Translations under genes and position numbers: made by a program | Shown: positions 1-64,000 of the stretch, piece by piece | Position numbering within the stretch: the stretch's first letter is position 1 | How the letters are laid out: each line of letters opens with the position of its first letter | From: Cocleimonas flava | Lineage (GTDB): Bacteria > Pseudomonadota > Gammaproteobacteria > Thiotrichales > Thiotrichaceae | Reading direction: 5' to 3' | DNA length: 64,000 nucleotides | Assembly (NCBI RefSeq): GCF_004339015.1 | Contig: NZ_SMFQ01000004.1 | Coordinates: forward strand, 929,901-993,900 | Notes under the pieces: model-generated | What the model saw: only the letters and a program-made list of their open reading frames with translations | Told to the model about the DNA's origin: nothing | Database searches by the model: none

Positions 1-235
1 ACACACTGTAAGACATATCAAACATACGAGCTGCCGCATTGATACGAACAATCCATAGACTACGGAATTGACGTTTCTTTTGACGACGGTCACGGTATGC
101 ATACTGACCTGCTTTAGTAACTGCCTGATTCGCTACACGATAAACTCTGCTTCGTGCACCGTAATAACCTTTAGCTTTTTTTAATACTTTTTTGTGTTTT
201 GCGCGTGCCGTAACACCACGTTTTACTCTAGCCAT
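1..235 (-). CDS. rplT: 50S ribosomal protein L20, 3' end cut by window edge
   Basis: About the first 78 codons of L20 are present, read from an ATG at 235-233. The product starts [20 protein letters not shown] and continues with the basic, Arg/Lys-rich N-terminal extension typical of L20, a primary 23S rRNA binder needed early in large-subunit assembly. In enterobacteria L20 also represses its own operon. It lies 22 bp downstream of rpmI on the same strand, in the conserved order infC-rpmI-rplT. The C-terminal globular part lies outside the window. Confidence 0.97.
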
Positions 236-257
236 TTTCTATATCCTCAATAATCAA

Positions 258-455
258 TCAAACGTACGGAAGCATTCTGCGAACCATTGGTGTATCGACT
301 TTTTCGACGACATCACCAGCTCGTAAATGACGCTTACGCTTGCTGCTTTTCTTAGTAAGGATGTGGCGCAGGTGAGACTGCTTACACTTGAACGTGCCAT
401 TAGCACGCTTGCGGAAACGCTTTGCAGCGCCGCTGTTAGTTTTCATCTTAGGCAT
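258..455 (-). CDS. rpmI: 50S ribosomal protein L35
   Basis: A 65-residue basic protein starting [20 protein letters not shown], the conserved L35 opening, with full family length. It binds 23S rRNA in the large subunit. It sits between infC and rplT in the usual translation operon. A GGAGAG ribosome-binding site lies just upstream of the ATG. A structured leader of about 175 nt separates it from infC (see the entry at 474-561). Confidence 0.98.
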
Positions 456-473
456 CTTAACTCTCCATATTGG

Positions 474-561
474 TCATAGTTTTATCTAAATTTTAACAAT
501 CTAAACATTGAAAACTATGATGAGTAAAACATTCCTATAAGAGTGCCTCTCCTTAAGGAAT
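474..561 (-). promoter_or_regulatory. Structured rpmI leader, candidate L20 autoregulatory region
   Basis: In the transcript sense two inverted repeats lie between infC and rpmI. TCATAGTTTT (483-474 region) pairs perfectly over 10 bp with AAAACTATGA at 511-520, about 20 nt upstream of the rpmI start. A second hairpin pairs CATTCCT with AGGAATG at 530-561. In E. coli L20 represses rpmI-rplT through RNA structures in this region. That this leader does the same is inferred from position and structure only. Confidence 0.5.
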
Positions 562-602
562 GATATAAATTCTTGATTTACTTATACCAGATCTACTTGC
601 AT

Positions 603-629
603 TAAACGTTGAAGAAACAACAACGTTTA
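603..629 (-). other. Hairpin directly after infC
   Basis: A 9-bp perfect stem (TAAACGTTG with CAACGTTTA) with a 9-nt loop starts 4 nt after the infC stop. It lacks a T-run on the transcript strand, so it is more likely an attenuating or RNA-stabilising structure than a full terminator. Confidence 0.45.
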
Positions 630-632
630 TGA

Positions 633-1166
633 TTAAGCTTGACCTTTTTCTTTCTTAATTGGACCAATCACCATAATCATTTGGCGACCTTCCATTTTCG
701 GGAACTGCTCAACTGATCCGTACTCTTCTAAATCTTTTTCTACGCGCTTAAGCATTTCCATGCCTAACTCACGGTGAGCCATTTCACGACCTCTAAAGCG
801 GATAGTTACTTTCGTCTTATCCCCTTCTTGAAGAAACTCTGTTAATTTCTTCAGTTTGATATTGTAATCACCAATATCAGTTCCAGGGCGCATTTTAATT
901 TCTTTAACCTGTGTCTTCTTCTGCTTCTTCTTATTAGCGCCTTTTTGTTTACTCTGCGAGAATTTAAACTTACCGTAGTCCATAATGCGACATACTGGTG
1001 GTTCGGCTGTTGGTACTATTTCAACCAAATCTAATGAATCTACTGCTGCTTTTTCCATTGCTTCAGTAGTTTTAACGACACCTACGTTTTCGCCATCCTT
1101 ATCAATAAGCCTAACTTGTGGCACGTTAATCTCTTCATTGACTCGATTCTTCTTTGGTTTAGCGAT
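633..1166 (-). CDS. infC: Translation initiation factor IF-3, probable AUC start
   Basis: IF-3 binds the 30S subunit, prevents early joining of the 50S and proofreads the start codon. The protein carries the family motif [14 protein letters not shown] in its N-domain and the C-domain stretches [13 protein letters not shown] and RFRGREMAH. The nearest conventional start (GTG at 1124) would cut off the conserved N-terminal strand. In-frame codons upstream encode [14 protein letters not shown], matching the family's RPNRINGEI region, and begin at ATC (1166-1164) about 9 nt after a GAGG ribosome-binding site; an in-frame TAG lies four codons further up. Rare AUU/AUC/AUA starts are known for infC and let IF-3 repress its own translation. 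Length from AUC is 177 residues, against 180 in E. coli. Gene identity is certain; the start is strong inference. Confidence 0.93.
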
Positions 1167-1210
1167 ACTCTTTATCCTCTATAACTTATAAATTTACCTG
1201 AACAATACTA

Positions 1211-3127
1211 TTATTCAGGTAATCCGCAACTAGCATTTTCTTTTGTAATTCGTTCTATTAACTCATCAAGCGGTAAACTACCAAGATCTTCGCCTGATAA
1301 TGTACGCACTGCAACTGAGTTAGTTTCTACTTCACGATCACCAACAACTAAAAGGTAGGGGGTACGTTGAAGCGTGTGCTCGCGAATTTTAAAGCCTATC
1401 TTCTCATTTCTCAAGTCTGAAACAGCTCTAATACCGCTTTTTTTCAAGGTATTTTCTACTTTTTTCACAAAATCAGACTGTTTATCCGTAATATTCATTA
1501 TCACAGCTTGAACAGGTGATAACCAAAGCGGGAATTTACCTTCATGATGTTCGATCAAAATTCCAATAAAACGTTCAAAAGAACCTAAAATTGCACGATG
1601 CAACATTACAGGAGTTTTACGGGAACCATCTTCAGCAACATATTCTGCATCAAGTCGATTAGGCATTGAGAAATCGACTTGAATTGTTCCTAGTTGCCAC
1701 ACACGACCAATACTGTCTTTTAAAGAAAACTCGATTTTTGGACCGTAGAAAGCACCCTCACCCGGCAACTCTTCCCATTCCAGATTTTGAGCATCTAATG
1801 CATCTGCTAGTGCTTTTTCTGCTTTATCCCAGTCTTCTTCACTACCCACTCTATTTTCTGGGCGAGTTGATAAACGATAGATAACATCTTCAAAACCAAA
1901 GTCACGATACACATCGTGTAAAAAATCGATAAAATCGGCAACTTCAGGCTGTATCTGTTCTTCTGTACAGAAGATATGACCATCATCTTGCACGAACCCA
2001 CGCACACGCATTAAACCATGCAATGCACCTGACATCTCGTTACGGTGACACGCACCGAACTCAGCAATTCTTAATGGAAGGTCACGATAACTTTTTAGGC
2101 CCTGGTTGAATATTTGCACATGACAAGGGCAATTCATTGGCTTTAGCGCAAACTGACGACCATCAGACTCTAGTGAGAACATGTCTTCACTGTATTTTGC
2201 CGCATGACCAGAGCGCTCCCACAAAGAAAAATCCACCAACTCTGGTGTATTCACTTCTTTGTAATCACGCATGCGTTGTTGGTCACGCATATATTGAGAA
2301 ATCACCTGATAAATTGTCCAGCCTTTGTCGTGCCAGAAGATCTGCCCTGGCGCTTCGTCCTGAATATGGAATAAATCAAGTTTACGCCCTATTTTCCTGT
2401 GATCACGCTTCTCTGCTTCTTCTACACGGTGCAAATAAGCTTTAAGCGCTTTTTTGTTTTCCCATGCTGTGCCATAAATGCGTTGTAACATCTCATTATT
2501 AGAGTCACCACGCCAGTATGCACCAGCAAGTTTTGTTAATTTTACCGCCGGTATTTTACCTGTGCTTGGCACATGAGGACCGCGACAAAGGTCGATAAAA
2601 TCGCCTTGTTTATACAAAGATAAATCTTCATCACTTGGAATGCTTTCAATAATTTCAGCTTTATAGGTTTCACCCATATCGCGGAAAAACTGAACGGCTT
2701 CATCACGAGACATCACACTGCGTTCAACAGGAATATCCTGTTTGATCAAATCCTGCATGCGTTTTTCGATAGCATCTACATCTTCTGGCGTAAACGCACG
2801 CTCATAAGAAAAATCGTAGAAGAAACCATCTTCGATTACAGGACCAATAGTCACTTGAGCTTCTGGGAATAACTGTTTAACAGCTTGGGCCATCAAATGC
2901 GCTGAAGAGTGACGTATTACATCGACACCTTCTGGGCTATTGGTTGTGATAATACTTAGCGACACATCTTCATCGATGATATGACTTGCATCATATTGTT
3001 TTCCATCAATGGCGCCTGCAAGTGTTGCTTTCGCTAAACCCGGACCGATATCTGCTGCTACGTCTAAAATGGATACTGCGTTGTCGAATGAACGCTGACT
3101 GCCGTCTGGCAAAGTGATTGTTGGCAT
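1211..3127 (-). CDS. thrS: Threonyl-tRNA synthetase
   Basis: Charges tRNA-Thr with threonine in the cytoplasm. The 638-residue length is close to E. coli ThrS (642). An N-terminal TGS domain (about 1-61) is followed by the editing domain with [11 protein letters not shown] near residue 74, then the class II core with the zinc-site segment MNCPCH, motif 2 around [19 protein letters not shown] and motif 3 [17 protein letters not shown], and a C-terminal anticodon-binding domain. The ATG at 3127 follows a GGGGAATAAA ribosome-binding site. It heads the thrS-infC-rpmI-rplT cluster, 44 bp before the infC start. I see no T-box leader. Confidence 0.98.
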
Positions 3128-3202
3128 TTTATTCCCCAGTGGTGACCCTTACGAGAGGCCACGTGTTTATCATTAATTAACAAAAAGTGTAAAAATATTG
3201 TT

Positions 3203-3279
3203 TGGTAGGCACGCTCGGACTCGAACCGAGGACCCTCGCCATGTCATGACGATGCTCTAACCAACTGAGCTACGCGCCT
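3203..3279 (-). tRNA. tRNA-Val(GAC)
   Basis: A complete cloverleaf can be folded on the minus strand: acceptor AGGCGCG/CGTGCCT, D arm GCTC/GAGC, anticodon stem TCGTC/GGCGA with loop ATGACAT (anticodon GAC), T arm CTCGG/CCGAG around TTCGAGT, discriminator A and an encoded CCA (3205-3203). Confidence 0.95.
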
Positions 3280-3447
3280 TTATTTTATAATGTGTACTTG
3301 AATGAATGGTTATGTTTGAACACAATTCAAGTCCACACTAAAAAGTAAGGGGAAGGATTTTATCGTTATTGAAAATGATTCACAAGCTTTCTAAAGCAAA
3401 CGGTAGCATTTAAATAGCTATTATAAATGAATCAAGAAAAAGTGTCC

Positions 3448-3462
3448 GTAAGTAGGGGGGTG
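3448..3462 (+). repeat. Dispersed G6 motif copy 1 (divergent intergenic)
   Basis: GTAAGTAGGGGGGTG on the plus strand, flanked by GAAAAA before and TTTTTC after (within 3436-3470). It sits 66 bp upstream of the mscS start, between the minus-strand tRNA-Val and plus-strand mscS. Confidence 0.85.
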
Positions 3463-3527
3463 TGTTTTTCCATTTACCACGCTATCTGCTACAGTTGCGA
3501 AAATTATTTGCGCCCTTGGGAAATAGA

Positions 3528-4607
3528 ATGGATAACCTAGAACAATACCTTGCTCCTTTATTGGCTTATTTTGATGGTGAACCCTGGCCGCAAGGTATTG
3601 CGATTATGGGAGTGACCTTTCTTTTCGCTTCTCTACTCTCTTGGTTTATTTTTCGTACCTTAAAATTCCTAACCAGCAAAACAAAATCATTTCTTGATGA
3701 TCGTTTATTAGCAATTGCCAGACCACCTATTTACTACTCACTTTTAATGACAGGCTTTTCTGCTGGAGTTAATCGTATGCCTCTCTCAGATAAATTGACC
3801 GATTACCTGATCTTTGGTTTTAAAACCCTAGGCGTTATTATCTGGATGATAGCGTTAGTTAGAGTATCTAAAATTATTCTTCAACAACTGGCATGGGGTG
3901 GCAATAGGAACAACATTAGACTCATTCAACCGCAAACGCTTCCCCTGTTTGATAACGTATCAAAGCTTTTAATTGTCGCCGTAGCCGTTTACATCATTTT
4001 CCAAATATGGGGAATTGATATGACAGCCTGGTTAGCTTCTGCCGGTATCGTAGGCATAGCTGTGGGCTTTGCCGCTAAAGATACCCTTGCCAATCTATTT
4101 TCTGGTGTTTTTATACTCGCAGATACACCTTATAAAATAGGTGACTACATTGTCTTGGATGGCAATCAGCGAGGCAAAGTTACACATATCGGTTTACGTA
4201 GTACGCGTTTAATCACACGAGATGATGTTGAAGTGACAGTTCCAAACTCCATCATGGGAAATAGCAAAGTCACCAATCAGAGTGGTGGCCCTCACCCCAA
4301 ATTTAGAATAAGGGTTCAAGTCGGGGTTGCCTATGGAACTGATATCGACCAAGTCAATGATATCTTAATGAAGGTTGCGGAAGATGAGCCACTCGTCCCT
4401 AAATCACCAGAACCAAGAGTACGTTTTCGTGCTTTTGGGGCATCTAGTCTAGATTTTGAACTGCTTTGCTGGATAGAAAATCCAGAATTAAGGGGCCGAA
4501 CATTACACAAGTTGAATAGTGCTGTTTATAAGAGATTCAACGAAGAAAACATTGAAATCCCCTATTCAAAACAGGATTTATATATTAAAGAACTACCTAA
4601 AACATAA
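3528..4607 (+). CDS. MscS-family mechanosensitive ion channel
   Basis: An inner-membrane channel of the small-conductance mechanosensitive family, which opens under membrane tension to release osmolytes. The 359-residue protein has N-terminal hydrophobic segments (about 24-45, 60-80, 95-115), then a pore helix with VGIAVGFAAKDTLANLFSG, the MscS signature, and the following beta domain (YKIGDYIVLDGNQRGKVTHIG) and mixed C-terminal domain. I chose the ATG at 3528, preceded by GGGAAA, over an in-frame GTG at 3462 inside the dispersed motif, because the extra 22 residues look non-conserved. The channel subtype cannot be told from sequence alone. Confidence 0.92.
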   Translation: MDNLEQYLAPLLAYFDGEPWPQGIAIMGVTFLFASLLSWFIFRTLKFLTSKTKSFLDDRLLAIARPPIYYSLLMTGFSAGVNRMPLSDKLTDYLIFGFKTLGVIIWMIALVRVSKIILQQLAWGGNRNNIRLIQPQTLPLFDNVSKLLIVAVAVYIIFQIWGIDMTAWLASAGIVGIAVGFAAKDTLANLFSGVFILADTPYKIGDYIVLDGNQRGKVTHIGLRSTRLITRDDVEVTVPNSIMGNSKVTNQSGGPHPKFRIRVQVGVAYGTDIDQVNDILMKVAEDEPLVPKSPEPRVRFRAFGASSLDFELLCWIENPELRGRTLHKLNSAVYKRFNEENIEIPYSKQDLYIKELPKT

Positions 4608-4639
4608 GCCTCACGAGGATAAAAATCACTCGTGAGGCT
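4607..4639. terminator. Hairpin between convergent mscS and pilY1
   Basis: An 11-bp perfect inverted repeat (AGCCTCACGAG / CTCGTGAGGCT) with an 11-nt loop lies between the mscS and pilY1 stop codons. There is no strong T-run on either side, so it may be a weak bidirectional terminator or a 3'-end stabiliser. Confidence 0.6.
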
Positions 4640-4671
4640 AGTACTGAATTTACACTATCACTGATCCCAAC

Positions 4672-7600
4672 TTACATTGGGTCACTCCAATAAATGGACT
4701 CTATAGCTTCAACATCCATAGTGCCGACTTCGGTACTCTTTTTACCAATTCGAATATCAACTTCGTGAGAACATTCTCCGTTTTCACAGCTTAATTCATT
4801 GAATACACGCTGAGGCGTTCCTGGGATTTCACTGGCAGATATTGTCTGGAAAACATCATTATCATTAATCACTCCGTTTCCATCCATATCTATACTGGCT
4901 TCACCGGTTAACAGATTCATTGCGTAAATACGCCCCTGAGTTGCCGGAGCAGCACAAGAGTTTATTAACTCACCTGTTGTTAAAACCTTAGGTACTAATG
5001 TAGTGAAAGTGATTGACCCTTCAAAGGTAATTGCAGGTGCCAATACTTTTTCGCCAGATTCAAAGAAATTCACATACCAACCGAGTTTATCGGTCTCTGT
5101 AATCTGCTTACCTTCAAAATCTGAATCCTGTGTAATGCTTTTGGTAAGAGTGGTTCCTGTACCCACAACATCAATTTCAACTTTTGCCAAATCAGAAAGT
5201 TGGATTGGGGTGAAATCATCATCCAACTTATTTAATGGCGATTTATCCAGAATCACAAACATATGATCATTTATTTCTTCATTCATTGGATGAGGTCTCA
5301 TTCCACTTCCAACTGAAACCGTAAACATTGTTTTACCGTTTGATCTGAATGAAGCTACATCTGGCTCATTATAAAACTTACGAGCCGCGGAAGATCCTGC
5401 CGTCCCTAAATCAGCCAACTTGGTTAGTTTAAAGTCTTCAGCATTATTTGATAACGACTCTGTTAGGAAATCAAGTCGCCAAACGCTACCTCCTGTATCT
5501 GCAAAATACATTCGATCAAGGATGTTATTTTTATTTACATCAAGAATTCTTGCGCCACCAGGGAAAGCCTGAGTTACTTTCGCTCCAAGTGTTTCACGCA
5601 TCGACCAAAGTTTATCTCCGGTCTTTGCATCGACAATATAAATATCATCACCCATCGTTGGCGTTTTAGAGATCACGACATCAGCTGGCTCATAATCCTC
5701 GTCATAATCAAGAACAGGATCATTTCCGCCTGCAATAATGACTGCTTCTTTTTTAACGGCACTGCTACCAGAGCCTACTAGAACGTTCGCTAAGTAAGGC
5801 ATCGACCAGCTTTGTCCCATTCGGCTAAACTGACTGTCATCACCGTCAATTTTCCAAAGCATTGTTGGCGTTTGCCCTTTGTGAATATTACTCACATCCA
5901 AGGCATAATATGATTTACCACCGCGACGAAGTCCAAAGTATAAATATACCTTTTCACCTGAATCTACTTCACCATTTGGGTTATCCGGATCATCTTCGTG
6001 CCAGTAACTTATATTGCCATCAATTCCATATTTATGAGGACCTTGTCCGGTGAATTGTGGCTCTATATTTTTTAATAATTCCTTTGGCATAAAGGCAAAT
6101 ATTTCTTCACCAGATGTACTATCAAACACATGTAAATAGCCTTCGTTGGTCGCAGAGAATATATACTGTTTTTTCGCCGCATCGTCTGTAGATTTTTTGT
6201 AGGTAATGATTACAGGTTCGGTATGCAGCATATCTCCCATATGTTTACGCGCAACTCCATGAGGCGTTGCATTACTGTCAAACTGACCATTTTTCCAGCC
6301 ACGAATAAACTGGATTAGCTGAGCGCGGTAAGCTGCTGCTTCAACGGTATTCAAATTTAATTCATCTTTATCGAATAACATTTCCTCAGTGATACCGGTA
6401 TTAGCTACATTGATCTCAGATAATGTATTGCCTGAGACATTCGAATACAGATTACGTATAGCAGGGTTCGTTAACAAACTTGCTGTTCCACCTTGCTGTA
6501 CCACATCACCATCAGGGATTGCGCTTGTTGACCACAAGTCCCAGGCTTCATCTTTAAATAAGCCTAATTCAGTCATGGCACTCGTTAAACCACCATTTCC
6601 ATCTTTACCTTTAATGATTCGGCTATCACCAACATCGTCCAATTTAAACTTCTTTAAGTTACCCGCCCAACGTGAAGAACTGGATTTATCAAATACCGGA
6701 ATGTAAATATCATCTTCATGCTCCAGACCACTTTTCACATTTACACTGTAACCGGGAGATGCTTGAGAACGTGCCTCTTCCGCTATTTCATCTAATGCCT
6801 GTGAAAAGGCATCCGCAAGTTCAGCTTCATTAGTCGCCGAGAAATAACCTTCTTTTTTAGCCGTCTCAGGATCATCTTCCAACGTCACCAGACTTTGTAA
6901 GTATTCTGAGGCTTCAGGTGTAATACCTTCAGAGAAACCAATAACATAAGTATGCAAGAATTGATCTCCATTGACGTTTGGCTGATTATCATGAGTCGCC
7001 AGATATTGCGTTAAATCTGCTCCACAACGCCCACTTCTGAAGCCATGCGTAATGTCACAACTAGATTTGTTTATTAGGCTTTTTACTCTACTATATGAAT
7101 AAGGATCTCGATTTACGCCATTCGAGTATTCCGGCTTGCCATCAGACATCAAAATCATGAAGCTACTCTGACAACCATCTTTCATGGGTGATTCATACTT
7201 AGGTTTTGGTAATGGCGAATCTTTACAAATCGCATAGTAACAAGATGAATTTGTGATAGTGCCATAATCATTGTCTTTACAATATTTACCCGTTGTCGAA
7301 CAACCTGTAGGGTTACCATCTTCATCCGTACCGGTACATGTTGTGGTTCCACCAACCCACGAACTTCTGCATCCCCAATATGACTCAGTCTTACAATTAT
7401 ATTCAGTACCTGCACAATTAGAGGCTAAACCAGGTCCAGACGGATTAAAGCGATCAGCTGGGCATATTTTCCCCCATGTTTCTCCTGCTCTCCAGTCAGC
7501 TATACTATCGTTCCAAACTCTGTATCCAGAAGGTGATGCATCACATGAACCTGAGTCATTCTTTTGATTAACGGGCTCTCCTGCGTAGGTTGAAGGATGT

Positions 7601-8760
7601 GCTGCCCACGTGTAATTTTTTCTCGCATAATCATAACCGTAGTCGACTTCTTCACCTCGGAAATACTGTGACGCTTCATACAAAGCATCAACGATAGGAG
7701 TCATTCCTTTTGCTTCCCAGTCATCGGCAATTTCACTTAAAAAAGTTCTAACCGTGACCGTATCGCTTGGCTCTGGAATATTACTGTAATCCCAACGAAC
7801 TGTTCCATTAAGCATCATTGAGTCTTCTATGATGGGTCTTGCGAGACTGGTAACAGCAGTAATAGGAAACTTAATCCCGTTAGGATAATTTTTTCGCCAG
7901 TTTGAGTTATCACCATAATTCATGATACCTACGCTAAGGTTATCTGGAGCATTCGTCAAAACTGTTCTCAATGCATCCTGCATTACCTGCATACGTGTTT
8001 TCTTACCGGTAACTTCTTCATACGTTATCGTCAATACTGGCGCATCTGAACCATCACCGTTATCTCTTGATTTGGGATTTCTTTCTCCGTAACCAGAAAT
8101 GACAAACACCATCGCATCATTAGGGTCCCAATCACCTCTATCGACAACCAATTGAACCAGACTTTTCAAATCTGGTGTTTGTTGTGCCGCCCCACTCTCA
8201 CCAACAACCCATGGATCAACGGACCAGGAGACTGATGTACCATAAAGCGTTCTGTTTGAAATATTGGTAAGATTATTTTCAAAAGCAGATGGGTTATCAT
8301 GGTTTTGAATTTTAATATCTAACGTAGTAGAGGAAGAACTAGAGTTGCTAGCCGTAAACTGTATAAACGCAGAATCAATTTTTGCACCTTTGGGTATATC
8401 TAAATCCCTAAAGCGTAACCCAACTTTTTGAGTAAATAATCCATCTTTAGTCATTTCTAGAATATTGCCACTATGAGCTGTTCCCCTCAGGCTTGGAAAA
8501 TTATGCTCATCAGCATCTTCGTTTTTATCTATGATGGCACTAGAAACTGTAGTCTTCTCTCCGACGGCAGAGGTTCCATCAACCTCTTCTTTCATACTGC
8601 CCGAGTTATCCATAATAAATAATACGTTATTATTTATTTCACTTTCCGTGTAGAAAACTTCGGTATCATCAGCATACGAGAACCCCATTAGCGCCAGCAT
8701 TGTTATGCCCAATGCACTTATAAAATAAGTTTTTTTCATATTATCTAGATAAATTTTCAT
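4672..8760 (-). CDS. pilY1: PilY1-like type IV pilus tip adhesin, copy 1
   Basis: PilY1 proteins are exported, prime pilus assembly with the minor pilins, and act as adhesin and surface sensor at the pilus tip. The 1362-residue protein has a signal peptide (about 8-30, ending FSYA), then a von Willebrand A-like opening with a MIDAS DNSGS at 51-55. A beta-sandwich-like module (about 90-255) interrupts the VWA domain, which continues with MILMSDGKPEYSN and a Cys-rich insertion near residues 400-520. The C-terminal half is the PilY1 beta-propeller: SATNEGYLHVFDSTSGEE, FGLRRGGKSYYALDVSN, and the calcium-type loop DVNKNNILDRMYFADTGG. A second Asp-rich loop (DMDGNGVINDNDVF) lies near the end. It is last in pilV-pilW-pilX-pilY1. 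Expected in the outer membrane or at the pilus tip. Confidence 0.93.
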   Translation of the reverse strand: MKIYLDNMKKTYFISALGITMLALMGFSYADDTEVFYTESEINNNVLFIMDNSGSMKEEVDGTSAVGEKTTVSSAIIDKNEDADEHNFPSLRGTAHSGNILEMTKDGLFTQKVGLRFRDLDIPKGAKIDSAFIQFTASNSSSSSTTLDIKIQNHDNPSAFENNLTNISNRTLYGTSVSWSVDPWVVGESGAAQQTPDLKSLVQLVVDRGDWDPNDAMVFVISGYGERNPKSRDNGDGSDAPVLTITYEEVTGKKTRMQVMQDALRTVLTNAPDNLSVGIMNYGDNSNWRKNYPNGIKFPITAVTSLARPIIEDSMMLNGTVRWDYSNIPEPSDTVTVRTFLSEIADDWEAKGMTPIVDALYEASQYFRGEEVDYGYDYARKNYTWAAHPSTYAGEPVNQKNDSGSCDASPSGYRVWNDSIADWRAGETWGKICPADRFNPSGPGLASNCAGTEYNCKTESYWGCRSSWVGGTTTCTGTDEDGNPTGCSTTGKYCKDNDYGTITNSSCYYAICKDSPLPKPKYESPMKDGCQSSFMILMSDGKPEYSNGVNRDPYSYSRVKSLINKSSCDITHGFRSGRCGADLTQYLATHDNQPNVNGDQFLHTYVIGFSEGITPEASEYLQSLVTLEDDPETAKKEGYFSATNEAELADAFSQALDEIAEEARSQASPGYSVNVKSGLEHEDDIYIPVFDKSSSSRWAGNLKKFKLDDVGDSRIIKGKDGNGGLTSAMTELGLFKDEAWDLWSTSAIPDGDVVQQGGTASLLTNPAIRNLYSNVSGNTLSEINVANTGITEEMLFDKDELNLNTVEAAAYRAQLIQFIRGWKNGQFDSNATPHGVARKHMGDMLHTEPVIITYKKSTDDAAKKQYIFSATNEGYLHVFDSTSGEEIFAFMPKELLKNIEPQFTGQGPHKYGIDGNISYWHEDDPDNPNGEVDSGEKVYLYFGLRRGGKSYYALDVSNIHKGQTPTMLWKIDGDDSQFSRMGQSWSMPYLANVLVGSGSSAVKKEAVIIAGGNDPVLDYDEDYEPADVVISKTPTMGDDIYIVDAKTGDKLWSMRETLGAKVTQAFPGGARILDVNKNNILDRMYFADTGGSVWRLDFLTESLSNNAEDFKLTKLADLGTAGSSAARKFYNEPDVASFRSNGKTMFTVSVGSGMRPHPMNEEINDHMFVILDKSPLNKLDDDFTPIQLSDLAKVEIDVVGTGTTLTKSITQDSDFEGKQITETDKLGWYVNFFESGEKVLAPAITFEGSITFTTLVPKVLTTGELINSCAAPATQGRIYAMNLLTGEASIDMDGNGVINDNDVFQTISASEIPGTPQRVFNELSCENGECSHEVDIRIGKKSTEVGTMDVEAIESIYWSDPM

Positions 8761-8828
8761 AACGATCAGTACTCAAAATTATTTTCATTGTTTATTTGTA
8801 TTGAATTCACTTTTCTAACGTCAAACGC

Positions 8829-9380
8829 TTAGAGATAACTTCCTTTACTTTTTGAATTAGGCACCATTTTTCCTGCACCTCTGTGATGTTGATCTCTAAC
8901 CGATTTATTTTTATCGCTTGTTTTTCTTATTTGAAAATCATAGAGCCTACAATTAGGAACACCCGGACCAATACTAGAACCCACACCATCTCTTAAACAG
9001 GCATATAGCTCTTCTAAATCGGTAATAATTTCTACAGTCCCAGAAGGCGCTCCAGCAAAACTGAATGTATTATCATCAGTCTCTACACCGTTAACTTTGC
9101 CACCGCCATTTCCAAAAGTAAGTCCTGCATCCTGTCTTTCCAGTGGCGTAATCAACTTAGTTGTTGCGGTAAAATCAGTTAATTCATTTTCTGTTTCGTG
9201 AAAAATGGACATTTGCTGATGGTCGTTACCCGCCACTAAAATATCAAGCACAGAAATTTTTGTTGCAGAGACCGTAATGATTGTCATCAACGTAAGAAAC
9301 ACCAGTGCGGTAAACAGCGTTGCACCCTGTTGTTTTTTCAAAGAATTTAATGACTTGTTATTTTGATTAATTACCAGCAT
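8829..9380 (-). CDS. pilX: PilX-like type IV pilus minor pilin, copy 1
   Basis: A 183-residue protein with a PilX-type N-terminus: a short charged leader, then QQGATLFTALVFLTLMTI, where G19-A20 resembles the prepilin peptidase site and about 20 hydrophobic residues follow. PilX helps form the priming complex with PilV, PilW and PilY1. The reading frame overlaps the end of pilW by 14 bp, indicating translational coupling, and pilY1 follows 68 bp later. The C-terminal part ends in DQHHRGAGKMVPNSKSKGSYL, similar to copy 2. Confidence 0.85.
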   Translation of the reverse strand: MLVINQNNKSLNSLKKQQGATLFTALVFLTLMTIITVSATKISVLDILVAGNDHQQMSIFHETENELTDFTATTKLITPLERQDAGLTFGNGGGKVNGVETDDNTFSFAGAPSGTVEIITDLEELYACLRDGVGSSIGPGVPNCRLYDFQIRKTSDKNKSVRDQHHRGAGKMVPNSKSKGSYL

Positions 9381-10371
9381 TTAATATCCTCCCTGAGCTT
9401 TTATTAGCTAGGTAAACCGTTGTTGTATAAACACGAAACAAACGGCGTAAATCATTACTAGAAATGTTTACTTTTTTATCCAGCACATTATAAAAGGTGA
9501 CCGAGCTATCTTCTTTCAATAAGTTATCATTTGAAGATCTTAGTAGAAGCCCAACCTGAACACTCACTACACTTTCCCACTCACCTCTATCTTCAACTTT
9601 TCCGGCTCGTTGATAATTAATCGAACCGTCATCACGTTGGACACCATAAAGAAACTGAATAGACTCTACATTTTCAATAATAGGTTGAGTTCCTCCACGA
9701 CTTCCGTGACAAAATAAAACTCTGTCGTCATCAACACTAGAAGTGTTCCTTACAACACGAAAAGTACTGTAAATTTTGGCATCTGATGGTTGAAAAGGAG
9801 GAGCAATGCCATTCACTGGATCTGCACTACACGCTACTGCGCGTTGATCTCGTAATGTTCCTCCGCCTGTACAATCAAAATAAACTAAGGCACGCGAATT
9901 ATAATTTGCGGGGGAATTTGTACATTCTGTAACACCTGAAATACAGGGGTTATCCGCTAATGCTGCAACAGTAATTAAATCACTTGCGCCATCTCTGGTT
10001 TTTCTATTCCATGACGGTTGTTGATTTTCTAATGTGACGCCATTTCTGCAAACGGGATTATCCAAAGGACCATCTGCATCAGTGTAAAAAGGCTTATCAA
10101 TAATTTTGCTGTGTATCGAAGGGTACCCGGCATGCATAATAGTTTTTCGCATCAACTCTAGTGCAGATCTTGCATTTCCGTCCATCTCACTAATCGCATC
10201 ACGCATGCGATCACTGTCTTTAGTTCCAACAAAGTTTGTCACTACGCCAGCTAACAGAAATAGGCCGATAACCATAGAAACAAGCAATTCAACCATGGAT
10301 AAGCCCGACTGAGCCTGCAAGCCCGACTTACCTTTAAATAGACTAGAATTATTTTTTATTATTTTTTGCAT
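9367..10371 (-). CDS. pilW: PilW-like type IV pilus minor pilin, copy 1
   Basis: A 334-residue minor pilin. After a short leader, SGLSMVELLVSMVIGLFLLA is the class III signal with Glu at +5 and the N-terminal hydrophobic helix; GTKDSDRMRDAISEMDGNA and LFRVYTTTVYLAN are shared with copy 2. PilW joins PilV, PilX and PilY1 in the complex that primes pilus assembly in the inner membrane. Only 1 bp separates it from pilV. Several Cys residues (VCRNG, NPCISGVTEC, CTGGG) suggest disulfides in the periplasmic part. Confidence 0.9.
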   Translation of the reverse strand: MQKIIKNNSSLFKGKSGLQAQSGLSMVELLVSMVIGLFLLAGVVTNFVGTKDSDRMRDAISEMDGNARSALELMRKTIMHAGYPSIHSKIIDKPFYTDADGPLDNPVCRNGVTLENQQPSWNRKTRDGASDLITVAALADNPCISGVTECTNSPANYNSRALVYFDCTGGGTLRDQRAVACSADPVNGIAPPFQPSDAKIYSTFRVVRNTSSVDDDRVLFCHGSRGGTQPIIENVESIQFLYGVQRDDGSINYQRAGKVEDRGEWESVVSVQVGLLLRSSNDNLLKEDSSVTFYNVLDKKVNISSNDLRRLFRVYTTTVYLANKSSGRILNAGN

Positions 10372-10372
10372 T

Positions 10373-10897
10373 TTAGTTCGGCCTCACCACTATAGAAACT
10401 GATGACCTTTCTTCTTCACCCCCTAAATCTTCATGCGCTTTAGATTCAGTCCATTCAATCGTTATATTGTGATCAACATTCGGAGTTGCACAACCACCGT
10501 CACAAGCAATTTCTAATGTTCCGGCAGGCAATGTATTAACGACTCCACCAACACGTTTTGAACCTTTCCTTACTCCGCACATGACATCCTGGATATCAAA
10601 TCGTGCTGTTTCTGCAGGGGTACAATAAGTGTTACCGCGACATTGTTTTTGCAATGTATTGCAATTAACCGCAGACTCATAAAAACCACCTGCAGCACCC
10701 AAGCGGTTCACACGCATTCGTCCACCAAGTTCTGATGCGAGAATACTTGCCATTGTTCTAGAGTGGGCATTATTTAGCCCTTTGATCGATGCAACCTGCA
10801 TACCACTTAGGCCTAGTAATCCTATCCCAATAACAATCAGGCTAACCATTACTTCTATTAGTGAAAAGCCACGTTGTGGCCGTGCCAATCTGTTCAT
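10373..10897 (-). CDS. pilV: PilV-like type IV pilus minor pilin, copy 1
   Basis: A 174-residue prepilin-like protein beginning MNRLARPQRGFSLIEVMVSL: a basic leader, cleavage before Phe after Gly, Glu at +5 and a hydrophobic helix ending near residue 31. GIGLLGLSGMQVASIKGLNN and the run of paired cysteines are typical of PilV. First gene of the copy 1 operon; the 41-bp repeat array lies upstream. No FimU or FimT gene is next to it in this window. Confidence 0.9.
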   Translation of the reverse strand: MNRLARPQRGFSLIEVMVSLIVIGIGLLGLSGMQVASIKGLNNAHSRTMASILASELGGRMRVNRLGAAGGFYESAVNCNTLQKQCRGNTYCTPAETARFDIQDVMCGVRKGSKRVGGVVNTLPAGTLEIACDGGCATPNVDHNITIEWTESKAHEDLGGEEERSSVSIVVRPN

Positions 10898-11090
10898 AGC
10901 TTAAATCGCTTATTTTTATTATTAGTAAGTCCTATACGAGGACTCATTTGACATTATTTTTATTTATGTCAACCAGATTAACTTATTATGCGAGAAAAGC
11001 AATTTTTTAAGACAATCGGTAAATAAAAAACTACCTTTCGTCAATTTTAAATTGGCAAGAGAAAAAGATAAAAAAGATAAAAAAGAGCTT

Positions 11091-11228
11091 ATAAGTGGGG
11101 AGGTGCCCAATTGCGAATCGAAAAAGGCCTTGTAAGTAGGGGGGTGCCTAATAGCCTATAGAAAAAAGGCCTGTAAGTTGGGGGGTGCCTAGTAGCCTAT
11201 AGAAAAAAGGCCTGTAAGTTGGGGGGTG
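11091..11228 (+). repeat. Tandem array of four 41-bp units carrying the dispersed motif
   Basis: Four motif cores start at 11091, 11132, 11173 and 11214, exactly 41 bp apart. The core in the last three is GTAAGTAGGGGGGTG or GTAAGTTGGGGGGTG; the first is degenerate (ATAAGTGGGGAGGTG). Between cores the units share a segment with GCCTATAG and A6-GGCCT. Read on the minus strand each unit gives AGGC, a 16-nt loop and GCCT followed by T5-T6, a weak terminator-like shape. Confidence 0.9.
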
Positions 11229-11262
11229 TCAATCAAATAACAACAGCATTGATTTCAAACAA

Positions 11263-11290
11263 AAAAGGTCATCGTTAACGATGACCTTTT
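11263..11290. terminator. Perfect 28-bp palindromic terminator after the DUF4124 gene
   Basis: AAAAGGTCATCGTT followed by its exact complement AACGATGACCTTTT. T-runs flank it on both strands, so it can stop transcription from the DUF4124 gene and also from the other direction. Confidence 0.85.
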
Positions 11291-11317
11291 ATTATTTTTT
11301 TTAGTTATTTATTTTAG

Positions 11318-11821
11318 TTATTCTTTTTTAGTTCTACTTTCAACGTATTTAACATTCTCTAACTCATTGGGTGAACTGTTATTAGCTGATTCAGTATTGT
11401 TTTGAGATGCCGTACTTGTGTTGTTCGTTTCTTTTGACTGACTTGTTGTGGAAGCGGTATCTGCATTTGTTCCAGAACTAGAATTTTGATTGCTGCCACC
11501 TCCACCAGTAGTGCTGGCTTCAGCTTTAGCATTTTCACTTTGTTTGCTGTCTATTTCTCTACTGGAATCATCACCAATCATTATACCTTTACTTCCCTCT
11601 TCTGGAGCATCCGGTACAAATTTGGGCGGCACATAACCATCAACGGGATCTTTAGCCGCCTTCATTTCTTTTTCTATGCTGGTAACGGGGCAAGGCTTAT
11701 CATTGTAATAAACCTTACCTTCTGTATTAACGCATTTATAGATTTTTGCTTGCGCCTCCATAGACAACAATAGAGGGGAAAATAACAGCATGCTTATTGT
11801 TAGTTTAATTTTCTTATTCAT
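11318..11821 (-). CDS. DUF4124-domain secreted protein at end of pil operon copy 2
   Basis: A 167-residue protein from the ATG at 11821. The signal peptide (about 1-25) ends SMEAQA, followed by the DUF4124 signature KIYKCVNTEGKVYYNDKPCP with two cysteines (about 26-46), then a Pro/Glu linker and a low-complexity Ser/Thr/Asn tail (about 90-160). DUF4124 proteins are small periplasmic proteins of unknown function in proteobacteria. It follows pilY1 copy 2 by 63 bp, the position held by pilY2 in Pseudomonas, but I see no clear PilY2 similarity. An upstream GTG/ATG extension would bury the signal peptide. Confidence 0.8.
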   Translation of the reverse strand: MNKKIKLTISMLLFSPLLLSMEAQAKIYKCVNTEGKVYYNDKPCPVTSIEKEMKAAKDPVDGYVPPKFVPDAPEEGSKGIMIGDDSSREIDSKQSENAKAEASTTGGGGSNQNSSSGTNADTASTTSQSKETNNTSTASQNNTESANNSSPNELENVKYVESRTKKE

Positions 11822-11884
11822 AGTTATTTCTCTATTTTTCTTAATATGCCTAGCTATCAATTTGTTATCTATTCATCTAGTGCT

Positions 11885-14800
11885 TTATTGATCACTAACA
11901 GGATCACTCCAATAAACAGACTCCAATCTACATGCGTCGTAGCCCGTCGCTTGAGAAAGCTTCTTACCAATTCGAATGTCTACTGGATGAGTACATACTC
12001 CAGCGACCACATCTAAAGGATTAAAAATGGTTTGAGGCTTTCCAGGGATTTCACCTTTCGCCACAGTGATGTATATATCATTATCGGTTATTGAGTCAGG
12101 ATTATATGGATCAGACGTATCTGAATCATCGTCTCCACTTCCATCTAGATCTATTCCAGGCTCTCCAGTCAGCAAATTGATCGCATAGAATCTACCCTGA
12201 GTTGCTGGGGCAGCACATTGATCGATACCCACTCCCGATGTTAAAACTTCAGGAACCAGTGTTGTAAATGTGATGACACCGTCAAAGGTAACTGCTGTCG
12301 CTAGTACTTTTTCACCCGAATCAGGCAAATGCACTAACCAACCATCAGATTCAGCTAATGTTCCCGTTTGGGTTACACCCGATTCATCTATTGTTATTCT
12401 AGCCAGGGTACTTGTTAATATTGTATTGTAATTATCTTCATCCAACTTACTAAATGGAGACCTATCAAGTACCACATAGAATTTATCATCAATCGTTTTA
12501 TCCAACGGATGTGCTCTAAATCCACTACCAATAGATACTGCAAATACCGTCTTACCTTTTAGCTTTAACGCTGAAACATCAGGCTCATTAAAGAACTTTC
12601 TTCCACCATCTCCGAGTTCTGCTAATTTAGTGATAGTTGACTCTTCATCAGATGAACCAATTGCTTCACTAAGATCGACTCTCCATAAGTTGCCGCCTGT
12701 ATCACCAAAATACATACGATCGATAAATTGATTGTAATTCGTATCGAGTATGCGAATACCGCCTGGAACGCTGTTAACTAATGGATTAGAAACAGCACTA
12801 CTTAACTTCCATAAAGGTGCGCCACCGTTAATTGCATCGATAATGAAAATATCATTACCTTCGTTTGCGGTAACTGATGATTTTGCGTCATCGACTAATT
12901 GAGTGTTAGGTATATTTCTGTCTTCATCTGGATCATAACCACCACTGATGATAACGACTTCCTTACAGTTCTCGCGTCCATTCACACAGGTTGATCCGTC
13001 TACTCCTACTCTTGCTAAGTATGGGGGTGACCATGATTGTCCTAACAAACCATAACCCGTGTCTTCTGAGTTCACTTTCCATAATAGTTTAGGCGCATTT
13101 ATATTCGTGACATCAAGTGCGTAGTAAGAATTTCCACCACGACGTAAGCCAAAATAAAGAATAACCTGATCACTACCTACATCAACAACGCCATCTTCAT
13201 CAACATCGTTAAACCAGTAGGTAATACTTCCATCTACACCGTATTTATGATCTTCGGCGGTTCCTTCATTTAAATATTGTGATTCCGTGATTGTTTTAAG
13301 CAACTCACTAGGAATAAAAGCAAACATCTCTTTTCCAGCATTTGAGCCCGTATCTGCAGTATCAAACGCATGCAAATAACCTTCATTAGTACCAGCAAAA
13401 ATATATTGCTTTTTGACACCATTCTCTCCGCTGTTATAAGTGATAACGAGAGGCTCAGAATGAAGCATATCTCCCATATGATAACGGGCTTCAGTATTTG
13501 GCTCTCCGAGTTCCCAGCCACGCATGAAGTTAACCAGTTTCTTACGGTATGCAACAGTAGAGGTTGGGGATATACCCAATACATCATTTGTAATGTTGGC
13601 TATATTTCCTTCAGTCAATTGATTACTAGCTGTTGAGATATCATTGCTCACAATATCAGAATAAACATTTCTTTCTGATGGATCTAACAAGTTTGCTAAA
13701 CCACCTTTTTGCACCAACTTTCCATCAGGAGTTGCCGCAGGGCTTTCAGACCAATAATCCAAGGCATTTGTTGTAAAGCCACCAAGCTCGTCAACTGCCT
13801 CTGCACCATTACTACCTTTGATTTTACGAAGGCCGTCTTCATCGACAATTTTGAATTTTTTAAGGTTACCTGCCCATCTTGATGAATTTTTGCGATCAAA
13901 AACAGGGATATAAATATCCTTTTCATGCTCTAAACCACTTTTAACATTCACACTATAACCTGGTGATGCCAAAGTACCTTTAGGTGCTGCAACTGCAGCC
14001 AAAATGTTTTTAAATGCATTTGCCAACGCTTCTGGGCTTGATGCTTCAAAATACCCATCATCTTCTGTTCCTGGAATACCGTCATCATAAGTGGCTAATG
14101 ATTTCAAATATGTCTCAGTACTTGTTCCCGCTCCTGTTCCGAAACCAATCGTAAATGTTTCAATGTATTGATTGCCTTCTTGGCCATTAGGAAATGAACC
14201 CGTTGGATCAGGTAAATTATCATGGGTTGCTATATATTGCGTAATCTCTGCACCACATTTACCGGCATTACCTGCTCCTTGAGGCGAAGCACATGCACCT
14301 ATGGCAGAAGCCAGAGTTCCCTGAGGTCCTTTAGAGGTTCCTCGGATAGAAGCAAAAGGCCCTTCATTAGTAGTTTGAGAATTATTGTAACTAACTCTAT
14401 ATGTAGGAGCTCCATCGGTCATTAATACGATATAGTTTTCCTGACAACTACTTTCAATTGGAGAAATATACTTCTGTGCATTTGATGATGTTACGTCTCT
14501 CGCAACATATCTAATATCTTTAGTTACGACATCTCCAGAATAGGTTGTTGGGTGTGCTCCGTTGATGTACGGGGAGTTCTGACCATAATGCATGGTCTCG
14601 CCACGATAATACAAAGCAGCTTCATAAAGTGCATCCACAATAGGCGTAAATGAATTTTCATTCCAGCTATCCGCAATATCAGCAACATACTCACGAACTG
14701 TTTTATTTTCATCAGGGAAACTAGGCAAACCATAAACATCAGAATTAGAAGTTATAACATCTCTTGCTTTTGCATTGATATCTGTAACAGGAAACGCAAT

Positions 14801-15679
14801 ACCCGAAACCGAATTATGTCTTTTATTTTGAGGGTTATAGATACTCAATCCTTCCTGACCATAATTCATCAAACCAATTTTAACATTGTCTGGTGCTTCT
14901 TCTAAAACGGTGCGTAATGACTCTTTCATTACATCTATTTTTTTCTTGTAGGAAGAACCATCTGTATATTCAACATGTAATTCTGGAACTGTTCCAAAAT
15001 TATCATCGAAGGTGAATACTGACCGAGAACCACCTGAAACATTATATAAGAAAAATGATACGCCATTGTTTTGTTGCCAGCCATTTCTATCAACAACCTC
15101 CTGCAACACACTCATTACGTCAACTCTTTGATCCTCAGTCCTGTCACCTGCAGCCCAATCTTCCCTTATCTCCCAATCATAACCACGATTGAAATTACCA
15201 CTAAAATAATTTCCGTCTGAGGAAGGCGAGTTATTTGTGTCGTCACTGTAAACTCTCACAGTAACATCGCCAGAAGTGGTTGCTGCTGATTCAAATTGGA
15301 TATAAGCATCAGTGATATTAGCGTCTTGTGGTATACCTAAATTATCAAATCTGAAACGACTTAAATTATATTGGCTAAAGGTAATAGAATTCTGATTTGT
15401 AACGACATTAGAATTGCTTCCATTTTGAGAACCATCTTCTACTGAACTTTTTATTTGACTCGTAACCGCAGTCCCTGGGCCCGATGATACTTCTATCGTG
15501 CCACTCATACTGCCGGAAACATCTAACACAAACAGCAAATTAGGCTTAGAAACATTGACCGAATAAAAAACTTCAGTATCTTCTGCGTAGGTGGTTATAC
15601 AAGATGCGAGCATCGACAGGGATAATGCTGTTTTAATTGCCGTGCTGATTTTATTCGTTAATTTGTTCATAATTTTCAT
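11885..15679 (-). CDS. pilY1: PilY1-like type IV pilus tip adhesin, copy 2
   Basis: A 1264-residue paralogue of the 4672-8760 protein with the same architecture: N-terminal signal, VWA start with MIDAS DVSGS at 53-57, inserted beta-sandwich-like module (about 75-235), the rest of VWA with YIVLMTDGAPTYR, then a conserved segment beginning GYSVNVKSGLEHEKDIYIPV, and the C-terminal propeller with FAGTNEGYLHAFDTAD and the loop DTNYNQFIDRMYFGDTGG. The long Cys-rich insertion of copy 1 is missing. The signal peptide contains LASC (24-27), which fits a lipobox, so this copy may be a lipoprotein; cleavage after TTYA is the alternative. A degenerate copy of the dispersed motif lies inside it at 13015-13031. 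Confidence 0.93.
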   Translation of the reverse strand: MKIMNKLTNKISTAIKTALSLSMLASCITTYAEDTEVFYSVNVSKPNLLFVLDVSGSMSGTIEVSSGPGTAVTSQIKSSVEDGSQNGSNSNVVTNQNSITFSQYNLSRFRFDNLGIPQDANITDAYIQFESAATTSGDVTVRVYSDDTNNSPSSDGNYFSGNFNRGYDWEIREDWAAGDRTEDQRVDVMSVLQEVVDRNGWQQNNGVSFFLYNVSGGSRSVFTFDDNFGTVPELHVEYTDGSSYKKKIDVMKESLRTVLEEAPDNVKIGLMNYGQEGLSIYNPQNKRHNSVSGIAFPVTDINAKARDVITSNSDVYGLPSFPDENKTVREYVADIADSWNENSFTPIVDALYEAALYYRGETMHYGQNSPYINGAHPTTYSGDVVTKDIRYVARDVTSSNAQKYISPIESSCQENYIVLMTDGAPTYRVSYNNSQTTNEGPFASIRGTSKGPQGTLASAIGACASPQGAGNAGKCGAEITQYIATHDNLPDPTGSFPNGQEGNQYIETFTIGFGTGAGTSTETYLKSLATYDDGIPGTEDDGYFEASSPEALANAFKNILAAVAAPKGTLASPGYSVNVKSGLEHEKDIYIPVFDRKNSSRWAGNLKKFKIVDEDGLRKIKGSNGAEAVDELGGFTTNALDYWSESPAATPDGKLVQKGGLANLLDPSERNVYSDIVSNDISTASNQLTEGNIANITNDVLGISPTSTVAYRKKLVNFMRGWELGEPNTEARYHMGDMLHSEPLVITYNSGENGVKKQYIFAGTNEGYLHAFDTADTGSNAGKEMFAFIPSELLKTITESQYLNEGTAEDHKYGVDGSITYWFNDVDEDGVVDVGSDQVILYFGLRRGGNSYYALDVTNINAPKLLWKVNSEDTGYGLLGQSWSPPYLARVGVDGSTCVNGRENCKEVVIISGGYDPDEDRNIPNTQLVDDAKSSVTANEGNDIFIIDAINGGAPLWKLSSAVSNPLVNSVPGGIRILDTNYNQFIDRMYFGDTGGNLWRVDLSEAIGSSDEESTITKLAELGDGGRKFFNEPDVSALKLKGKTVFAVSIGSGFRAHPLDKTIDDKFYVVLDRSPFSKLDEDNYNTILTSTLARITIDESGVTQTGTLAESDGWLVHLPDSGEKVLATAVTFDGVITFTTLVPEVLTSGVGIDQCAAPATQGRFYAINLLTGEPGIDLDGSGDDDSDTSDPYNPDSITDNDIYITVAKGEIPGKPQTIFNPLDVVAGVCTHPVDIRIGKKLSQATGYDACRLESVYWSDPVSDQ
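13015..13031 (+). repeat. Near-match to dispersed motif inside pilY1 copy 2
   Basis: CTAAGTATGGGGGTGAC differs from the consensus by one base in the G-run (AT in place of AG). In the pilY1 frame it encodes part of SPPYLAR. It may be a decayed copy or chance; the matching TGAC flank favours relation. Confidence 0.4.
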
Positions 15680-15742
15680 CCCCTAGGGATTAGGTTATTT
15701 TTATTAATTTGGTCTATATCTAAAATGTATTGAGTCGTTATC

Positions 15743-16255
15743 TTACAAGTAGCTGTTTTTATTCGCGTTAGGTTTTTCTTTTCCAGCTCCGCGATTGTGG
15801 CGATCTTTTACTCCAGAATTGGATGCTCTTTGTCTAACTTGAAAATCATATAAATCACAAGGAGCAACATCAGGACCAATGCTTACTGCCTGACCTTCAA
15901 AGCCACCACATGTATACCTTTTAAAAGTATCTCGGATCTCTCTTTCAACACCATGATCGCCTGCCTTAGCTGGCACCGAGAAAATACCAGTAGTGGCATT
16001 AAATTCTTCTCCTGGTGTTTCATGAATCATTGGCACCATTAACTCTTCTACTCTTGTGAGTTTCTTTAATTCATTTTCAGTATCTTGAAAATTCCGCATT
16101 TGCTGTTGATTATTGCCTGCAACAAGTAAGTCTAATAAAGATACTTTCGTTGCCGAAACACTTACCACGGTCATTAATGCCAAAAAAACCAGCGATGTAA
16201 ATAATGTCGCACCGCGCTGCTGGTGAGATAGTTTTAAGTTATTCTTCGTGATCAT
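15743..16255 (-). CDS. pilX: PilX-like type IV pilus minor pilin, copy 2
   Basis: A 170-residue protein with HQQRGATLFTSLVFLALMTV as signal and helix, VSATKVSLLDLLVAGNNQQQ after it, and a C-terminus (DRHNRGAGKEKPNANKNSYL) clearly related to the copy 1 protein. The start overlaps the pilW stop by 4 bp (ATGA type), so the two are translationally coupled. It feeds into pilY1 63 bp downstream. Confidence 0.87.
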   Translation of the reverse strand: MITKNNLKLSHQQRGATLFTSLVFLALMTVVSVSATKVSLLDLLVAGNNQQQMRNFQDTENELKKLTRVEELMVPMIHETPGEEFNATTGIFSVPAKAGDHGVEREIRDTFKRYTCGGFEGQAVSIGPDVAPCDLYDFQVRQRASNSGVKDRHNRGAGKEKPNANKNSYL

Positions 16256-17238
16256 AGGAGAGCTCCAGTATCAACATTCTCTAAATTTATGGTTGTCGTA
16301 TATATTTTAAATAATCGACGTAAATCATCGTTTGCAATAGTCACGGGTTCTTTTAATAACCTATACGTATTTTTTGTGCTTGGTTGCTTCAATAAATATT
16401 GATTTTCTGAACGCATCAGCAACCCAACCTGAACACTTCTTACCATGCCCCATTGGTCATCATCTTCAACCTGGTTAGCTGTTCGGTATGATGTGTTTCC
16501 ATTTTCCTGACGTACGCCATATAAAAATTGCATCGCCTCGACATTATCTGCAATTCTTTTTGTATCAATATGACCTGAGGTTCTGCTTCCTTCGCAATAC
16601 AAACCTCTATCTCGAGTTGGCACATTCGGATTTCTAATTATTCTAAAGGTGCTGTATATTTTCGCCTGGGTAGGGTCCGGCATACCCACATCTGGGTCAG
16701 TACTGCAATAAACTGCTCTTGTATCTCGAATTGTCGCTTCGCCACCATTACCCAAACAATCTGTATAATGTAAGGCGGCTGGATTAACATCTGCCATATT
16801 TGGGCAACTAGTCGCACCGTCACGACATGGGTTATCAGCCAATGAAACAACCGTTATTCTATCTTGCACATTGATGTCTCTGGTTCTTCTATTAAAAGCA
16901 GGTGTCCAGCGGTTAGGTTTTGATCCATTTCTACAAATATTTTCGTTCGTCAATACGCCATCTGATGCCGTGTAAAAAGGCTTATCAAGACGAATATTTT
17001 CCATGGAAGAGTATCCAGCATGAGAGATTGTCGTTCTCAAAACTGTAAGCGCTTCATTTGCATTAGCATCCATATTACTAATTGCATCACGCATATGATC
17101 GGCATCTTTAGTACCAAGAAAATTAGTTACTACGCCTGCCAACAGAAATAATCCAACCACCATTGATATCATCAACTCTATCAGCGACAAACCCGTCTGA
17201 TGATAAGCTGTGTTTTTAAATTGTTTATGTTTCATCAC
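16252..17238 (-). CDS. pilW: PilW-like type IV pilus minor pilin, copy 2
   Basis: A 328-residue minor pilin. TGLSLIELMISMVVGLFLLA is the prepilin signal with Glu at +5 and the helix; GTKDADHMRDAISNMDANA and LFKIYTTTINLEN match copy 1. It is expected in the inner-membrane priming complex with PilV, PilX and PilY1. It lies 24 bp after pilV. Conserved Cys pairs occur at ICRNG, NPCRDGATSC and DCLGNG. Confidence 0.9.
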   Translation of the reverse strand: MMKHKQFKNTAYHQTGLSLIELMISMVVGLFLLAGVVTNFLGTKDADHMRDAISNMDANANEALTVLRTTISHAGYSSMENIRLDKPFYTASDGVLTNENICRNGSKPNRWTPAFNRRTRDINVQDRITVVSLADNPCRDGATSCPNMADVNPAALHYTDCLGNGGEATIRDTRAVYCSTDPDVGMPDPTQAKIYSTFRIIRNPNVPTRDRGLYCEGSRTSGHIDTKRIADNVEAMQFLYGVRQENGNTSYRTANQVEDDDQWGMVRSVQVGLLMRSENQYLLKQPSTKNTYRLLKEPVTIANDDLRRLFKIYTTTINLENVDTGALL

Positions 17239-17262
17239 TAATATTGCAATCCTATTTATGGA

Positions 17263-17808
17263 TTAAGGGATAACCGGTATTGTTATTGTTTGGACTTGAT
17301 CTTCGTCCGGTTGATCTTCATGAGTTTTAGACTCATTCCAGCTAATAGTAATATTGTGCTCAATATTTGCCTGGGAACAAAGGCCAACACAACTTACGTC
17401 GAGAGAGCCATTTGCAAGCAGATTCGCTATACCACCCTCTCTTGTTGCACCCGTTAATGTTCCGCACATGACTTCTTGCGTATCGAATCTTGCTGTTTCT
17501 TGAGGAGTACAATAGGTAGTATTTGCATCTAAAGCGGTGCCGTCACTCTCACACAACTCTTCAACGACATCACAACTCACATCATTATCATAAAAGCCGC
17601 CATCGACACCCAGCTGATTGGCGCGCATCCTTTCGGCAAGTTCAAATGCAAGGTAACTTGCTGTTGTTCTCGAGTGGGCGTTATTCGTCCCTTTCATTGA
17701 TGCAATCTGCAATCCACTAAGACCCAGCATACCTACACCAATGACAATAAGGCTTACTAAAACCTCAATCATTGAAAAGCCTTTAATGCGTGTTCTTGTG
17801 TTTAACAT
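17263..17808 (-). CDS. pilV: PilV-like type IV pilus minor pilin, copy 2
   Basis: A 181-residue prepilin starting MLNTRTRIKGFSMIEVLVSL, with the leader cleaved before Phe after Gly, Glu at +5 and the shared stretch GVGMLGLSGLQIASMKGTNN. First gene of the copy 2 operon pilV-pilW-pilX-pilY1-DUF4124. Upstream is a gene-free region to htpG; its promoter must lie there, but I see no clear sigma-54 TGGCAC-N5-TTGC element. Confidence 0.9.
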   Translation of the reverse strand: MLNTRTRIKGFSMIEVLVSLIVIGVGMLGLSGLQIASMKGTNNAHSRTTASYLAFELAERMRANQLGVDGGFYDNDVSCDVVEELCESDGTALDANTTYCTPQETARFDTQEVMCGTLTGATREGGIANLLANGSLDVSCVGLCSQANIEHNITISWNESKTHEDQPDEDQVQTITIPVIP

Positions 17809-18075
17809 GTATGTATTTACTTTCTATTATTTTTAAAATTATCGAGTAAAAGGTTTATTTATTTATTACTGAGTACACATTATTTTTCGGGCACTAATAA
17901 TGAAAATTACGTTTCATGTAGATAAATTAAACCAATTATTTTTATATTATTCACTCACAGATTACCGTTATTCGGCTAAATATCAACATTTATCAGTAAC
18001 TATCAGACCAGTGGTATCCACCATCCTTTCAACTTAAATAAGCATAAAAGAATGATCAATAAAAAATAATGGACT

Positions 18076-18090
18076 GTAAGTAGGGGGGTG
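18076..18090 (+). repeat. Dispersed G6 motif copy (downstream of htpG)
   Basis: GTAAGTAGGGGGGTG on the plus strand followed by CCTTTTT, with an AAAAAAT run before it. It lies beyond the htpG terminator with respect to htpG transcription. Confidence 0.85.
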
Positions 18091-18103
18091 CCTTTTTCAC
18101 AGA

Positions 18104-18135
18104 CATAAAAAAGGCGCATAGAATTATGCGCCTTT
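18104..18135 (-). terminator. Rho-independent terminator of htpG
   Basis: On the htpG strand AAAGGCGCATA, loop ATTC, TATGCGCCTTT, then continuing T residues: an 11-bp stem with a T-run, 22 nt after the htpG stop. Confidence 0.9.
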
Positions 18136-18156
18136 GGTAACGTTATAAAACAGCTA

Positions 18157-20049
18157 TTACGACATTTTAAGCATTAATTTATTTAGCTTACTTACAAATC
18201 CAGCTGGATCTTCTAATTGCGCGCCTTCTGCTAACAATGCTTGGTCAAACAGGATCTCTGCCCAATCTCCAAACTGCTCATCATCCGTTTCAGCTTCCAT
18301 ACGTTCAATTAATGGATGCGTTGGATTTATTTCTAAAACAGGTTTATTTGAAGGCATGTCGTGCCCTGCCTGCTTCATTAGTGTCTGCATATAAAGCGCC
18401 ATGTCCTGCTCATTTAAGACAATACAAGATGGAGATGATGTTAAACGATGAGAAACACGTACATCTTCAACTTTTTCACCCAGAACTTCTTTAAGGTGTT
18501 TGATAATACCGTCTGCTTTCTTGTCTACTTCTTCCTGTTCTTTTTTGTCTTCTTCAGTATCGAACTTACTTAAATCAAGCTCTCCTTTCGCAACTGATTG
18601 AAGTTTCTTACCATCAAACTCTTGTAAGCCATTTACTAACCACTCATCTACTCGGTCGCTCAATAGCAAAACTTCGATCTCTTTTTTACGGAATACTTCA
18701 AGATGCGGGCTGTTTTTAGCAGAAGCAAATGTTTCTGCTGTTATGTAGTAGATTTCTTCCTGCTCTTCCTTCATGCGAGAAACATAATCTTCTAACGTTA
18801 CCGTCTGCTCTTCTGAATCCGTATGCGTTGATGAGAAACGTAATAACTTAGCGATTTGTTCCTTGTTCGCCATGTCTTCGCCAGGACCTTCTTTTAAAGC
18901 ACGCCCGAATTCATTCCAGAATTTTTGATAGTTTTCCTTATCGTTCTTCGCCATTTTTTCAAGCAAACCAAGAACCTTCTTCACCGAAGCTTTGCGCATA
19001 GACTCTACAACATGATTACTTTGCAAAATCTCTCTTGAAACATTTAATGGCAAATCATTAGAATCAATAACACCACGAACAAATCGTAAGTAATGAGGCA
19101 TTAGGTTCTTGGTGTCATCCATAATGAAAACACGTTGAACATAAAGCTTAATACCATTTTTCTGCTCTGGCTCCCAAAGATCGAAAGGCGCTTTTGATGG
19201 AATATAAAGAAGTGATTTATACTCTAACTTACCTTCGACACTATTATGACTCCAGGCTAACGGGTTTTCCCAGTCATGAGCGATGTGTTTGTAGAACTCT
19301 TGGTAGTCTTCATCTTTAAGATTACTTTTAGGCTCGGTCCAAAGCGCATTTGCCTTGTTTACGACTTCCCATTCTTCAGTCAGTTTTCCTTCTTCATCGC
19401 GTTTACGCATCTTTACGGGTAAAGGAATATGATCTGAATACGTTGAAATTATTGAACGTAAACGATAATCATTGGCGAATTCTTTTTCATCTTCTTTAAG
19501 ATGCAAAACAATCTCAGTTCCATGCGCTTCTTTTGTTGTATCTTCTAAGGTAAAGCCATTTTCACCGTTTGATTCCCAAACGACAGCTTGTTCAGGCTTG
19601 TCACCTGCTCTTCTCGTCGTTAGCGTTACTTTGTCAGCGACGATGAATGATGAGTAAAAACCAACACCAAACTGACCAATCAGGTTTGAATCTTTAGCGG
19701 CATCACCAGAGAGTTTTGATAAAAACTCTTTCGTTCCCGACTTTGCAATAGTACCGATATTATTGATGACATCTTCTCGCGTCATACCAATACCATTATC
19801 GCGGATAGTGACTGTATTAGCCTCTTCATCAAATTCTACTTCTATGCGTAATTCAGAATCTCCTTCATATAAAGAATCATCTGAAATAGCTTCAAATCGA
19901 AGCTTATCGCAAGCATCTGATGCATTAGATACCAATTCACGTACAAAAATTTCTTTATTTGAATACAGAGAATGGATCATTAAATGAAGCAATTGGTTTA
20001 CTTCAGTTTGAAATTCCATGTTCTCTTTTTTCACTTTTGTTTCAGCCAT
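18157..20049 (-). CDS. htpG: HtpG (Hsp90-family) molecular chaperone
   Basis: ATP-dependent cytoplasmic chaperone. The 630-residue protein has the GHKL ATPase N-domain ([34 protein letters not shown]), the middle domain with [18 protein letters not shown], and the C-terminal dimerisation domain; E. coli HtpG is 624. I start at the ATG at 20049 ([14 protein letters not shown]), which follows an AGGA site; an upstream in-frame ATG at 20097 overlaps the heat-shock-like promoter. Single-gene unit with its own promoter and terminator. Confidence 0.97.
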
Positions 20050-20097
20050 TGTTAATTTCCTAATAAATCCTATGGTAGTTCTAATAAAAGATGTCAA

Positions 20098-20127
20098 AAA
20101 TGTATGGTCAATTAATAACTTTTCAAG
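20098..20127 (-). promoter_or_regulatory. htpG: Heat-shock (sigma-32-like) promoter of htpG
   Basis: On the minus strand CTTGAAA (20127-20121) is followed after 13 nt by CCATACATTT (20107-20098), similar to the sigma-32 consensus CTTGAA...CCCCATTTA. It lies about 50 bp upstream of the htpG start. htpG is a classic sigma-32 gene, which supports the call. Confidence 0.65.
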
Positions 20128-20178
20128 CGAAATGTTGTATTATTTGCTCTTTAAAAAATCACTTAAACAGGATTGTTT

Positions 20179-22455
20179 ATGAGTAGCTCTGGAGGAATGT
20201 CTCAGTTATTAAAAGGCATCATGATTGGCATTGTCCTAATATTAGCCATTGTAGGAACAATGAGCTTATTAGATAAAAGTAAATCCCCAGATGACTATAC
20301 CAACATCAACAATTCAACAAGCAGAGACTCTTCGAATATTCCAGCCCCCTCTATTAGCATTAATCCGCAAAATTCAACAAACACCGAAAACTCAGATAAC
20401 AATACCAATAATAATGCCGAACAATCTGGGCAACTCACTTCTAATCAAGAAAAAACAAACGCTGACGAAATTGCGGACTCTACTAAAGATGCAGACAAAC
20501 CTGTTTTAGAAGAGGAAGAACCGGAGAAACCTGAAGAACTTCAATTCGGCATGCTTACCGTCAGTTCGATCAATCCAGACAATAAAGAAAAACTTAACGC
20601 TTCTTTTGTCATTCTGAATAAAGAAAATACTGAAGTTGCAAAGACAAGTAATGTAAATACAGCCACGTATAAACTACCTGTGGGTGAATATAAAATAACA
20701 GCGACTTTAACACCCGCTGCTACACCATCCGATAGACCGATTCCAACGGTAGAAAAGACCCAGCAACTATCGATTAGTGCCGACTCTAAAACCGATCAGG
20801 TTTTCGAACTTAAACCACCACTGACCATTGGGATATTGCAAGTATCTGCTGTTTCAACGAGTGCTGGAAATAAAGCCGTTAGATCAAATTTCATCGTTCA
20901 AAAAGACAATGGTGAGACCGTCGCTACCAGAAACAATGTGACAAACAGCCTTTTCAAACTGAATGCAGGTAGTTATAAAGTAACCGTAAGAAGTGGCAGC
21001 ATAAGCGACTTTAGAACCGTTGTCGTAGAGGCAGGCGAATCAACACAGGAAACGTTTAAGCTTCAAGAAGCTGCTGCACAGGGACGTGTTTTAATCAGGG
21101 TTTTTGATACTCGCTCCAGCACCCCTGTGAATGCTGATATTACGATTTCTGATGTTCAAGGAAATCTGGTACAAGAGTTAAAATCAGTGACTAAAACTGA
21201 AATTTCACTGGCACAAGGCAATTATAAGATTCGTGTTGCAGGTCCAACCGGACAATCCAATAAGAATATAAGAGTAATAGCAGGACAATCATTGAGTGAG
21301 ATTTTTCGCTTCGATGCTCCTCAAGTTGCCGTTAATACCACGGAAACATCTACGACCAATGTATCCGATGATACCGAAACCTCTGGAAACTCTAGTGATA
21401 ATGGCATCCAAATTACAGAAAATGTCACAATTAAAGCAGTAGAACCTCAACAAGAAACTAACCAAGTTGATACACAACCCGCTATTGAACCTGTTCCAGA
21501 AGCAGATGAAGCTGCGGTTCAAAACGCCAGCATCACCATTCTGGCTAGAAATGCAGCAGATAACAGGCCGTTAAAATCAAATATTTACATTCAAACCCCA
21601 GCCGGTCAGCATCTAGATAAAAAAATCTATGTAGACTCAGGTACTTTTGAGCTAGCACCAGGCGTATATAAAATTACTGTTCGATCAAAGAACAGAAAAA
21701 ACAACGTTAAAACCATTCGTATTTCGGCTAATCAGCAATTAAACGAAACCTTTTTGATGGATAATCTGACAGCGCCTGACACCACAGAAAGGTCTGCAAC
21801 TCCTGCCCCTCAAAAACCCGCTAAACCCGTAAATAATGGCATTATTCCAAGTGGATTTTTAAACGTTTTAATGCAAGCGGATAATAATCAAAACGGATCA
21901 AATCAAAATTTAAATACCCATTTTATAGTCGCTACAAAAGCAGGTAAAAAAATAGTTGAGCTAACCAGTGTCAAATCAGGAAATTTTAAATTAGATACAG
22001 GCCAATACACCGTTACTGCAATTCATAAAAATCAACGTCGCAGTCAAAATGTAACAATCAGAGAAAATCAAAATACACGTTTGATTTTTAGAACAAGTGA
22101 CTTTGGCGTTCGCAAAGGACTCTTGAGGAGCAGGATCATTGATGAAGCTGGCCGTCCCCTAAAAGGCAATCTACTTGTCAAAGACATGCGAGGCAGAATC
22201 GTTGCACGAGCAAACGGTGTCTCAATAGGTGAATTTGAATTAGCACCTATAAGACACACAGTCAGTGTTAATTACAGAGGCCTCAGTGGCAGCGAAGTGG
22301 TTAGAGTAGCTTCCGGTGAAACAACCATTCAAACATTTACGATTGCGTCAAACAGCCCTGCTCCAGCAAATAGGAACGTTCAAAAAAATGATACTCAAGA
22401 ATTAAAAAGAATTATTAGGGATAAAATAAAAGAAGAAATACAAAAACAGTTTTAA
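20179..22455 (+). CDS. Membrane-anchored protein with six tandem beta-sandwich repeats, function unknown
   Basis: Function not recognised. From the ATG at 20179 (after AGGA) the 758-residue protein has one N-terminal membrane segment (about 8-31, KGIMIGIVLILAIVGTM), an Asn/Ser/Glu-rich linker (about 32-122) and six repeats of about 75-90 residues at roughly 125-212, 218-295, 303-378, 450-527, 559-638 and 646-722. Each has a strand of the form LxVxxx, a middle segment N-x-x-(F/I)-x-(I/V), then F-x-L-x-x-G-x-Y-x-(I/V)-T-(V/A), and ends with an (E/Q)TF-like strand, resembling PEGA or carboxypeptidase-regulatory (transthyretin-like) folds. Repeats 3-4 and 4-5 are joined by Thr/Ser/Pro linkers. 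The C-terminus is a charged helix (ELKRIIRDKIKEEIQK). The bulk is probably periplasmic. It is divergent from htpG, and a GGDEF-EAL gene follows 267 bp later. Confidence 0.8.
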   Translation: MSSSGGMSQLLKGIMIGIVLILAIVGTMSLLDKSKSPDDYTNINNSTSRDSSNIPAPSISINPQNSTNTENSDNNTNNNAEQSGQLTSNQEKTNADEIADSTKDADKPVLEEEEPEKPEELQFGMLTVSSINPDNKEKLNASFVILNKENTEVAKTSNVNTATYKLPVGEYKITATLTPAATPSDRPIPTVEKTQQLSISADSKTDQVFELKPPLTIGILQVSAVSTSAGNKAVRSNFIVQKDNGETVATRNNVTNSLFKLNAGSYKVTVRSGSISDFRTVVVEAGESTQETFKLQEAAAQGRVLIRVFDTRSSTPVNADITISDVQGNLVQELKSVTKTEISLAQGNYKIRVAGPTGQSNKNIRVIAGQSLSEIFRFDAPQVAVNTTETSTTNVSDDTETSGNSSDNGIQITENVTIKAVEPQQETNQVDTQPAIEPVPEADEAAVQNASITILARNAADNRPLKSNIYIQTPAGQHLDKKIYVDSGTFELAPGVYKITVRSKNRKNNVKTIRISANQQLNETFLMDNLTAPDTTERSATPAPQKPAKPVNNGIIPSGFLNVLMQADNNQNGSNQNLNTHFIVATKAGKKIVELTSVKSGNFKLDTGQYTVTAIHKNQRRSQNVTIRENQNTRLIFRTSDFGVRKGLLRSRIIDEAGRPLKGNLLVKDMRGRIVARANGVSIGEFELAPIRHTVSVNYRGLSGSEVVRVASGETTIQTFTIASNSPAPANRNVQKNDTQELKRIIRDKIKEEIQKQF

Positions 22456-22722
22456 TAAAAATCTGATAATAAATAAAAATCTAATAATAAAAGTGCAACT
22501 CGTCAGATATATTGAAAATAATTTTTATATTGATTTAAACTCTCTTGCATAAAAGTAAAAAATAAATTAACTCGATATAATTATAAATAGAATATAAAAA
22601 AAGCTGCATTCTAACAAAAGCCAATAAAAGGCTTTTGTAACTATATTTTAGAAGTTTCCAATCAGTTGAAAAGCTGAGTAATTATAAAAATAACAACGTC
22701 TAAATAACTGCTAAAACTGTAA

Positions 22723-24981
22723 ATGAAAATTACTCAAATTTCTAGTGAAGTCAAAGATGCAGGGCTGTCAGCTTTCTGGCAATTTTATGCTTTTGCTCTT
22801 TTTGCTACTGCGATTTGCATAGCTTTCTTTACAAACGGCTCAGAAATAAAGCACTTTTTTAATATCCTACTGGCTACTTTCACAGCCATCCCTCTTTTAA
22901 TAGCCATTTTTATCCACAAAAAACCTCTCTATCCCTGGGGAATTTTTGTTTTTGCTATTTTAATTCTCGTAGCAGAGGATATTTTATCTTCGTTACCATA
23001 CTTGGGATTTGATGCCTCATTCTTTAACAATGAATGGCTAAAAGAAATTGGCATAGGCATTTTAAGTCTTTTCAGCTTAAGCTTACTGTTACGAATAGAA
23101 TCGAATTATCGTATAAATGGCTTCGCCATTGATTTCATATTGTGCCTATTTTCGGTAATTTGTTTCTTATTCATATTATCTCCAAACCTACTGCAGTTTG
23201 CACTTAAAGATCTCACCTTATACCAACAACTTCAGTTTTCGCATGCGTTTTTAGTAGCAGTGCTGATAGGTCTTCTTCTTGTAAATCTACGACTTCTGAT
23301 TTCATTTAAAATCAAAGATCTTATAAGCGCCATTATGATATTAACGCTATCTACCTACTTATTAGTCAATGCATTCAACAGCATCGGTTATTTTGGTAAC
23401 AGCGAAGCAGTAAACGATATTGAATGGTTTTGTTACAAATTTGCTGGCGTCTTAGCTTTTCTACACATACTCACTGAAAACTATAATTACAATTATGACC
23501 CTAATAAAGCAAAGGTTCTGGGTTTAAAGTTTCTCTGGAGTTCTTCAATTCTTGCATTGTTAGTTACTCCAATTGGCGTAATTTATAGATGGAAATTTAA
23601 TCTTACTCCTCTAGATCCTTACTTATTAGCCATTGTCGGAGCAACACTAAGTCTAATTGTTATTTTAAGAATCTCAGTGCTACTCAGAAATTACGAAAAA
23701 CAACGCAAGAAATTAAAATCAATCGCATTTACTGATGCATTAACGGGGTTACCTAATTATTTAGGTATACGTCATTTAATAGATGACAAAGAAAATATGT
23801 TGGTTTTCACCCTTAATATTGAAGACTTCAAATCGATCAATGATATGCACGAAAGGCAATTTGGAGACAATGTATTAATAAGCTTAGGCAAAAGACTAAA
23901 AAATCTCAGTGATGTCTTATTTGTTGCTCGTATCGGTAGCGATAGTTTTTTAGCAGTCTTCCAGGCTCCTCAAGAACATATATATAAAGTTTATGCAAAA
24001 CTCCAACAAGAATTAGGCATATGGGATATGGTCTCCGGCAAGAGAGTTGCAGTTCCCTTAACTTTTGGAGCCAGCCACAGTAAACATCCCATCAAACCAG
24101 AAAAATTAGTTAGACAATCTGAGCTTGCGTTAAAGGAAGCTAGAGAATTACACAAAGATTTTACTTTATATAAGGAAAGAGAAAATCCACTTTCCGTTAA
24201 TTATAATGATAATCTCCCGAGACTAGAACTTAGAGAGATATTACAAAGCTCGATAGATCAAAACTATTTACCTATTCATTTTCAGCCTATTTATAATCTG
24301 AAAGATGGTTCTCTTAAAGCACTGGAATTATTAATTCGCGTGCAGTCTGATGAACATGGGCTTCTACGTCCTAGCCAATTTCTTGATCAGGCAAAAGCTT
24401 ATGGCTTGTTAACCGGGCTCACAAAAGTGTGTATTAATATGGTCGCTGAGAACTTTGAAAAACTACCGAAAGTAGATATCAACGTTAATGTACCACCCTA
24501 TATGCTGAATAATACCGATACACTGAACGAATTTATCAGCTCTTTCCATAATGCAAATCTACCCACAGAACGTTTCTGCATTGAAGTTACTGAGGATGGA
24601 GATATCCCTACAGATCACTTAATCCCAGCGATCAATCTATTAAAAGCGAATGGGTTTTCAATTTCTATCGATGACTTTGGCACGGGCTATTCTTCCCTTG
24701 GCCGCTTATCTATTTTGCCCGTAGATAGTGTAAAGATAGATAGAAGTTTGTTACTCAGTGCGAGCGATGGTAACAAAGCGATTTTAGAATCTGCCATCTC
24801 ACTGGTAAAACGTCTTGGGGTAAAGTCTGTTGTTGAAGGTGTTGAAACCCTTGAGCAGTTAAATCTGGTTAGAAGTTTAGGCGCAGACTCTGTTCAGGGT
24901 TACCTATTCTCTAAACCGGTAAGAGTGGTTGCTGCTTCTAAGTTTTCACTCAACGCATCGAGTATTGTTGCTGAATTTTAA
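22723..24981 (+). CDS. Membrane protein with degenerate GGDEF and intact EAL domain (c-di-GMP phosphodiesterase candidate)
   Basis: The 752-residue protein has about eight N-terminal hydrophobic segments (about 15-325), then a GGDEF-type domain starting DALTGLPNYLG (338) in which the signature is RIGSDSF (about 403) instead of GG(D/E)EF, so cyclase activity is unlikely. The EAL domain (about 500-745) keeps the expected metal and catalytic residues: Glu in LELLIR (about 536), Asn in INVNVPP, Glu in CIEVTE, Asp-Asp in IDDFGTGYSSLG (about 650), Lys in VKIDR, Glu in VEGVET (about 706) and Gln in VQGYLFSKP. It therefore probably hydrolyses c-di-GMP at the inner membrane, with the GGDEF-like part perhaps as a GTP sensor. 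Partner and signal unknown. Confidence 0.88.
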   Translation: MKITQISSEVKDAGLSAFWQFYAFALFATAICIAFFTNGSEIKHFFNILLATFTAIPLLIAIFIHKKPLYPWGIFVFAILILVAEDILSSLPYLGFDASFFNNEWLKEIGIGILSLFSLSLLLRIESNYRINGFAIDFILCLFSVICFLFILSPNLLQFALKDLTLYQQLQFSHAFLVAVLIGLLLVNLRLLISFKIKDLISAIMILTLSTYLLVNAFNSIGYFGNSEAVNDIEWFCYKFAGVLAFLHILTENYNYNYDPNKAKVLGLKFLWSSSILALLVTPIGVIYRWKFNLTPLDPYLLAIVGATLSLIVILRISVLLRNYEKQRKKLKSIAFTDALTGLPNYLGIRHLIDDKENMLVFTLNIEDFKSINDMHERQFGDNVLISLGKRLKNLSDVLFVARIGSDSFLAVFQAPQEHIYKVYAKLQQELGIWDMVSGKRVAVPLTFGASHSKHPIKPEKLVRQSELALKEARELHKDFTLYKERENPLSVNYNDNLPRLELREILQSSIDQNYLPIHFQPIYNLKDGSLKALELLIRVQSDEHGLLRPSQFLDQAKAYGLLTGLTKVCINMVAENFEKLPKVDINVNVPPYMLNNTDTLNEFISSFHNANLPTERFCIEVTEDGDIPTDHLIPAINLLKANGFSISIDDFGTGYSSLGRLSILPVDSVKIDRSLLLSASDGNKAILESAISLVKRLGVKSVVEGVETLEQLNLVRSLGADSVQGYLFSKPVRVVAASKFSLNASSIVAEF

Positions 24982-25011
24982 TGCTAACTGCATTCTAATG
25001 AAATCAGTTAC

Positions 25012-25455
25012 CTAAAAACCAATATCAAATATCATCCAGCTTGTTTTGGATAACTTTAAAATATGATTTGAAGGGTCTTCCTCTTTCCACTTTTTAGCTA
25101 CAGGACCAAGCCAGTGATTTCGAGATGGCGTTAATTTTCCTTTTTTGTTTTGATGATTGTATGCCAAACGACTCCAATAGCCTTTCTTAATATAATTTCT
25201 TAATTTTCTAAAGACCGACATCGCTTTTGCATGGTCTGTGCAGTTGTACTCTTCGCGCCCTAACCTGATTTCTAACTTGCCACAAAACAAGGTTTCATTG
25301 TCTAAAACAGAATGGGTAAACAGTAGTTTACAGTCACCAACATATAACTCTGAAGTGACTTCTTTTATATCGATAGAATCGCAATAATCATTAGCATAAG
25401 CCAAAAACTCAGACTCATCCTTTTCCAACATAAGAAATAAAATTTCTGCGTCCAT
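25012..25455 (-). CDS. Conserved-looking hypothetical protein downstream of parB
   Basis: 147 residues, starting MDAEILFLMLEKDESEFLAY. No domain recognised. It is soluble, mixed alpha/beta in appearance, with a basic central segment (RKLRNYIKKGYWSRLAYNHQ) and Trp-rich C-terminal third (NHWLGPVAKKWKEE). It begins 32 bp after the parB stop on the same strand and is probably cotranscribed with parAB, but no role in segregation can be claimed. Confidence 0.65.
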   Translation of the reverse strand: MDAEILFLMLEKDESEFLAYANDYCDSIDIKEVTSELYVGDCKLLFTHSVLDNETLFCGKLEIRLGREEYNCTDHAKAMSVFRKLRNYIKKGYWSRLAYNHQNKKGKLTPSRNHWLGPVAKKWKEEDPSNHILKLSKTSWMIFDIGF

Positions 25456-25486
25456 AAGTGTTATGAGTTATCTAAACAACCTTTGT

Positions 25487-26347
25487 TTATTTTATATGTT
25501 CAAGAATACCGTCGAGCTCATCTAGATTATTGTATTCAACAACCAGTTTACCTTTGCCCTTATTGTTATACTGAATGGCAACCTGAGCACCCAAAGTTTG
25601 CGATAAGGACTCTTCAAGCTTCTGCACTTCCAGGGCTTTCTTCACGGGCGTCTTTTTATCTGCAGCTAGCTCGGGGTTTGCTATTTTCTTTACCAGCTTT
25701 TCAGTCTCTCTTACAGACAGTTCTTTCTTTGCAACAATATGTGCCGTTTCAACCTGTTTCGCACCTGATAAAGCCAACAACGCTCGCGCATGGCCCATAT
25801 CAAGTTTACCTGTGTCTAATAATTCTTTGGTAGTTTCTTCAAGATCAAGCAAGCGTAATAGATTACTGACAGCGGCTCTGGAGCGACCTACTGATTCCGC
25901 CGTCTGCTGATGTGTCAAACCAAAGTCTGCAATCAAACGGCTCATTGCAATCGCTTCTTCCAGTGGATTAAGGTCTTCACGTTGAATATTCTCAATCAAA
26001 GACATTGCTGCAGCAGCCTGATCAGGAATATCTCGGACAATCGCAGGAATGGTATGCATACCCGCTATTTGAGACGCACGCCAGCGACGTTCGCCAGCTA
26101 TCAGCTCATATTCACCGCCATCGATTCTACGAACGACTATAGGTTGAACTAATCCTTGTGCTTTGATCGACTCGGCAAGCTCTTGAAGCGCATCTGGGTC
26201 AATAGATAAGCGTGGCTGATACTCACCTTTTCTGATTTTTTCAACGGGTAGTTTCTTTAGTTCGCTGTCTTTATTTGCAGCATCATCTTTTACAGCCGAA
26301 CTTAGTAGCATATCTAAGCCACGACCTAGTCCTGGTTTTTTTACCAT
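25487..26347 (-). CDS. parB: Chromosome-partitioning protein ParB
   Basis: ParB is a CTP-dependent DNA clamp that loads at parS sites and works with ParA in origin segregation. The 286-residue protein opens VKKPGLGRGLDMLL, a typical chromosomal ParB N-terminus that contacts ParA. The N-terminal nuclease-like/CTP domain has KIRKGEYQPR, GERRWRAS and ENIQREDLNP, followed by the helix-turn-helix THQQTAESVGRSRAAVSNLL and a C-terminal dimerisation region. Start chosen at the ATG at 26347 after AGGGAA. I find no perfect parS (TGTTTCACGTGAAACA) in the window. Confidence 0.96.
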   Translation of the reverse strand: MVKKPGLGRGLDMLLSSAVKDDAANKDSELKKLPVEKIRKGEYQPRLSIDPDALQELAESIKAQGLVQPIVVRRIDGGEYELIAGERRWRASQIAGMHTIPAIVRDIPDQAAAAMSLIENIQREDLNPLEEAIAMSRLIADFGLTHQQTAESVGRSRAAVSNLLRLLDLEETTKELLDTGKLDMGHARALLALSGAKQVETAHIVAKKELSVRETEKLVKKIANPELAADKKTPVKKALEVQKLEESLSQTLGAQVAIQYNNKGKGKLVVEYNNLDELDGILEHIK

Positions 26348-26395
26348 TATCAAATTCCCTATCGAAGATTATTAGACTGACTTAAACAACTACTA

Positions 26396-27175
26396 TCAAG
26401 CGGCTTGTCGCGATGATTCTTTACGGATGACTTCAGCTGCAAGCGCTAAATAAGCCAATGCGCCACTTGATCGCTTATCATACATCAATGCTGGCAAACC
26501 ATGACTTGGCGCCTCTGCCAAACGAATATTGCGCGGAATCGAGGTATTATACAAGGTATCAGAAAAGTGCTGGGCCAATTGATTAGAAACATCACGCGAC
26601 AGATTATTACGCGGATCGTACATCGTTCTTAAAAGTCCGATGACTTCCAGCTTTGGGTTCGAATTGCTACGAATGGTTTCTATCGAACCAATCAATGCAG
26701 AAAGACCTTCCAATGCATAATACTCACATTGCATGGGAATAAGCACCCCATTTGCCGCAACTAAAGCATTTACCGTCAACATATTGAGTGAAGGTGGGCA
26801 GTCTATAATGATGTAATCGTAATTACCTTTTACCGATTGTAATACTTTTTGCAGGCGGTATTCACGATCGCCCATTTTCATCATTTCAAGTTCAGCAATA
26901 GTTAGATCAGGACCACCCGCTAAACCAGACACAGACATATTGGGGATAGTTTGAATCGCTTCATCAACCTTTGCATCACCCAGCAAAACATCGCTTAAAT
27001 ACACCGGCATTTCGTGTTTATCTAAACCAATACCAGTAGTTGCATTACCTTGAGGATCCATGTCTACAATTAACACACGGCGCTTAATAACCGCCAAAGA
27101 GGCCGCCAAATTAACGCTGGTGGTTGTTTTACCAACACCACCTTTTTGATTAGCAACGGCAATTATTTGAGTCAT
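26396..27175 (-). CDS. parA: Chromosome-partitioning ATPase ParA/Soj
   Basis: A 259-residue deviant Walker ATPase: IIAVANQKGGVGKTTTSVNL (residues 3-22), DMDPQGNATTGIG, and IIIDCPPSLNMLTVNAL. It binds nucleoid DNA as an ATP dimer and is stimulated by ParB. Start at ATG 27175, which gives the standard MTQIIAVANQKGG opening. Directly followed by parB (48 bp). In many gammaproteobacteria parAB follows gidAB near oriC; here cmoB is upstream instead. Confidence 0.96.
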   Translation of the reverse strand: MTQIIAVANQKGGVGKTTTSVNLAASLAVIKRRVLIVDMDPQGNATTGIGLDKHEMPVYLSDVLLGDAKVDEAIQTIPNMSVSGLAGGPDLTIAELEMMKMGDREYRLQKVLQSVKGNYDYIIIDCPPSLNMLTVNALVAANGVLIPMQCEYYALEGLSALIGSIETIRSNSNPKLEVIGLLRTMYDPRNNLSRDVSNQLAQHFSDTLYNTSIPRNIRLAEAPSHGLPALMYDKRSSGALAYLALAAEVIRKESSRQAA

Positions 27176-27262
27176 ATCGATTGATCTGTTTTTGGTTTTA
27201 TTAAGTCTGCACACAGTATCAAAAACTGGGGCTTAAGGGTAGATATAGTGATTATAAAAAGT

Positions 27263-27277
27263 CACCCCCCTACTTAC
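27263..27277 (-). repeat. Dispersed G6 motif copy (cmoB-parA intergenic)
   Basis: CACCCCCCTACTTAC on the plus strand, followed by AGGCACTTTTTT and preceded by AAAAAGT. The outer AAAAAGT/ACTTTTT can pair (7 bp) around the motif. It lies between the cmoB stop and the parA start, both on the minus strand. Confidence 0.87.
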
Positions 27278-27324
27278 AGGCACTTTTTTGGTCACCTTAA
27301 TCGTTGGGCGTATTCTCTAACAAC

Positions 27325-28338
27325 TTAACGGTTACAGATAACGACCGCTCTTTTGGGGGCAGGATATCCTTCTATGGTTTTATTATGATCTTCAGGATCA
27401 AGAAAATCTTGCAGTGACTCAAATTCCATCCAGTCCGTCGAGCGCTGCTCTTCAATACTGGTCTGGTTTATATCGACTACCCGTACATTTTTAAAACCCA
27501 CTCTTTCTAACATTCTCACTAAAAGTGGGGGGGTGGGTAAAAACCAGACATTACGCATTTTCGCATAACGATCTTCGGGCAATAACAACTCATGGCTCTG
27601 TTGATTTGATTCATCTTCGATGACCAATGTTTCTAATACCAATTCGCCATCTGCGCGTAAAAAACTTCTGAGTTCTTGTAAGTGTTCGATGGGGGAAACG
27701 CGATGATACAAAACCCCCATTGAAAATACCGTATCAAAGCCTTTGCCCTGATATACCTTACTGAATGCAGGCAACTCTTCACCTTTGAAGGGTAATAGAT
27801 GTATAGGTTTTTCACCCACGTATTTCTTTAAGGTCTGAAATTGTACAAGAAAAAACTGACTAGGGTCAGCACCAACCACCAACTTTGCACCATCGGCCAA
27901 CATACGCCACATGTGATAGCCGTTACCACAACCGACATCTAAAACTCGTCGATTCTTTAAAGGCGTTAAATGCGATTGAATTCTTTGCCACTTCCAGTCT
28001 GAATGCCATTCTGTATCAATATGGATACCAAATAATTCATAAGGACCTTTGCGCCAGGGGTGTAACTTTTTGAGCAGTGAAAGCAAATACTCACTAGTTT
28101 CCTGATCGCAATCTTCAGCTGAACCAATTCTTACTTTATCCGCGGAAATATCAATACTAGATGCCTGAAGCTCTGGTAGCTGTTGAAGAATGTTTTCCCA
28201 CTCTTCTTTCTTGCCGTGTTGTCGCTTTTCAAAGATAGCAGATAGTTGCTGCGGAAGTACTTCCTGCCATTCGACAAAGTCATTCTCTTCTAAATCAGCA
28301 TACAAGCTTTCAAAATTAACAATCATGTTTTCGGACAT
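27325..28338 (-). CDS. cmoB: tRNA U34 carboxymethyltransferase CmoB
   Basis: Uses carboxy-S-adenosylmethionine made by CmoA to turn 5-hydroxyuridine at tRNA position 34 into 5-carboxymethoxyuridine (cmo5U). 337 residues with the family's N-terminal half (HPWRKGPYELFGIHIDTEW) and the SAM-type fold RRVLDVGCGNGYHMWRMLAD, GADPSQFFLVQF and FSMGVLYHRVSPIEHL. The cmoA gene ends 15 bp upstream, giving a cmoAB operon. A copy of the dispersed motif lies inside at 27521-27535, where it encodes PTPPLL. Confidence 0.97.
   Translation of the reverse strand: MSENMIVNFESLYADLEENDFVEWQEVLPQQLSAIFEKRQHGKKEEWENILQQLPELQASSIDISADKVRIGSAEDCDQETSEYLLSLLKKLHPWRKGPYELFGIHIDTEWHSDWKWQRIQSHLTPLKNRRVLDVGCGNGYHMWRMLADGAKLVVGADPSQFFLVQFQTLKKYVGEKPIHLLPFKGEELPAFSKVYQGKGFDTVFSMGVLYHRVSPIEHLQELRSFLRADGELVLETLVIEDESNQQSHELLLPEDRYAKMRNVWFLPTPPLLVRMLERVGFKNVRVVDINQTSIEEQRSTDWMEFESLQDFLDPEDHNKTIEGYPAPKRAVVICNR
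27521..27535 (+). repeat. Dispersed G7 motif copy inside cmoB
   Basis: AAAAGTGGGGGGGTG on the plus strand. In the cmoB frame (minus strand) it is read ACC CCC CCA CTT TTA, Thr-Pro-Pro-Leu-Leu, in the segment after NVWFLP. A TAAAAA run follows. Confidence 0.85.
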
Positions 28339-28352
28339 TACTATATTCTTTC

Positions 28353-29078
28353 TTAGGATTTCAAAGCAACTAGAGAGATAAAATTAAAGCTCTGAAACCA
28401 TTGGTAAGACTGAGAAAAACCAGCTTCTTGCAAACGGGTCTGGTGTTGTTCCAGGGTATCAGGAATCATTACATTTTCTAAAGCCGCACGTTTTTGGCTG
28501 ATTTCAAGATCACTATAGCCATTCGAGCGCTTCATATTGTGATACCACTCGATTTGCTGTTGATTCTCTTCCTCGTTATCAAAAATAATTTTCTCAGATA
28601 AGATCAACGCTCCGCCTGGCAACATACCCTCGTAAACTTTTTTCAATAAGCTTAAGCGCGACTCAGGAGAAAGAAACTGCAGAGTAAAGTTGATTACCAC
28701 TAAAGACGCATTGCTAATCTCTGATTTCTCGATATCTTCACACAGGACGTCTAAATCAGACTCAGGCATGTGACGAGCCAAACGAGATTGGCAGCGTTTC
28801 ACCATTGCCTCAGAATTATCGATGCAAATATGCTTCAACTTTCGTGATGATGTTTGTCGGTGCATCGCTAAAGTCGCTGCGCCTAAGGAGCAACCAAGAT
28901 CATATACATTGCTATTATCTTTGGCGTACTGACCAGCGTAAACACCTAGTAAGGAAATGACCGTTTCATATCCAGGCACAGATCGACGAATCATGTCAGG
29001 AAACACATCCGCCACAGAATCGTCAAAAGCGAAATCCACGACTTTTTGATTATTAGCGAAAATATTATCTTGTTTCAT
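28353..29078 (-). CDS. cmoA: Carboxy-SAM synthase CmoA
   Basis: Converts SAM and prephenate to carboxy-S-adenosylmethionine, the donor for CmoB. The 241-residue protein has the CmoA N-terminus (VVDFAFDDSVADVFPDMIRR), the Rossmann-type motif VYDLGCSLGAATLAM, ICIDNSEAMVKRCQ, and LVVINFTLQFLSPESR. Upstream partner of cmoB on the same strand. Confidence 0.97.
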   Translation of the reverse strand: MKQDNIFANNQKVVDFAFDDSVADVFPDMIRRSVPGYETVISLLGVYAGQYAKDNSNVYDLGCSLGAATLAMHRQTSSRKLKHICIDNSEAMVKRCQSRLARHMPESDLDVLCEDIEKSEISNASLVVINFTLQFLSPESRLSLLKKVYEGMLPGGALILSEKIIFDNEEENQQQIEWYHNMKRSNGYSDLEISQKRAALENVMIPDTLEQHQTRLQEAGFSQSYQWFQSFNFISLVALKS

Positions 29079-29147
29079 GAGTCACTAGAATGTGAGTAAA
29101 AGAATGCGCAAAAGTGGTAATAACTAAAGCAGCCTATGCAAAAAGGC

Positions 29148-29969
29148 TTAAGCACCCGGCCATTTAGTATCAACGGATAGTTTGCCAAAAGTAATTTTCT
29201 CACCGGTTCGTTTTCCTGCATCTGGACCCATAAAGTACAAATAAGGTCCGACTAAAGCATTAGGTTTTGCAACCTGTGTCATATCTTCACCCGGGAAATT
29301 CATGCGGCGCATTTGAGTGTCGACTGGACCTGTATCGATGCTATTCACACGAATGAAATTATCCGGCAGATCATATTCATCAGCCAATATATCCATCATT
29401 GCCTGTGAACCCGCTTTAGCGATACCAAAAGCACCGTTATAGGCTTTGCGTGAATCATGCGCAGAGAAAACAATCGCCGCATCTTTAGAGGCTTCAAGTA
29501 AAGGCAAACACGCTTGAGTGATTAAAAAGTTAGCGTGTAAGTTTACCATTGTCGTTTTCGACCATAACTCAAGATCATATTCTTTGAATGGGATAAACGC
29601 TGGCAACCAACCCGCATTTAACGCAATACCATCAAGCCCACCCAGCTTATCTTCGATGGTAGTCGCCATATCCTGATAATCTTTTGTCACCGCACCTTCC
29701 ATATTCAATGGGTAGATAGCGGGCTCAGGGTATCCCGCCTCTTCAATCTCATCGTAGACGACTTCCAGTTCTTTCAGTGTTTTTCCCAATAACACCACCG
29801 TTGCACCAAAACGCGCATACGCCAATGATATTTCTTTACCAATACCAGAACCGGCACCCGTGACTAAAATAACGCGATCCTTCAACAAGCCATCTACTGG
29901 AATATAATCGAGCAGTTGCTGGTAATCTTCAGTTAATTCAGGGGTATTTTTAGAGCTTTGTTGATTCAT
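29148..29969 (-). CDS. YciK-like short-chain dehydrogenase/reductase family protein lacking the catalytic Tyr
   Basis: 273 residues with an SDR fold: nucleotide site VTGAGSGIG (37-45), NAG at 118-120, a Ser at 169 (FSAHDS), and a C-terminal YciK-like segment YLYFMGPDAGKRTGEK. In YciK relatives the active site is YxxxK; here GAFGIAKAG has Phe181 four residues before Lys185 (codon TTT at 29427-29429). Ordinary SDR reduction chemistry is therefore doubtful. Substrate unknown. It ends 69 bp upstream of the cmoA start on the same strand, so cotranscription with cmoAB is possible. Confidence 0.88.
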   Translation of the reverse strand: MNQQSSKNTPELTEDYQQLLDYIPVDGLLKDRVILVTGAGSGIGKEISLAYARFGATVVLLGKTLKELEVVYDEIEEAGYPEPAIYPLNMEGAVTKDYQDMATTIEDKLGGLDGIALNAGWLPAFIPFKEYDLELWSKTTMVNLHANFLITQACLPLLEASKDAAIVFSAHDSRKAYNGAFGIAKAGSQAMMDILADEYDLPDNFIRVNSIDTGPVDTQMRRMNFPGEDMTQVAKPNALVGPYLYFMGPDAGKRTGEKITFGKLSVDTKWPGA

Positions 29970-30077
29970 GAGAAAATGCTTTAACTATCGTTAAAAAGGA
30001 CTGGTAATAATTGCATAAGCATGACGAAGCGTCCAGACATGAGTTATTGATAATGCTCGTTTTAACAGGAAAAATGA

Positions 30078-30092
30078 CACCCCCCACCTTTT
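30078..30092 (-). repeat. Dispersed G6 motif copy (SDR gene-tRNA-Ser intergenic)
   Basis: CACCCCCCACCTTTT on the plus strand (variant with ACC instead of TAC), followed by ATGAGGTTTTTTT. ACCT/AGGT can form a short hairpin in front of the T-run, so this copy resembles a weak terminator. Confidence 0.75.
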
Positions 30093-30224
30093 ATGAGGTT
30101 TTTTTCATAGTATTAAATGAAAACCTCACCCTTCGGGTCGTCGTCACAATGTTCCAACGCTGTCTCAGCAAAGCTTCGGCTAAGCTATTTTTCTATACAA
30201 AGGGTGCTAAAAAATACATCTCAC

Positions 30225-30253
30225 TTGTCACACTTATCAAAACAGAATAAACT
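30225..30253 (+). promoter_or_regulatory. Promoter of tRNA-Ser
   Basis: TTGTCA (30225-30230), 17-bp spacer, TAAACT (30248-30253), followed by GCGCACCC, the GC-rich discriminator seen at stringently controlled stable-RNA promoters. It lies about 25 bp before the tRNA. Confidence 0.65.
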
Positions 30254-30277
30254 GCGCACCCTTGCTACAAAGCATAC

Positions 30278-30367
30278 GGAGAAGTGTCCGAGTGGCCGAT
30301 GGAGCACGCTTGGAAAGCGTGTGTACCTTTACCGGTACCGAGGGTTCGAATCCCTCCTTCTCCGCCA
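30278..30367 (+). tRNA. tRNA-Ser(GGA)
   Basis: Acceptor GGAGAAG pairs with CTTCTCC, discriminator G, encoded CCA at 30365-30367. The anticodon loop CTTGGAAAG gives anticodon GGA; a long variable arm (TGTACCTTTACCGGTACC) and the TTCGAAT T-loop are typical of class II tRNA-Ser. Confidence 0.96.
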
Positions 30368-30373
30368 AATACA

Positions 30374-30405
30374 AAAAAAGCCCACTCGTTGAAGTGGGCT
30401 TTTTT
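30374..30405 (+). terminator. Rho-independent terminator of tRNA-Ser
   Basis: AAAAAAGCCCACT, loop CGTTGA, AGTGGGCTTTTTT: a GC-rich stem with T-run directly after the tRNA. Confidence 0.92.
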
Positions 30406-30430
30406 ATTTTGAAACGAATCGGATCTATGA

Positions 30431-30500
30431 GAACCCCCAATGGGTTCGATCAGAGCATCCCGAGACCTTCGATTTTGTGAACCAATCTCGGCGGGTCTCT
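30431..30500. other. Nested inverted repeats between tRNA-Ser and yghU
   Basis: GAACCC/GGGTTC (30431-30447) forms a small hairpin; further on CCGAGA pairs with TCTCGG across a 20-nt loop, and an alternative GAGACC/GGTCTC pairing overlaps it. It may end yghU transcription coming from the other side; no T-run. Confidence 0.35.
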
Positions 30501-30509
30501 AATCAATTA

Positions 30510-31292
30510 TCACAACGCAGACTCAAGTCCTTTCTTCACTCCTTCTCTGTGTTGAATTGACTCAGCCCATCTCAGCACATTCTTGTATGAAGCGGTATCT
30601 AGAAATTCGGTTGCATCATAAACATCACCCAGTGCTACACGTCCGTACCACGACCAGATAGCGATATCAGCGATTGAATAACCGCTTTTGCACATGTATT
30701 CACGTTCAGCCAAATGACGATCCAACACATCTAATTGTCGCTTGGTTTCCATGGTATAACGATCAATCGGATACTCCATCGGGTATGGTGCATATTTGTA
30801 GAAATGACCAAAACCACCACCAAGAAAAGAGGCGCTGCTTTCTTGCCAGAACAACCAGGTAATGCATTCCATTCGGTCAACACTGTCTTCCGGCAATAAG
30901 GCTTGATATTTTTCTGCGAGATAGAGCAAAATTGCGCAAGATTCAAACACCGATTGCGGGGGTGATTTTGATTGATCAAGCAATACGGGAATTTTTGAAT
31001 TCGGATTTAGCTTCACAAAGTCGGATCCGAATTGCTCGCCTTCTCCGATATCGATAATGTGTAGGTCGTACTCTGCGCCTTCTTTGCCTAGTGCTAGCAG
31101 TTCTTCCAGCATCACCGTTATCTTCACGCCGTTTGGTGTTCCTAGTGAATATAATTGCAGGGGCTTATCACCTACGGGCAAAACTTTCTCGTGCGTTGCA
31201 CCTGCAATTGGGCGATTGATGCTTGCCCATTTACCGCCACTTTCAGTATCCCATGTCCAAACTTTTGGTGGTGTGTATTCTTTATTGCTCAT
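30510..31292 (-). CDS. yghU: Glutathione S-transferase family protein, YghU-type disulfide reductase
   Basis: A 260-residue Nu-class GST. The opening VWTWDTESGGKWASINRP and the segment LPVGDKPLQLYSLGTPNGVK are near-identical to E. coli YghU, which binds two glutathiones and has disulfide-bond reductase activity. The thioredoxin-like N-domain carries LNPNSKIPVLLD, followed by an all-helical C-domain. ATG at 31292 chosen over an upstream in-frame start at 31316 because AGGAT lies 8 nt before it. Confidence 0.95.
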   Translation of the reverse strand: MSNKEYTPPKVWTWDTESGGKWASINRPIAGATHEKVLPVGDKPLQLYSLGTPNGVKITVMLEELLALGKEGAEYDLHIIDIGEGEQFGSDFVKLNPNSKIPVLLDQSKSPPQSVFESCAILLYLAEKYQALLPEDSVDRMECITWLFWQESSASFLGGGFGHFYKYAPYPMEYPIDRYTMETKRQLDVLDRHLAEREYMCKSGYSIADIAIWSWYGRVALGDVYDATEFLDTASYKNVLRWAESIQHREGVKKGLESAL

Positions 31293-31694
31293 TATAACGA
31301 TCCTGTTTTTATACATTCAAAGTTTAATATTTAGTGTTCAGTTCTATCGTGGCTATCTGCTTATCAAATTTTACAAATCACCATGTGCTCTAAGCTATAC
31401 GCGTCATACACTATGTTGGACGATTAAATCATTCCGAGCGAATGAAAAGCATTCAATTATTCTAATGCAAGCAACTATCTCGACTTATGAGTCTTAAAAA
31501 ACCACTTAAGTTAGCAGGCTATTTGGCCAAAAAAGATTATCTAAGTCACCCCCCTACTTTGGGGCACTTTTTTTATTAATCTTTCTAAGTAATTGAGTTT
31601 ATAAATAAAGTTAAACACGCATTCATCGGATATCTGTATATATGACAACTGTATTAACTTAATATCGTGCCATAACTTAAAATGGACATACCTA
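31293..31694. other. Divergent intergenic region yghU / GAF-EAL gene
   Basis: 402 bp with one dispersed motif copy (31547-31561). Promoters of both flanking genes must lie here, but no site stands out. An ORF overlapping this region from inside yghU has no protein-like composition and is discounted. Confidence 0.5.
31547..31561 (-). repeat. Dispersed G6 motif copy (yghU / GAF-EAL intergenic)
   Basis: CACCCCCCTACTTTG on the plus strand, followed by GGGCACTTTTTTT. CCCC/GGGG and outer AAGT/ACTT can pair, so this copy has a terminator-like shape although it lies between divergent genes. Confidence 0.85.
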
Positions 31695-32975
31695 GTGAAT
31701 AAAAAGATTTTGGCTGAGCTTCTCTTGGCTAACGCCAGAAAAGACCGCGAGTCAGTTTCTGAAGATTTGCAACAAATTCTAAGCGCCATTCGCACCCATC
31801 TTGATATGGATATTGCTTTTATCGCTGAGTTTTCTCAAGGTAAACGCGTTTTCAAATATATCGATTCGAAAAAAGAATCGTGCGTAATTAAAGCAGGTGA
31901 CTCTGACCCTGTGAACGAAACTTATTGCCATAAAATTGTAAACGGTGAGATACCCGAACATATTACAGATACGTTAAAAAACCCTATCACAGAAAAACTC
32001 GATGTTACGACAGCACTCTCTATTCGTCATTACATGGGTGTTCCTATCCGCATTGCAGATGGTAGCATTTATGGGACCTTCTGTTGTTTTAATCACAAAA
32101 CAGATGAGACCATAGGGGAACGCGAACTCAGCATGTTGCGTATATTTGCCGATCTCGCAGGTAAACAGATAGACAGCAATATTAAATCTAATCTTGAGAA
32201 AAAAGAGATGACCGATAGAGTGATCTCAATCCTAGATCCTTCAAAACTGAATATGGTGTATCAACCCATTTACGATATCCAGCAAGATAAAATAACTGGA
32301 TATGAGTCAACATTACGCGTAATGACAAACCCTTATCGTACTCCTGATGTATGGATAAATGAGGCCAAACAAGTCGGAGTTTCTGCGAATCTGGAGATCA
32401 TGGCGATCAAGAAAGCCACAACGGAACTTGAACAGCTACCAAAAGATACCTACGTATCCATTAATACATCACCAGAACATATAATAAATGGCGCGATAGC
32501 CACGGCACTTAAGGAGATTTCTCCAAAGAAAGTCGTTCTAGAAATTACTGAGCATGCTCCTATTACTGACTATGTTGAATTTCGCGAGGCACTCAAACCA
32601 CTTCGTGACAGAGGAATTCTATTAGCCATAGATGATGCGGGCGCAGGTTACGCCAGTTTTCAGCATATTCTTGAAATAGCCCCAGATGTTATCAAACTTG
32701 ATACGAGTATCATTCATGATGTCAATGTCGACCCTGCCCGACATGCGCTTGCGACAGCAATAATCTCATTTGCAAAAGAAACAAATGCAGAAATTATCGC
32801 AGAAGGCGTAGAAACTCAGGAAGAATATAATGCACTGAGGCTGCTCGGTGTAAACAAAATACAAGGATTTTATATAGGTCGCCCGATGCCAATACTTGAT
32901 GCTATTGCCTTGCAGCGTTCAGAGATATCCAGATCCAGACAAGACTCTGTAGAAGTATTAGCTAACGTCAGATAA
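31695..32975 (+). CDS. GAF-EAL protein, probable soluble c-di-GMP phosphodiesterase
   Basis: 426 residues from a GTG start, without membrane segments. A GAF-type sensor (about 15-165) has DIAFIAEFSQGKRVFKYI and MGVPIRIADGSIYGTFCCFN. The EAL domain (about 175-415) keeps Glu in TGYESTLRV, Asn in VSINTSPE, Glu in LEITEHAP, Asp-Asp in AIDDAGAGYASFQH, Lys in VIKLDTS, Glu in AEGVET and Gln in IQGFYIGRP, so hydrolysis of c-di-GMP is likely. The GAF ligand is unknown. The ribosome-binding site in front of the GTG is weak, so the exact start is uncertain. Confidence 0.9.
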   Translation: MNKKILAELLLANARKDRESVSEDLQQILSAIRTHLDMDIAFIAEFSQGKRVFKYIDSKKESCVIKAGDSDPVNETYCHKIVNGEIPEHITDTLKNPITEKLDVTTALSIRHYMGVPIRIADGSIYGTFCCFNHKTDETIGERELSMLRIFADLAGKQIDSNIKSNLEKKEMTDRVISILDPSKLNMVYQPIYDIQQDKITGYESTLRVMTNPYRTPDVWINEAKQVGVSANLEIMAIKKATTELEQLPKDTYVSINTSPEHIINGAIATALKEISPKKVVLEITEHAPITDYVEFREALKPLRDRGILLAIDDAGAGYASFQHILEIAPDVIKLDTSIIHDVNVDPARHALATAIISFAKETNAEIIAEGVETQEEYNALRLLGVNKIQGFYIGRPMPILDAIALQRSEISRSRQDSVEVLANVR

Positions 32976-33025
32976 ATAATTCTGAAAAGTAAATCTTTAT
33001 GCAAAAAAAAGGGATGACTTAATCA

Positions 33026-33040
33026 TCCCCCCCTACTTTC
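33026..33040 (-). repeat. Dispersed G7 motif copy (convergent intergenic)
   Basis: TCCCCCCCTACTTTC on the plus strand with seven C; a GCCAC/GTGGC hairpin follows at once. It lies between the GAF-EAL stop and the DsrC-like stop. Confidence 0.8.
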
Positions 33041-33059
33041 AGCCACTTATCTGTGGCAA

Positions 33060-33404
33060 TTAATTCATATAGGTTTTAGCTTCTTCACCTGGGTAAGGTA
33101 ATCCAGATATTTGCCAAAGCTGTAAACAACCACCAAATAACTTACGTACGCCATCTCTTTCGTGTCCGAATGCTTTACATACACGACTCATCGGTGGAAT
33201 AGCGCCTAAACGCATATAACGATCACGAATAAATTCGATGATTTCCCAATGCTCTTTGGTTAGCTCATCAATTTCGGCATTCGCTGCTAGTTGCTCTGCA
33301 ATTGAACGCGTCCAAAGATCTGGATTAGTCATAAATTCATCTTCATCAAACAGCGACAAGATAAACGCATCTGTAGTTTTTAATGGTGAAGTAGAAGCTC
33401 TCAT
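33060..33404 (-). CDS. DsrC/TusE-family protein lacking both conserved C-terminal cysteines
   Basis: 114 residues of the DsrC/TusE/RspA fold: LTKEHWEIIEFIRDRYMRLG (the family core), PPMSRVCKAFG, RKLFGGC and ISGLPYPGEE. DsrC carries a Cys in the AC-x-FAGLP region and a penultimate Cys after GLPKPTG that relay sulfur as persulfide or trisulfide; TusE keeps the latter. Here the first is Trp (LWQISGLP) and the tail runs EEAKTYMN with no Cys. Two other Cys (CKAFG, GGC) sit elsewhere. It thus resembles the RspA-type members thought to be regulatory rather than sulfur carriers. Divergent from a CysB-like LysR gene. Confidence 0.85.
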   Translation of the reverse strand: MRASTSPLKTTDAFILSLFDEDEFMTNPDLWTRSIAEQLAANAEIDELTKEHWEIIEFIRDRYMRLGAIPPMSRVCKAFGHERDGVRKLFGGCLQLWQISGLPYPGEEAKTYMN

Positions 33405-33486
33405 AATGTTGTCCAGCTCGAATTAATATATTGGAGTGAAATTTACAGTAGACTTCTATTCACGTAAAATGATTAAATTTAATTTA

Positions 33487-33505
33487 ATATCATAATATAT
33501 GATAT
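33487..33505. promoter_or_regulatory. Perfect inverted repeat upstream of lysR, candidate operator
   Basis: ATATCATA-ATA-TATGATAT, 8-bp arms and 3-bp spacer, ending 19 bp before the lysR ATG and within the divergent lysR/dsrC-like intergenic region. LysR-type regulators commonly bind such AT-rich dyads and control a divergent gene; binding here is inferred. Confidence 0.5.
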
Positions 33506-33524
33506 AGAAGACACAGGAAAGGTA

Positions 33525-34439
33525 ATGGATCTAAAACAGCTTAAGTCGCTGATATCAGTTGTCGAAAATAATTTAAATATCAGTCAAGCCGCAGACCAGT
33601 TACATTTGGTGCAATCAGCTGTATCGCAGCAAATTAGCCGTCTCGAAGAAGAGATAGGGGTTAAATTATTTAATCGGAAAGGTAAACGTTTAGCAGGCTT
33701 AACTCCTGTAGGTGATGAAATCGTTGCTTATGCCTATCGCACGCTAGCCAATGCCAATAGCATTCTGGAGATCGCTCATGATCACATCAATGAGTTCGAA
33801 GGGATGCTACGTATAGGTACCACGCATACTCAGGCTCAGTACATTTTGCCCCCTGTAATTAAAGCATTCAGTCAGGAATATCCAGAGGTTGAATTACAAA
33901 TCCACCAGGGAACACCACAACAACTGGTTACAAAAGCACTTCACGATGAAGTTGATTTTGCCATTTGCACTGAAGCGCTTAGCGAGAGTAAGGACCTTGT
34001 GAGTATGCCAAGTTATAACTGGAATAGAAGTTTGATCACCCTAAAAGACAGCGCTTTGCTTGAGAGTGATGAGATTACCCTGGAAAAGCTCAGCACCTAT
34101 CCGATTGTCACATACGTACATGGCTTTACTGGTAGAGAAGTGTTCAACGAAACCTTTAAAAAAGCGGGATTAAAGCCTCAAATTGTATTGAGTGCAGCCG
34201 ACACCGATGTTATCAAAACCTATGTACGCAGCGGTATGGGTGTGGGTGTGATTGCTAATATGACCTATGTAACAGATAAAGACAGTGACTTAGTATTGCG
34301 AGACCTCAGTGAATTATTTCCATGGGAAACGACCAAGATTGCCTACAAAAAAGATAAATACTTACGCCGACATCAACAGCGTTTTATAGATCTTTTTCAG
34401 GGTAGTGTGTTGAAACAGGAAGGTTTGGTAGCGCCTTAG
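33525..34439 (+). CDS. LysR-type regulator, CysB/Cbl-like
   Basis: 304 residues. The N-terminal winged helix-turn-helix (NISQAADQLHLVQSAVSQQI then SRLEEEIGVKLFNRKGKRL) is followed by a substrate-binding-like effector domain (about 90-295) with GTTHTQAQYILPPVIKAFSQ and a late VRSGMGVGVIANM, as in CysB and Cbl, regulators of sulfur assimilation and sulfonate use. AGGAAAGG lies just before the ATG. The neighbouring DsrC-like gene supports a sulfur-related role. Effector and targets are unknown. Confidence 0.88.
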   Translation: MDLKQLKSLISVVENNLNISQAADQLHLVQSAVSQQISRLEEEIGVKLFNRKGKRLAGLTPVGDEIVAYAYRTLANANSILEIAHDHINEFEGMLRIGTTHTQAQYILPPVIKAFSQEYPEVELQIHQGTPQQLVTKALHDEVDFAICTEALSESKDLVSMPSYNWNRSLITLKDSALLESDEITLEKLSTYPIVTYVHGFTGREVFNETFKKAGLKPQIVLSAADTDVIKTYVRSGMGVGVIANMTYVTDKDSDLVLRDLSELFPWETTKIAYKKDKYLRRHQQRFIDLFQGSVLKQEGLVAP

Positions 34440-34490
34440 CTATTCCTATTTAGATTTAGTTAAATAAAGACCAGGACAAAATAGCCAATG

Positions 34491-34505
34491 CCCCCCCCCT
34501 ACTTT
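34491..34505 (-). repeat. Dispersed motif copy with C9 run (convergent intergenic)
   Basis: Nine C followed by TACTTTTGAATG between the lysR and rsuA stop codons. The run is longer than in other copies (C6-C7), and the T-run flank is missing, so this copy looks drifted. Confidence 0.7.
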
Positions 34506-34570
34506 TGAATGATATAACGTTTTTGCACTTTGAAAACATAAATAGAATTTATGCAGGGCCAGGCCTTTAT

Positions 34571-35260
34571 TTAAACTAGCTCAATCTCTTCTGCAGTTAA
34601 TTCGCGCCACTGGTTTTCTTTGAGGCTTTCATCGAGCTTGATCTTTCCAATCTGTTCCCGGTGCAATTTTTCCACATGGTTTCCTACCGCAGCCATCATA
34701 CGCTTAACTTGATGGTATTTACCTTCGGTAATCGTCATTCTGATTTTCAGTTCTGACAACACCTCAATTTGGGCAGGAAGACAGCGTTTTTCTTCAGCTT
34801 TGAGCTGCACTCCTTCACTTAATATTCGAATTTGTTTCTCTGTGATCGGCGTGTCCAAATCGATCAAATAGCTTTTTTCATGATTGTGTTTCGGTGAAGT
34901 GACCCGATGCGACCATTGGCCATCATCTGTGATGAGAATAAGTCCCGTGGTATCAATATCTAAACGACCGGCGATATGCAGAGTCTCCACTCGCGGCAGA
35001 AACAATGAATCGAATACCGTTTCATGATCCTCATCGCTATTTGCACAAACCACGCCCGCAGGCTTATGAAACATAATGTATTGTGGCTTGGGCTTTTTAA
35101 TACTAACGCCCATGTACTCAACTAAAGCATCTTCAGCTACTTTTTGGGCATGATTTTTGACGACCACACCATCAACTTTTACTTTGCCTTTTTTGATCGC
35201 AACTTTGGCTAATGAACGAGTGAAAGCAGTGGAACTGGAGAGTAGTTTATCTAAGCGCAT
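34571..35260 (-). CDS. rsuA: 16S rRNA pseudouridine(516) synthase RsuA
   Basis: 229 residues. An N-terminal S4 RNA-binding domain (MRLDKLLSSSTAFTRSLA) is followed by the RsuA-type catalytic domain with MFHKPAGVVCAN and the active-site segment AGRLDIDTTGLILITDDG, whose Asp attacks the uridine. GKYHQVKRMMAAVGNHVEKL is the conserved RsuA C-terminal motif. It lies downstream of purA on the same strand, beyond the purA terminator. Confidence 0.95.
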   Translation of the reverse strand: MRLDKLLSSSTAFTRSLAKVAIKKGKVKVDGVVVKNHAQKVAEDALVEYMGVSIKKPKPQYIMFHKPAGVVCANSDEDHETVFDSLFLPRVETLHIAGRLDIDTTGLILITDDGQWSHRVTSPKHNHEKSYLIDLDTPITEKQIRILSEGVQLKAEEKRCLPAQIEVLSELKIRMTITEGKYHQVKRMMAAVGNHVEKLHREQIGKIKLDESLKENQWRELTAEEIELV

Positions 35261-35325
35261 TTGAATGAGTACTTGCTAGTAAATTGATACTTTAAATTTG
35301 GTAAAAACAATAAAACAGAAATAAA

Positions 35326-35347
35326 AATGCCCTCCAGAGAGGGCATT
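35326..35347 (-). terminator. Rho-independent terminator of purA
   Basis: On the purA strand AATGCCCTC, loop TCTG, GAGGGCATT followed by TTTAT: a 9-bp GC-rich stem with T-run, 12 nt after the purA stop. Confidence 0.9.
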
Positions 35348-35359
35348 AGTTACGAAGCG

Positions 35360-36667
<1,308 letters not shown>

Positions 36668-36763
36668 TTACTATTTACCTAACACAATAATGTTCTTTCG
36701 CTAGCGATTAACTTTTCTGCCTTTATCAGCGTTTACGCATAAGGCGGTTAATGCTGATGCGGT

Positions 36764-37951
36764 TTAGTTTGCAACAACTATCCAGTTATCACCTTGCTTT
36801 TCAATCTTTCGGTTACAGCCCTGCTGTTCAGAAACTGCTGTAGAACTCTCATCTAACTGACGTATTACACGTTTACCCTGTTGGCGTAGTTCAGTGACTA
36901 GCTGATCCAGATCTTTATCAAGTGTAAACGGCGCCAAGATCCCATCAGACTTAATCTCTGTATGCTTCATCATTGAAGCAAGGGTTCGCAGATCAGTACT
37001 AAAACCTATCGCCGGACGACTATTACCGAAGGCTTCACCAATACCATCATAACGGCCACCGTTAGCGATTGATTCACCACGTCCAGGCAAATAAACGGTA
37101 TACATAATACCAGTGTGGTATGAATAACCACGCATTTCTGCCAAGTCGATATTTACTTTAATTTCAGGGAAGTTATTGCTAACTAGCTGAGTAATATTCT
37201 CAAGATGCTCTAGCGCATCCAAAACAGGTTGGCCGGCTTCTTTCAAGCGTTCTTTAGCTGTTTCAATAACGTCATTAGAACCAATCAGCATAGGAAGAGC
37301 TTCAAGCATTGCACCTACAGAATCTGATAAGCCTTGTTCTATTACCCAGACATTAATTTCCGGAATAGACTTTCGAGACAACATATCAAAATAGTTTTGC
37401 TGCTGGTTTTTAGTTAAACCTGCGTATTCAGCAACGCCATTGACGACACCCACGTGTCCAATATCTAACACCAACTCAGTAACATTGATGCTGTGTAGAG
37501 TGTCCAGCATTAAAGAGATTATTTCGAAATCACTCTCTACGCCGGAATGACCAAAAATCTCAGCACCTACTTGTACAGGCGATCGAGAACCACCTTGTTG
37601 TGCACTGCGCGTTCTTAAAACTGTTCCGATATAACATAAGCGATTTACTGATGCTTTGGTGTCACCTTTTGAGATTCGATGTGCATCGATACGCGCAATT
37701 TGAGGTGTCATATCGGCACGCACGCCCATCATCCGACCATTTTGTTGATCGGTAATTTTAAACGTTTGTAAATCTAATTGAGTGCCCATACCTGCTCGTA
37801 AAGACTCTAAGTACTCAACCATAGGAGGCATAACCAAGCGGTATCCCCATGTTGCGTAACGGTCTACAAGTTGACGGCGTAATTTTTCTAGTTTTTCTGC
37901 ATCATCAGGAAGTGACTCATTGATGCCCTCAGGAAGTAACCACGTATTCAT
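36764..37951 (-). CDS. hisZ: ATP phosphoribosyltransferase regulatory subunit HisZ
   Basis: A 395-residue HisRS-like paralogue without aminoacylation activity; it is the regulatory partner of short-form HisG in the first step of histidine synthesis. It shows class II synthetase-type segments (GYRLVMPPMVEYLESL, MMGVRADMTPQIARIDAHR, VGAEIFGHSG) and the C-terminal stretch ANGGRYDGIGEAFG. Genes with HisZ normally have short HisG; hisG is not in this window. Confidence 0.96.
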   Translation of the reverse strand: MNTWLLPEGINESLPDDAEKLEKLRRQLVDRYATWGYRLVMPPMVEYLESLRAGMGTQLDLQTFKITDQQNGRMMGVRADMTPQIARIDAHRISKGDTKASVNRLCYIGTVLRTRSAQQGGSRSPVQVGAEIFGHSGVESDFEIISLMLDTLHSINVTELVLDIGHVGVVNGVAEYAGLTKNQQQNYFDMLSRKSIPEINVWVIEQGLSDSVGAMLEALPMLIGSNDVIETAKERLKEAGQPVLDALEHLENITQLVSNNFPEIKVNIDLAEMRGYSYHTGIMYTVYLPGRGESIANGGRYDGIGEAFGNSRPAIGFSTDLRTLASMMKHTEIKSDGILAPFTLDKDLDQLVTELRQQGKRVIRQLDESSTAVSEQQGCNRKIEKQGDNWIVVAN

Positions 37952-38069
37952 AACAGTTGTTTCATATAAAAATAATGGGATATCTAATTACAAGAGTAAG
38001 AGTAGTTGTAAAAGTAGCTCAGAAACTAAACGGGTTAGTAGCGGAGGTATACTTAGTTTTAGATCGGTT

Positions 38070-38255
38070 TTAACTTAAGTATAGCAAAACAAGACCAGCA
38101 ACAATACTTGCCAAACCAATCATACGCAAGGAACTTTCAGGGGTTTGCGACATGGTGTGGTAAATTTTCTTAATACTTTCGGGTTTTATAAAAGGCAATA
38201 AACCTTCAAGAATTAACAATAATGCAATCGCATTGAGTAAATCGTGCCAATTCAT
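38070..38255 (-). CDS. DUF2065 small inner-membrane protein (YjeT-type)
   Basis: 61 residues with two membrane segments (about 7-23 and 43-60) around a short loop IKPESIKKIYHTM. This is the DUF2065 arrangement. It is commonly encoded just downstream of hflKC, as here (100 bp). Function unknown; a role near the HflKC complex is only suggested by position. Confidence 0.88.
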   Translation of the reverse strand: MNWHDLLNAIALLLILEGLLPFIKPESIKKIYHTMSQTPESSLRMIGLASIVAGLVLLYLS

Positions 38256-38355
38256 AGAAGGTTATAACCAGTAAACGTTAATCACGTAAATGATAACGTA
38301 ATTAACGTTTATTTAAAGTGTGAAGTTAAGCTAATCAATACAACACAAAGCGGGC

Positions 38356-39216
38356 TTATTGCCCACCTTGTTGTTTGAAGTACTTAAAGAATTCCGCATC
38401 AGGTTCGATAACCATAATATCTCCACCATTACCCAACGACTTCTTGTAAGCACCTAAACTTCTGTAAAAAGCGTAGAACTCTGGATTTCTCTGATAAGCC
38501 TTCGCGTAGATTTCAGCAGACTTAGCATCACCGTTACCACGAATTTTCTCAGCATCACGGTAAGCATTTGCTTCAATAATGACAGCCTGACGATCAGCAA
38601 TAGCGCGAAGCTTTTCACCTTCAGCTTTACCACGAGAACGGAAGTCCTGAGCTACACGTTGTCTTTCAGAACGCATTCTTTCATAAACAGATTCACTAAC
38701 AGACTCAGGAAAGTCAATTTGACTGACACGAGTGTCAACAATTTCAATACCCAGAGACTTGGCAGACTCTGCCGCTTTTTCACGCAATTCGGTCATGATT
38801 TCACCACGTTCACCGGTAATTGCTTCTTTAACCGTACGCGTACTAAATTCGTTTCTAAGTCCATCTTTCATAATACTTTCAAGACGGTTCTGAGCACGAT
38901 TCAAGTCACCACGAGTTGCACGATAAAATACACCGGCATCGGCAATACGCCATTTAACAAAGAAGTCTACTTGTACGTATTTCTTCTCTCCTGTTAAGAA
39001 ACGATCAGGTTGCGCATCAAGCGTCAAAATAAGCTTTGAAAACTTTTCTACCGTATTCACAAAAGGAATTTTGAAATGTAGACCTGGTTTAATATCAGTT
39101 TCTACAATTTCCTTGAATCGGAATTTAATTGCAGTTTCACGCTGGTCTACCGTATAGGTTGCCGTAGCAAAAATAAATACGATAACCGCGATAACAATAA
39201 TTACTATATTTTTCAT
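38356..39216 (-). CDS. hflC: HflC, FtsH-associated SPFH-domain membrane protein
   Basis: 286 residues with an N-terminal membrane anchor (IVIIVIAVIVFIFATATY) and a SPFH/band-7 domain (VDQRETAIKFRFKEIVETDI, PGLHFKIPFVNTVEKF). With HflK it forms a periplasm-facing assembly around the FtsH protease and modulates its action on membrane proteins. The first base of the start codon region overlaps the hflK stop by one base, indicating coupling. Confidence 0.97.
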   Translation of the reverse strand: MKNIVIIVIAVIVFIFATATYTVDQRETAIKFRFKEIVETDIKPGLHFKIPFVNTVEKFSKLILTLDAQPDRFLTGEKKYVQVDFFVKWRIADAGVFYRATRGDLNRAQNRLESIMKDGLRNEFSTRTVKEAITGERGEIMTELREKAAESAKSLGIEIVDTRVSQIDFPESVSESVYERMRSERQRVAQDFRSRGKAEGEKLRAIADRQAVIIEANAYRDAEKIRGNGDAKSAEIYAKAYQRNPEFYAFYRSLGAYKKSLGNGGDIMVIEPDAEFFKYFKQQGGQ

Positions 39217-40442
39217 TATCGTGACCCTCTCGTTGCGTCTCTTACACCATCGCGAATACTACCGCTCTGCTGGGCTCTTTGATTTCTTAGCGCCTGCTCT
39301 ACTAAACCTGCTGTCGCTGGATCAAAATCATCCGTTGCACTGGTTGATGGTTTGCTCGTATTTAGTTGATTCAATGGCAAGTACAATAAATTGTTACCTG
39401 ATTTTGAATCAACCATGATTTTAGTTGTATTTGCATAAACGCTTTCCATTGTTTCCAGGTAAAGACGTTTTCTGGTTACATCAGGAGCCTTTTCGTATTC
39501 AGCAACTAACTGACTGAAACGTGACGCATCACCTTCTGCTTTTGAGATTGCCTGACTTTCGTAAGCAGTCGCCGCTTCACTTAAGCGTGATGCTTTACCT
39601 TCAGCGATAGGTACTACGCTGTTTGCGTAAGTTTCCGCCTGATTTTTGAATCTATCCAAATCCTCACGCGCTCTGTTGGCATCATCAAATGCATCTTTAA
39701 CCTGCTTTGGAGCTTCAGCATAAGTTACGTTGACTTTGACAACTTCTAAACCTGATTTGTAGTCATCTAATACTTTTTGCATAACGATACGAGTATCAGG
39801 AGCAATCGCGCCACGATTCTCTTTCAAAATAGAATCCATGGTATTAAGACTGGCAATTTCTCTAACAGCGCTTCGCATTACTTGAAAAAGTGTGCCAATT
39901 GACTGGTTTCTTTCGTAATCTGGAAGGTAGATATTAAATAAGTAATCTTCTGCATTCTTGATTTTGTACTGAGCAGCAACACCTAAATCGACGATATTTT
40001 CATCGCGTGTCAGCATGTGCGTACGATCTTCTGCTGTACGAACTCGGTCGATATCAACAAGCTCAACCGTATCAACTGGGTAAGGGATATGCCAATGCAA
40101 GCCAGGAAGCGTTGTTTCGGTGAATGCACCAAATCTAAACTCTACTCCACGTTGCGCAGAATCTACTGTGTAGAATCCTGTTGCCAACCATGCAGATAGT
40201 GCCACAAGACCGATTATTATTAGAGAAGTACTGCTTGGGCCATTACCACTACCCAATTTCTTTTTCCCAAATAAGCCACCGATTTTATCATTCATTTTAC
40301 GCGTGATATCTTCAATGTTATCTACTGGATTGCCTTTAGAATTTCCTTTCGAACTTTCTTTAGAGCCTCCATTAGAATTATCACCCGATTTACCTTTACT
40401 CCAAGGGTCTTTATCATCGCCACCTGGTTCATTCCAAGGCAT
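39216..40442 (-). CDS. hflK: HflK, FtsH-associated SPFH-domain membrane protein
   Basis: 408 residues. A Gly/Lys/Ser-rich cytoplasmic N-terminus (MPWNEPGGDDKDPWSKGKSG) precedes a single membrane segment (about 73-92) and the SPFH domain (VDSAQRGVEFRFGAFTETT, PGLHWHIPYPVDTVELVD). Partner of HflC in the FtsH-regulating complex. First gene of hflK-hflC-DUF2065-hisZ-purA on the minus strand. Confidence 0.97.
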   Translation of the reverse strand: MPWNEPGGDDKDPWSKGKSGDNSNGGSKESSKGNSKGNPVDNIEDITRKMNDKIGGLFGKKKLGSGNGPSSTSLIIIGLVALSAWLATGFYTVDSAQRGVEFRFGAFTETTLPGLHWHIPYPVDTVELVDIDRVRTAEDRTHMLTRDENIVDLGVAAQYKIKNAEDYLFNIYLPDYERNQSIGTLFQVMRSAVREIASLNTMDSILKENRGAIAPDTRIVMQKVLDDYKSGLEVVKVNVTYAEAPKQVKDAFDDANRAREDLDRFKNQAETYANSVVPIAEGKASRLSEAATAYESQAISKAEGDASRFSQLVAEYEKAPDVTRKRLYLETMESVYANTTKIMVDSKSGNNLLYLPLNQLNTSKPSTSATDDFDPATAGLVEQALRNQRAQQSGSIRDGVRDATRGSR

Positions 40443-40714
40443 ACACTGTTACTCCAAAATTTAAGATTATTTAATTATGGGGATTCGATTACAACTCTCA
40501 AGGATACAACCTAAAGATTTGTAAAACCCAAAGCCGAGATTGTACACACTTGCTATGGCTCTTGCATAATGTTCTTACTAAATTATAAAATTTAATAGAG
40601 AAAATAAAAATTCGATTCTAATCAATATTTATATCTGTTTATTGATCTAACTCTTGAATTCTATTCAAAACTAAAGCGATAATATAAGTATTTATTAATA
40701 TAGCTTGTTTTTAT

Positions 40715-41617
40715 ATGTATTCTTCAACGACACCAGAGACAGCAGATAGCCACTTAAACTCTAGCAAGTTTTTGCCAGAGCTTAATCAAAATGAGATTAA
40801 AGCGCTGCAACAAGATACGGCGAAGAAATTTAATCTATCCCCCTACTTTGCTGATGACTTAAAGATCGGCGGCAAAGGACCTGAGCTAGCTATTATCCCT
40901 GCTGGCCAATATGAAATGGGATCGAACCGTGATGAATTCGGCCACTCCGTTAACGAATACCCCCAGCATTACACGCATATTACTCAACCTTTTGCGATTG
41001 GTCGTTTTACAGTAACCGCAGAAGAGTTTGAAAAATTTCGTGAAGATACAGAATGGTTTTTGCGCAATGACCTAATTTGGTCCGAAGGAAGAAAACCGGT
41101 AATTAATATTCGTATGGCGGATGCCGCGTTATACCTGAAATGGCTCAGCGATCAAACGGGAAAACGTTACCGATTACCCACAGAGTCTGAATGGGAATAC
41201 GCTGCACGCGCAGGCACAAATTCAGCGTTTCATTTTGGCGACGAAGTCACTTGTAAGGAAGTGCATTTTCATTCGCTATTTCCCTACAATGAAGCGAAAA
41301 AGAAGAAGCGCTGGTTTTTACCTTTATGTTCACCCATGGCAACCGCTTTGGAAGTGGGGTGCAAACCACCTAATAACTGGGGCTTACATGAAGTGCACGG
41401 CAACGTCTGGGAGTTTACCAGCACACCTTGGCGTGATTCTCATGTTAATAGCAATCGAGATGGCTCAAATGACTCAGGCTTTATTAGCTCTGCGATTGTT
41501 ACCAAAGGCGGCTCATGGTTCGATGAAGCGATCCACGCACGCAGTGCCGCCAGAAAAAAACGCTTATATGATGAAATGGACACCAATCTCGGTTTTCGTG
41601 TTGTAAGAGACTTATAA
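40715..41617 (+). CDS. SUMF1/FGE-sulfatase superfamily protein, not a canonical formylglycine-generating enzyme
   Basis: 300 residues; after an N-terminal region of about 55 residues the SUMF1-type domain starts AIIPAGQYEMGSNRDEFGH and continues with FAIGRFTVTAEEFEKF, YRLPTESEWEYAARAG, LHEVHGNVWEFTSTPW, and ends VTKGGSWFDEAIHARSAARK then NLGFRVVRDL. True formylglycine-generating enzymes have two Cys after GGS(W/Y); here none, so sulfatase activation is unlikely. Relatives act in varied oxidative or structural roles. No signal peptide. A short sub-motif of the dispersed repeat (five C then TACTTT) lies at 40837-40850. Partner unknown. Confidence 0.85.
   Translation: MYSSTTPETADSHLNSSKFLPELNQNEIKALQQDTAKKFNLSPYFADDLKIGGKGPELAIIPAGQYEMGSNRDEFGHSVNEYPQHYTHITQPFAIGRFTVTAEEFEKFREDTEWFLRNDLIWSEGRKPVINIRMADAALYLKWLSDQTGKRYRLPTESEWEYAARAGTNSAFHFGDEVTCKEVHFHSLFPYNEAKKKKRWFLPLCSPMATALEVGCKPPNNWGLHEVHGNVWEFTSTPWRDSHVNSNRDGSNDSGFISSAIVTKGGSWFDEAIHARSAARKKRLYDEMDTNLGFRVVRDL
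40837..40850 (-). repeat. Degenerate dispersed-motif match inside the SUMF1-like gene
   Basis: TCCCCCTACTTTG, five C instead of six and without CAC or the T-run. In frame it encodes SPYF. It may be a decayed copy or chance. Confidence 0.3.
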
Positions 41618-41731
41618 AATACCTGTCATTCCATTTTTAGACTACAATTCCCCGACCTAATCTAGAGCAAAGCTAGGGCTAAATCAAAACTACACCAAGC
41701 CTTATCTAAGTAAAAATCGTCAAGGATAATC

Positions 41732-42895
41732 GTGGAAACATTAAATATTCGTTCGGGTGAATTCCAGCTGGAACGCCTGCCAAAAATCAAAAACGATACT
41801 TTACGTGGCTGGGATGCCGCCGATGAGCTTTTAATAGAAACAGTGCTTACTGACTATTCTCATCTGTTAGTCACCCCCCCACTTATAGCCAATGATTCTT
41901 TTGGCGCTCTTGCATTAGCCTTTAATGAATACTCGGTGCATAGCTGGTCTGATTCATTTATCTCACACCTTGCCACTACGCATAACCTATCTCTCAATAA
42001 AATCTCTGCTAGTCCCGTATTAATTCCATCGACAAAAGAAGCAGAAGGAAAGTACGATCTGGTTTTGATTAAAATACCCAAGACTTTATCGTTGCTGGAA
42101 GATCAACTGTGCCGACTTAAGCCACATATACACCCTGAAACGGTGATTATCGGCGCAGCCATGAGCAAACATATTCACACCTCGACACTCAAGCTGTTTG
42201 AAAAAATTATCGGTACTACAACGACTTCGCGCGCAACCAAAAAAGCACGATTGATTTATGCACAAAATGACCAGAAAAATAATGTCGTTTCTCCCTACCC
42301 GAAAACCATTAAAGATGAATCATCTGGAATAAATCTACAGAATTTTGCCAATGTGTTTGCCAATGATCATCTGGATATCGGCACACGCTTTTTTCTGGAG
42401 ACAATTAAAAAGCATTTAAATCAACATGGAGAATATGCCGAGCAAGCACCTAATATCATTGATTTAGGCTGCGGTAACGGAATTCTTGGAATTGCGGCGA
42501 AACAATTAATACCCCATGCAAAAATCAGTTTTACTGATGAATCTTACGCTGCAATAGCTTCTGCAAAAATTAACTACAGTAACGAAACAATCGATAAAAA
42601 TACTGACGATGCAGAGTTTTTAATGAGTAACAGCCTTGATCAATATAAAGGTGATACTCCTGACCTAATACTCTGTAACCCGCCCTTTCATCAGGCTCAC
42701 GCCGTCGGCGACCATATTGCCTGGACCATGTTTAAACAAAGCCAGCAAAAGTTACAAAAAAACGGTGAACTCTGGGTAGTCGGAAATCGACACCTTGCCT
42801 ATCACATTAAACTAAAGAAGCTTTTTGGTAATTGCCAGACGGTCGCCAGTAATAAGAAATTTGTGATCTTGGTCGCCACAAAGAATAAAAAATGA
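41732..42895 (+). CDS. rlmG: 23S rRNA (guanine-N2)-methyltransferase RlmG
   Basis: Methylates G1835 of 23S rRNA in E. coli. 387 residues with duplicated Rossmann-type domains as in RlmG/RsmC: an N-terminal non-catalytic half (GWDAADELLIETVL, LVLIKIPKTLSLLEDQL, IHTSTLKLFEKIIG) and a C-terminal catalytic half with IIDLGCGNGILGIAA and the N-methyltransferase motif LILCNPPFHQAHAV. Start is GTG at 41732 after AAGGA. One dispersed motif lies inside (41872-41886, read VTPPLI) and another begins directly after the stop codon. Confidence 0.96.
   Translation: METLNIRSGEFQLERLPKIKNDTLRGWDAADELLIETVLTDYSHLLVTPPLIANDSFGALALAFNEYSVHSWSDSFISHLATTHNLSLNKISASPVLIPSTKEAEGKYDLVLIKIPKTLSLLEDQLCRLKPHIHPETVIIGAAMSKHIHTSTLKLFEKIIGTTTTSRATKKARLIYAQNDQKNNVVSPYPKTIKDESSGINLQNFANVFANDHLDIGTRFFLETIKKHLNQHGEYAEQAPNIIDLGCGNGILGIAAKQLIPHAKISFTDESYAAIASAKINYSNETIDKNTDDAEFLMSNSLDQYKGDTPDLILCNPPFHQAHAVGDHIAWTMFKQSQQKLQKNGELWVVGNRHLAYHIKLKKLFGNCQTVASNKKFVILVATKNKK
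41872..41886 (-). repeat. Dispersed motif copy inside rlmG
   Basis: CACCCCCCCACTTAT on the plus strand followed by AGCC. In frame it encodes Thr-Pro-Pro-Leu-Ile just before the conserved AND(S/A)FGAL segment. Confidence 0.85.
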
Positions 42896-42910
42896 CACCC
42901 CCCACCTTTG
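42896..42910 (-). repeat. Dispersed G6 motif copy abutting the rlmG stop codon
   Basis: CACCCCCCACCTTTG begins at the base after TGA (42893-42895), with AAAAAAT upstream and AGGCATATTTTT downstream. It is the same ACC variant as the 30078 copy. Confidence 0.8.
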
Positions 42911-43048
42911 AGGCATATTTTTAAGGCTTCGCTTGGCTTGATTTTTTATTTGTTCTTTTACTCAGGTCATTTGATTTGCTTAACATTCACCTTATACTAA
43001 AAGGTGCGCAAACAAACATAACACCCTTTCTTTTTGATAACTAAGCTT

Positions 43049-43399
43049 ATGAATAACACTAACAATAATACAAACATCTGTTTTGTCTTTAGCCAGCAAA
43101 CTCTGGATATTGCCATAGACGAATGGGTCGAGGAACGCAGCGAAAGCAGTCCTGCCAAAAAGGAAGCATTCATGATCACCAAAGCTGCATTGCCCTGGTT
43201 TATGCGTCATTTAAATCAAAGCGGTTCCATTTATATGTTCAGCGCAGAAGATATGAAGAATGAAATCGAGAGTTGGAAAAAAGCGCAATTCACAGCATTC
43301 CCAAAGAGAAAGAAACGCATAGAAGAAACCTGCGATCTATTAATAAGCTTTTTTGAGTCCGATCTTATTGAAACGCACAAAATGACGGTACATGCCTAA
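43049..43399 (+). CDS. Hypothetical protein, 116 residues
   Basis: No family recognised. From the ATG at 43049 it opens with an Asn/Thr-rich stretch, then ICFVFSQQTLDIAIDEWVEE, KKEAFMITKAALPWFMRHL and a basic helix FPKRKKRIEETCDLLISFFE. It appears helical and soluble with no membrane segment. The ribosome-binding site is weak. It lies between rlmG and a convergent unknown gene. Composition is protein-like and the frame is open throughout. Confidence 0.6.
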   Translation: MNNTNNNTNICFVFSQQTLDIAIDEWVEERSESSPAKKEAFMITKAALPWFMRHLNQSGSIYMFSAEDMKNEIESWKKAQFTAFPKRKKRIEETCDLLISFFESDLIETHKMTVHA

Positions 43400-43437
43400 C
43401 ACCATACATCGCTAATAAAGCATGTCTTTCAGTTACA

Positions 43438-44583
43438 TTAGCCGGCACTATGCCTAACGATTGCAATTGTTCGTGGCAAATAAACATCAGCAATATGGGT
43501 AGATTCAATCTCCAGCTTTAACTCTGGTAATAGTTTTTGATGAGTAAAATACGCTTCGGGTAATTCACCCTCTCTGCGAACTTCAGAAACCATCTCAATT
43601 GATAGCGGTAACAAAGTTGGGTCAACGTCTATGAGGGTTTCAGTAGGTAAATTATTCAGTGTAAATGACAGCGATTCACCTTGCTTCAGCGTTTTATTCA
43701 ATCTATGTTGATAATTTCGCGTATTTTCCGCAACATCTTTGTCGTCATCACCACCTTTTACGCCTATAAGCTTCATCGGCTCTTCACCATACGCGTCTAT
43801 TTTAACGTCCAAAGCATATTCACCCGGTTTTACTTCATACAAGGTATACTGAAAATCCAGATCTCGCTGCAACGATAAACGCGTCAAGTCATCCAAATCG
43901 ATTTTGTGCGCATGCGTTACGCTACAATTCAGCACTGACATCCATGCAGATGAATATTCTTTTAAATAACCACAGTATTCGCTGTGCCCATGTTCGTCTT
44001 CGAGATTCACACTTACCCGTTTATTGATATAGGACTCAAGAATGGGGTCGTACTCATTACCGCTAGAAGATAGCGCTGTGGTACCCATTTTTTTAATGTA
44101 ATCGCCCTGTGTAGAAAGCACACCACCCGAACCTTTCATACGACTTAAAAACACATTCAACGCTTCACCAATCGCATCATTAAATACGTTAAAAAAGATT
44201 CGTAATTTACGCGACGAGCGATGTAAAAAGTCAGGATTAGAAACCCTTGCCACTTCTTTGGCTCGCTTTAATTGATTCTTTTCGGATAACTCACCGTGAT
44301 TTCTGAAAATCGTGCGAATTTTATCAATATCAACCCCATAGAAAATGAACGAATTGATAGGATTACCCAAAGCATTTGAGGCCGAGCGAGAAAAGTGTAG
44401 CTCCATACCATTCGAATAAATATTCGTTTTACCCCAGACTTTCTTGCCGCTTTGCATTTCAATGGTGGAATGAAAGCCCTGCAAATCTTTAAGTACTCGG
44501 TCTTTATTACTCCATTTCAGTACATTGGATAACAACGCACCGAGAAAAATAAATCCGATGGTTAAGAGAAAAATACTGTCCAT
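43438..44583 (-). CDS. Hypothetical membrane-anchored protein, 381 residues
   Basis: No family recognised. One N-terminal membrane segment (about 4-20, IFLLTIGFIFLGALLSN), then a soluble domain rich in beta-like segments (GYLKEYSSAWMSVLNCSVTH, YEVKPGEYALDVKIDAYGEE). A central helical part (KNQLKRAKEVARVSNPDFLH) precedes it. Orientation suggests the large domain is cytoplasmic or periplasmic, which cannot be decided. It overlaps nothing and its stop lies 39 bp from the stop of the preceding plus-strand gene. Confidence 0.7.
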   Translation of the reverse strand: MDSIFLLTIGFIFLGALLSNVLKWSNKDRVLKDLQGFHSTIEMQSGKKVWGKTNIYSNGMELHFSRSASNALGNPINSFIFYGVDIDKIRTIFRNHGELSEKNQLKRAKEVARVSNPDFLHRSSRKLRIFFNVFNDAIGEALNVFLSRMKGSGGVLSTQGDYIKKMGTTALSSSGNEYDPILESYINKRVSVNLEDEHGHSEYCGYLKEYSSAWMSVLNCSVTHAHKIDLDDLTRLSLQRDLDFQYTLYEVKPGEYALDVKIDAYGEEPMKLIGVKGGDDDKDVAENTRNYQHRLNKTLKQGESLSFTLNNLPTETLIDVDPTLLPLSIEMVSEVRREGELPEAYFTHQKLLPELKLEIESTHIADVYLPRTIAIVRHSAG

Positions 44584-44649
44584 ATAGAATTACTGCCCGT
44601 TTTAATCTGTTTTTTTATCTGTTAAATGGCCTATAACCACATCTAAAGT

Positions 44650-44664
44650 CACCCCCCTACATTG
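44650..44664 (-). repeat. Dispersed G6 motif copy (intergenic, same-strand genes)
   Basis: CACCCCCCTACATTG on the plus strand (ACATT variant), followed by GGGCTTTTTTTT. CCCC/GGGG and AAAG/CTTT can pair, giving a terminator-like hairpin in the plus direction, while both flanking genes read in the minus direction. Confidence 0.82.
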
Positions 44665-44698
44665 GGGCTTTTTTTTTAAAACATGTTTAAGTATGATT

Positions 44699-45460
44699 TT
44701 ATTGATTCAACAATCGCCCGCCATCAACGGGAATGATATGTCCGGTTATGTAGTCTGCCTGAGTAACCAAAAACATAATCGTATTTGCAATATCTTCCGC
44801 TGATCCTGTCTTATTCAAGCTAGTTTTATCCAGTATCGATTGGTGCTGAGCTTTCATTTCTGGACTATCGTCATCATCCTCTGGCCACAAAATCGCACCG
44901 GGCGAGACGCCATTCACTCTAATGTCTGGCCCCAGTTCTTTGGCTAATGATTTAGTCAGCATCGCCAAACCTGCTTTCGCCGAACAATAAACGGGGTGGT
45001 CTTTTAAGGGACGCTCACTGTGAATATCAACCATGTTCACGATACAGCCCTGTACCTTTTTTAAATGAGGTGTGGCAGCTTGAGATAAAAACAAAGGGGC
45101 TTTCAGGTTGCTAGCCATTAAATTATCCCAGTCAGATTCTTTAATCTCTCCCACTTTTGTCGGATAAAAGCTCGAGGCATTATTGATTAATATATCCAAC
45201 CTTCCCGTTTTACTGATTATTTGATCAATCATGCTTTGCAAAGAATCTATATCGGCTAATTCTGCTTGCTGCATCAAACAGGAATTTTCACGCATGGCAT
45301 TGAGTTCATCACAAAGCGCTTTGGCGTCATTTGCGGAGTTGCGATAATGCACAACCACGGTGGCACCTTGTTGATGCAAAGCACGAACCGTTACAGCGCC
45401 AATTCGTCGAGCTGATCCAGTTACCAGTGCTACTTTTCCCTGCAATAATTGCATAGTCAT
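44699..45460 (-). CDS. Pteridine reductase-type SDR
   Basis: 253 residues with VTGSARRIGAVTVRALHQQG, where the TGxxRRIG form is typical of pteridine reductases that reduce dihydrobiopterin or dihydrofolate. It keeps INNASSFYPTKVGEI, the catalytic Tyr and Lys in HPVYCSAKAGLAMLTKSLAK, and PGAILWPEDDDDSPEM. NADPH use is expected from the Arg pair. It is divergent from the MidA-like gene, with only 23 bp between the two starts, so the promoters overlap coding sequence. Confidence 0.9.
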   Translation of the reverse strand: MTMQLLQGKVALVTGSARRIGAVTVRALHQQGATVVVHYRNSANDAKALCDELNAMRENSCLMQQAELADIDSLQSMIDQIISKTGRLDILINNASSFYPTKVGEIKESDWDNLMASNLKAPLFLSQAATPHLKKVQGCIVNMVDIHSERPLKDHPVYCSAKAGLAMLTKSLAKELGPDIRVNGVSPGAILWPEDDDDSPEMKAQHQSILDKTSLNKTGSAEDIANTIMFLVTQADYITGHIIPVDGGRLLNQ

Positions 45461-45483
45461 TAATCCCTATATACTCTAAGCCC

Positions 45484-46683
45484 ATGAAACACGTTCAGAG
45501 TTTACCAGAACCTTCCGCAGATGCCTTGGAACATAGCGAAAAGTTAGTCGCTAACATAAAAAACGCAATCGAAAGCAATGGTGGTAGCATTAGTTTTAAA
45601 CGCTATATGGAAATGGCTTTATACGAACCTTGTTTGGGTTATTACGTCGCAGGCACTCACAAAATTGGTGAACAGGGAGATTTTACAACTGCACCGCAAA
45701 TATCACCGCTATTTTCACAGTGTATTGCGAATCAATGTGCCGAGGTTTTAAAGTCAATATACACAAAAAAAGCCTCCAAAGTGGGGGGGTGCATTTTTGA
45801 ATTTGGCGCAGGCACGGGTATTATGGCTGCCGAAATCCTATTGGAACTTGAAAAGCAAAACAGCTTACCTGAGACTTATTTCATTCTCGATCTGAGTCCC
45901 GAATTGCAACAGCGCCAGAAACAAACGATTGAATCAAAAGCGCCACATTTACTGACCAAAGTCACTTGGTTAACCACCCTGCCCAAACACTTCTCAGGCA
46001 TCGTGTTAGCCAATGAAGTATTAGACGCCATGCCCGTTGATGTATTTACCCAACATGGAGACATCGTCTACGAACATCATGTCATTTGGCAGGATGATGC
46101 GCTTCTCGAACAATTAAGACCTGCGACTGAAACCAATCCGGCACTTCATGATCGCGTATTACGTTTGAATATCCCTAAAGAAGCGACTCCTTACACATCA
46201 GAAATCAATTCACATATAACGCATTGGCTAAAATCAATCGCTGAAATCATAGAAGAAGGATTGGTGCTTTTGATTGACTATGGATACCCACGCAAAGAAT
46301 ATTATTTGGCAGAGCGCAATAAAGGCACCTTGATTTGCCATTATCAGCATTTAGTGAACGAAGCACCATTGCTTAACGTAGGCTTACAAGACATCACTGC
46401 CAACGTTGATTTTACAGCAGTTGCAGAAGCTGCTGACTCCTCTAAATTGGAGGTTGCAGGGTTTACTTCTCAAGCGTGTTTTCTGGCGAATACAGGTTTA
46501 GAAGAATACTTTAAACACGCTTTGGAAAATAATTTAGATGATCAATACACACTCGCACAACAGGTACGTACATTAACGCTCCCCGCAGAAATGGGGGAAC
46601 GTTTTAAATGTATCGGATTAACGAAAAATTATCCACATCAGCTATGCGGCTTTAAAGATTTTGATCAGCGCTATCGACTGTAA
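45484..46683 (+). CDS. MidA/NDUFAF7-family SAM-dependent methyltransferase (COG1565)
   Basis: 399 residues. ISFKRYMEMALYEPCLGYYV and GDFTTAPQISPLFSQCIANQ are the family's opening, then the SAM site FEFGAGTGIMAAEILLEL, LDLSPELQQRQKQTI and VLANEVLDAMPVDVF, then LLIDYGYPRKEYY. Mitochondrial NDUFAF7 methylates an Arg of a complex I subunit; the bacterial substrate is unclear. In bacteria this gene often sits with pteridine reductase, as here. A dispersed motif lies inside, read as KVGGC just before the SAM-binding strand. Confidence 0.92.
   Translation: MKHVQSLPEPSADALEHSEKLVANIKNAIESNGGSISFKRYMEMALYEPCLGYYVAGTHKIGEQGDFTTAPQISPLFSQCIANQCAEVLKSIYTKKASKVGGCIFEFGAGTGIMAAEILLELEKQNSLPETYFILDLSPELQQRQKQTIESKAPHLLTKVTWLTTLPKHFSGIVLANEVLDAMPVDVFTQHGDIVYEHHVIWQDDALLEQLRPATETNPALHDRVLRLNIPKEATPYTSEINSHITHWLKSIAEIIEEGLVLLIDYGYPRKEYYLAERNKGTLICHYQHLVNEAPLLNVGLQDITANVDFTAVAEAADSSKLEVAGFTSQACFLANTGLEEYFKHALENNLDDQYTLAQQVRTLTLPAEMGERFKCIGLTKNYPHQLCGFKDFDQRYRL
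45777..45791 (+). repeat. Dispersed G7 motif copy inside the MidA-like gene
   Basis: CAAAGTGGGGGGGTG on the plus strand, with AAAAAAAGCCTC upstream and CATTTTTG downstream, so the A-run, GCC and T-run elements are all present although this is coding DNA. In frame it encodes Lys-Val-Gly-Gly-Cys. Confidence 0.87.
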
Positions 46684-46787
46684 GTATTCCAATGAGACAT
46701 TAGTAGCAAAAAATGGCTAATGCTACTTTGTAGTATTTGTAATCTTTCTAGCATTACAATTACACCATTAAGATACAAAGCTTTAAT

Positions 46788-47618
46788 TTAACTAATATCA
46801 GTAGGTCCATTACTTTCGTCATACATAACATGTAACACCGTTTCTTCTCGGTGAATACGTGTTTCTAATAGCTTACCTAAGTGAGTAAACTCTTTGATGA
46901 ATTCACTGCGATTTCTTTCATTCACAGGAATATGAGGACTTTGTGTTATCGAGAAGAAAATTTCTATAGAGATATTCTTCATCTCGAGGTTTAACTCGTT
47001 AAACGCTCTTTCACGCTTCGGGTATTTGAGCTGAATGAAGGTTCTAAGGTACGAGTAAAGCTCCTTATCTGCTTTATGAAAATGGGCTTTAATTTTAGAT
47101 GAAAAGGCTTCCAGCCTACCTGCCGCTGCACTGTATTGCTCAGCTTCCGCATGTTTCATCATCTCCTTATAAACAAACAATAATTCGGCCTGCTCTTCTT
47201 CAAGCGTTTTGATTAAACTGTAATCATAAGGAGGGAGTTTTTTAGGGCTTGGAACAGCATTAGCTTCAGCGTTTTTATGCTTATTTTCTTCTGTGTTTTC
47301 TTTAGCTGCTTCGGCTTTTTTTGAGCCTGCGTCTAACATCTTTAAGTTATTATCGCTAACCGCTTTATTAATTGATTTATATTCTGCTTCTTCTTTATCA
47401 ATTTTAGCCTGCTCATGAGTAGAGAACATTTTTTTAACATCGATTTCTTGCACCAGAAATTCTTTCAGCTTTATTTCTGTGGCCAATAATTCTTTTAACT
47501 TTTTAATTTCAATTTCTTGAGCAAGGAATTTTTTCAGATGTTTAGTATCTATCTCTTTATCTAAAACATCGTGAAGATCTATTTCTTTAGTAAGGATTTC
47601 TTTCACTGAATCTAACAT
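46788..47618 (-). CDS. Hemerythrin-like domain protein with N-terminal helical repeats
   Basis: 276 residues from the ATG at 47618. The N-terminus (about 1-62) is five imperfect 10-13-residue repeats with an xEIxxKxLxxxL pattern (KEIDLHDVLD, KEIDTKHLKKFLA, QEIEIKKLKELLA), likely a coiled coil. A Lys/Glu/Ala-rich linker follows (about 75-130). The C-terminal helical domain (about 140-270) has candidate metal-ligand spacing in IKAHFHKADKELYSYL and TRIHREETVLHVMY, as in HHE hemerythrins. Role unknown; oxygen or metal sensing is a guess from the fold. Confidence 0.72.
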   Translation of the reverse strand: MLDSVKEILTKEIDLHDVLDKEIDTKHLKKFLAQEIEIKKLKELLATEIKLKEFLVQEIDVKKMFSTHEQAKIDKEEAEYKSINKAVSDNNLKMLDAGSKKAEAAKENTEENKHKNAEANAVPSPKKLPPYDYSLIKTLEEEQAELLFVYKEMMKHAEAEQYSAAAGRLEAFSSKIKAHFHKADKELYSYLRTFIQLKYPKRERAFNELNLEMKNISIEIFFSITQSPHIPVNERNRSEFIKEFTHLGKLLETRIHREETVLHVMYDESNGPTDIS

Positions 47619-47838
47619 TTTGTTCTCTCTCACTGGGGTTGTGATAATTTTTATTATTACTTGGTAACAGTTCTCCTCCTAATCTACCATAATCACCCTA
47701 TCATTTTTAAACCGCTAGACTAATGGTAGAAGTATTTATGAACCTATAGCTCCTACCCTGCTATTCAAAGTGACATTTGTAGATTGGCGTGTAAAATGGT
47801 CTGATTCGATCTAAAAATATGGACAGCTTAATAACAAT

Positions 47839-48786
47839 ATGAAAATTCAATGGTTTCCCGGCCATATGCACAGGGCCAGTAAAGAAATACGTGAAAAGCT
47901 TCCAGAAATGGACTTACTCATAGAAGTGCTCGATGCACGTTTGCCAGGTTCTAGCGAAAACCCAATGATCGCGGCTATTCGTAATAGTTCGACAAGAGAT
48001 ATTCCCTGCATCAAGATTTTTAATAAAAGTGACTTGGCAGATCCAGAATTAACTGAAAAATGGCAAGCTTATTACGAGCGCGATAAAGGCATTAAAACCC
48101 TCTGTGTCTCTCGTGAGCAACCTGAAAAAATCAAACAAATCTCAAGCCTATGCCGAAAAATGGTGACCATCAGCGACGCTAGAGATAGAGAAATTCATGC
48201 GATGATTGTAGGCATTCCTAATGTCGGAAAATCAACCATCATTAATACCGTAACAGGTCGGACCATTGCCAAAACGGGTAACGAAGCAGCCGTTACAAGA
48301 CAACAACAACGCATTAAAATCAATGATGACGTGGTTCTTTTCGACACCCCTGGACTTCTATGGGGAAATATTAATAACGAACACAGTGGATATCGATTAG
48401 CTATCTCAGGCGCCATAAAAGACACAGCGTTTGAGAGTGATGATGCAGCATTTTATTTAGCCGAATACTTAATCAAACACTACCCTGAATTATTGACAAA
48501 GCGTTATGAGCTTTCAGAGTGTCCACAAACAGAAATTGAGCTCATTGAGATCATTGGACGTCAAAGAGGCTGCTTACGCAGTGGCGGACAAGTTGAAATA
48601 GATAAAGCCTGTAAGATCCTGATCAATGAATTCCGATTAGGAACTCTGGGTAGAATAACACTCGAAGAGCCAATTTCTTTTGAGAATGAAAATATCACAG
48701 CACAGGCTGAATCTGAAAAGAAAATAGAAGATAAAAAAGCGACTAAAGCTGAACGTAAAAAACGCTGGAGAAAGAATCGTAAGTAG
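47839..48786 (+). CDS. rbgA: RbgA/YlqF-like circularly permuted GTPase (ribosome assembly)
   Basis: 315 residues. The opening WFPGHMHRASKEIREKLPEM is diagnostic. GTPase motifs are in permuted order: NKSD (G4) near residue 62, then GIPNVGKSTIINTV (G1) near 125 and DTPGLLWG (G3) near 172. RbgA acts in late 50S assembly in Bacillus; gammaproteobacterial relatives are less studied. The C-terminus is Lys/Arg-rich (KKATKAERKKRWRKNRK). A terminator follows. Confidence 0.93.
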   Translation: MKIQWFPGHMHRASKEIREKLPEMDLLIEVLDARLPGSSENPMIAAIRNSSTRDIPCIKIFNKSDLADPELTEKWQAYYERDKGIKTLCVSREQPEKIKQISSLCRKMVTISDARDREIHAMIVGIPNVGKSTIINTVTGRTIAKTGNEAAVTRQQQRIKINDDVVLFDTPGLLWGNINNEHSGYRLAISGAIKDTAFESDDAAFYLAEYLIKHYPELLTKRYELSECPQTEIELIEIIGRQRGCLRSGGQVEIDKACKILINEFRLGTLGRITLEEPISFENENITAQAESEKKIEDKKATKAERKKRWRKNRK

Positions 48787-48813
48787 TTAAGTAATTAAGT
48801 AATTAAGTAATTA
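48787..48813 (+). repeat. Short tandem repeat after rbgA
   Basis: TTAAGTAA repeated three times plus a partial copy, directly after the stop codon; it places stops in several frames. Probably slippage-derived. Confidence 0.85.
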
Positions 48814-48823
48814 GTAAAGAATA

Positions 48824-48849
48824 AAAAAGCGGCTCAAAGCCGCTTTTTT
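48824..48849. terminator. Bidirectional terminator between rbgA and the large lipoprotein gene
   Basis: AAAAAAGCGGCT, loop CA, AAGCCGCTTTTTT: a strong GC stem with A-run and T-run, serving both convergent genes. Confidence 0.92.
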
Positions 48850-48885
48850 ATTGAAGATTATTTTATTTATGAAAACATCATTAAG

Positions 48886-51800
48886 TTAGTCAAGTTGCAA
48901 ACCACCTGAATTAATCCATGCTAACCCTGTTTCATTTTCCATCCTAACACCAGAATTTGAACTAGAGATATCTATACTAAACACCTTTTGAGGGTAGTAA
49001 GGTGGCTCGGTGACCTGATAGTCTAATACCCCGTTATATTCCAAATCAAACTCTGAAGTGCCCGCAGGTATAACAAAAGTTCCAGTTTCTATAACAAAGT
49101 CCTGCCCCGCAATTGCAGCTATTGCACTTACTCCAAAAGGTAAAATTTCATCAGAGGTACTCTCACGAATAACATAATCTACCGTAATATCTTCAGTTGA
49201 TTCTTGATTTAAATAAATTTTGAAAGGAGATATAAAAAATGGATAGAACTCGGTATAGCCTGAAACACTCAATGCATAGTCACCTGGAATCGGAGTAGAT
49301 TCACTCGGGCAATCTATGCTGAAACATACCCTAAATTCAGTTTCTGCTGTACCAGCACTTGTTGAAGCCCGAACAAAACCCCTCCAGCTATTATATTCTG
49401 ATTGAAATTCCTCAACAAATGTCAAAGTACCATTGGGACTTAGCTCAAGCCACTCAGGAACTGGACCATTATCGTTTTCAACCAAGCTCCAGTTTGTACT
49501 AGTACCACCGATATTATAAGGATTTAAATCCCAGATCTGACTAGTATCTGGATCAAAAAAACCACCTGGCTCCGAAAATGTGATGTAAATTTGTTCATTA
49601 ATGAATACAGGCAGTTCGGTGTTAGCAGGATCGACGATATTATAATTGATTGTAATACTATCTGTTTCTGTACCCGTAGAATCAGTACCCTGTATAACAA
49701 CACTATAATTACCTGCCGCTGTTGGCACACCAACAATCTCTGCACGTGTAGCATTAATTACATTTAAAGAAAGACCGGTGGGTAAGCTAGGATTTACTAC
49801 ATAATTTACAGACGTTTCAACAGTGGTCGCTGTTAATTGCACACGAGGACTAGCAAAACCTAAAACTCCTTGAACATCTAGCGATTCATTGCTTCCATTT
49901 GCTTCAATATTAAGTGGCCCAAAATCTGGAACAGGTAGATTTATTCCAACTGTCCCGTACTGATCAACTTCCTCACATTGAGTTATCGTGTTTGCTACAG
50001 AGCCGGAGTCATAGGTGAGTTCCGCACTAAAGCAAACCTCACAGTTACTAGGAATATACAATCCATTGGCTGTCTCTCCAATTCTAATTACAGTCTCAAC
50101 GATATTTGGTCTCCAGCCGATATTACAGGATTCACTAGCAACAGCTTTTATTACTGCGGAACCTGATTGAGAGTCGCCTACTTTAACATTAGCTGTACCA
50201 GCTCTCATTGACACATCACAATTCCACCAGGTGAAATGACTTACTGTTGCCTGTAATGCTAATCCAGTTGGGGAAGATGGATCTGATACAACATATCCAA
50301 AACCCTCATCTGCTGATCTAGTTTCAACACTTTCCTGCGTCCATATACCTGTTTGTTCATCAAGTGACCATAAAGGTATTTGATCACCAACTTGAATAGG
50401 ATCTCCATTCTGGTAATTACCAACATATATTGGGATTAATATATCCGCTGTTGCACCTGATTCCTCATCAAGACGAACTTCCTCACCATTCTGAGTGAAT
50501 TTATATTCAACCGTTCCAAAGCTGATAATAGGCGTATCTGTACCGTCTAATTGTGTACCAGTAAACTCTCCCGGAAATGCTGCCAAAGATGCAGGATTAG
50601 ATACATCAACAGGTGTAATCGTGACCTCGATATCACCGGTTACATATTGACCATCTCCAATTACGAAAGAATTAGGTTCGATAGAAACCGAAGCTCCATT
50701 AGCGCCTGTTATCACCCCTCCACTTTCAGCATTAAATCTCTGAACAGCACCCCGTTGAATCATAGTGAAATCAAGACTGATCTGCTCTCCAGCTAACGGT
50801 GCTTTTATAGGAGACACTTGCGTAGCATAACCTTCTTTATTCAGCGTTAACACATACTCCTGATCCGCTGATAACACCATGCTAGCATTTCCACTAGCGT
50901 TTGACTGCTCGGTTCCTGCTGAAGTTGTCACACTTACGTCGCTTACTACAGCACCATCTGCTGTAGTAATTCTGACATTGACTATTGCGTCATCAACATA
51001 ACCTGAAGGTCTAGCTAATTTCTGAGTCCAGTAGTTCGTATATTCAGAATCTGCATTTGCAGCAAACGCTAAACCGACCTCTCTTACATCAGCATTCATC
51101 ATACTTTCACAATGGCCGGTGGTACTAGCTAACCAAGAATCAATCGCTTTTTGGGCTGTATCCCTATTAGTTCCTGCGGTTATATTTTCTGCTAAATTAG
51201 TCCATTGATAATCATAAGTTGCGACTCTTTCTTCTGCACTACTTGGGCCTGGCACTTCCAAATCAGACCCTGTCCAATCAGAAGCAGTACCCGAACCATC
51301 GTGTGAGAAAGTATCACTTATTGCCATATCCTGACTATGCTCGTACGCAGCTCTATAAAGCTTATCACTCCATGTTAGAGGAGAAACTGCAGGATACAAT
51401 ACTTGCTCTTCTCCACAATATTGTGGCTCAGCTCTCGCTGTGTTTATCACAGTTAGATAGTCATCAATCTGCGCCTGGGTAAGTTCAGGTATTACCCGAG
51501 TAGGCTCAGTTATAACAACTCTAAATAGTCGACTAGGCCCTTGGTCAGTATCAACATTCCAAAAACCTACTTCACCATCAAAAGTACCTGCTACTGTAGG
51601 ATCAAATGTTGACTCGCCATATGGTTCGTAATAATAATTGTAATAGTAATCTTCCTCGCTATTATCATAAACAACCCCATTACCATCCCGAATAGTAATT
51701 TCATTTTCTAAAAACGCATGAAATTCATCCGGCGAGGCAAAATCAGTGGTATCAATTGTCAATACAGGTAGGTCGCTCTGAGGGTCTGCACCTTCAAAAC

Positions 51801-54800
51801 TGAAAGCTATTTCAGCGGGAGAATTTGGATCAGCTATAATACTAATAATAACAGTATCACTAGCAGTGGCATTATCATCATCTGTAACTGTTACATCAAT
51901 AGAATAACTGGCACCAATCTCTAAATCACTAGTGTCTAACGAATATGTCGGAGTATCCGACTCTCCACTATGCCAATCATAACTAACTATTTCACCATCT
52001 GGGTCACTTGCAACTGCAGTTAAAGTAATTATTTCACCCCAAATAACTTCCCTATCAGAGCCTGCATTAACCGTTGGCGGCATATTTTCTTCTTCAACTT
52101 CATTTACCGTTATATTAACAATTGCTGTTGATGATGCTGTTCCATCACCAACGGTAAATTCAAAGCTATCATTTCCAAAGAAGTCAGCATTTGGCGTATA
52201 TCTAAGACTAGGGGCATCACCTGTTAAGGAACCATTAGTTGGGGCAACAGAAACGGCATACTCAAGAGGGTCACCATCTACATCAGTTGCTGTTAAAACA
52301 ATTGCATTATTAACCGAATTTTCTTCAACTGTTACTGGTAAAGAATCAGCAACAGGCTCATCATTCACAGAGTTAACAACAATACTTACTGTTGCTTTGG
52401 AACTAGCTTGACCATCAGTGACTGCGAAAGTAAAACTGTCCGTTCCTGAGAAATTTGCCTCAGGTGTGTAAGTAAGGTTAGGTGGCGTTCCTTCTAGAGA
52501 TCCATTAGCTGGTTGTGTTTCAACCGTAAACTCCAATGCTTCAGAATCAACATCAGTTGCATTTAATTCTACTGCATTACCTGACGAATCTTCTTCTAGG
52601 GTGATTGTCTTAGTTTCTGCAACCGGTGCATCATTCACATTATTTACAGTTATTGTCACAGTTGCCGATGAATTAGCAAAACCGTCACTTACGGTGTAAG
52701 TAAAGCTATCTGTGCCAGAAAAATTGGTATTCGGCGTGTAATTAATGCTTGAACCACTTCCAGTAATAGCACCATTTGCAGTGCTGGAAGGATACGAATA
52801 CTGCAATGGATCATTCTCAGCATCTGTTGCATTAAGTGAGATACCATTATTGCTAGAATCTTCCTCGATAGTAATGTTAACCGCAGAAGCAACTGGTGAG
52901 CTGTTGGTGACAACTACGGTTAAATCGCGTGTGATCACTCCATTGTATGGATCAGTTACAGATGCCTCGACAGTGTAAGAACCCGGAGTGTTTGTGTTCA
53001 CACTAGAGGTATTAAAAGAAGCTTCGGTTGAAATTGTGGTTTCTCCATTTCTTACCGATGAATTCCCCTCAAGTAACTGGGTTAATTCCGACACAGAAAT
53101 ATTACGAGGAACAGTAACAGTCGCAGAATTAAAAACTATTTGATAAGGCTGTGGCAGATTAACTGTAACAATCAATGAATCACTTGCTTCAGCGCCATCA
53201 TCATCAGTTACAGTTAGCGTAAGTTCATGAGCACCAATAGAGGTTGGGGTATATACAAATTCATTGGTAGTCGCTAATTCATTGCCTTCAGCATCTGTCC
53301 ACACATAGGATGCAATGCCACCATCAGAGTCAGAAGCTGTGCCTACTAATGTGATTGTTGAGTTAATCAATACCGACGTATCTTCTCCTGCAATGACCGT
53401 CGGAGGTACGTTCTCAGCTTCCTGGACTTGCACTTCACGTGTAACAGGTTCTGCCTCATTATTTGATGAGTCAATTGCTGTGTAGGTTATGATGTAAGTG
53501 CCAGCTTGTGTTGTGTCTAGTTGTGAGTAATCGACGTCGTAGCTTAACTCAGTATCGTAATTATCGGTAATTGTTGCGCCCTGCTCTTCATAGGCTGCAG
53601 GCACCTCACTTGTATCAACTTCTATAACGTGAGGGTTTGCTCCATCAAGTTCTATTTCAGGTGGTGTCGTATCCACGACATTCACTTCTCGCTCAACGAT
53701 TGTTGAGTTTTCAGCAGCATCAGTTGCAGTGTAAGTAAGCGTGTATGTGCCTAACACACCCATGTTTACCTCACCATCGACAATTACATTAACGACTTCA
53801 TCACGATTGTCTGTAGCGGTATATCCTTCATCTCCATAAACGACACCACCACTAGTATCCACTTCAATCTGATCAGGGTTATTACCTAAAAGCGTTAAGG
53901 TTGGAGGTTCATTATCAGTCCCCTCTACAACAATAACTACTCGTGTAGCAGTGGCAGTGTTTCCAGCTATATCCGTTGCTTCATAGGTAACCGTAAACTC
54001 ACCAACCTCTGAGGTGTCGATAATATCTGAACCATCAACAGCAGTTGCTGCCACTTCGCCATCGGTATCATCCAAGGCTGTTGCGCCATCATCATTATAT
54101 TGAGTGCCCACAACGATAGTTAACGGGTTTTGACCTGTTACTAAAATTACTGGTGGTACATTATCAGTTACCTCATCAGTGTTTACCCAATCAGGAAGCT
54201 CGCTCATGTCGCCGCTGTTTGGTGGATTGCGCACACCCAGTGACTTTAGATTACTGGATAAGGCATCTAGAAGGCCGCTTTCCCCTGCTTTAATAGCGAT
54301 GTTATTAAAAACATTAACACCAGAACCATTAAACTGGGCATCATCGGCAAAATCATCTGTTAAAGATTGCAAGTCATCATTATTCGAACCATTAGCTAAA
54401 AAAGCCCCCGTGAATAATAATAGATTGGCATTATCTCTTCTAAAACTGCCATTCCCACGAAGCAAGTCCAGCTGCTCTACTCCACGACTGCTATTGCTAC
54501 TGACACGATTTAAATTAAATAACTGTTTTATCTCTGTTTGAGTGTCACGCCACGCCCTGCTAATGCTTTCCCCATCAGCGACTTGAGCACGAATTCTTGC
54601 AGCAGCCAAATGTGTAAAAAGGTTAATGTTAGCTGTGTCAAAACGACGATCTTTATTTGTGATTACATTTAACGTTATTTCATTACTGCTTTCACTATTA
54701 TTGTACTCATCAAAGTATTGGCCTGTCGCTATTAATTCAGTCCAGCCACTCCATTCAATTCTATCAACCAGAAACTCACCCTGAGTACCCGATATTTGAG

Positions 54801-54960
54801 TATTTAGCGTTGTTGATGAGATAGGAGAAGATTGAGAATCTAACTGTGTAGCTGATACCCTGGAGCCTTCTTTGAAGGGCCCTTTTTGAGCTGATCCAGA
54901 TATATTACAAGCAGTTAAAGTAACACACAGTGTTACCAATCCAAGAGTACGAAAAAGCAT
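48886..54960 (-). CDS. Giant multidomain surface lipoprotein with Ig/cadherin-like repeats and a CAP (SCP/PR1) domain
   Basis: 2024 residues. Lipobox LTAC with Cys18 predicts lipid attachment. Then a helical N-terminal region (about 25-260); three HYR/DUF5011-like domains (about 270-515; each PP-x-I/L ... Y-x-x-x-G ... GTYTLTYTATD); a PKD-like domain (about 518-601); one further Ig-like; three tandem cadherin-like units (about 690-958; NFSGTDSFTYTVSDG); another PKD-like (about 959-1043); a linker with a Tyr-rich stretch; a CAP domain (about 1160-1320; AYEHSQDMAISDTFSHDG, NLAENITAGTNRDTAQKAID, GHCESMMNADVREVGLAFA) that keeps the candidate His and Glu; a carboxypeptidase-regulatory-like domain (about 1322-1405); a beta-rich region; a putative-Ig domain (about 1690-1790); and a Calx-beta-like end (about 1890-2000). 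Probably an adhesin or matrix protein; domain limits are estimates. Confidence 0.88.
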   Translation of the reverse strand: MLFRTLGLVTLCVTLTACNISGSAQKGPFKEGSRVSATQLDSQSSPISSTTLNTQISGTQGEFLVDRIEWSGWTELIATGQYFDEYNNSESSNEITLNVITNKDRRFDTANINLFTHLAAARIRAQVADGESISRAWRDTQTEIKQLFNLNRVSSNSSRGVEQLDLLRGNGSFRRDNANLLLFTGAFLANGSNNDDLQSLTDDFADDAQFNGSGVNVFNNIAIKAGESGLLDALSSNLKSLGVRNPPNSGDMSELPDWVNTDEVTDNVPPVILVTGQNPLTIVVGTQYNDDGATALDDTDGEVAATAVDGSDIIDTSEVGEFTVTYEATDIAGNTATATRVVIVVEGTDNEPPTLTLLGNNPDQIEVDTSGGVVYGDEGYTATDNRDEVVNVIVDGEVNMGVLGTYTLTYTATDAAENSTIVEREVNVVDTTPPEIELDGANPHVIEVDTSEVPAAYEEQGATITDNYDTELSYDVDYSQLDTTQAGTYIITYTAIDSSNNEAEPVTREVQVQEAENVPPTVIAGEDTSVLINSTITLVGTASDSDGGIASYVWTDAEGNELATTNEFVYTPTSIGAHELTLTVTDDDGAEASDSLIVTVNLPQPYQIVFNSATVTVPRNISVSELTQLLEGNSSVRNGETTISTEASFNTSSVNTNTPGSYTVEASVTDPYNGVITRDLTVVVTNSSPVASAVNITIEEDSSNNGISLNATDAENDPLQYSYPSSTANGAITGSGSSINYTPNTNFSGTDSFTYTVSDGFANSSATVTITVNNVNDAPVAETKTITLEEDSSGNAVELNATDVDSEALEFTVETQPANGSLEGTPPNLTYTPEANFSGTDSFTFAVTDGQASSKATVSIVVNSVNDEPVADSLPVTVEENSVNNAIVLTATDVDGDPLEYAVSVAPTNGSLTGDAPSLRYTPNADFFGNDSFEFTVGDGTASSTAIVNITVNEVEEENMPPTVNAGSDREVIWGEIITLTAVASDPDGEIVSYDWHSGESDTPTYSLDTSDLEIGASYSIDVTVTDDDNATASDTVIISIIADPNSPAEIAFSFEGADPQSDLPVLTIDTTDFASPDEFHAFLENEITIRDGNGVVYDNSEEDYYYNYYYEPYGESTFDPTVAGTFDGEVGFWNVDTDQGPSRLFRVVITEPTRVIPELTQAQIDDYLTVINTARAEPQYCGEEQVLYPAVSPLTWSDKLYRAAYEHSQDMAISDTFSHDGSGTASDWTGSDLEVPGPSSAEERVATYDYQWTNLAENITAGTNRDTAQKAIDSWLASTTGHCESMMNADVREVGLAFAANADSEYTNYWTQKLARPSGYVDDAIVNVRITTADGAVVSDVSVTTSAGTEQSNASGNASMVLSADQEYVLTLNKEGYATQVSPIKAPLAGEQISLDFTMIQRGAVQRFNAESGGVITGANGASVSIEPNSFVIGDGQYVTGDIEVTITPVDVSNPASLAAFPGEFTGTQLDGTDTPIISFGTVEYKFTQNGEEVRLDEESGATADILIPIYVGNYQNGDPIQVGDQIPLWSLDEQTGIWTQESVETRSADEGFGYVVSDPSSPTGLALQATVSHFTWWNCDVSMRAGTANVKVGDSQSGSAVIKAVASESCNIGWRPNIVETVIRIGETANGLYIPSNCEVCFSAELTYDSGSVANTITQCEEVDQYGTVGINLPVPDFGPLNIEANGSNESLDVQGVLGFASPRVQLTATTVETSVNYVVNPSLPTGLSLNVINATRAEIVGVPTAAGNYSVVIQGTDSTGTETDSITINYNIVDPANTELPVFINEQIYITFSEPGGFFDPDTSQIWDLNPYNIGGTSTNWSLVENDNGPVPEWLELSPNGTLTFVEEFQSEYNSWRGFVRASTSAGTAETEFRVCFSIDCPSESTPIPGDYALSVSGYTEFYPFFISPFKIYLNQESTEDITVDYVIRESTSDEILPFGVSAIAAIAGQDFVIETGTFVIPAGTSEFDLEYNGVLDYQVTEPPYYPQKVFSIDISSSNSGVRMENETGLAWINSGGLQLD

Positions 54961-55299
54961 GGGCGCATATCCTTTGGTTTGTATTTACTATTGTTTCTAG
55001 TTATCTGGTTTTAATCTTTCAGCATTAAAACCGGCTGTTTATCTTCCTTGTAATAAGCAGCTTATTATTTTAGAAAATCTGATGCATGGGGGATTCATCA
55101 GTTCTTCTTATGACAGACAAAAGAACATTTTTAAAAAAAATAGTCAAGCCTAAGAAATGCACACCAATCAAAAAGCAAGTCTAGCTTCCTTGCAATTTGT
55201 TGGTATGCATAGGTTTCAGGAAATTTTAAAAATATAAAATAAATTAATTGACTACTTATTTTTTTATATTTTTGATAAATAGATAGATTAATTATGTAG
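54961..55299. other. Gene-free region upstream of the giant lipoprotein gene
   Basis: 339 bp, very AT-rich (long A/T runs around 55230-55290). It should contain the lipoprotein gene's promoter and the 3' end of the upstream FAD oxidase gene. I see no hairpin with T-run, no motif copy and no gene. Confidence 0.6.
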
Positions 55300-56679
55300 T
55301 TAGAATATTTTTCCTGGATTGATAATCCCTTTAGGATCGAATATTTTTTTCACTGAAGCCATTAACTCCACTTCTTCTTTTGAACGTGAATATTTTAGGT
55401 AATTTTTCTTGATTATGCCTATGCCATGCTCCGCCGAAACACTACCGTTCATCTTTTTGGTTACTTCAAATATGTCTGGATTTACCTTTGAGCACTGTTC
55501 AAAAAATTCAGATACTTCCATCGAATCTGGCTTTAAAATATTCAAATGCAAATTACCGTCTCCGATATGGCCGTACCAGAGCACTTTAAATTCGGAATAG
55601 TTCTGATTGACTGCTTGTTCCACCTTATCAAGATACTCTGGTACCTTTGAAATATTCACCGAAAGGTCATTTTTATAAGGTGTGTAAGCTGAAATTGTTT
55701 CTGAGATATCTTCTCTTAGGCGCCATAAATCTTTTGCTTGTTGCAAGCTTTGACTCATAACTCCATCGACCACCCAGCCCTCTTCTGCACAAGCCTCAAA
55801 GGCTTGTAAGGCGCTTTCTTCCTTACTTTCGTGATCAACTTCAAACTCAATTAAAGCGTAATACGGCGCTTCCGTATCAAACGGTCTGGCATAACCCTTA
55901 TCATTTACCATCAACGATAATGTATCTTCAGAGAAAAATTCAAACGCACTCAACTCGATTGTATTCTGGAACGTTTCGAACACCTGCATCAATGCTGGAA
56001 TGTCTGTCACACCAAGTACAAACACGGTTAAATTCTTTGGGATATTCGTCAAACGCATTGTCGCTTCAGTAATAAACCCTAGAGTTCCTTCTGCGCCAAT
56101 AAACAAATGCCGGAAGTCGTAACCGGTCGCGTTTTTAACCAGACCATGATTCAAATCCAGAACCTCGCCAGCACCCGTCACAACTTTTAGTCCCAGCACC
56201 CAATTACGTGTCAGACCATAACGAACCACCTTGATACCACCCGCATTCGTAGAGATATTTCCACCCAATTGACTGGAACCCGATGAACCAAAGTCGACCG
56301 GATAAAAAAGATTATTTTCTTCAGCAAAATTTTGTAATTGTTGAGTAATCACACCAGGCTGACAAACCACGCTTCGATCTATCGAATTAAAATCCAGTAT
56401 TTTATTCATCCGGTCAAACGACACGACAATCTCTTTATTCATCGCAACCGCGCCGCCACATAAGCCCGTCCTGCCGCCAGAAGGAACTAATGCAACACCC
56501 TCTTCATTGGCCATCTTGACCAAAGCTTGAACTTCTTCTGTAGAGGTAGGAAAAACGATTGCCAAGGGGTCAGGAGTATAAACCTGAGTCCAGTCTTTGC
56601 CGTAATTCTGTAACGAATCTTCGTCTGTTAACACTCTCTCTGGAGTGAAAATGTCGTTTAATTGTTGGAGTATATTCAC
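55300..56679 (-). CDS. FAD-linked oxidase, GlcD / D-2-hydroxyacid dehydrogenase family
   Basis: 459 residues. The PCMH-type FAD-binding half has PLAIVFPTSTEEVQALVKMA, ALVPSGGRTGLCGGAV, and DFGSSGSSQLGGNISTNAGG; the C-terminal half ends SAEHGIGIIKKNYL and DPKGIINPGKIF. The family includes D-lactate, glycolate (GlcD) and D-2-hydroxyglutarate dehydrogenases; the substrate cannot be fixed by eye. Single gene with AT-rich flanks; it reads towards the lipoprotein gene. Confidence 0.92.
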   Translation of the reverse strand: MNILQQLNDIFTPERVLTDEDSLQNYGKDWTQVYTPDPLAIVFPTSTEEVQALVKMANEEGVALVPSGGRTGLCGGAVAMNKEIVVSFDRMNKILDFNSIDRSVVCQPGVITQQLQNFAEENNLFYPVDFGSSGSSQLGGNISTNAGGIKVVRYGLTRNWVLGLKVVTGAGEVLDLNHGLVKNATGYDFRHLFIGAEGTLGFITEATMRLTNIPKNLTVFVLGVTDIPALMQVFETFQNTIELSAFEFFSEDTLSLMVNDKGYARPFDTEAPYYALIEFEVDHESKEESALQAFEACAEEGWVVDGVMSQSLQQAKDLWRLREDISETISAYTPYKNDLSVNISKVPEYLDKVEQAVNQNYSEFKVLWYGHIGDGNLHLNILKPDSMEVSEFFEQCSKVNPDIFEVTKKMNGSVSAEHGIGIIKKNYLKYSRSKEEVELMASVKKIFDPKGIINPGKIF

Positions 56680-56765
56680 GTCTAACCTATTTGATTTTTT
56701 TACTAAATTTTATGTGATGTAATTGCTCTAAAAAATGGCTTATAGAGTAAGCCTGAAGAAGACAA

Positions 56766-57197
56766 TCACACCCCCCTACTTATAGCCGTTTTTGTGACTT
56801 TAATAACAATTCCCTGGAGCCTCAATGCGACTAAAACGGCATCATGCTGGGATGTATTTAAATGAATACAAAAAGCCCCTTTAAAGTAGCTATGCTGATC
56901 TAAATAACATTGATTGATATTCGGAATTTGCTTCAAGCCTTTGAATACTTTCTTAATCATTTCTGAGACTGGGAAATCCAGAGAATCTACAAAATAGAGA
57001 TTTCGGGTACTACTGACAAAATGGACTTTACCTTCTCGGAGTTTAACGAAAATAGTCCGATTATCTCTCAGCGAGGCAGCTAGTTGGGCAGTGACCCCCT
57101 GATTGCTTTTCGATGAATTCTCTAGGCTTTTGTCTAATTTTTTATCTAAAGGTAGCGTTTCAAAAACACCCGTTTCGAGTAATCCATCTACTTTCAT
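56766..57197 (-). CDS. Hypothetical protein, 143 residues, whose C-terminus is the dispersed motif
   Basis: No family recognised. I start at the ATG at 57197 (MKVDGLLETGVFETLPLDKK), preceded by AAGGA and 13 bp after the stop of the small upstream gene; earlier in-frame starts (57260, 57230) would overlap that gene by up to 50 bp. The protein is soluble, with NRTIFVKLREGKVHFVSSTR and FDSLDF-like beta segments and a C-terminal LRLQGIVIKVTKTA. The last codons (ISRGV-stop) are the dispersed G6 motif itself, so the present C-terminus may have been created by motif arrival. Confidence 0.6.
   Translation of the reverse strand: MKVDGLLETGVFETLPLDKKLDKSLENSSKSNQGVTAQLAASLRDNRTIFVKLREGKVHFVSSTRNLYFVDSLDFPVSEMIKKVFKGLKQIPNINQCYLDQHSYFKGAFCIHLNTSQHDAVLVALRLQGIVIKVTKTAISRGV
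56769..56783 (-). repeat. Dispersed G6 motif copy forming the 3' end of a gene
   Basis: CACCCCCCTACTTAT on the plus strand, followed by AGCCGTTTTTG and with CACA/TGTG flanks. It encodes the last residues (ISRGV) of the 143-residue protein; the TGA stop is at 56768-56766. Confidence 0.85.
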
Positions 57198-57210
57198 CGA
57201 AGATAATCCT

Positions 57211-57462
57211 TCAGCCCTTCTTCTCAACATCAATGACTCGCGTGATATCATTTTTGTCAATGGCGAGGTCTTTACGGATAGAAATATTTCTCAACATGAC
57301 TTCCAGACAGATCTTATCGTCAAAAGATTCATCGGTTTCGTTATCGTATTTTTCTTTGATATGCGAATACATTTCGTACTCATTGGCTGTGAATTGACCT
57401 TTCACATCAGCACATTCAGACAGTAATTGTAATACGTGTTCGCGGTCTACCAATTCAGGCAT
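57211..57462 (-). CDS. Small hypothetical protein, 83 residues
   Basis: No family recognised. It opens MPELVDREHVLQLLSECADV and is acidic and helical (EYEMYSHIKEKYDNETDESF), ending RVIDVEKKG. Its stop lies 13 bp before the start of the following 143-residue gene, so the two are likely translated from one message. Two Cys (SECAD, KICLEV). Confidence 0.6.
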   Translation of the reverse strand: MPELVDREHVLQLLSECADVKGQFTANEYEMYSHIKEKYDNETDESFDDKICLEVMLRNISIRKDLAIDKNDITRVIDVEKKG

Positions 57463-57508
57463 CTATTCAACAACCTCTAATTCATCCATTTGTGTAGAGT
57501 ATAGAATA

Positions 57509-57523
57509 CACCCCCCTACTTAC
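57509..57523 (-). repeat. Dispersed G6 motif copy (intergenic, same-strand genes)
   Basis: CACCCCCCTACTTAC on the plus strand followed by AGGCAGTTTTTTTT, the full extended form. It lies between the tgpA stop and the start of the 83-residue gene, both on the minus strand. Confidence 0.87.
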
Positions 57524-57565
57524 AGGCAGTTTTTTTTAACAATTGATTAGATAAAATTTAATCTA

Positions 57566-59590
57566 TTAACGATTGAGTTTTTTCAGCAACGATTTCATGT
57601 CATCAATATACGATTGATGCTTGCTTTGAATGGAAGGATCGTAACAAACGGAAGAATAAGCTTGAGAAAAGTGATTTATCTCTCCAGCTAAATCGGGCAA
57701 TTCCTGCATGGCGAATCGACGAAACGTTTCAGGGGTTTGAGAGATGTCTCTAGTCACGCCTTTTTTAGCCATCAAATCGCAAAAGCGTCGATACAGCTGA
57801 TGTTCTTCCGCTTCTGTTTCACGCTTGCGAGCCAAGCCAAGGAACATAACCCACAGCAAAATAATACCTGCGAAGAGACCTCCGACGATTAAGCCTATCT
57901 TCTGCACTGACAGTTCGCCAAACATCTTTTTCAGGAAGTTTTGTTGGGCGTTTTTATCGTAACCTAATACATGTCGACGCCACGCATATTGGGCAGAATC
58001 TATTTTTTCACGAATGCCATCCAGCCATTTGATTTTAGACATGGAGAGAAAGTTATCTTCCAGAAAACTCCCTTCACTTTCCATCGCCGTCTCAAGATTT
58101 TGTTCTATTCTTGAAGGTGCAACCATGGCGGTCGGATCAAACCTCACCCAACCCTGGCCTTCTAACCAGACTTCAGTCCAGGCATGCGCATCAAATTGAT
58201 GTACCGCCAGAAATTGCCCTTGCTCATTCCATTTACCACCTTGATAGCCCGTAACAACACGTGCTGGAATTCCCGCTGCGCGCATCATAAAGACAAAGCT
58301 GCCAGCATAGTGCGCACAAAAACCTCTTTTACTGTCGATTAAGAAGTCATCAATTGAATTTTCACTGCCTAATGTTGGTGGTCTTAAGGTGTAAAAATAC
58401 TGGTCTTGTCTAAAACGATCTAAAACGCGATTTATATATTCTTGATTACTTGCAGACGAAGCCATTAATTGATCTGCCAAGAAACGACTTTTCTGATTGC
58501 CATTCTCTGGAAGTTGCAAGGCTAAATCACGATCATAATCCGATAATTCGACTTCTCGTAACGAATTAGGATAACTAGTGAGTTTCAGCAGTTTAGGCTC
58601 ATTGATATCACGATAGGAAATAATGCGAAAATCTCCGCCCAAAAAGGCACGACCTTTCACCTCTAAAACGGGCGTTAACGCAAATAACCAGGGTTGCCCA
58701 GATTTTTCATAAATCACTTCATACTCAACGCTGTCACCGCGTTTTACAATACTCTCTGCCACTTGTTTTTCAGACAGTCGATCATTACCAATTTTGATGC
58801 CTTTCCCATTGGGAATATCTGATTGCGTCCAGGTTTTCCCATCAAAGTGCTGTAACACCAAACCGCGCCAGTACAACTCATTCTGACCAGGTCGCTTACC
58901 CTCAAATTTAACGCTAAAAGCAAGATCATCAGACTGACTCAATTCTGCGATATCGCCAGGAGTCATGCTGTCAGAGATGCCTGTTTTAGCATGCCCACTT
59001 GTTTGTGGTACTTTCCAGAAAGGTTCGAAGCGAGGCGCAAAAAAGAAAAACAAAAGCATTAACGGCAAACACAGCAATAACATCATCGATGACAATCGAA
59101 GATTTGGCAAAATGGCATAACTTTTAGATTGTTGAATCGCAATCAATGCCCCCGTCAGCACTGTCATTGAAAGCACACCGTAGAGTGCTATCAGCATCGA
59201 CTGGTTATACAGAAACAACACGCCAATCAGAACAAATCCGGTTAAGATCACCACCATACCATCGCGACGCTGAATCACTTCCAGCGCTTTATAGGCAAAG
59301 CCAAGCATTAGCAACGAAGCCATCATATCCAGAGACACTACTTTAACGCCACTGGCTGCGAGCGCCCCTAATCCAAGCAAACCGATAATGATCTTAATAA
59401 GATTACCGGGTTGCGCGTTATGCCCTTGCATCACCCTGATTCGCCAAACAGCGGAAAATATGAGTATTGGCAATAACCAGATGGGTAAATAGAAAATCAA
59501 TGGCAGCATCACCACGATTTGTGCGGCGAGCAACCACAGCATCCCTGAATAGGTAATTAGTTTGTCTTGAGGAAAACCTTTCTCAAACAT
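57566..59590 (-). CDS. tgpA: TgpA-type transglutaminase-like membrane protein (DUF3488/DUF4129)
   Basis: 674 residues. About six N-terminal membrane segments (1-190), then a periplasmic transglutaminase-like domain (about 390-490) with the Cys-His-Asp set: Cys in KRGFCAHYAGSFVFMMRAAG, His in FDAHAWTEVW and Asp in VRFDPTA. A C-terminal membrane segment (about 560-582) precedes a cytoplasmic DUF4129-like tail. In Pseudomonas aeruginosa TgpA is essential, possibly in cell-wall maintenance. It is last of moxR-DUF58-tgpA; 5 bp separate it from the DUF58 gene. Confidence 0.93.
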   Translation of the reverse strand: MFEKGFPQDKLITYSGMLWLLAAQIVVMLPLIFYLPIWLLPILIFSAVWRIRVMQGHNAQPGNLIKIIIGLLGLGALAASGVKVVSLDMMASLLMLGFAYKALEVIQRRDGMVVILTGFVLIGVLFLYNQSMLIALYGVLSMTVLTGALIAIQQSKSYAILPNLRLSSMMLLLCLPLMLLFFFFAPRFEPFWKVPQTSGHAKTGISDSMTPGDIAELSQSDDLAFSVKFEGKRPGQNELYWRGLVLQHFDGKTWTQSDIPNGKGIKIGNDRLSEKQVAESIVKRGDSVEYEVIYEKSGQPWLFALTPVLEVKGRAFLGGDFRIISYRDINEPKLLKLTSYPNSLREVELSDYDRDLALQLPENGNQKSRFLADQLMASSASNQEYINRVLDRFRQDQYFYTLRPPTLGSENSIDDFLIDSKRGFCAHYAGSFVFMMRAAGIPARVVTGYQGGKWNEQGQFLAVHQFDAHAWTEVWLEGQGWVRFDPTAMVAPSRIEQNLETAMESEGSFLEDNFLSMSKIKWLDGIREKIDSAQYAWRRHVLGYDKNAQQNFLKKMFGELSVQKIGLIVGGLFAGIILLWVMFLGLARKRETEAEEHQLYRRFCDLMAKKGVTRDISQTPETFRRFAMQELPDLAGEINHFSQAYSSVCYDPSIQSKHQSYIDDMKSLLKKLNR

Positions 59591-59595
59591 TCCGC

Positions 59596-60732
59596 TTAAC
59601 TCCCTATCCCATCAGTGCTTACCTGAGTCTGAGCATCAGAATGATCACCCTCACCAAACAGAGCTAACGCTGTTAAGCAGGTATTTCGATGCGCTTCACC
59701 GCTTGCTGGCTGAATCGTTCTGCCCGGAATTTTTAGGCCATACACCTGTTGTTCCTGATGATATTGCAACACCTTTGCGCACAAGTGAGAAAGCTTAATC
59801 TCGGTTCCTGAAATTGATAGAGCATCCCAATCTAGCCAAAGATCGTGGCTCGCATAATCGACAAAGGTCTTGGTCTGTACCTTGCCAGTTTTCGCATAAG
59901 CTCCCCAATGGATGTGTCGTGGCGAATCTCCCGCCTGATAATCACGGATACCAGAGAAGTCTGTCGTTCCGCGAGGAATTTCCATTCCCTGATCAGCCTC
60001 TTCATCCAGACTATCGCCCTTGTCTTCGCTTTCCTGAAGCAAAGGCGCGGGGTAAACAATGCTATTCATATTGAGCAATGCGTATGACCAGCCTTTTATT
60101 AAACCAAGCGGATAGCTGGTAAAAATGCTTAATTTTTCTGGCTTAAAGCGCCCTCGATGCTTTGTACTATGAGACAGTTTGATATGGATGGTGTGGTTAT
60201 CATGTAAATTAACCGTCGCGACATCCTGATTTTTCCAGCCGATAAATATTGCTGACTTTTTTTGTTGTTTAGGACAGGATACTTCTAATTCGAAAACAGC
60301 CTTTTCCCCAGCAAAACAGGGACTTGCCTGAACAGCCCTAAGCGTTAAACCAGAGAGGTTTCGATAGGTAAAAAAGATCGAAATGACAATGAGTGCTAGT
60401 AACCAAAAACTCAATGCGTAAATTAAGGTGCTCTGAAAATTCACGCCCATTAGAAATAATAACCCGATAGCTATTAGCAAGGCGCCACTGGTTCCGGTGA
60501 GAAAAACAAAAATACGTTTGAGGTCCAGTGTCATTTGGCGTGTTTCAGGAAAGCGTTTTTCCATCCACTGCGGCAACTTCTGATTACTTTCTTCTTCAGA
60601 CTTTGGCTTAGCTTTTTTCTTAGATCCGAAGTTCTTAGAGCCAAAGCTCTTAGACACAGAATTCTTAGACTCAGAGCTCTTAGACCCAAGCTTAAATTTG
60701 GAGAGTTTGAAGTTGCCAAGAGAGCTATTCAT
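59596..60732 (-). CDS. DUF58-domain membrane protein with repetitive N-terminal tail
   Basis: 378 residues. DUF58 proteins accompany MoxR ATPases and TgpA and are probably chaperone clients or adaptors. Two membrane segments (about 70-115) are followed by a DUF58 domain with GRFKPEKLSIFTSYPLGLIK and DFSGIRDYQAGDSPRHIHWG (the DUF58 signature with R-x-I-x-W). The first ~47 residues are Ser/Lys-rich, partly built of five-residue units of SK type (SKSSE, SKNSV, SKSFG, SKNFG) encoded by 15-bp DNA repeats; this tail is not a usual DUF58 part. Confidence 0.9.
   Translation of the reverse strand: MNSSLGNFKLSKFKLGSKSSESKNSVSKSFGSKNFGSKKKAKPKSEEESNQKLPQWMEKRFPETRQMTLDLKRIFVFLTGTSGALLIAIGLLFLMGVNFQSTLIYALSFWLLALIVISIFFTYRNLSGLTLRAVQASPCFAGEKAVFELEVSCPKQQKKSAIFIGWKNQDVATVNLHDNHTIHIKLSHSTKHRGRFKPEKLSIFTSYPLGLIKGWSYALLNMNSIVYPAPLLQESEDKGDSLDEEADQGMEIPRGTTDFSGIRDYQAGDSPRHIHWGAYAKTGKVQTKTFVDYASHDLWLDWDALSISGTEIKLSHLCAKVLQYHQEQQVYGLKIPGRTIQPASGEAHRNTCLTALALFGEGDHSDAQTQVSTDGIGS
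60619..60693. repeat. Five tandem 15-bp repeats in the DUF58 gene
   Basis: On the plus strand five units start with TCTTAGA: TCTTAGATCCGAAGT, TCTTAGAGCCAAAGC, TCTTAGACACAGAAT, TCTTAGACTCAGAGC, TCTTAGACCCAAGCT. Being a multiple of three they only add or remove SK-type pentapeptides in the protein's N-terminal tail. Confidence 0.92.
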
Positions 60733-60768
60733 TATTATTTATGTCAGTAGAAAATTGACAGATGCCAA

Positions 60769-61764
60769 TTAAGCGACTGCTGCCACTCCACCACCGACAC
60801 TATCTACCGAATGCAAGATATGACGCGCCAACTGATCACCCTGGGTTTCAGTTTTACCCACAATGCGATGTCCAACAACAGAGACAAATACCGCTTGCAC
60901 ATCCTCGGGCAACACATAATCTCGGCCTTGTAATAAAGCCCACGCTTGTGAAGACTTTACTAAAGCAATCGCGCCACGTGGTGACAAGCCCAGATGACAT
61001 AATTCATCCTGACGTGTTTGCGCTATTAAACGCTGAACGTAATCCAGTAAGGTATCTGATACTTTGATTTCAGGAACGAGTTGCTGAATTTGTAATAAGC
61101 TCTCTTTGCTTAAAACCTGTTTTACTTGATCCAGCGAAGCTCTACCTTTCTTGCCCGTTAAAATTTCTCTCTCAATCGCAGGATCAGGATATCCCAATGA
61201 AATACGTAATAAAAAACGGTCCAGTTGAGATTCAGGCAATGGAAACGTACCCGATTGACTTTGCGGGTTTTGAGTAGCAATCACGAAAAAAGGCTTCGGC
61301 AAATCATGCGTTTCCCCATCAACACTCACCTGACCTTCTTCCATCGCCTCTAGCAAAGCACTTTGTGCTTTAGGTGTCGCTCTATTAAGCTCATCCGCCA
61401 AAAATATCGAACTAAAAATTGGGCCTCGATGAAAACTAAATGATGAGGTCTGCGCATTAAAAACCGACGCACCAATAAGGTCAGCAGGTAATAGATCACT
61501 AGTGAACTGGACACGGTTATAATCAAGCCCCAAGACTTTATATAGCGCATGTGCCAATGTGGTTTTGCCCATACCCGGCAAGTCCTCAACCAGCAAATGA
61601 CCATTGGCTAAAATAGAAGTAAAAGCGAGCTGTACTTGCTGCTCTTTTCCCAAGATAACCTTATTTAATTTTGTAAGACTGGAACTGATTTCGTGATGTA
61701 GTTGTGTATTCAAAGCGCCCACTTTCCCCAACTTATTGTGATTATTTATAGAGTTTCTGACCAA
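60769..61764 (-). CDS. MoxR-family AAA+ ATPase
   Basis: About 315-331 residues. Walker A is LVEDLPGMGKTTLAHALYKV, Walker B FLADELNRATPKAQSALLEA, sensor FVIATQNPQSQSGTFPLPES then QLDRFLLRI. MoxR ATPases act as chaperones for DUF58 or VWA partners; here DUF58 and tgpA follow directly. The only start at the given end is TTG (61764); alternatives are TTG or GTG about 10-17 codons later (in LGKVGALNTQ), so the N-terminus is uncertain. Confidence 0.93.
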   Translation of the reverse strand: MVRNSINNHNKLGKVGALNTQLHHEISSSLTKLNKVILGKEQQVQLAFTSILANGHLLVEDLPGMGKTTLAHALYKVLGLDYNRVQFTSDLLPADLIGASVFNAQTSSFSFHRGPIFSSIFLADELNRATPKAQSALLEAMEEGQVSVDGETHDLPKPFFVIATQNPQSQSGTFPLPESQLDRFLLRISLGYPDPAIEREILTGKKGRASLDQVKQVLSKESLLQIQQLVPEIKVSDTLLDYVQRLIAQTRQDELCHLGLSPRGAIALVKSSQAWALLQGRDYVLPEDVQAVFVSVVGHRIVGKTETQGDQLARHILHSVDSVGGGVAAVA

Positions 61765-61839
61765 GTGTACGTTGGATTATCAATAATCGCGAAAAAATAC
61801 GATGAAGTGTAATGTTTGATTTCATGCGATATTCATAGT

Positions 61840-61854
61840 CACCCCCCTACTTTG
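61840..61854 (-). repeat. Dispersed G6 motif copy (moxR / umuD divergent intergenic)
   Basis: CACCCCCCTACTTTG on the plus strand followed by GGGCGTTTTTTT. CCCC/GGGG can pair. It lies between divergent moxR and umuD. Confidence 0.85.
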
Positions 61855-62057
61855 GGGCGTTTTTTTAAAGTACGTTTATTCTGTTTAGAGTAGACAGAAC
61901 TCAATTACATACTTGTTTCACTGTGACTGTCACTACACGCCAATAAAGTCTCGCTAGCGTTTCTGCTTAGTCCTTTTCTTCTGAAAACAAATCCCAGTAC
62001 ACTTATGTTCGCTTTTTGTTCGCTTTTTATTTATTTTCTGCTAAGCTTATTTTTACT

Positions 62058-62489
62058 ATGACAAACGAAATAATAGAAATAAAGCGATTAAGCCCATCTG
62101 CCAAACCTGTATTGATTCCGCTCTATGGCAATAAAGTACGCGCCGGTTTTGCCTCGCCCGCCGATGATTTTATCGAGGAATACCTGGACCTCAATAAACT
62201 ACTCATCAAACATCAGGAGGCAACATTTTTTGTGCGTGTTGTTGGGCGTTCGATGGTTAACGTCGGTATTTACCCGAATGATATTTTGATCGTTGATCGC
62301 TCTCTTGAAGCATCCAATAGGGATATTATCATCGCGGTGGTTGATGGCGAAACCACGGTGAAACGCCTCATTACCAACCACCCCAATGGCATTTTATTAA
62401 AAGCGGAAAGTAAGCATCATAAAGACATTCCCGTGCATGGAGAGCTGCATGTGTGGGGCGTGGTCACCGCGACTATTCATCAATATTAG
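62058..62489 (+). CDS. umuD: UmuD-like SOS protein (self-cleaving accessory subunit of Pol V)
   Basis: 143 residues. The cleavage site is Ala-Gly in KVRAGFASPADDF near residue 24-25, followed by EEYLDLNKLLIKHQEATFFV, catalytic Ser in VVGRSMVNVGIYPNDIL (about 60) and Lys in VVDGETTVKRL (about 97). RecA-stimulated self-cleavage gives the active form that joins UmuC. ATG at 62058 chosen; the upstream in-frame start adds a non-conserved hydrophobic leader. Followed by umuC 12 bp later. A near-miss LexA half-site pair is noted under rejected items. Confidence 0.95.
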   Translation: MTNEIIEIKRLSPSAKPVLIPLYGNKVRAGFASPADDFIEEYLDLNKLLIKHQEATFFVRVVGRSMVNVGIYPNDILIVDRSLEASNRDIIIAVVDGETTVKRLITNHPNGILLKAESKHHKDIPVHGELHVWGVVTATIHQY

Positions 62490-62501
62490 TCCGTATAAAT
62501 C

Positions 62502-63755
62502 ATGTTTGCTATTGTCGACTGCAATAACTTTTATGCCTCCTGCGAGCGATTGTTCAGGCCAGAATTAGAAGGCCAACCGATTGTAGTGTTATCAAATAAT
62601 GATGGCTGTGTAATTGCCCGAAGCAACGAGGCAAAGGCGCTGGGTATTCCCATGGGTGCACCCGAATTTAAATTTCGACAAGAAATGAAGCAGAAAGGTA
62701 TTCATGTATTTTCCTCTAACTACCCACTTTACGGTGATTTATCCGCACGCGTTATGAGCGTATTGGAATACCTGTCACCCAATATCGAAATCTACTCAAT
62801 CGATGAAGCCTTTGCCGATATGCGTGGTTTTAATCATTTCGATTTAAACACTCACGGTTTGGAGGTTAGAGAGAAAATACTCAAATGGATCGGAATGCCA
62901 GTATCGATTGGTTTTGGTAGCACCAAAACGCTGTCGAAGATTGCCAATCGCGTAGCAAAAAAAACGCCTAAAAGTGGGGGGGTGTTCGTTTTTGATAGCC
63001 AGCAACAAATAGACAATGTACTTAAAAAAATAGCCATTGGTGATGTCTGGGGCATAGGACGAAAATGGTCGATGAGTCTCCAGCATTGTGGTATTCATTC
63101 TGCGTACGATTTGGCACAAGCAGATAGCACCTGGATCCGGCGCAAATACAGTGTGGTTATGCAGCGCACGCAACGTGAACTAAACGGCGAAAATTGCATT
63201 TCTATCGAGGAACTACCGGAAAAGAAACAGCTACTCGTTTCTCGTAGCTTTAAAAACAAAATCACCAACTATCAACTGTTACGCTCGCTAATCTCCGGCT
63301 ATGTCGCCAGAGCCTGTGAAAAGCTGAGAAAACAACACAGCGTGGCCAGCAGCATTCAGGTATTCATTCGCACCAGCCCGTTCAATGATAGCCCGAAATA
63401 CAGCAATGCAGGAACTGTAAGCCTAAACCAATACTCTGCAGACACTGCCACGTTTATCAAGATGGCAACCTACATTCTGGAGAATATTTACAAAGACGGA
63501 TACGAATATCAAAAAGGGGGCATCATGATTCTAGACATAATCCCCGACAGCAAACAGCAACTGTGTTTATTCCAACCCGAAAAATACGATAGCAACGCAC
63601 GCCAGCGCATGAAACTCATGGATCATGTGAACAATAAATATGGCAGGCAAACCTTAAGGCTAGGATCTGAAAGCAAGAAGCGCTGGTATATGAATCAGAA
63701 TCTATTATCCCCGAAGTACACGACAAGCTGGAATGATATTTTAAGGGTTAAGTAA
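62502..63755 (+). CDS. umuC: UmuC, catalytic subunit of error-prone DNA polymerase V
   Basis: 417 residues, Y-family polymerase (E. coli UmuC 422). It has MFAIVDCNNFYASCERLFRP with the first catalytic Asp, SIDEAFADMRG with the Asp-Glu pair, GFGSTKTLSKIANRVAKKTP, VWGIGRKWSMSL, and the UmuC C-terminus LLSPKYTTSWNDILRVK. It carries out translesion synthesis with UmuD. A dispersed motif lies inside at 62970-62984, read KSGGVFVF, in a place where E. coli UmuC has TGGVV. Confidence 0.96.
   Translation: MFAIVDCNNFYASCERLFRPELEGQPIVVLSNNDGCVIARSNEAKALGIPMGAPEFKFRQEMKQKGIHVFSSNYPLYGDLSARVMSVLEYLSPNIEIYSIDEAFADMRGFNHFDLNTHGLEVREKILKWIGMPVSIGFGSTKTLSKIANRVAKKTPKSGGVFVFDSQQQIDNVLKKIAIGDVWGIGRKWSMSLQHCGIHSAYDLAQADSTWIRRKYSVVMQRTQRELNGENCISIEELPEKKQLLVSRSFKNKITNYQLLRSLISGYVARACEKLRKQHSVASSIQVFIRTSPFNDSPKYSNAGTVSLNQYSADTATFIKMATYILENIYKDGYEYQKGGIMILDIIPDSKQQLCLFQPEKYDSNARQRMKLMDHVNNKYGRQTLRLGSESKKRWYMNQNLLSPKYTTSWNDILRVK
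62970..62984 (+). repeat. Dispersed G7 motif copy inside umuC
   Basis: AAAAGTGGGGGGGTG on the plus strand with AAAAAAAACGCC upstream and TTCGTTTTTG downstream. In frame it encodes Lys-Ser-Gly-Gly-Val. The A-run, GCC and T-run of the intergenic form are all kept. Confidence 0.88.
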
Positions 63756-63821
63756 GATTTAGGTGATGGTTAAATGAATAATTTAGGTGAGTACTAATAA
63801 AAGCATGCTATTAGAGAAATC

Positions 63822-63852
63822 ATCGCAGTGATTCAAGGTGAATCACTGCGAT
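63822..63852. terminator. Strong hairpin between convergent umuC and rnk-like gene
   Basis: A 13-bp perfect stem (ATCGCAGTGATTC with GAATCACTGCGAT) around AAGGT. No good T-run on either side; a bidirectional terminator is likely by position. Confidence 0.65.
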
Positions 63853-63878
63853 CAGACACGCACGTTTAACCGTATTGG

Positions 63879-64000
63879 CTAGCGGTGAAATTCGCCTTCT
63901 CGTTCTGGCTGGTATTCTATTTCAATAATTTTTACTGATAGTACGCCACCACCAGGTTTTGGCCATTCTATTTCATCGCCTTCTGTAAGGCCCAATAAGG
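63879..64000 (-). CDS. rnk: Rnk/GreA-C-type protein, N-terminus cut by window edge
   Basis: The last 40 codons are present: LLGLTEGDEIEWPKPGGG, then VLSVKIIEIEYQPEREGEFH and stop. This matches the C-terminal end of Rnk (GDSIHW...GG...LEVLELEYQPE), the GreA-like regulator of nucleoside diphosphate kinase that can bind RNA polymerase. A related GreA/GreB-C-domain protein is the alternative, since only the end is visible. Confidence 0.75.
   Translation of the reverse strand, partial: LLGLTEGDEIEWPKPGGGVLSVKIIEIEYQPEREGEFHR

Follow-up and report, generated by a model that had tools for sequence, protein, structure and literature searches.

DNA uptake sequences have been described for the Pasteurellaceae (PMC1939737) and the Neisseriaceae (PMC3630211). 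In Haemophilus influenzae 65% of them lie in genes and in Neisseria gonorrhoeae 35%, and such classical uptake sequences are reported to show no orientation bias (PMC1939737). Kingella oralis carries 5918 copies in 2.4 Mb (PMC3630211), and in other bacteria two uptake sequences that lie near each other in opposite directions form a terminator (PMC1852404). One statistics paper mentions both KOPS and the DNA uptake sequence. Literature searches for the sequence AAGTAGGGGGGTG, and for 'uptake sequence' joined with 'Thiotrichales', found nothing. Here, a dispersed motif with the 13-letter core AAGTRGGGGGGTG was followed from a window of 64 kb (the whole stretch of DNA that was analysed) into its genome and through 12 genomes of the genus Cocleimonas (Thiotrichales). 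The motif is probably, at roughly 0.7, a DNA uptake signal of Cocleimonas, a non-palindromic self tag; one of its spellings, AAAGTAGGGGGGTG, hardly ever occurs on the lagging strand.

Copies in the window and in the genome

A sequence-only reading of the window had listed 19 copies, 8 on the plus and 11 on the minus strand. All 19 are present and a rescan gave the same strand split; 12 are exact to AAGTRGGGGGGTG and 7 have one or two mismatches. The core positions given there agree on the minus strand, except that 34491 is 34492, whereas the plus-strand cores start 2 bases higher than had been stated. The features are as follows.

3450..3462, plus: exact copy, T|A form, in a gap between divergent genes
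11079..11228, plus: tandem array of period 41 bp with four motif units, cores at 11093, 11134 (exact), 11175 and 11216, located between two minus-strand genes
18078..18090, plus: exact copy, T|A form, same-strand gap
27263..27275, minus: exact copy, T|A form, same-strand gap; in the relative G007 the core differs by a single substitution, without a gap
27523..27535, plus: exact copy, A|G form, within cmoB (27325-28338, minus)
30078..30090, minus: variant AAGGTGGGGGGTG
31547..31559, minus: exact copy, A|A form, leading strand
33026..33038, minus: two mismatches, convergent gap
34492..34504, minus: one mismatch; lies in a convergent gap and adjoins a second dispersed repeat
41872..41884, minus: exact copy, T|G form, within an rlmG-like gene (41732-42895, plus), whose best model scores under its curated cut-off
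42896..42908, minus: variant AAGGTGGGGGGTG, immediately after the rlmG-like gene
44650..44662, minus: one mismatch
45779..45791, plus: exact copy, A|G form, within gene 45484-46683 (plus)
56769..56781, minus: exact copy, T|A form
57509..57521, minus: exact copy, T|A form
61840..61852, minus: exact copy, A|A form, leading strand
62972..62984, plus: exact copy, A|G form, within a umuC-type polymerase gene (62502-63755, plus)

The seven inexact copies among the 19 are those at 11175 and 11216 (both AAGTTGGGGGGTG), 30078 and 42896 (both AAGGTGGGGGGTG), 33026, 34492 and 44650. Beyond the 19, the fourth unit of the tandem array (11093) is a further copy, and weaker matches lie at 13017, 40836 and 50713. 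When up to three mismatches are allowed, the window holds 30 matches against 13.6 expected, a number that none of 100 shuffles reaches. The extended form that had been described (A-run, GCC, core, T-run) was found again, and so were the two minor-pilin operons (PilV/PilW/PilX operons), which by themselves prove nothing about uptake. When the sample was searched with a strict pattern for prepilin-like frames, the only hits were two of the window's own pilins.

The motif extends well beyond the window. As had been predicted, there are hundreds of copies: AAGTRGGGGGGTG occurs 879 times in the 4.49-Mb genome, against once for a reversed control, and enrichment is also strong against Markov and shuffle controls. 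This exact-core density of 196 per Mb is lower than that in Kingella oralis (PMC3630211). Pieces of the motif top motif-blind k-mer scans in G000 and G007, and the dialect form tops the scan of G006; in 400 kb of G000, taken as 20 stretches placed regardless of hits, CCCCCCTACTT occurs 72 times against 0.05 expected. Among 188 classified copies, 163 are intergenic and 25 lie in genes (13 more at stretch ends make 201 in total), a smaller coding share than in H. influenzae or N. gonorrhoeae (PMC1939737). Copies are found on both strands, in genes and in gaps, without a link to the direction of transcription, and they are spaced more evenly than random. Some are joined to a second dispersed repeat. 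An Rfam search at gathering scores returned two tRNAs and nothing else. In a collection of 2.9 million virus contigs, 24 stretches had one match each, and such single matches give no sign of a virus-carried repeat.

Dialects, competence genes and the origin of copies

The AAGTRGGGGGGTG core is used in six of the 12 Cocleimonas genomes, with 237-913 copies each. Two others use GGGGGGATGGGT (657 and 618 copies) and one uses AAAAANAGGGGGGGTGG (219 copies), and no motif of comparable strength was seen in samples of the remaining three (G001, G004 and G005). Outside the genus, at most 4 copies were found in the other genera searched, and small samples of six other genera (G013-G018) gave no G-run motif. 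The dialects have a similar layout of A-tract, second A-run, G-run and T-rich end. Most of them have an A-rich tract that precedes the G-run by 14-19 bp, and most keep AGGG within the motif. Where the ComEC and CmoB trees are resolved, dialects track their clades; the position of G006, a user of the first core, lacks support in these trees, and that of G010 is weak.

Of the genes for natural transformation, ComEC and ComEA match in all 12 genomes; ComEC is over the cut-off in 11 and only a fragment in G003. However, both families match equally in the three genomes where the motif was not seen and also in control genomes such as E. coli, so that their presence is not specific.

It had also been predicted that coding copies would be absent from orthologues, and two genes were compared on this point. 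The cmoB copy is kept in G007 and absent, gap-free, from seven other orthologues aligned in frame; the umuC-type copy is common to G007 and aligns ungapped with three orthologues that have no copy. In both genes the amino acids are changed. At 15 aligned sites of G000 and G007, the core has 10 mismatches in 195 and zero gap columns, whereas the flanks of the same sites have 171 in 1306 plus 82 gap columns (p = 9e-4 against the core). Thus, in this small sample of two genes and 15 sites, the copies arose by substitution in place and not by insertion.

Spelling AAAGTAGGGGGGTG is polar by replication arm

AAAGTAGGGGGGTG, the A|A form, makes up 405 of the 879 exact copies, and other forms the remaining 474. 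In the sample it lies on the leading strand in 70 of 73 cases, and in 68 of 68 outside an origin zone that was drawn after seeing the data. Other spellings are divided 43 leading to 34 lagging, a count that includes AAGGTGGGGGGTG copies, and the contrast between the two classes is strong (p = 3e-9). Genome-wide, the 474 are mildly uneven (209 forward, 265 reverse; p = 0.011). Among the matches listed on contig C1, the first 33 A|A copies are on the minus strand, the next 43 are mixed and the last 24 are on the plus strand; on C2, the orientation switches between 116.3 and 200 kb, with a dif-like site at 116.9 kb. Lagging copies keep the A-tract, GCC and T-run just as leading copies do.

The KOPS octamer GGGNAGGG, counted outside the motif, is also polar (16 leading, 1 lagging), whereas the E. 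coli Chi octamer is only 18 to 11. The motif carries not this octamer but AAGTAGGG, which matches it at 6 of 8 letters; elsewhere in the sample AAGTAGGG is so scarce (7 to 2) that its strand preference cannot be read. In other dialects, pairs of copies in the same and in opposite orientation number 27 to 31 in G009, 9 to 9 in G010 and 8 to 7 in G002; G002 copies with A before the G-run give 6 to 1, so this spelling may be co-oriented. Non-A|A copies of G006 give 16 to 11, and the contrast between spellings was not repeated in G007.

Classical uptake sequences are reported to lack polarity of this kind (PMC1939737), so some further constraint must be at work on AAAGTAGGGGGGTG. The resemblance of this spelling to the KOPS octamer suggests a polar veto on it. 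The effect of the base just before the core (A or T) is unaccounted for by the canonical KOPS octamer, and a polar-octamer family RRNAGGGS was not found in the literature. Mutational strand bias was rejected as the cause of the polarity: with a leading-strand excess of G, lagging copies should be C-richer, and they would also be expected to be richer in A, but they have T at -1 and more G at position 5.

Competing readings and known systems

The polarity could mean that the motif is purely a signal of chromosome organisation, a long KOPS- or AIMS-type pointer for FtsK or some other protein that reads the arms, with the non-polar spellings decayed or tolerated. The leading-strand bias of the A|A form, its order along C1 and its switch near the dif-like site, the polarity of the KOPS octamer itself and the AGGG retained by most dialects all speak for such a pointer. 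It is nevertheless unlikely, because more than half of the copies have other, nearly symmetric spellings with the full extended form on the lagging strand, other dialects lack overall co-orientation, and KOPS is an octamer that needs no extended consensus. Somewhat less likely still is a site bound by a nucleoid or domain-forming chromosome protein that is indifferent to orientation and whose co-evolution would give rise to the dialects. Such a protein would fit the preference for intergenic DNA, the even spacing and the use of both orientations, but the site is not palindromic, and shifting dialects with gain and loss in place fit molecular drive by uptake better. We know of no such protein.

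The sequence-only reading had itself named an RNA 3'-end element and a small mobile repeat, and both were tested and fit poorly. The density is highest in convergent gaps (3.26 per kb), and seven pairs lie within 120 bp with their A-tracts facing each other, both in favour of intrinsic terminators; paired copies may act as such. As an account of the motif this is highly improbable: there is no tie to transcript ends in one direction, same-strand gaps having the G strand on the mRNA in 44 cases and the C strand in 42, single copies show no folding advantage over shuffles (z between -0.94 and 0.93 in six folds of three copies), and 25 of 201 copies are within genes. A short RNA stem pairing CCY with the G-run was given up, because G003, G006 and G011 do not keep its CCY half. 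We consider a REP moved by a RAYT transposase, or a MITE, the least probable of all, even though the copy number is high, one 41-bp tandem array exists, some copies adjoin a second repeat, and Y1 transposases (PF01797) match in G007 and three other-dialect genomes. Five of the six carriers of the AAGTRGGGGGGTG core, this genome included, have no Y1 match (five of nine when all dialects are counted), a match does occur in each of the three genomes where no motif was seen, and orthologous sites differ by substitutions that leave the core gap-free.

The uptake reading has partial support: of its predictions that were open to a check in sequence, most (copy number, extended form, dialects, coding copies by substitution, ComEC/ComEA) favour a signal of this type. 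On the other side weigh the small share of coding copies, the polarity of 405 copies, the unspecific ComEC and ComEA matches, the low density, the missing contrast between spellings in G007 and the unexplained effect of the base before the core. A competent cell would prefer DNA of its own kind when its pilus-based receptor, perhaps through a minor pilin, recognises this tag. Copies would arise by point mutation in place, biased uptake and recombination would keep and spread them, and species would shift to new dialects while retaining the layout. The near exclusion of AAAGTAGGGGGGTG from the lagging strand would most likely follow from its KOPS-like sequence, which would misdirect FtsK there, so that lagging copies would use other spellings.

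If the motif is an uptake signal, it adds an unrelated example from the Thiotrichales, where a single genus has several dialects and some relatives have no seen motif, and so an independent case for testing the origin of such signals, their spread and their part in splitting species. The arm-specific spelling looks like a trace, left in nature, of two DNA-reading systems in conflict, and it offers a test by sequence of the letters that matter to the arm-reading system within a living genome. More tentatively, and with somewhat less than an even chance, this may be a third, independently evolved family of uptake sequences that collides with the chromosome-segregation code, the KOPS-like spelling being allowed only where it points to dif. 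The spelling of each copy would then tell something of its strand, the 405 polar copies may be the main FtsK pointers, and one sequence would serve to label self-DNA outside the cell and to give direction within it.

Among known systems, REP sequences of RAYT transposases share the hundreds of intergenic copies, but the Cocleimonas motif is not palindromic, has no insertion signature and has no Y1 transposase match in this genome. FtsK-orienting octamers (KOPS) and AIMS, like the A|A form, are oriented with the leading strand, switch near dif and are mixed near the origin; in Cocleimonas only one spelling of a long motif does so, and the other half is nearly symmetric. The USS of Haemophilus and other Pasteurellaceae likewise has a core that is short and not palindromic and that numbers at least in the hundreds, with A/T tracts nearby, on both strands and in close opposite pairs, and its core AAGTGCGGT begins with AAGT as the Cocleimonas core does. 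The two cores otherwise differ in sequence, the USS has its main tract on the opposite side, and the Cocleimonas motif is mostly intergenic, has one spelling polar by replication arm and is a candidate uptake signal only. Compared with the DUS of the Neisseriaceae, it is unrelated in sequence, belongs to another class of bacteria, has a lower density and has a putative minor-pilin receptor where Neisseria has ComP. Both systems have dialects that track phylogeny, some relatives with none, and a constant inner core, which is the G-run in Cocleimonas (PMC3630211).

Abundance and placement of the motif

The core AAGTRGGGGGGTG has 12 exact matches in the window (contig C3, 929901-993900), or 30 when as many as three mismatches are allowed (13.6 expected), and 879 in the whole genome of C. 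flava (G000; 4.49 Mb, 10 contigs), with 260 forward and 619 reverse copies; the reversed pattern, used as a control, occurs once. In a 0.85 Mb sample of this genome, made up of the window and 40 stretches, eight of them chosen near listed matches, there are 184 exact matches; a single mismatch occurs in 36 copies and two mismatches in 34, whereas the reversed control gives 1, 15 and 90, respectively. Since exact copies dominate in this way, unlike in the control, copies of the motif are mostly perfect. Pieces of the motif also rank first in a motif-blind k-mer scan of the sample (e.g., CCCCCCTACTT, 168 times against 0.11 expected), and 20 stretches placed irrespective of matches (400 kb) gave the same result (72 against 0.05 expected; 81 exact copies). 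The extended consensus in G000 reads A-tract, two bases, gCCt, one base, aAAGTA, GGGGGGTG, one base and cttt.

Placement was analyzed for 201 copies in the sample (184 exact and 17 of the variant AAGGTGGGGGGTG), with genes called by our own simple script. Among these, 25 are in genes, 86 in same-strand gaps, 54 in convergent gaps, 23 in divergent gaps and 13 at stretch ends, and the densities are 0.04 copies per kb in genes, 1.02 in same-strand, 3.26 in convergent and 0.72 in divergent gaps. In same-strand gaps, the G strand lies on the mRNA 44 times and the C strand 42 times, and copies sit closer to the stop of the gene upstream (median distance 64 bp) than to the start of the following one (178 bp). 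Spacing is evener than random (median gap 3017 versus 2457; 14% below 1 kb versus 24%). Coding and non-coding copies differ at core position 5, with G prevailing in the former (17/25) and A in the latter (151/174); AAGTAG contains a TAG stop in one frame.

Close inverted pairs hold 16 of 199 copies, seven pairs having their A-tracts facing and one its cores. Folds of single copies, calculated for three copies on both strands, were not better than those of shuffles. A terminator role has been reported for pairs of uptake sequences elsewhere, according to an excerpt of PMC1852404, and by analogy it is plausible that paired copies of the motif serve as terminators, but this role leaves single copies unexplained. 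The motif also occurs as an array in the window, and a second dispersed repeat abuts the A-tract side of some copies or near-copies:

Window 11079-11228: tandem array of four head-to-tail 41-bp motif units, flanked by a PilV-type operon and a DUF4124 gene
Window ~34506-34550; sampled stretches L002 8495, L008 2994 and 17378, L088 4607: TTTACGTTTT-spacer-AAAACGTAATATCATTCA repeat

Polarity of one spelling

A dif-like site with one mismatch is located at C2:116878 (contig C2). In the sampled stretches, GC skew stays positive as far as C2:120 kb and is negative at 200 kb and beyond. Contig C1 shows the opposite change, from negative skew up to 0.92 Mb (apart from a weakly deviating stretch at 520 kb) to positive skew at 1.04 Mb and beyond, and this switch is likely to be the origin. 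We used an arm model of about 2.2 Mb per arm, in which the origin was fixed at C1:1.0 Mb and contigs C3 and C4 were oriented by skew alone. In the sample without the eight C1 stretches picked near forward matches, copies spelled A-AAGTA (the A|A form, with A just before the core and at core position 5) are on the leading strand 70 times and on the lagging strand 3 times, against 43 and 34 for all other spellings (p = 3e-9). The three exceptions are all in one stretch adjoining the origin. Outside the origin zone (C1 0.59-1.075 Mb, limits chosen once the region of mixed A|A orientation was known), the counts are 68/0 versus 40/34 (p = 2e-12), and for non-coding copies only, 69/3 versus 35/23 (p = 4e-7).

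In the whole genome, the A|A form counts 51 forward and 354 reverse copies, against 209 and 265, by subtraction, for the rest (p = 2e-25), which themselves depart mildly from evenness (p = 0.011). The A|A matches listed on C1 begin with 33 minus copies, continue with a mixed run of 43 (18 plus, 25 minus) and end with 24 plus copies; given the matches listed, at most 9 forward A|A copies lie outside C1. Five forward copies in the sample lie in the short part of the arm that is to the left of dif, and the pattern including these copies places the switch between C2:116.3 and 200 kb.

In relatives within the genus, co-orientation was counted as same versus opposite pairs within stretches, the pairs being non-independent. 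A|A pairs are 17/0 in G011 (other spellings 6/6), 8/2 in G003 (1/0) and 24/10 in G007 (10/5), so that G007 fails to separate A|A from other spellings. Overall co-orientation is absent in the other dialects (G009 27/31, G010 9/9, G002 8/7); the copies of G002 with A before the G-run are 6/1.

This polarity resembles that of KOPS, the octamer orienting FtsK. Outside the motif, GGGNAGGG is 16/1 leading/lagging in the G000 sample, against 60% for GGGG alone. The motif spelling AAGTAGGG departs from GGGNAGGG at the first two letters, and AAGTGGGG and AAGGTGGG are without its A. We infer that the KOPS-like spelling is eliminated from places where its direction would be away from dif. The difference between A and T just before the core has a weak echo outside the motif (AAAGNAGG 84/48, TAAGNAGG 20/26, p = 0.02), and its effect is not accounted for by the KOPS-like reading. 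GCGTGCG is also polar outside the motif (48/1 leading/lagging) in diverse scattered contexts of the G000 sample (e.g., eight places in the window, L006, L091), and may be the Chi sequence of C. flava or some other polar oligomer.

Dialects in the genus and change in place

Cocleimonas is placed in Thiotrichaceae, Thiotrichales, Gammaproteobacteria. Hundreds of AAGTRGGGGGGTG copies were found in 6 of 57 genomes (the window's own and 56 relatives), all Cocleimonas (G000 879, G007 913, G003 651, G011 620, G008 289, G006 237), and at most 4 in each of the other 51. Across 369 genomes of the class, only G000 has more than 2. A longer form of the motif, searched against a collection of named genomes from which the genome of the window itself may be missing, matched 36 stretches, all from 'Uncultured Cocleimonas sp. 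isolate 4-1410'.

By k-mer scans of sampled stretches, three genus members without the AAGTRGGGGGGTG core carry another core. GGGGGGATGGGT occurs 657 times in G002 and 618 in G009 (at most 2 in the remaining 55 of 57 genomes), and AAAAANAGGGGGGGTGG 219 times in G010, 19 in G009 and 13 in G002 (none of the remaining 9 of the 12 genus genomes has more than 4). When aligned on the G-run, carriers have a common layout. An A-rich tract lies about 14-19 bp ahead of the G-run, and another A-run adjoins the G-run; at least six G follow, then TG or ATGGG and mostly T-rich DNA. The first A-tract is clear in 7 of 9 carriers, weak in G011 and unreadable in G008 (5 copies). The letters between these parts are specific to each carrier (e.g., GGAGAAAA...AAAAAGtgGGGGGGTGTACTTT in G006, an approximate consensus of 22 copies). 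In trees of ComEC (11 of 12 genus genomes) and CmoB (10 of 12), G000, G007, G011, G008 and G003 fall in supported clades, G002 pairs with G009, and G001 groups with G004, both of them genomes in which no motif was observed; the positions of G006, G010 and G005 lack support.

Other repeats were also observed. G004 (L099-L104) and G001 (L109-L112) have a dispersed TCGTGCAAAGGTCTCA repeat, sometimes in inverted pairs, which is perhaps a transposon end. Many GGGGGGATGGGT copies of G002 (L139-L141, L060) adjoin CAGAAGACAGAGGACAGA-like simple repeats. In G014, of another genus (L217-L219), repeated 11-mers top the k-mer scan (e.g., TGATTGTAACT, 8 copies in 60 kb).

At alignable sites, copies are gained or lost by point change with the core conserved, and not by insertion as of a mobile repeat. 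The cmoB copy of G000 and G007 occupies codons for which relatives have D, N, A or G, and the seven orthologues aligned in frame show no gap there (a tenth row, G008, was out of frame at the copy and excluded). The umuC copy common to both is ungapped against three orthologues without it, and the amino acids differ. G000 and G007 were compared over 71 kb in 29 aligned blocks, excluding duplicate loci (87% overall identity); of 14 G000 copies, 10 are kept, 4 substituted and none lost through a gap. At the 15 sites where at least one of the two genomes has a copy, the core has 10/195 mismatches and no gap columns, against 171/1306 and 82 gap columns in the flanks (p = 9e-4). G000 and four of the five other genomes with the AAGTRGGGGGGTG core lack a match to the Y1 (RAYT) transposase family, which does match in G007 and all six remaining genus genomes, three of them with other dialects.

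Comparison with uptake sequences

Preferential DNA uptake is a putative role of the motif, several of whose traits are those of uptake sequences. All 12 genus genomes have matches to ComEC (above the cut-off in 11; G003 has a fragment) and to ComEA. Since these matches extend to the three genomes in which no motif was observed, the presence of the two genes does not discriminate. In the available part of PMC12616744, a minor pilin is the predicted receptor in Pasteurellaceae and ComP the established one in Neisseria. By analogy, two operons side by side in the window, each with a very large downstream gene, are receptor candidates by category only:

Window 4672-10897: PilV/PilW/PilX operon; very large gene of 1362 aa, matching PilY1
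Window 11885-17808: PilV/PilW/PilX operon; very large gene of 1264 aa

Like uptake sequences, the Cocleimonas motif has dialects on a similar layout, changes in place and shows no tie to transcription, and half of its copies are used in a nearly orientation-neutral way. Its dialects along the trees resemble the pattern described for DUS in Neisseriaceae, as far as the excerpt of PMC3630211 goes. Classical uptake sequences have no orientation bias and lie in genes at 65% in H. influenzae and 35% in N. gonorrhoeae (PMC1939737, in part), whereas only 13% of motif copies are in genes and one spelling is polar. Thus, the motif would be a variant form of the known uptake sequences rather than a further example of them.

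Follow-up and report, generated by a model that had tools for sequence, protein, structure and literature searches.

On the minus strand of the window, the 64,000-nucleotide stretch of DNA from the marine bacterium Cocleimonas flava analysed here, two complete pilV-pilW-pilX-pilY1 operons are arranged head to tail: set A (17808-11885) and set B (10897-4672). Why does one genome keep two such sets side by side, and have they evolved as two whole units? A first-pass annotation described them as diverged tandem operons that supply alternative pilus tips. All eight open reading frames that it listed are present, in the same order and on the same strand in each set, and all are intact. Its halves of 8.8 and 4.7 kb need correction: set A spans about 5.9 kb, or 6.5 kb if the DUF4124 gene is counted, and set B 6.2 kb. 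At one end the locus is bordered by htpG; at the opposite end are an mscS-like gene, thrS, and infC. Its features are as follows.

17263..17808, minus strand: pilV of set A (TIGR02523, 74.7 bits)
16252..17238, minus strand: pilW of set A (PF16074, E 1.3e-20)
15743..16255, minus strand: pilX of set A, whose C-terminal third tracks PilY1 (motif GKE; PF14341, E 6e-8)
11885..15679, minus strand: pilY1 of set A, 1264 aa (PF05567, 49.3 bits; PDB 3hx6, E 8e-11)
14963..15361, minus strand: DNRLRE/CBM96-like insert of PilY1 A, aa 107-239, after the VWA MIDAS strand (own HMM, E 8e-39; model and fold matches)
11318..11860, minus strand: DUF4124 gene, 3' of pilY1 A (PF13511, 30.6 bits)
11263..11290, minus strand: terminator-like hairpin between sets A and B (12-pair stem, then a T-rich tail)
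11079..11228, no strand assigned: array of a 41-bp repeat between the sets, 3.6 copies, dispersed genome-wide
10373..10897, minus strand: pilV of set B (TIGR02523, 73.7 bits)
9367..10371, minus strand: pilW of set B (PF16074, E 1.6e-17)
8829..9380, minus strand: pilX of set B, whose C-terminal third tracks PilY1 (motif GKM; PF14341, E 4.4e-8)
4672..8760, minus strand: pilY1 of set B, 1362 aa (PF05567, 32.8 bits)
8017..8430, minus strand: DNRLRE/CBM96-like insert of PilY1 B, aa 111-248, after the VWA MIDAS strand (own HMM, E 2e-51; NF033679, E 3.3e-4, below cut-off)

In both sets, the families PilV (TIGR02523), PilW (PF16074), PilX_N (PF14341), and the PilY1 propeller (PF05567) pass their curated cut-offs, which are 52.2 bits for TIGR02523 and 28.1 bits for PF05567. 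Each PilY1 carries the VWA MIDAS motif DxSxS, as DVSGS at aa 53 in A and DNSGS at aa 51 in B; both score below the cut-off of the Pfam VWA_2 model. The landmark NRGAGK, said to be common to the two PilX proteins, is exact in PilX A but reads HRGAGK in PilX B. A complete type IVa pilus (T4aP) tip operon runs FimU/FimT-PilV-W-X-Y1-E, and sets A and B have neither FimU/FimT nor PilE.

The DUF4124 gene and the hairpin between the operons are additions to the first-pass annotation. The hairpin suggests that A and B may be transcribed separately. Promoter-like sites are rarer in the region (33) than in shuffled sequence (41.8), so no promoter is claimed here. The core of the 41-bp repeat (close to CACCCCCCTACTTACAGGGCTTTTTT) occurs at 283 genomic places with at most 3 mismatches; the reversed control has none. 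In the genus, most loci that could be read have the DUF4124 gene next to an A- or B-type pilY1, and none was detected beside pilY1 in the other genera examined. In position the gene is like pilY2 of Pseudomonas.

Pilus genes across the genome

We searched the 4.49 Mb genome that contains the window (G000) for prepilin motifs and read the hits against the surrounding open reading frames. The census comprises 3 PilV, 3 PilW, 1 PilE, 1 FimT-type, 3 major-pilin-like, and 4 GspG-J-like genes; PilX and PilY1 number 3 each, PilM 1, and a separate type II secretion cluster is present. The search for further sets, advised by the first-pass annotation, brought out a complete one beyond that reader's view: set C, a canonical pilV, pilW, pilX, pilY1, and pilE group that adjoins hemA-prfA-prmC, an arrangement common across the family. 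The FimU/PilE partners do lie outside the window, as had been noted; the single pilE is within set C (L052 5756-6304), and the single fimT-type gene is at L054 13918-14466. At L053 6353-10817 there are three consecutive major-pilin-like genes, of which two are almost the same, and after them come two similar membrane proteins (251 and 257 aa).

The single copies of pilM, pilE, and the fimT-type gene, together with the separate type II cluster, argue for one T4aP machine with three alternative tips, which is the simplest reading of this gene content. With three PilV-W-X-Y1 sets for these single genes, sets A and B must therefore borrow their base pilins or do without. The earlier idea of alternative tips remains the best-supported one, but the tips would number three. 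As a full explanation, we consider it probable that A and B form two alternative tip complexes of a single type IVa pilus, beside the standard set C. Roles of such tips in adhesion and sensing would follow by inference.

The closest parallel is Myxococcus xanthus (clusters 1-3; PMC7541494, PMC13190605), where one T4aP machine is likewise served by three minor-pilin/PilY1 sets, PilY1 N-termini are variable and C-termini conserved, and PilX and PilY1 are tightly coupled. There, however, each cluster has its own FimU, whereas A and B are adjacent and carry neither FimU nor PilE. Xylella fastidiosa also has duplicated minor-pilin and PilY1 operons (PilEVWX/FimT/PilY1), and knockouts of the paralogous operons show divergent roles; its sets lie in different genome regions with copies of PilE and FimT, unlike here, and the parts of that report available to us describe no stem/tip mosaic (PMC9956873). 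Multiple tip sets are already known, as are VWA insertions.

Histories of the stem and tip genes

A and B are 56% identical in PilV, 54% in PilW, 47% in PilX, and 48% in PilY1, and either is 27-38% identical to set C; therefore, A and B are sister sets and no chance resemblance. The reported large divergence of the PilY1 N-terminal halves is borne out, with 30-47% identity there against 44-68% in the C-terminal half.

We compared relatives from the Thiotrichaceae, mostly fragmented MAGs, together with an uncultured Cocleimonas; eleven other genomes of the genus were covered. The mscS/thrS locus contains a tandem pair of sets in G004, a single set in G007, and at least one in each of G008, G010, and G006; in G006, the A and B sets are on separate contigs. 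The trees of PilY1, fast trees on fewer rows or columns, separate an A clade from a B clade, both with members from several species, with support of 95-100 in both the N- and C-terminal halves. The 69 columns around the insert, taken by themselves, leave the two clades unseparated. PilY1 A and B are, on these trees, paralogues that split before the genus diversified. That one set might be a recent foreign acquisition from another system, such as type II pseudopilins, had been named as grounds for abandoning the first reading; such an acquisition is rejected by the PilY1 trees and by the shared mscS-thrS locus, where the two PilY1 lineages extend across the genus, and neither set consists of pseudopilins. 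In the plasmid collection, there were only distant PilY1 matches, none of them covering 80% of the query.

Two observations on layout belong here. In G004 (L065 11460-12540), a single pilW is preceded by two adjacent pilV genes and the first set at this locus lacks an upstream pilV, so the locus does rearrange. In other genera of the family, a tandem pilY1 pair behind a single pilVWX recurs (G022, L080 7884-17468; also L100, L102, and L105).

The stem genes have a different history. In the PilV and PilW trees, sets A and B of G000 and the single G007 copy form one clade (support 99/98 and 97/94), and in the PilW tree, A and B of G006 cluster together. Topologies that force an old A clade, or an old B clade, are rejected for PilV (p 0.006 and 0.0125) and for PilW (p 4e-9 and 7e-7). 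Conversely, forcing A, B, and G007 together is rejected for PilY1, with p 3e-45 for the N half and 3e-90 for the C half. Quartet site patterns, counted as favoring paralogue/species/other, tell the same story: against G006, they are 2/13/1 for pilV, 1/20/3 for pilW, and 103/15/16 for pilY1; against G004, they are 0/25/3, 5/32/1, and 57/15/18. The same switch is thus seen against two separate lineages (Fisher p about 1e-18 for G006 and 9e-18 for G004).

The switch falls inside pilX. Over the first 60 residues, PilX A is closer to PilX B from its own genome (60%) than to PilX A of G006 (48%); over the last 54-55 residues, PilX B is closer to PilX B of G006 (64%) than to PilX A (44%). The whole-PilX tree has no clear grouping, and splitting PilX helped for the C-terminus only. 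The split was placed post hoc, after the site counts had been seen, and its p-values are indicative only: for the C-terminus (58 columns), species grouping is rejected at p 0.0057 and grouping of A and B of G006 at p 0.011; the N-terminal part favors species grouping, with paralogue grouping unrejected (p 0.12); and the contrast within PilX has a Fisher p of 0.009 at 16 sites. A PilX motif follows the paralogues, reading GKE in all six A-type and GKM in all four B-type copies readable in the genus.

The A/B pair is therefore a mosaic at the level of sequence and trees: PilV and PilW group by species, PilY1 keeps an older A/B identity, and the switch lies inside pilX. The gene-pair phylogenies proposed earlier do recover old A and B lineages for PilY1 and the PilX C-terminus, but not for PilV and PilW, and the two sister sets did not diverge in parallel as whole units.

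Such a mosaic would match the published division of labor in M. xanthus, with stem pilins uniform per species and PilX-PilY1 tip pairs kept apart. In that bacterium, accumulation of PilY1 requires PilX and not FimU, PilV, or PilW, and PilA is the sole interaction partner found for PilV (PMC7541494); beta-strand complementation between PilX and PilY1 has been predicted (PMC13190605). The species-grouped PilV and PilW and the DNRLRE/CBM96-like insert set A and B apart from the M. xanthus clusters. Several T4aP tips per genome were known, but not how a tip set splits into parts that can be exchanged and parts that are matched. Here the border appears to be drawn by sequence evolution within PilX, between a species-grouped part and a C-terminus that tracks PilY1. 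The border would test, from separate evidence, the PilX-PilY1 coupling that structural models predict, and it indicates to the experimenter where to put junctions in chimeric tips made in laboratory strains. In the literature searched, whose coverage was limited, we found no match for stem and tip genes that are uncoupled, at a point inside pilX, in a tandem pair without its own PilE and FimT, and no direct precedent on Cocleimonas pili, gene conversion with pilY1, or DNRLRE in PilY1.

Routes to the mosaic

Gene conversion between the tandem copies would be the most economical mechanism. It would keep the stem pilins alike within a species, where they may have to fit a shared pilus and would be kept uniform for that reason, and selection would keep each PilX C-terminus matched to its own PilY1. 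In its extended form, this account has a tandem tip locus in which recombination homogenises PilV, PilW, and the PilX N-terminus, around ancient pairs of PilX C-terminus and PilY1 with swappable polysaccharide-binding heads (0 to 3 head domains in the VWA loop); we put the chances of this whole chain at about even.

Turnover between species points to a further process. Between G000 and G007, HtpG and ThrS are 97% identical and the A-type PilV, PilW, PilX, and PilY1 only 56-61%. At fourfold-degenerate sites, identity of the same two genomes is 35% for PilY1 A, close to the 32% expected from composition, against 47% for PilY1 C; five housekeeping genes give 41-55%. Because of the low identity of the A-type genes and the fourfold identity of PilY1 A at expectation, it is likely that, besides conversion, genes were replaced from a relative or different old copies were lost. 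Could the mosaic have arisen with no exchange between A and B, from tip sets replaced horizontally again and again at a hypervariable locus? The turnover figures speak for this, and so do the C half of PilY1 from G007, which clusters with G008 rather than G000, and the Acinetobacter ComC/PilY1 cassette, a one-locus tip cassette exchanged between lineages (PMC10374093). In Acinetobacter, however, whole blocks are replaced, and particular FimU and PilV variants go with a particular ComC variant, whereas here PilV and PilW are uncoupled from PilY1; a block swap would leave PilV, PilW, and PilY1 with one common tree, and their trees differ. We regard horizontal replacement as the whole explanation as doubtful, though it may act on top of conversion.

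The main rival in kind is late duplication: one ancestral pilVWX served two old pilY1 genes, and pilV-pilW, with or without pilX, was duplicated later and separately in each lineage. Layouts of the required sort exist, namely pilVWX-pilY1-pilY1 in G022 and two pilY1 genes behind one pilVWXE in G019, G024, and G035, and the species grouping of PilV and PilW would be accounted for as well. At least three independent duplications are required, however, and the PilX C-terminus already splits A from B across species, which therefore implies two early pilX genes; we judge this history unlikely.

That the second set is merely redundant, a matter of gene dosage or a decaying copy with no distinct role, would fit the single set at the locus in G007, but intact reading frames, a MIDAS motif kept in both PilY1 proteins, and the persistence of A and B PilY1 in several species make this improbable. 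Membership of one set in a type II secretion system or another pseudopilus can be set aside almost entirely: prepilin motifs are common to pseudopilins, but the pilus families pass their cut-offs where the Gsp models fall far below theirs, and the GspG-J-like genes are at another locus.

The domain inserted in the PilY1 VWA

The first-pass annotation missed a domain inserted in both PilY1 proteins, between the first VWA strand, which bears the MIDAS motif, and the next VWA helix. Relatives carry 0 copies (G007; the B-type of G001 and G004), 1, 2 (the A-type of G001 and G004; G005), or 3 (G036), and C-type PilY1 has none. The inserts of the window fall under the curated cut-offs (NF033679, 20.7 against 34 in PilY1 B; CBM96, PF24517, 15.4 against 26). 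One homologous insert, in G036, scores 36.5 and passes the cut-off of NF033679.

Overall confidence is low in the AF2 models of PilY1 A and B (mean pLDDT 49-51), with the insert the better part (block means mostly 60-83). From these weak models, the predicted inserts align to the CBM96 structure 7vbo with Z 8.7 and 9.7 at 12-15% identity and to the chondroitin-sulfate CBM 8wab with Z 10.4 and 10.8, and TGF-beta prodomains match them with similar or higher scores than the CBMs. CBM96 is an alginate-binding module (PMC9971899); unlike that module, the inserts sit inside the VWA of a pilus adhesin. The Acinetobacter ComC finger (vWFa) is likewise an insertion into the VWA domain of a tip adhesin, but it is a Tyr-rich finger there and a whole domain here (PMC10374093). 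In the tree of the inserted domain, support is too weak for inferring movement independent of the hosts.

A carbohydrate-binding role for the predicted CBM96/DNRLRE-like insert is plausible on these models. There is precedent at pilus tips in the lectin minor pilin of S. sanguinis (PMC9934059) and in M. xanthus, where DUF4114 provides a sugar-binding-like domain in two PilY1 proteins. With the domain at the VWA metal-site loop, A and B would be polysaccharide-binding tips of differing specificity, unlike C. Alike stem genes combined with differing tip adhesins that bear a sugar-binding-like domain point to interchangeable pilus tips, and they suggest that pilus adhesins could diversify toward marine polysaccharides.

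Elsewhere in the window, at 48886-54960, a predicted surface protein of 2024 aa has, from its translation only, many repeated Ig-like stretches and a CAP-like segment.
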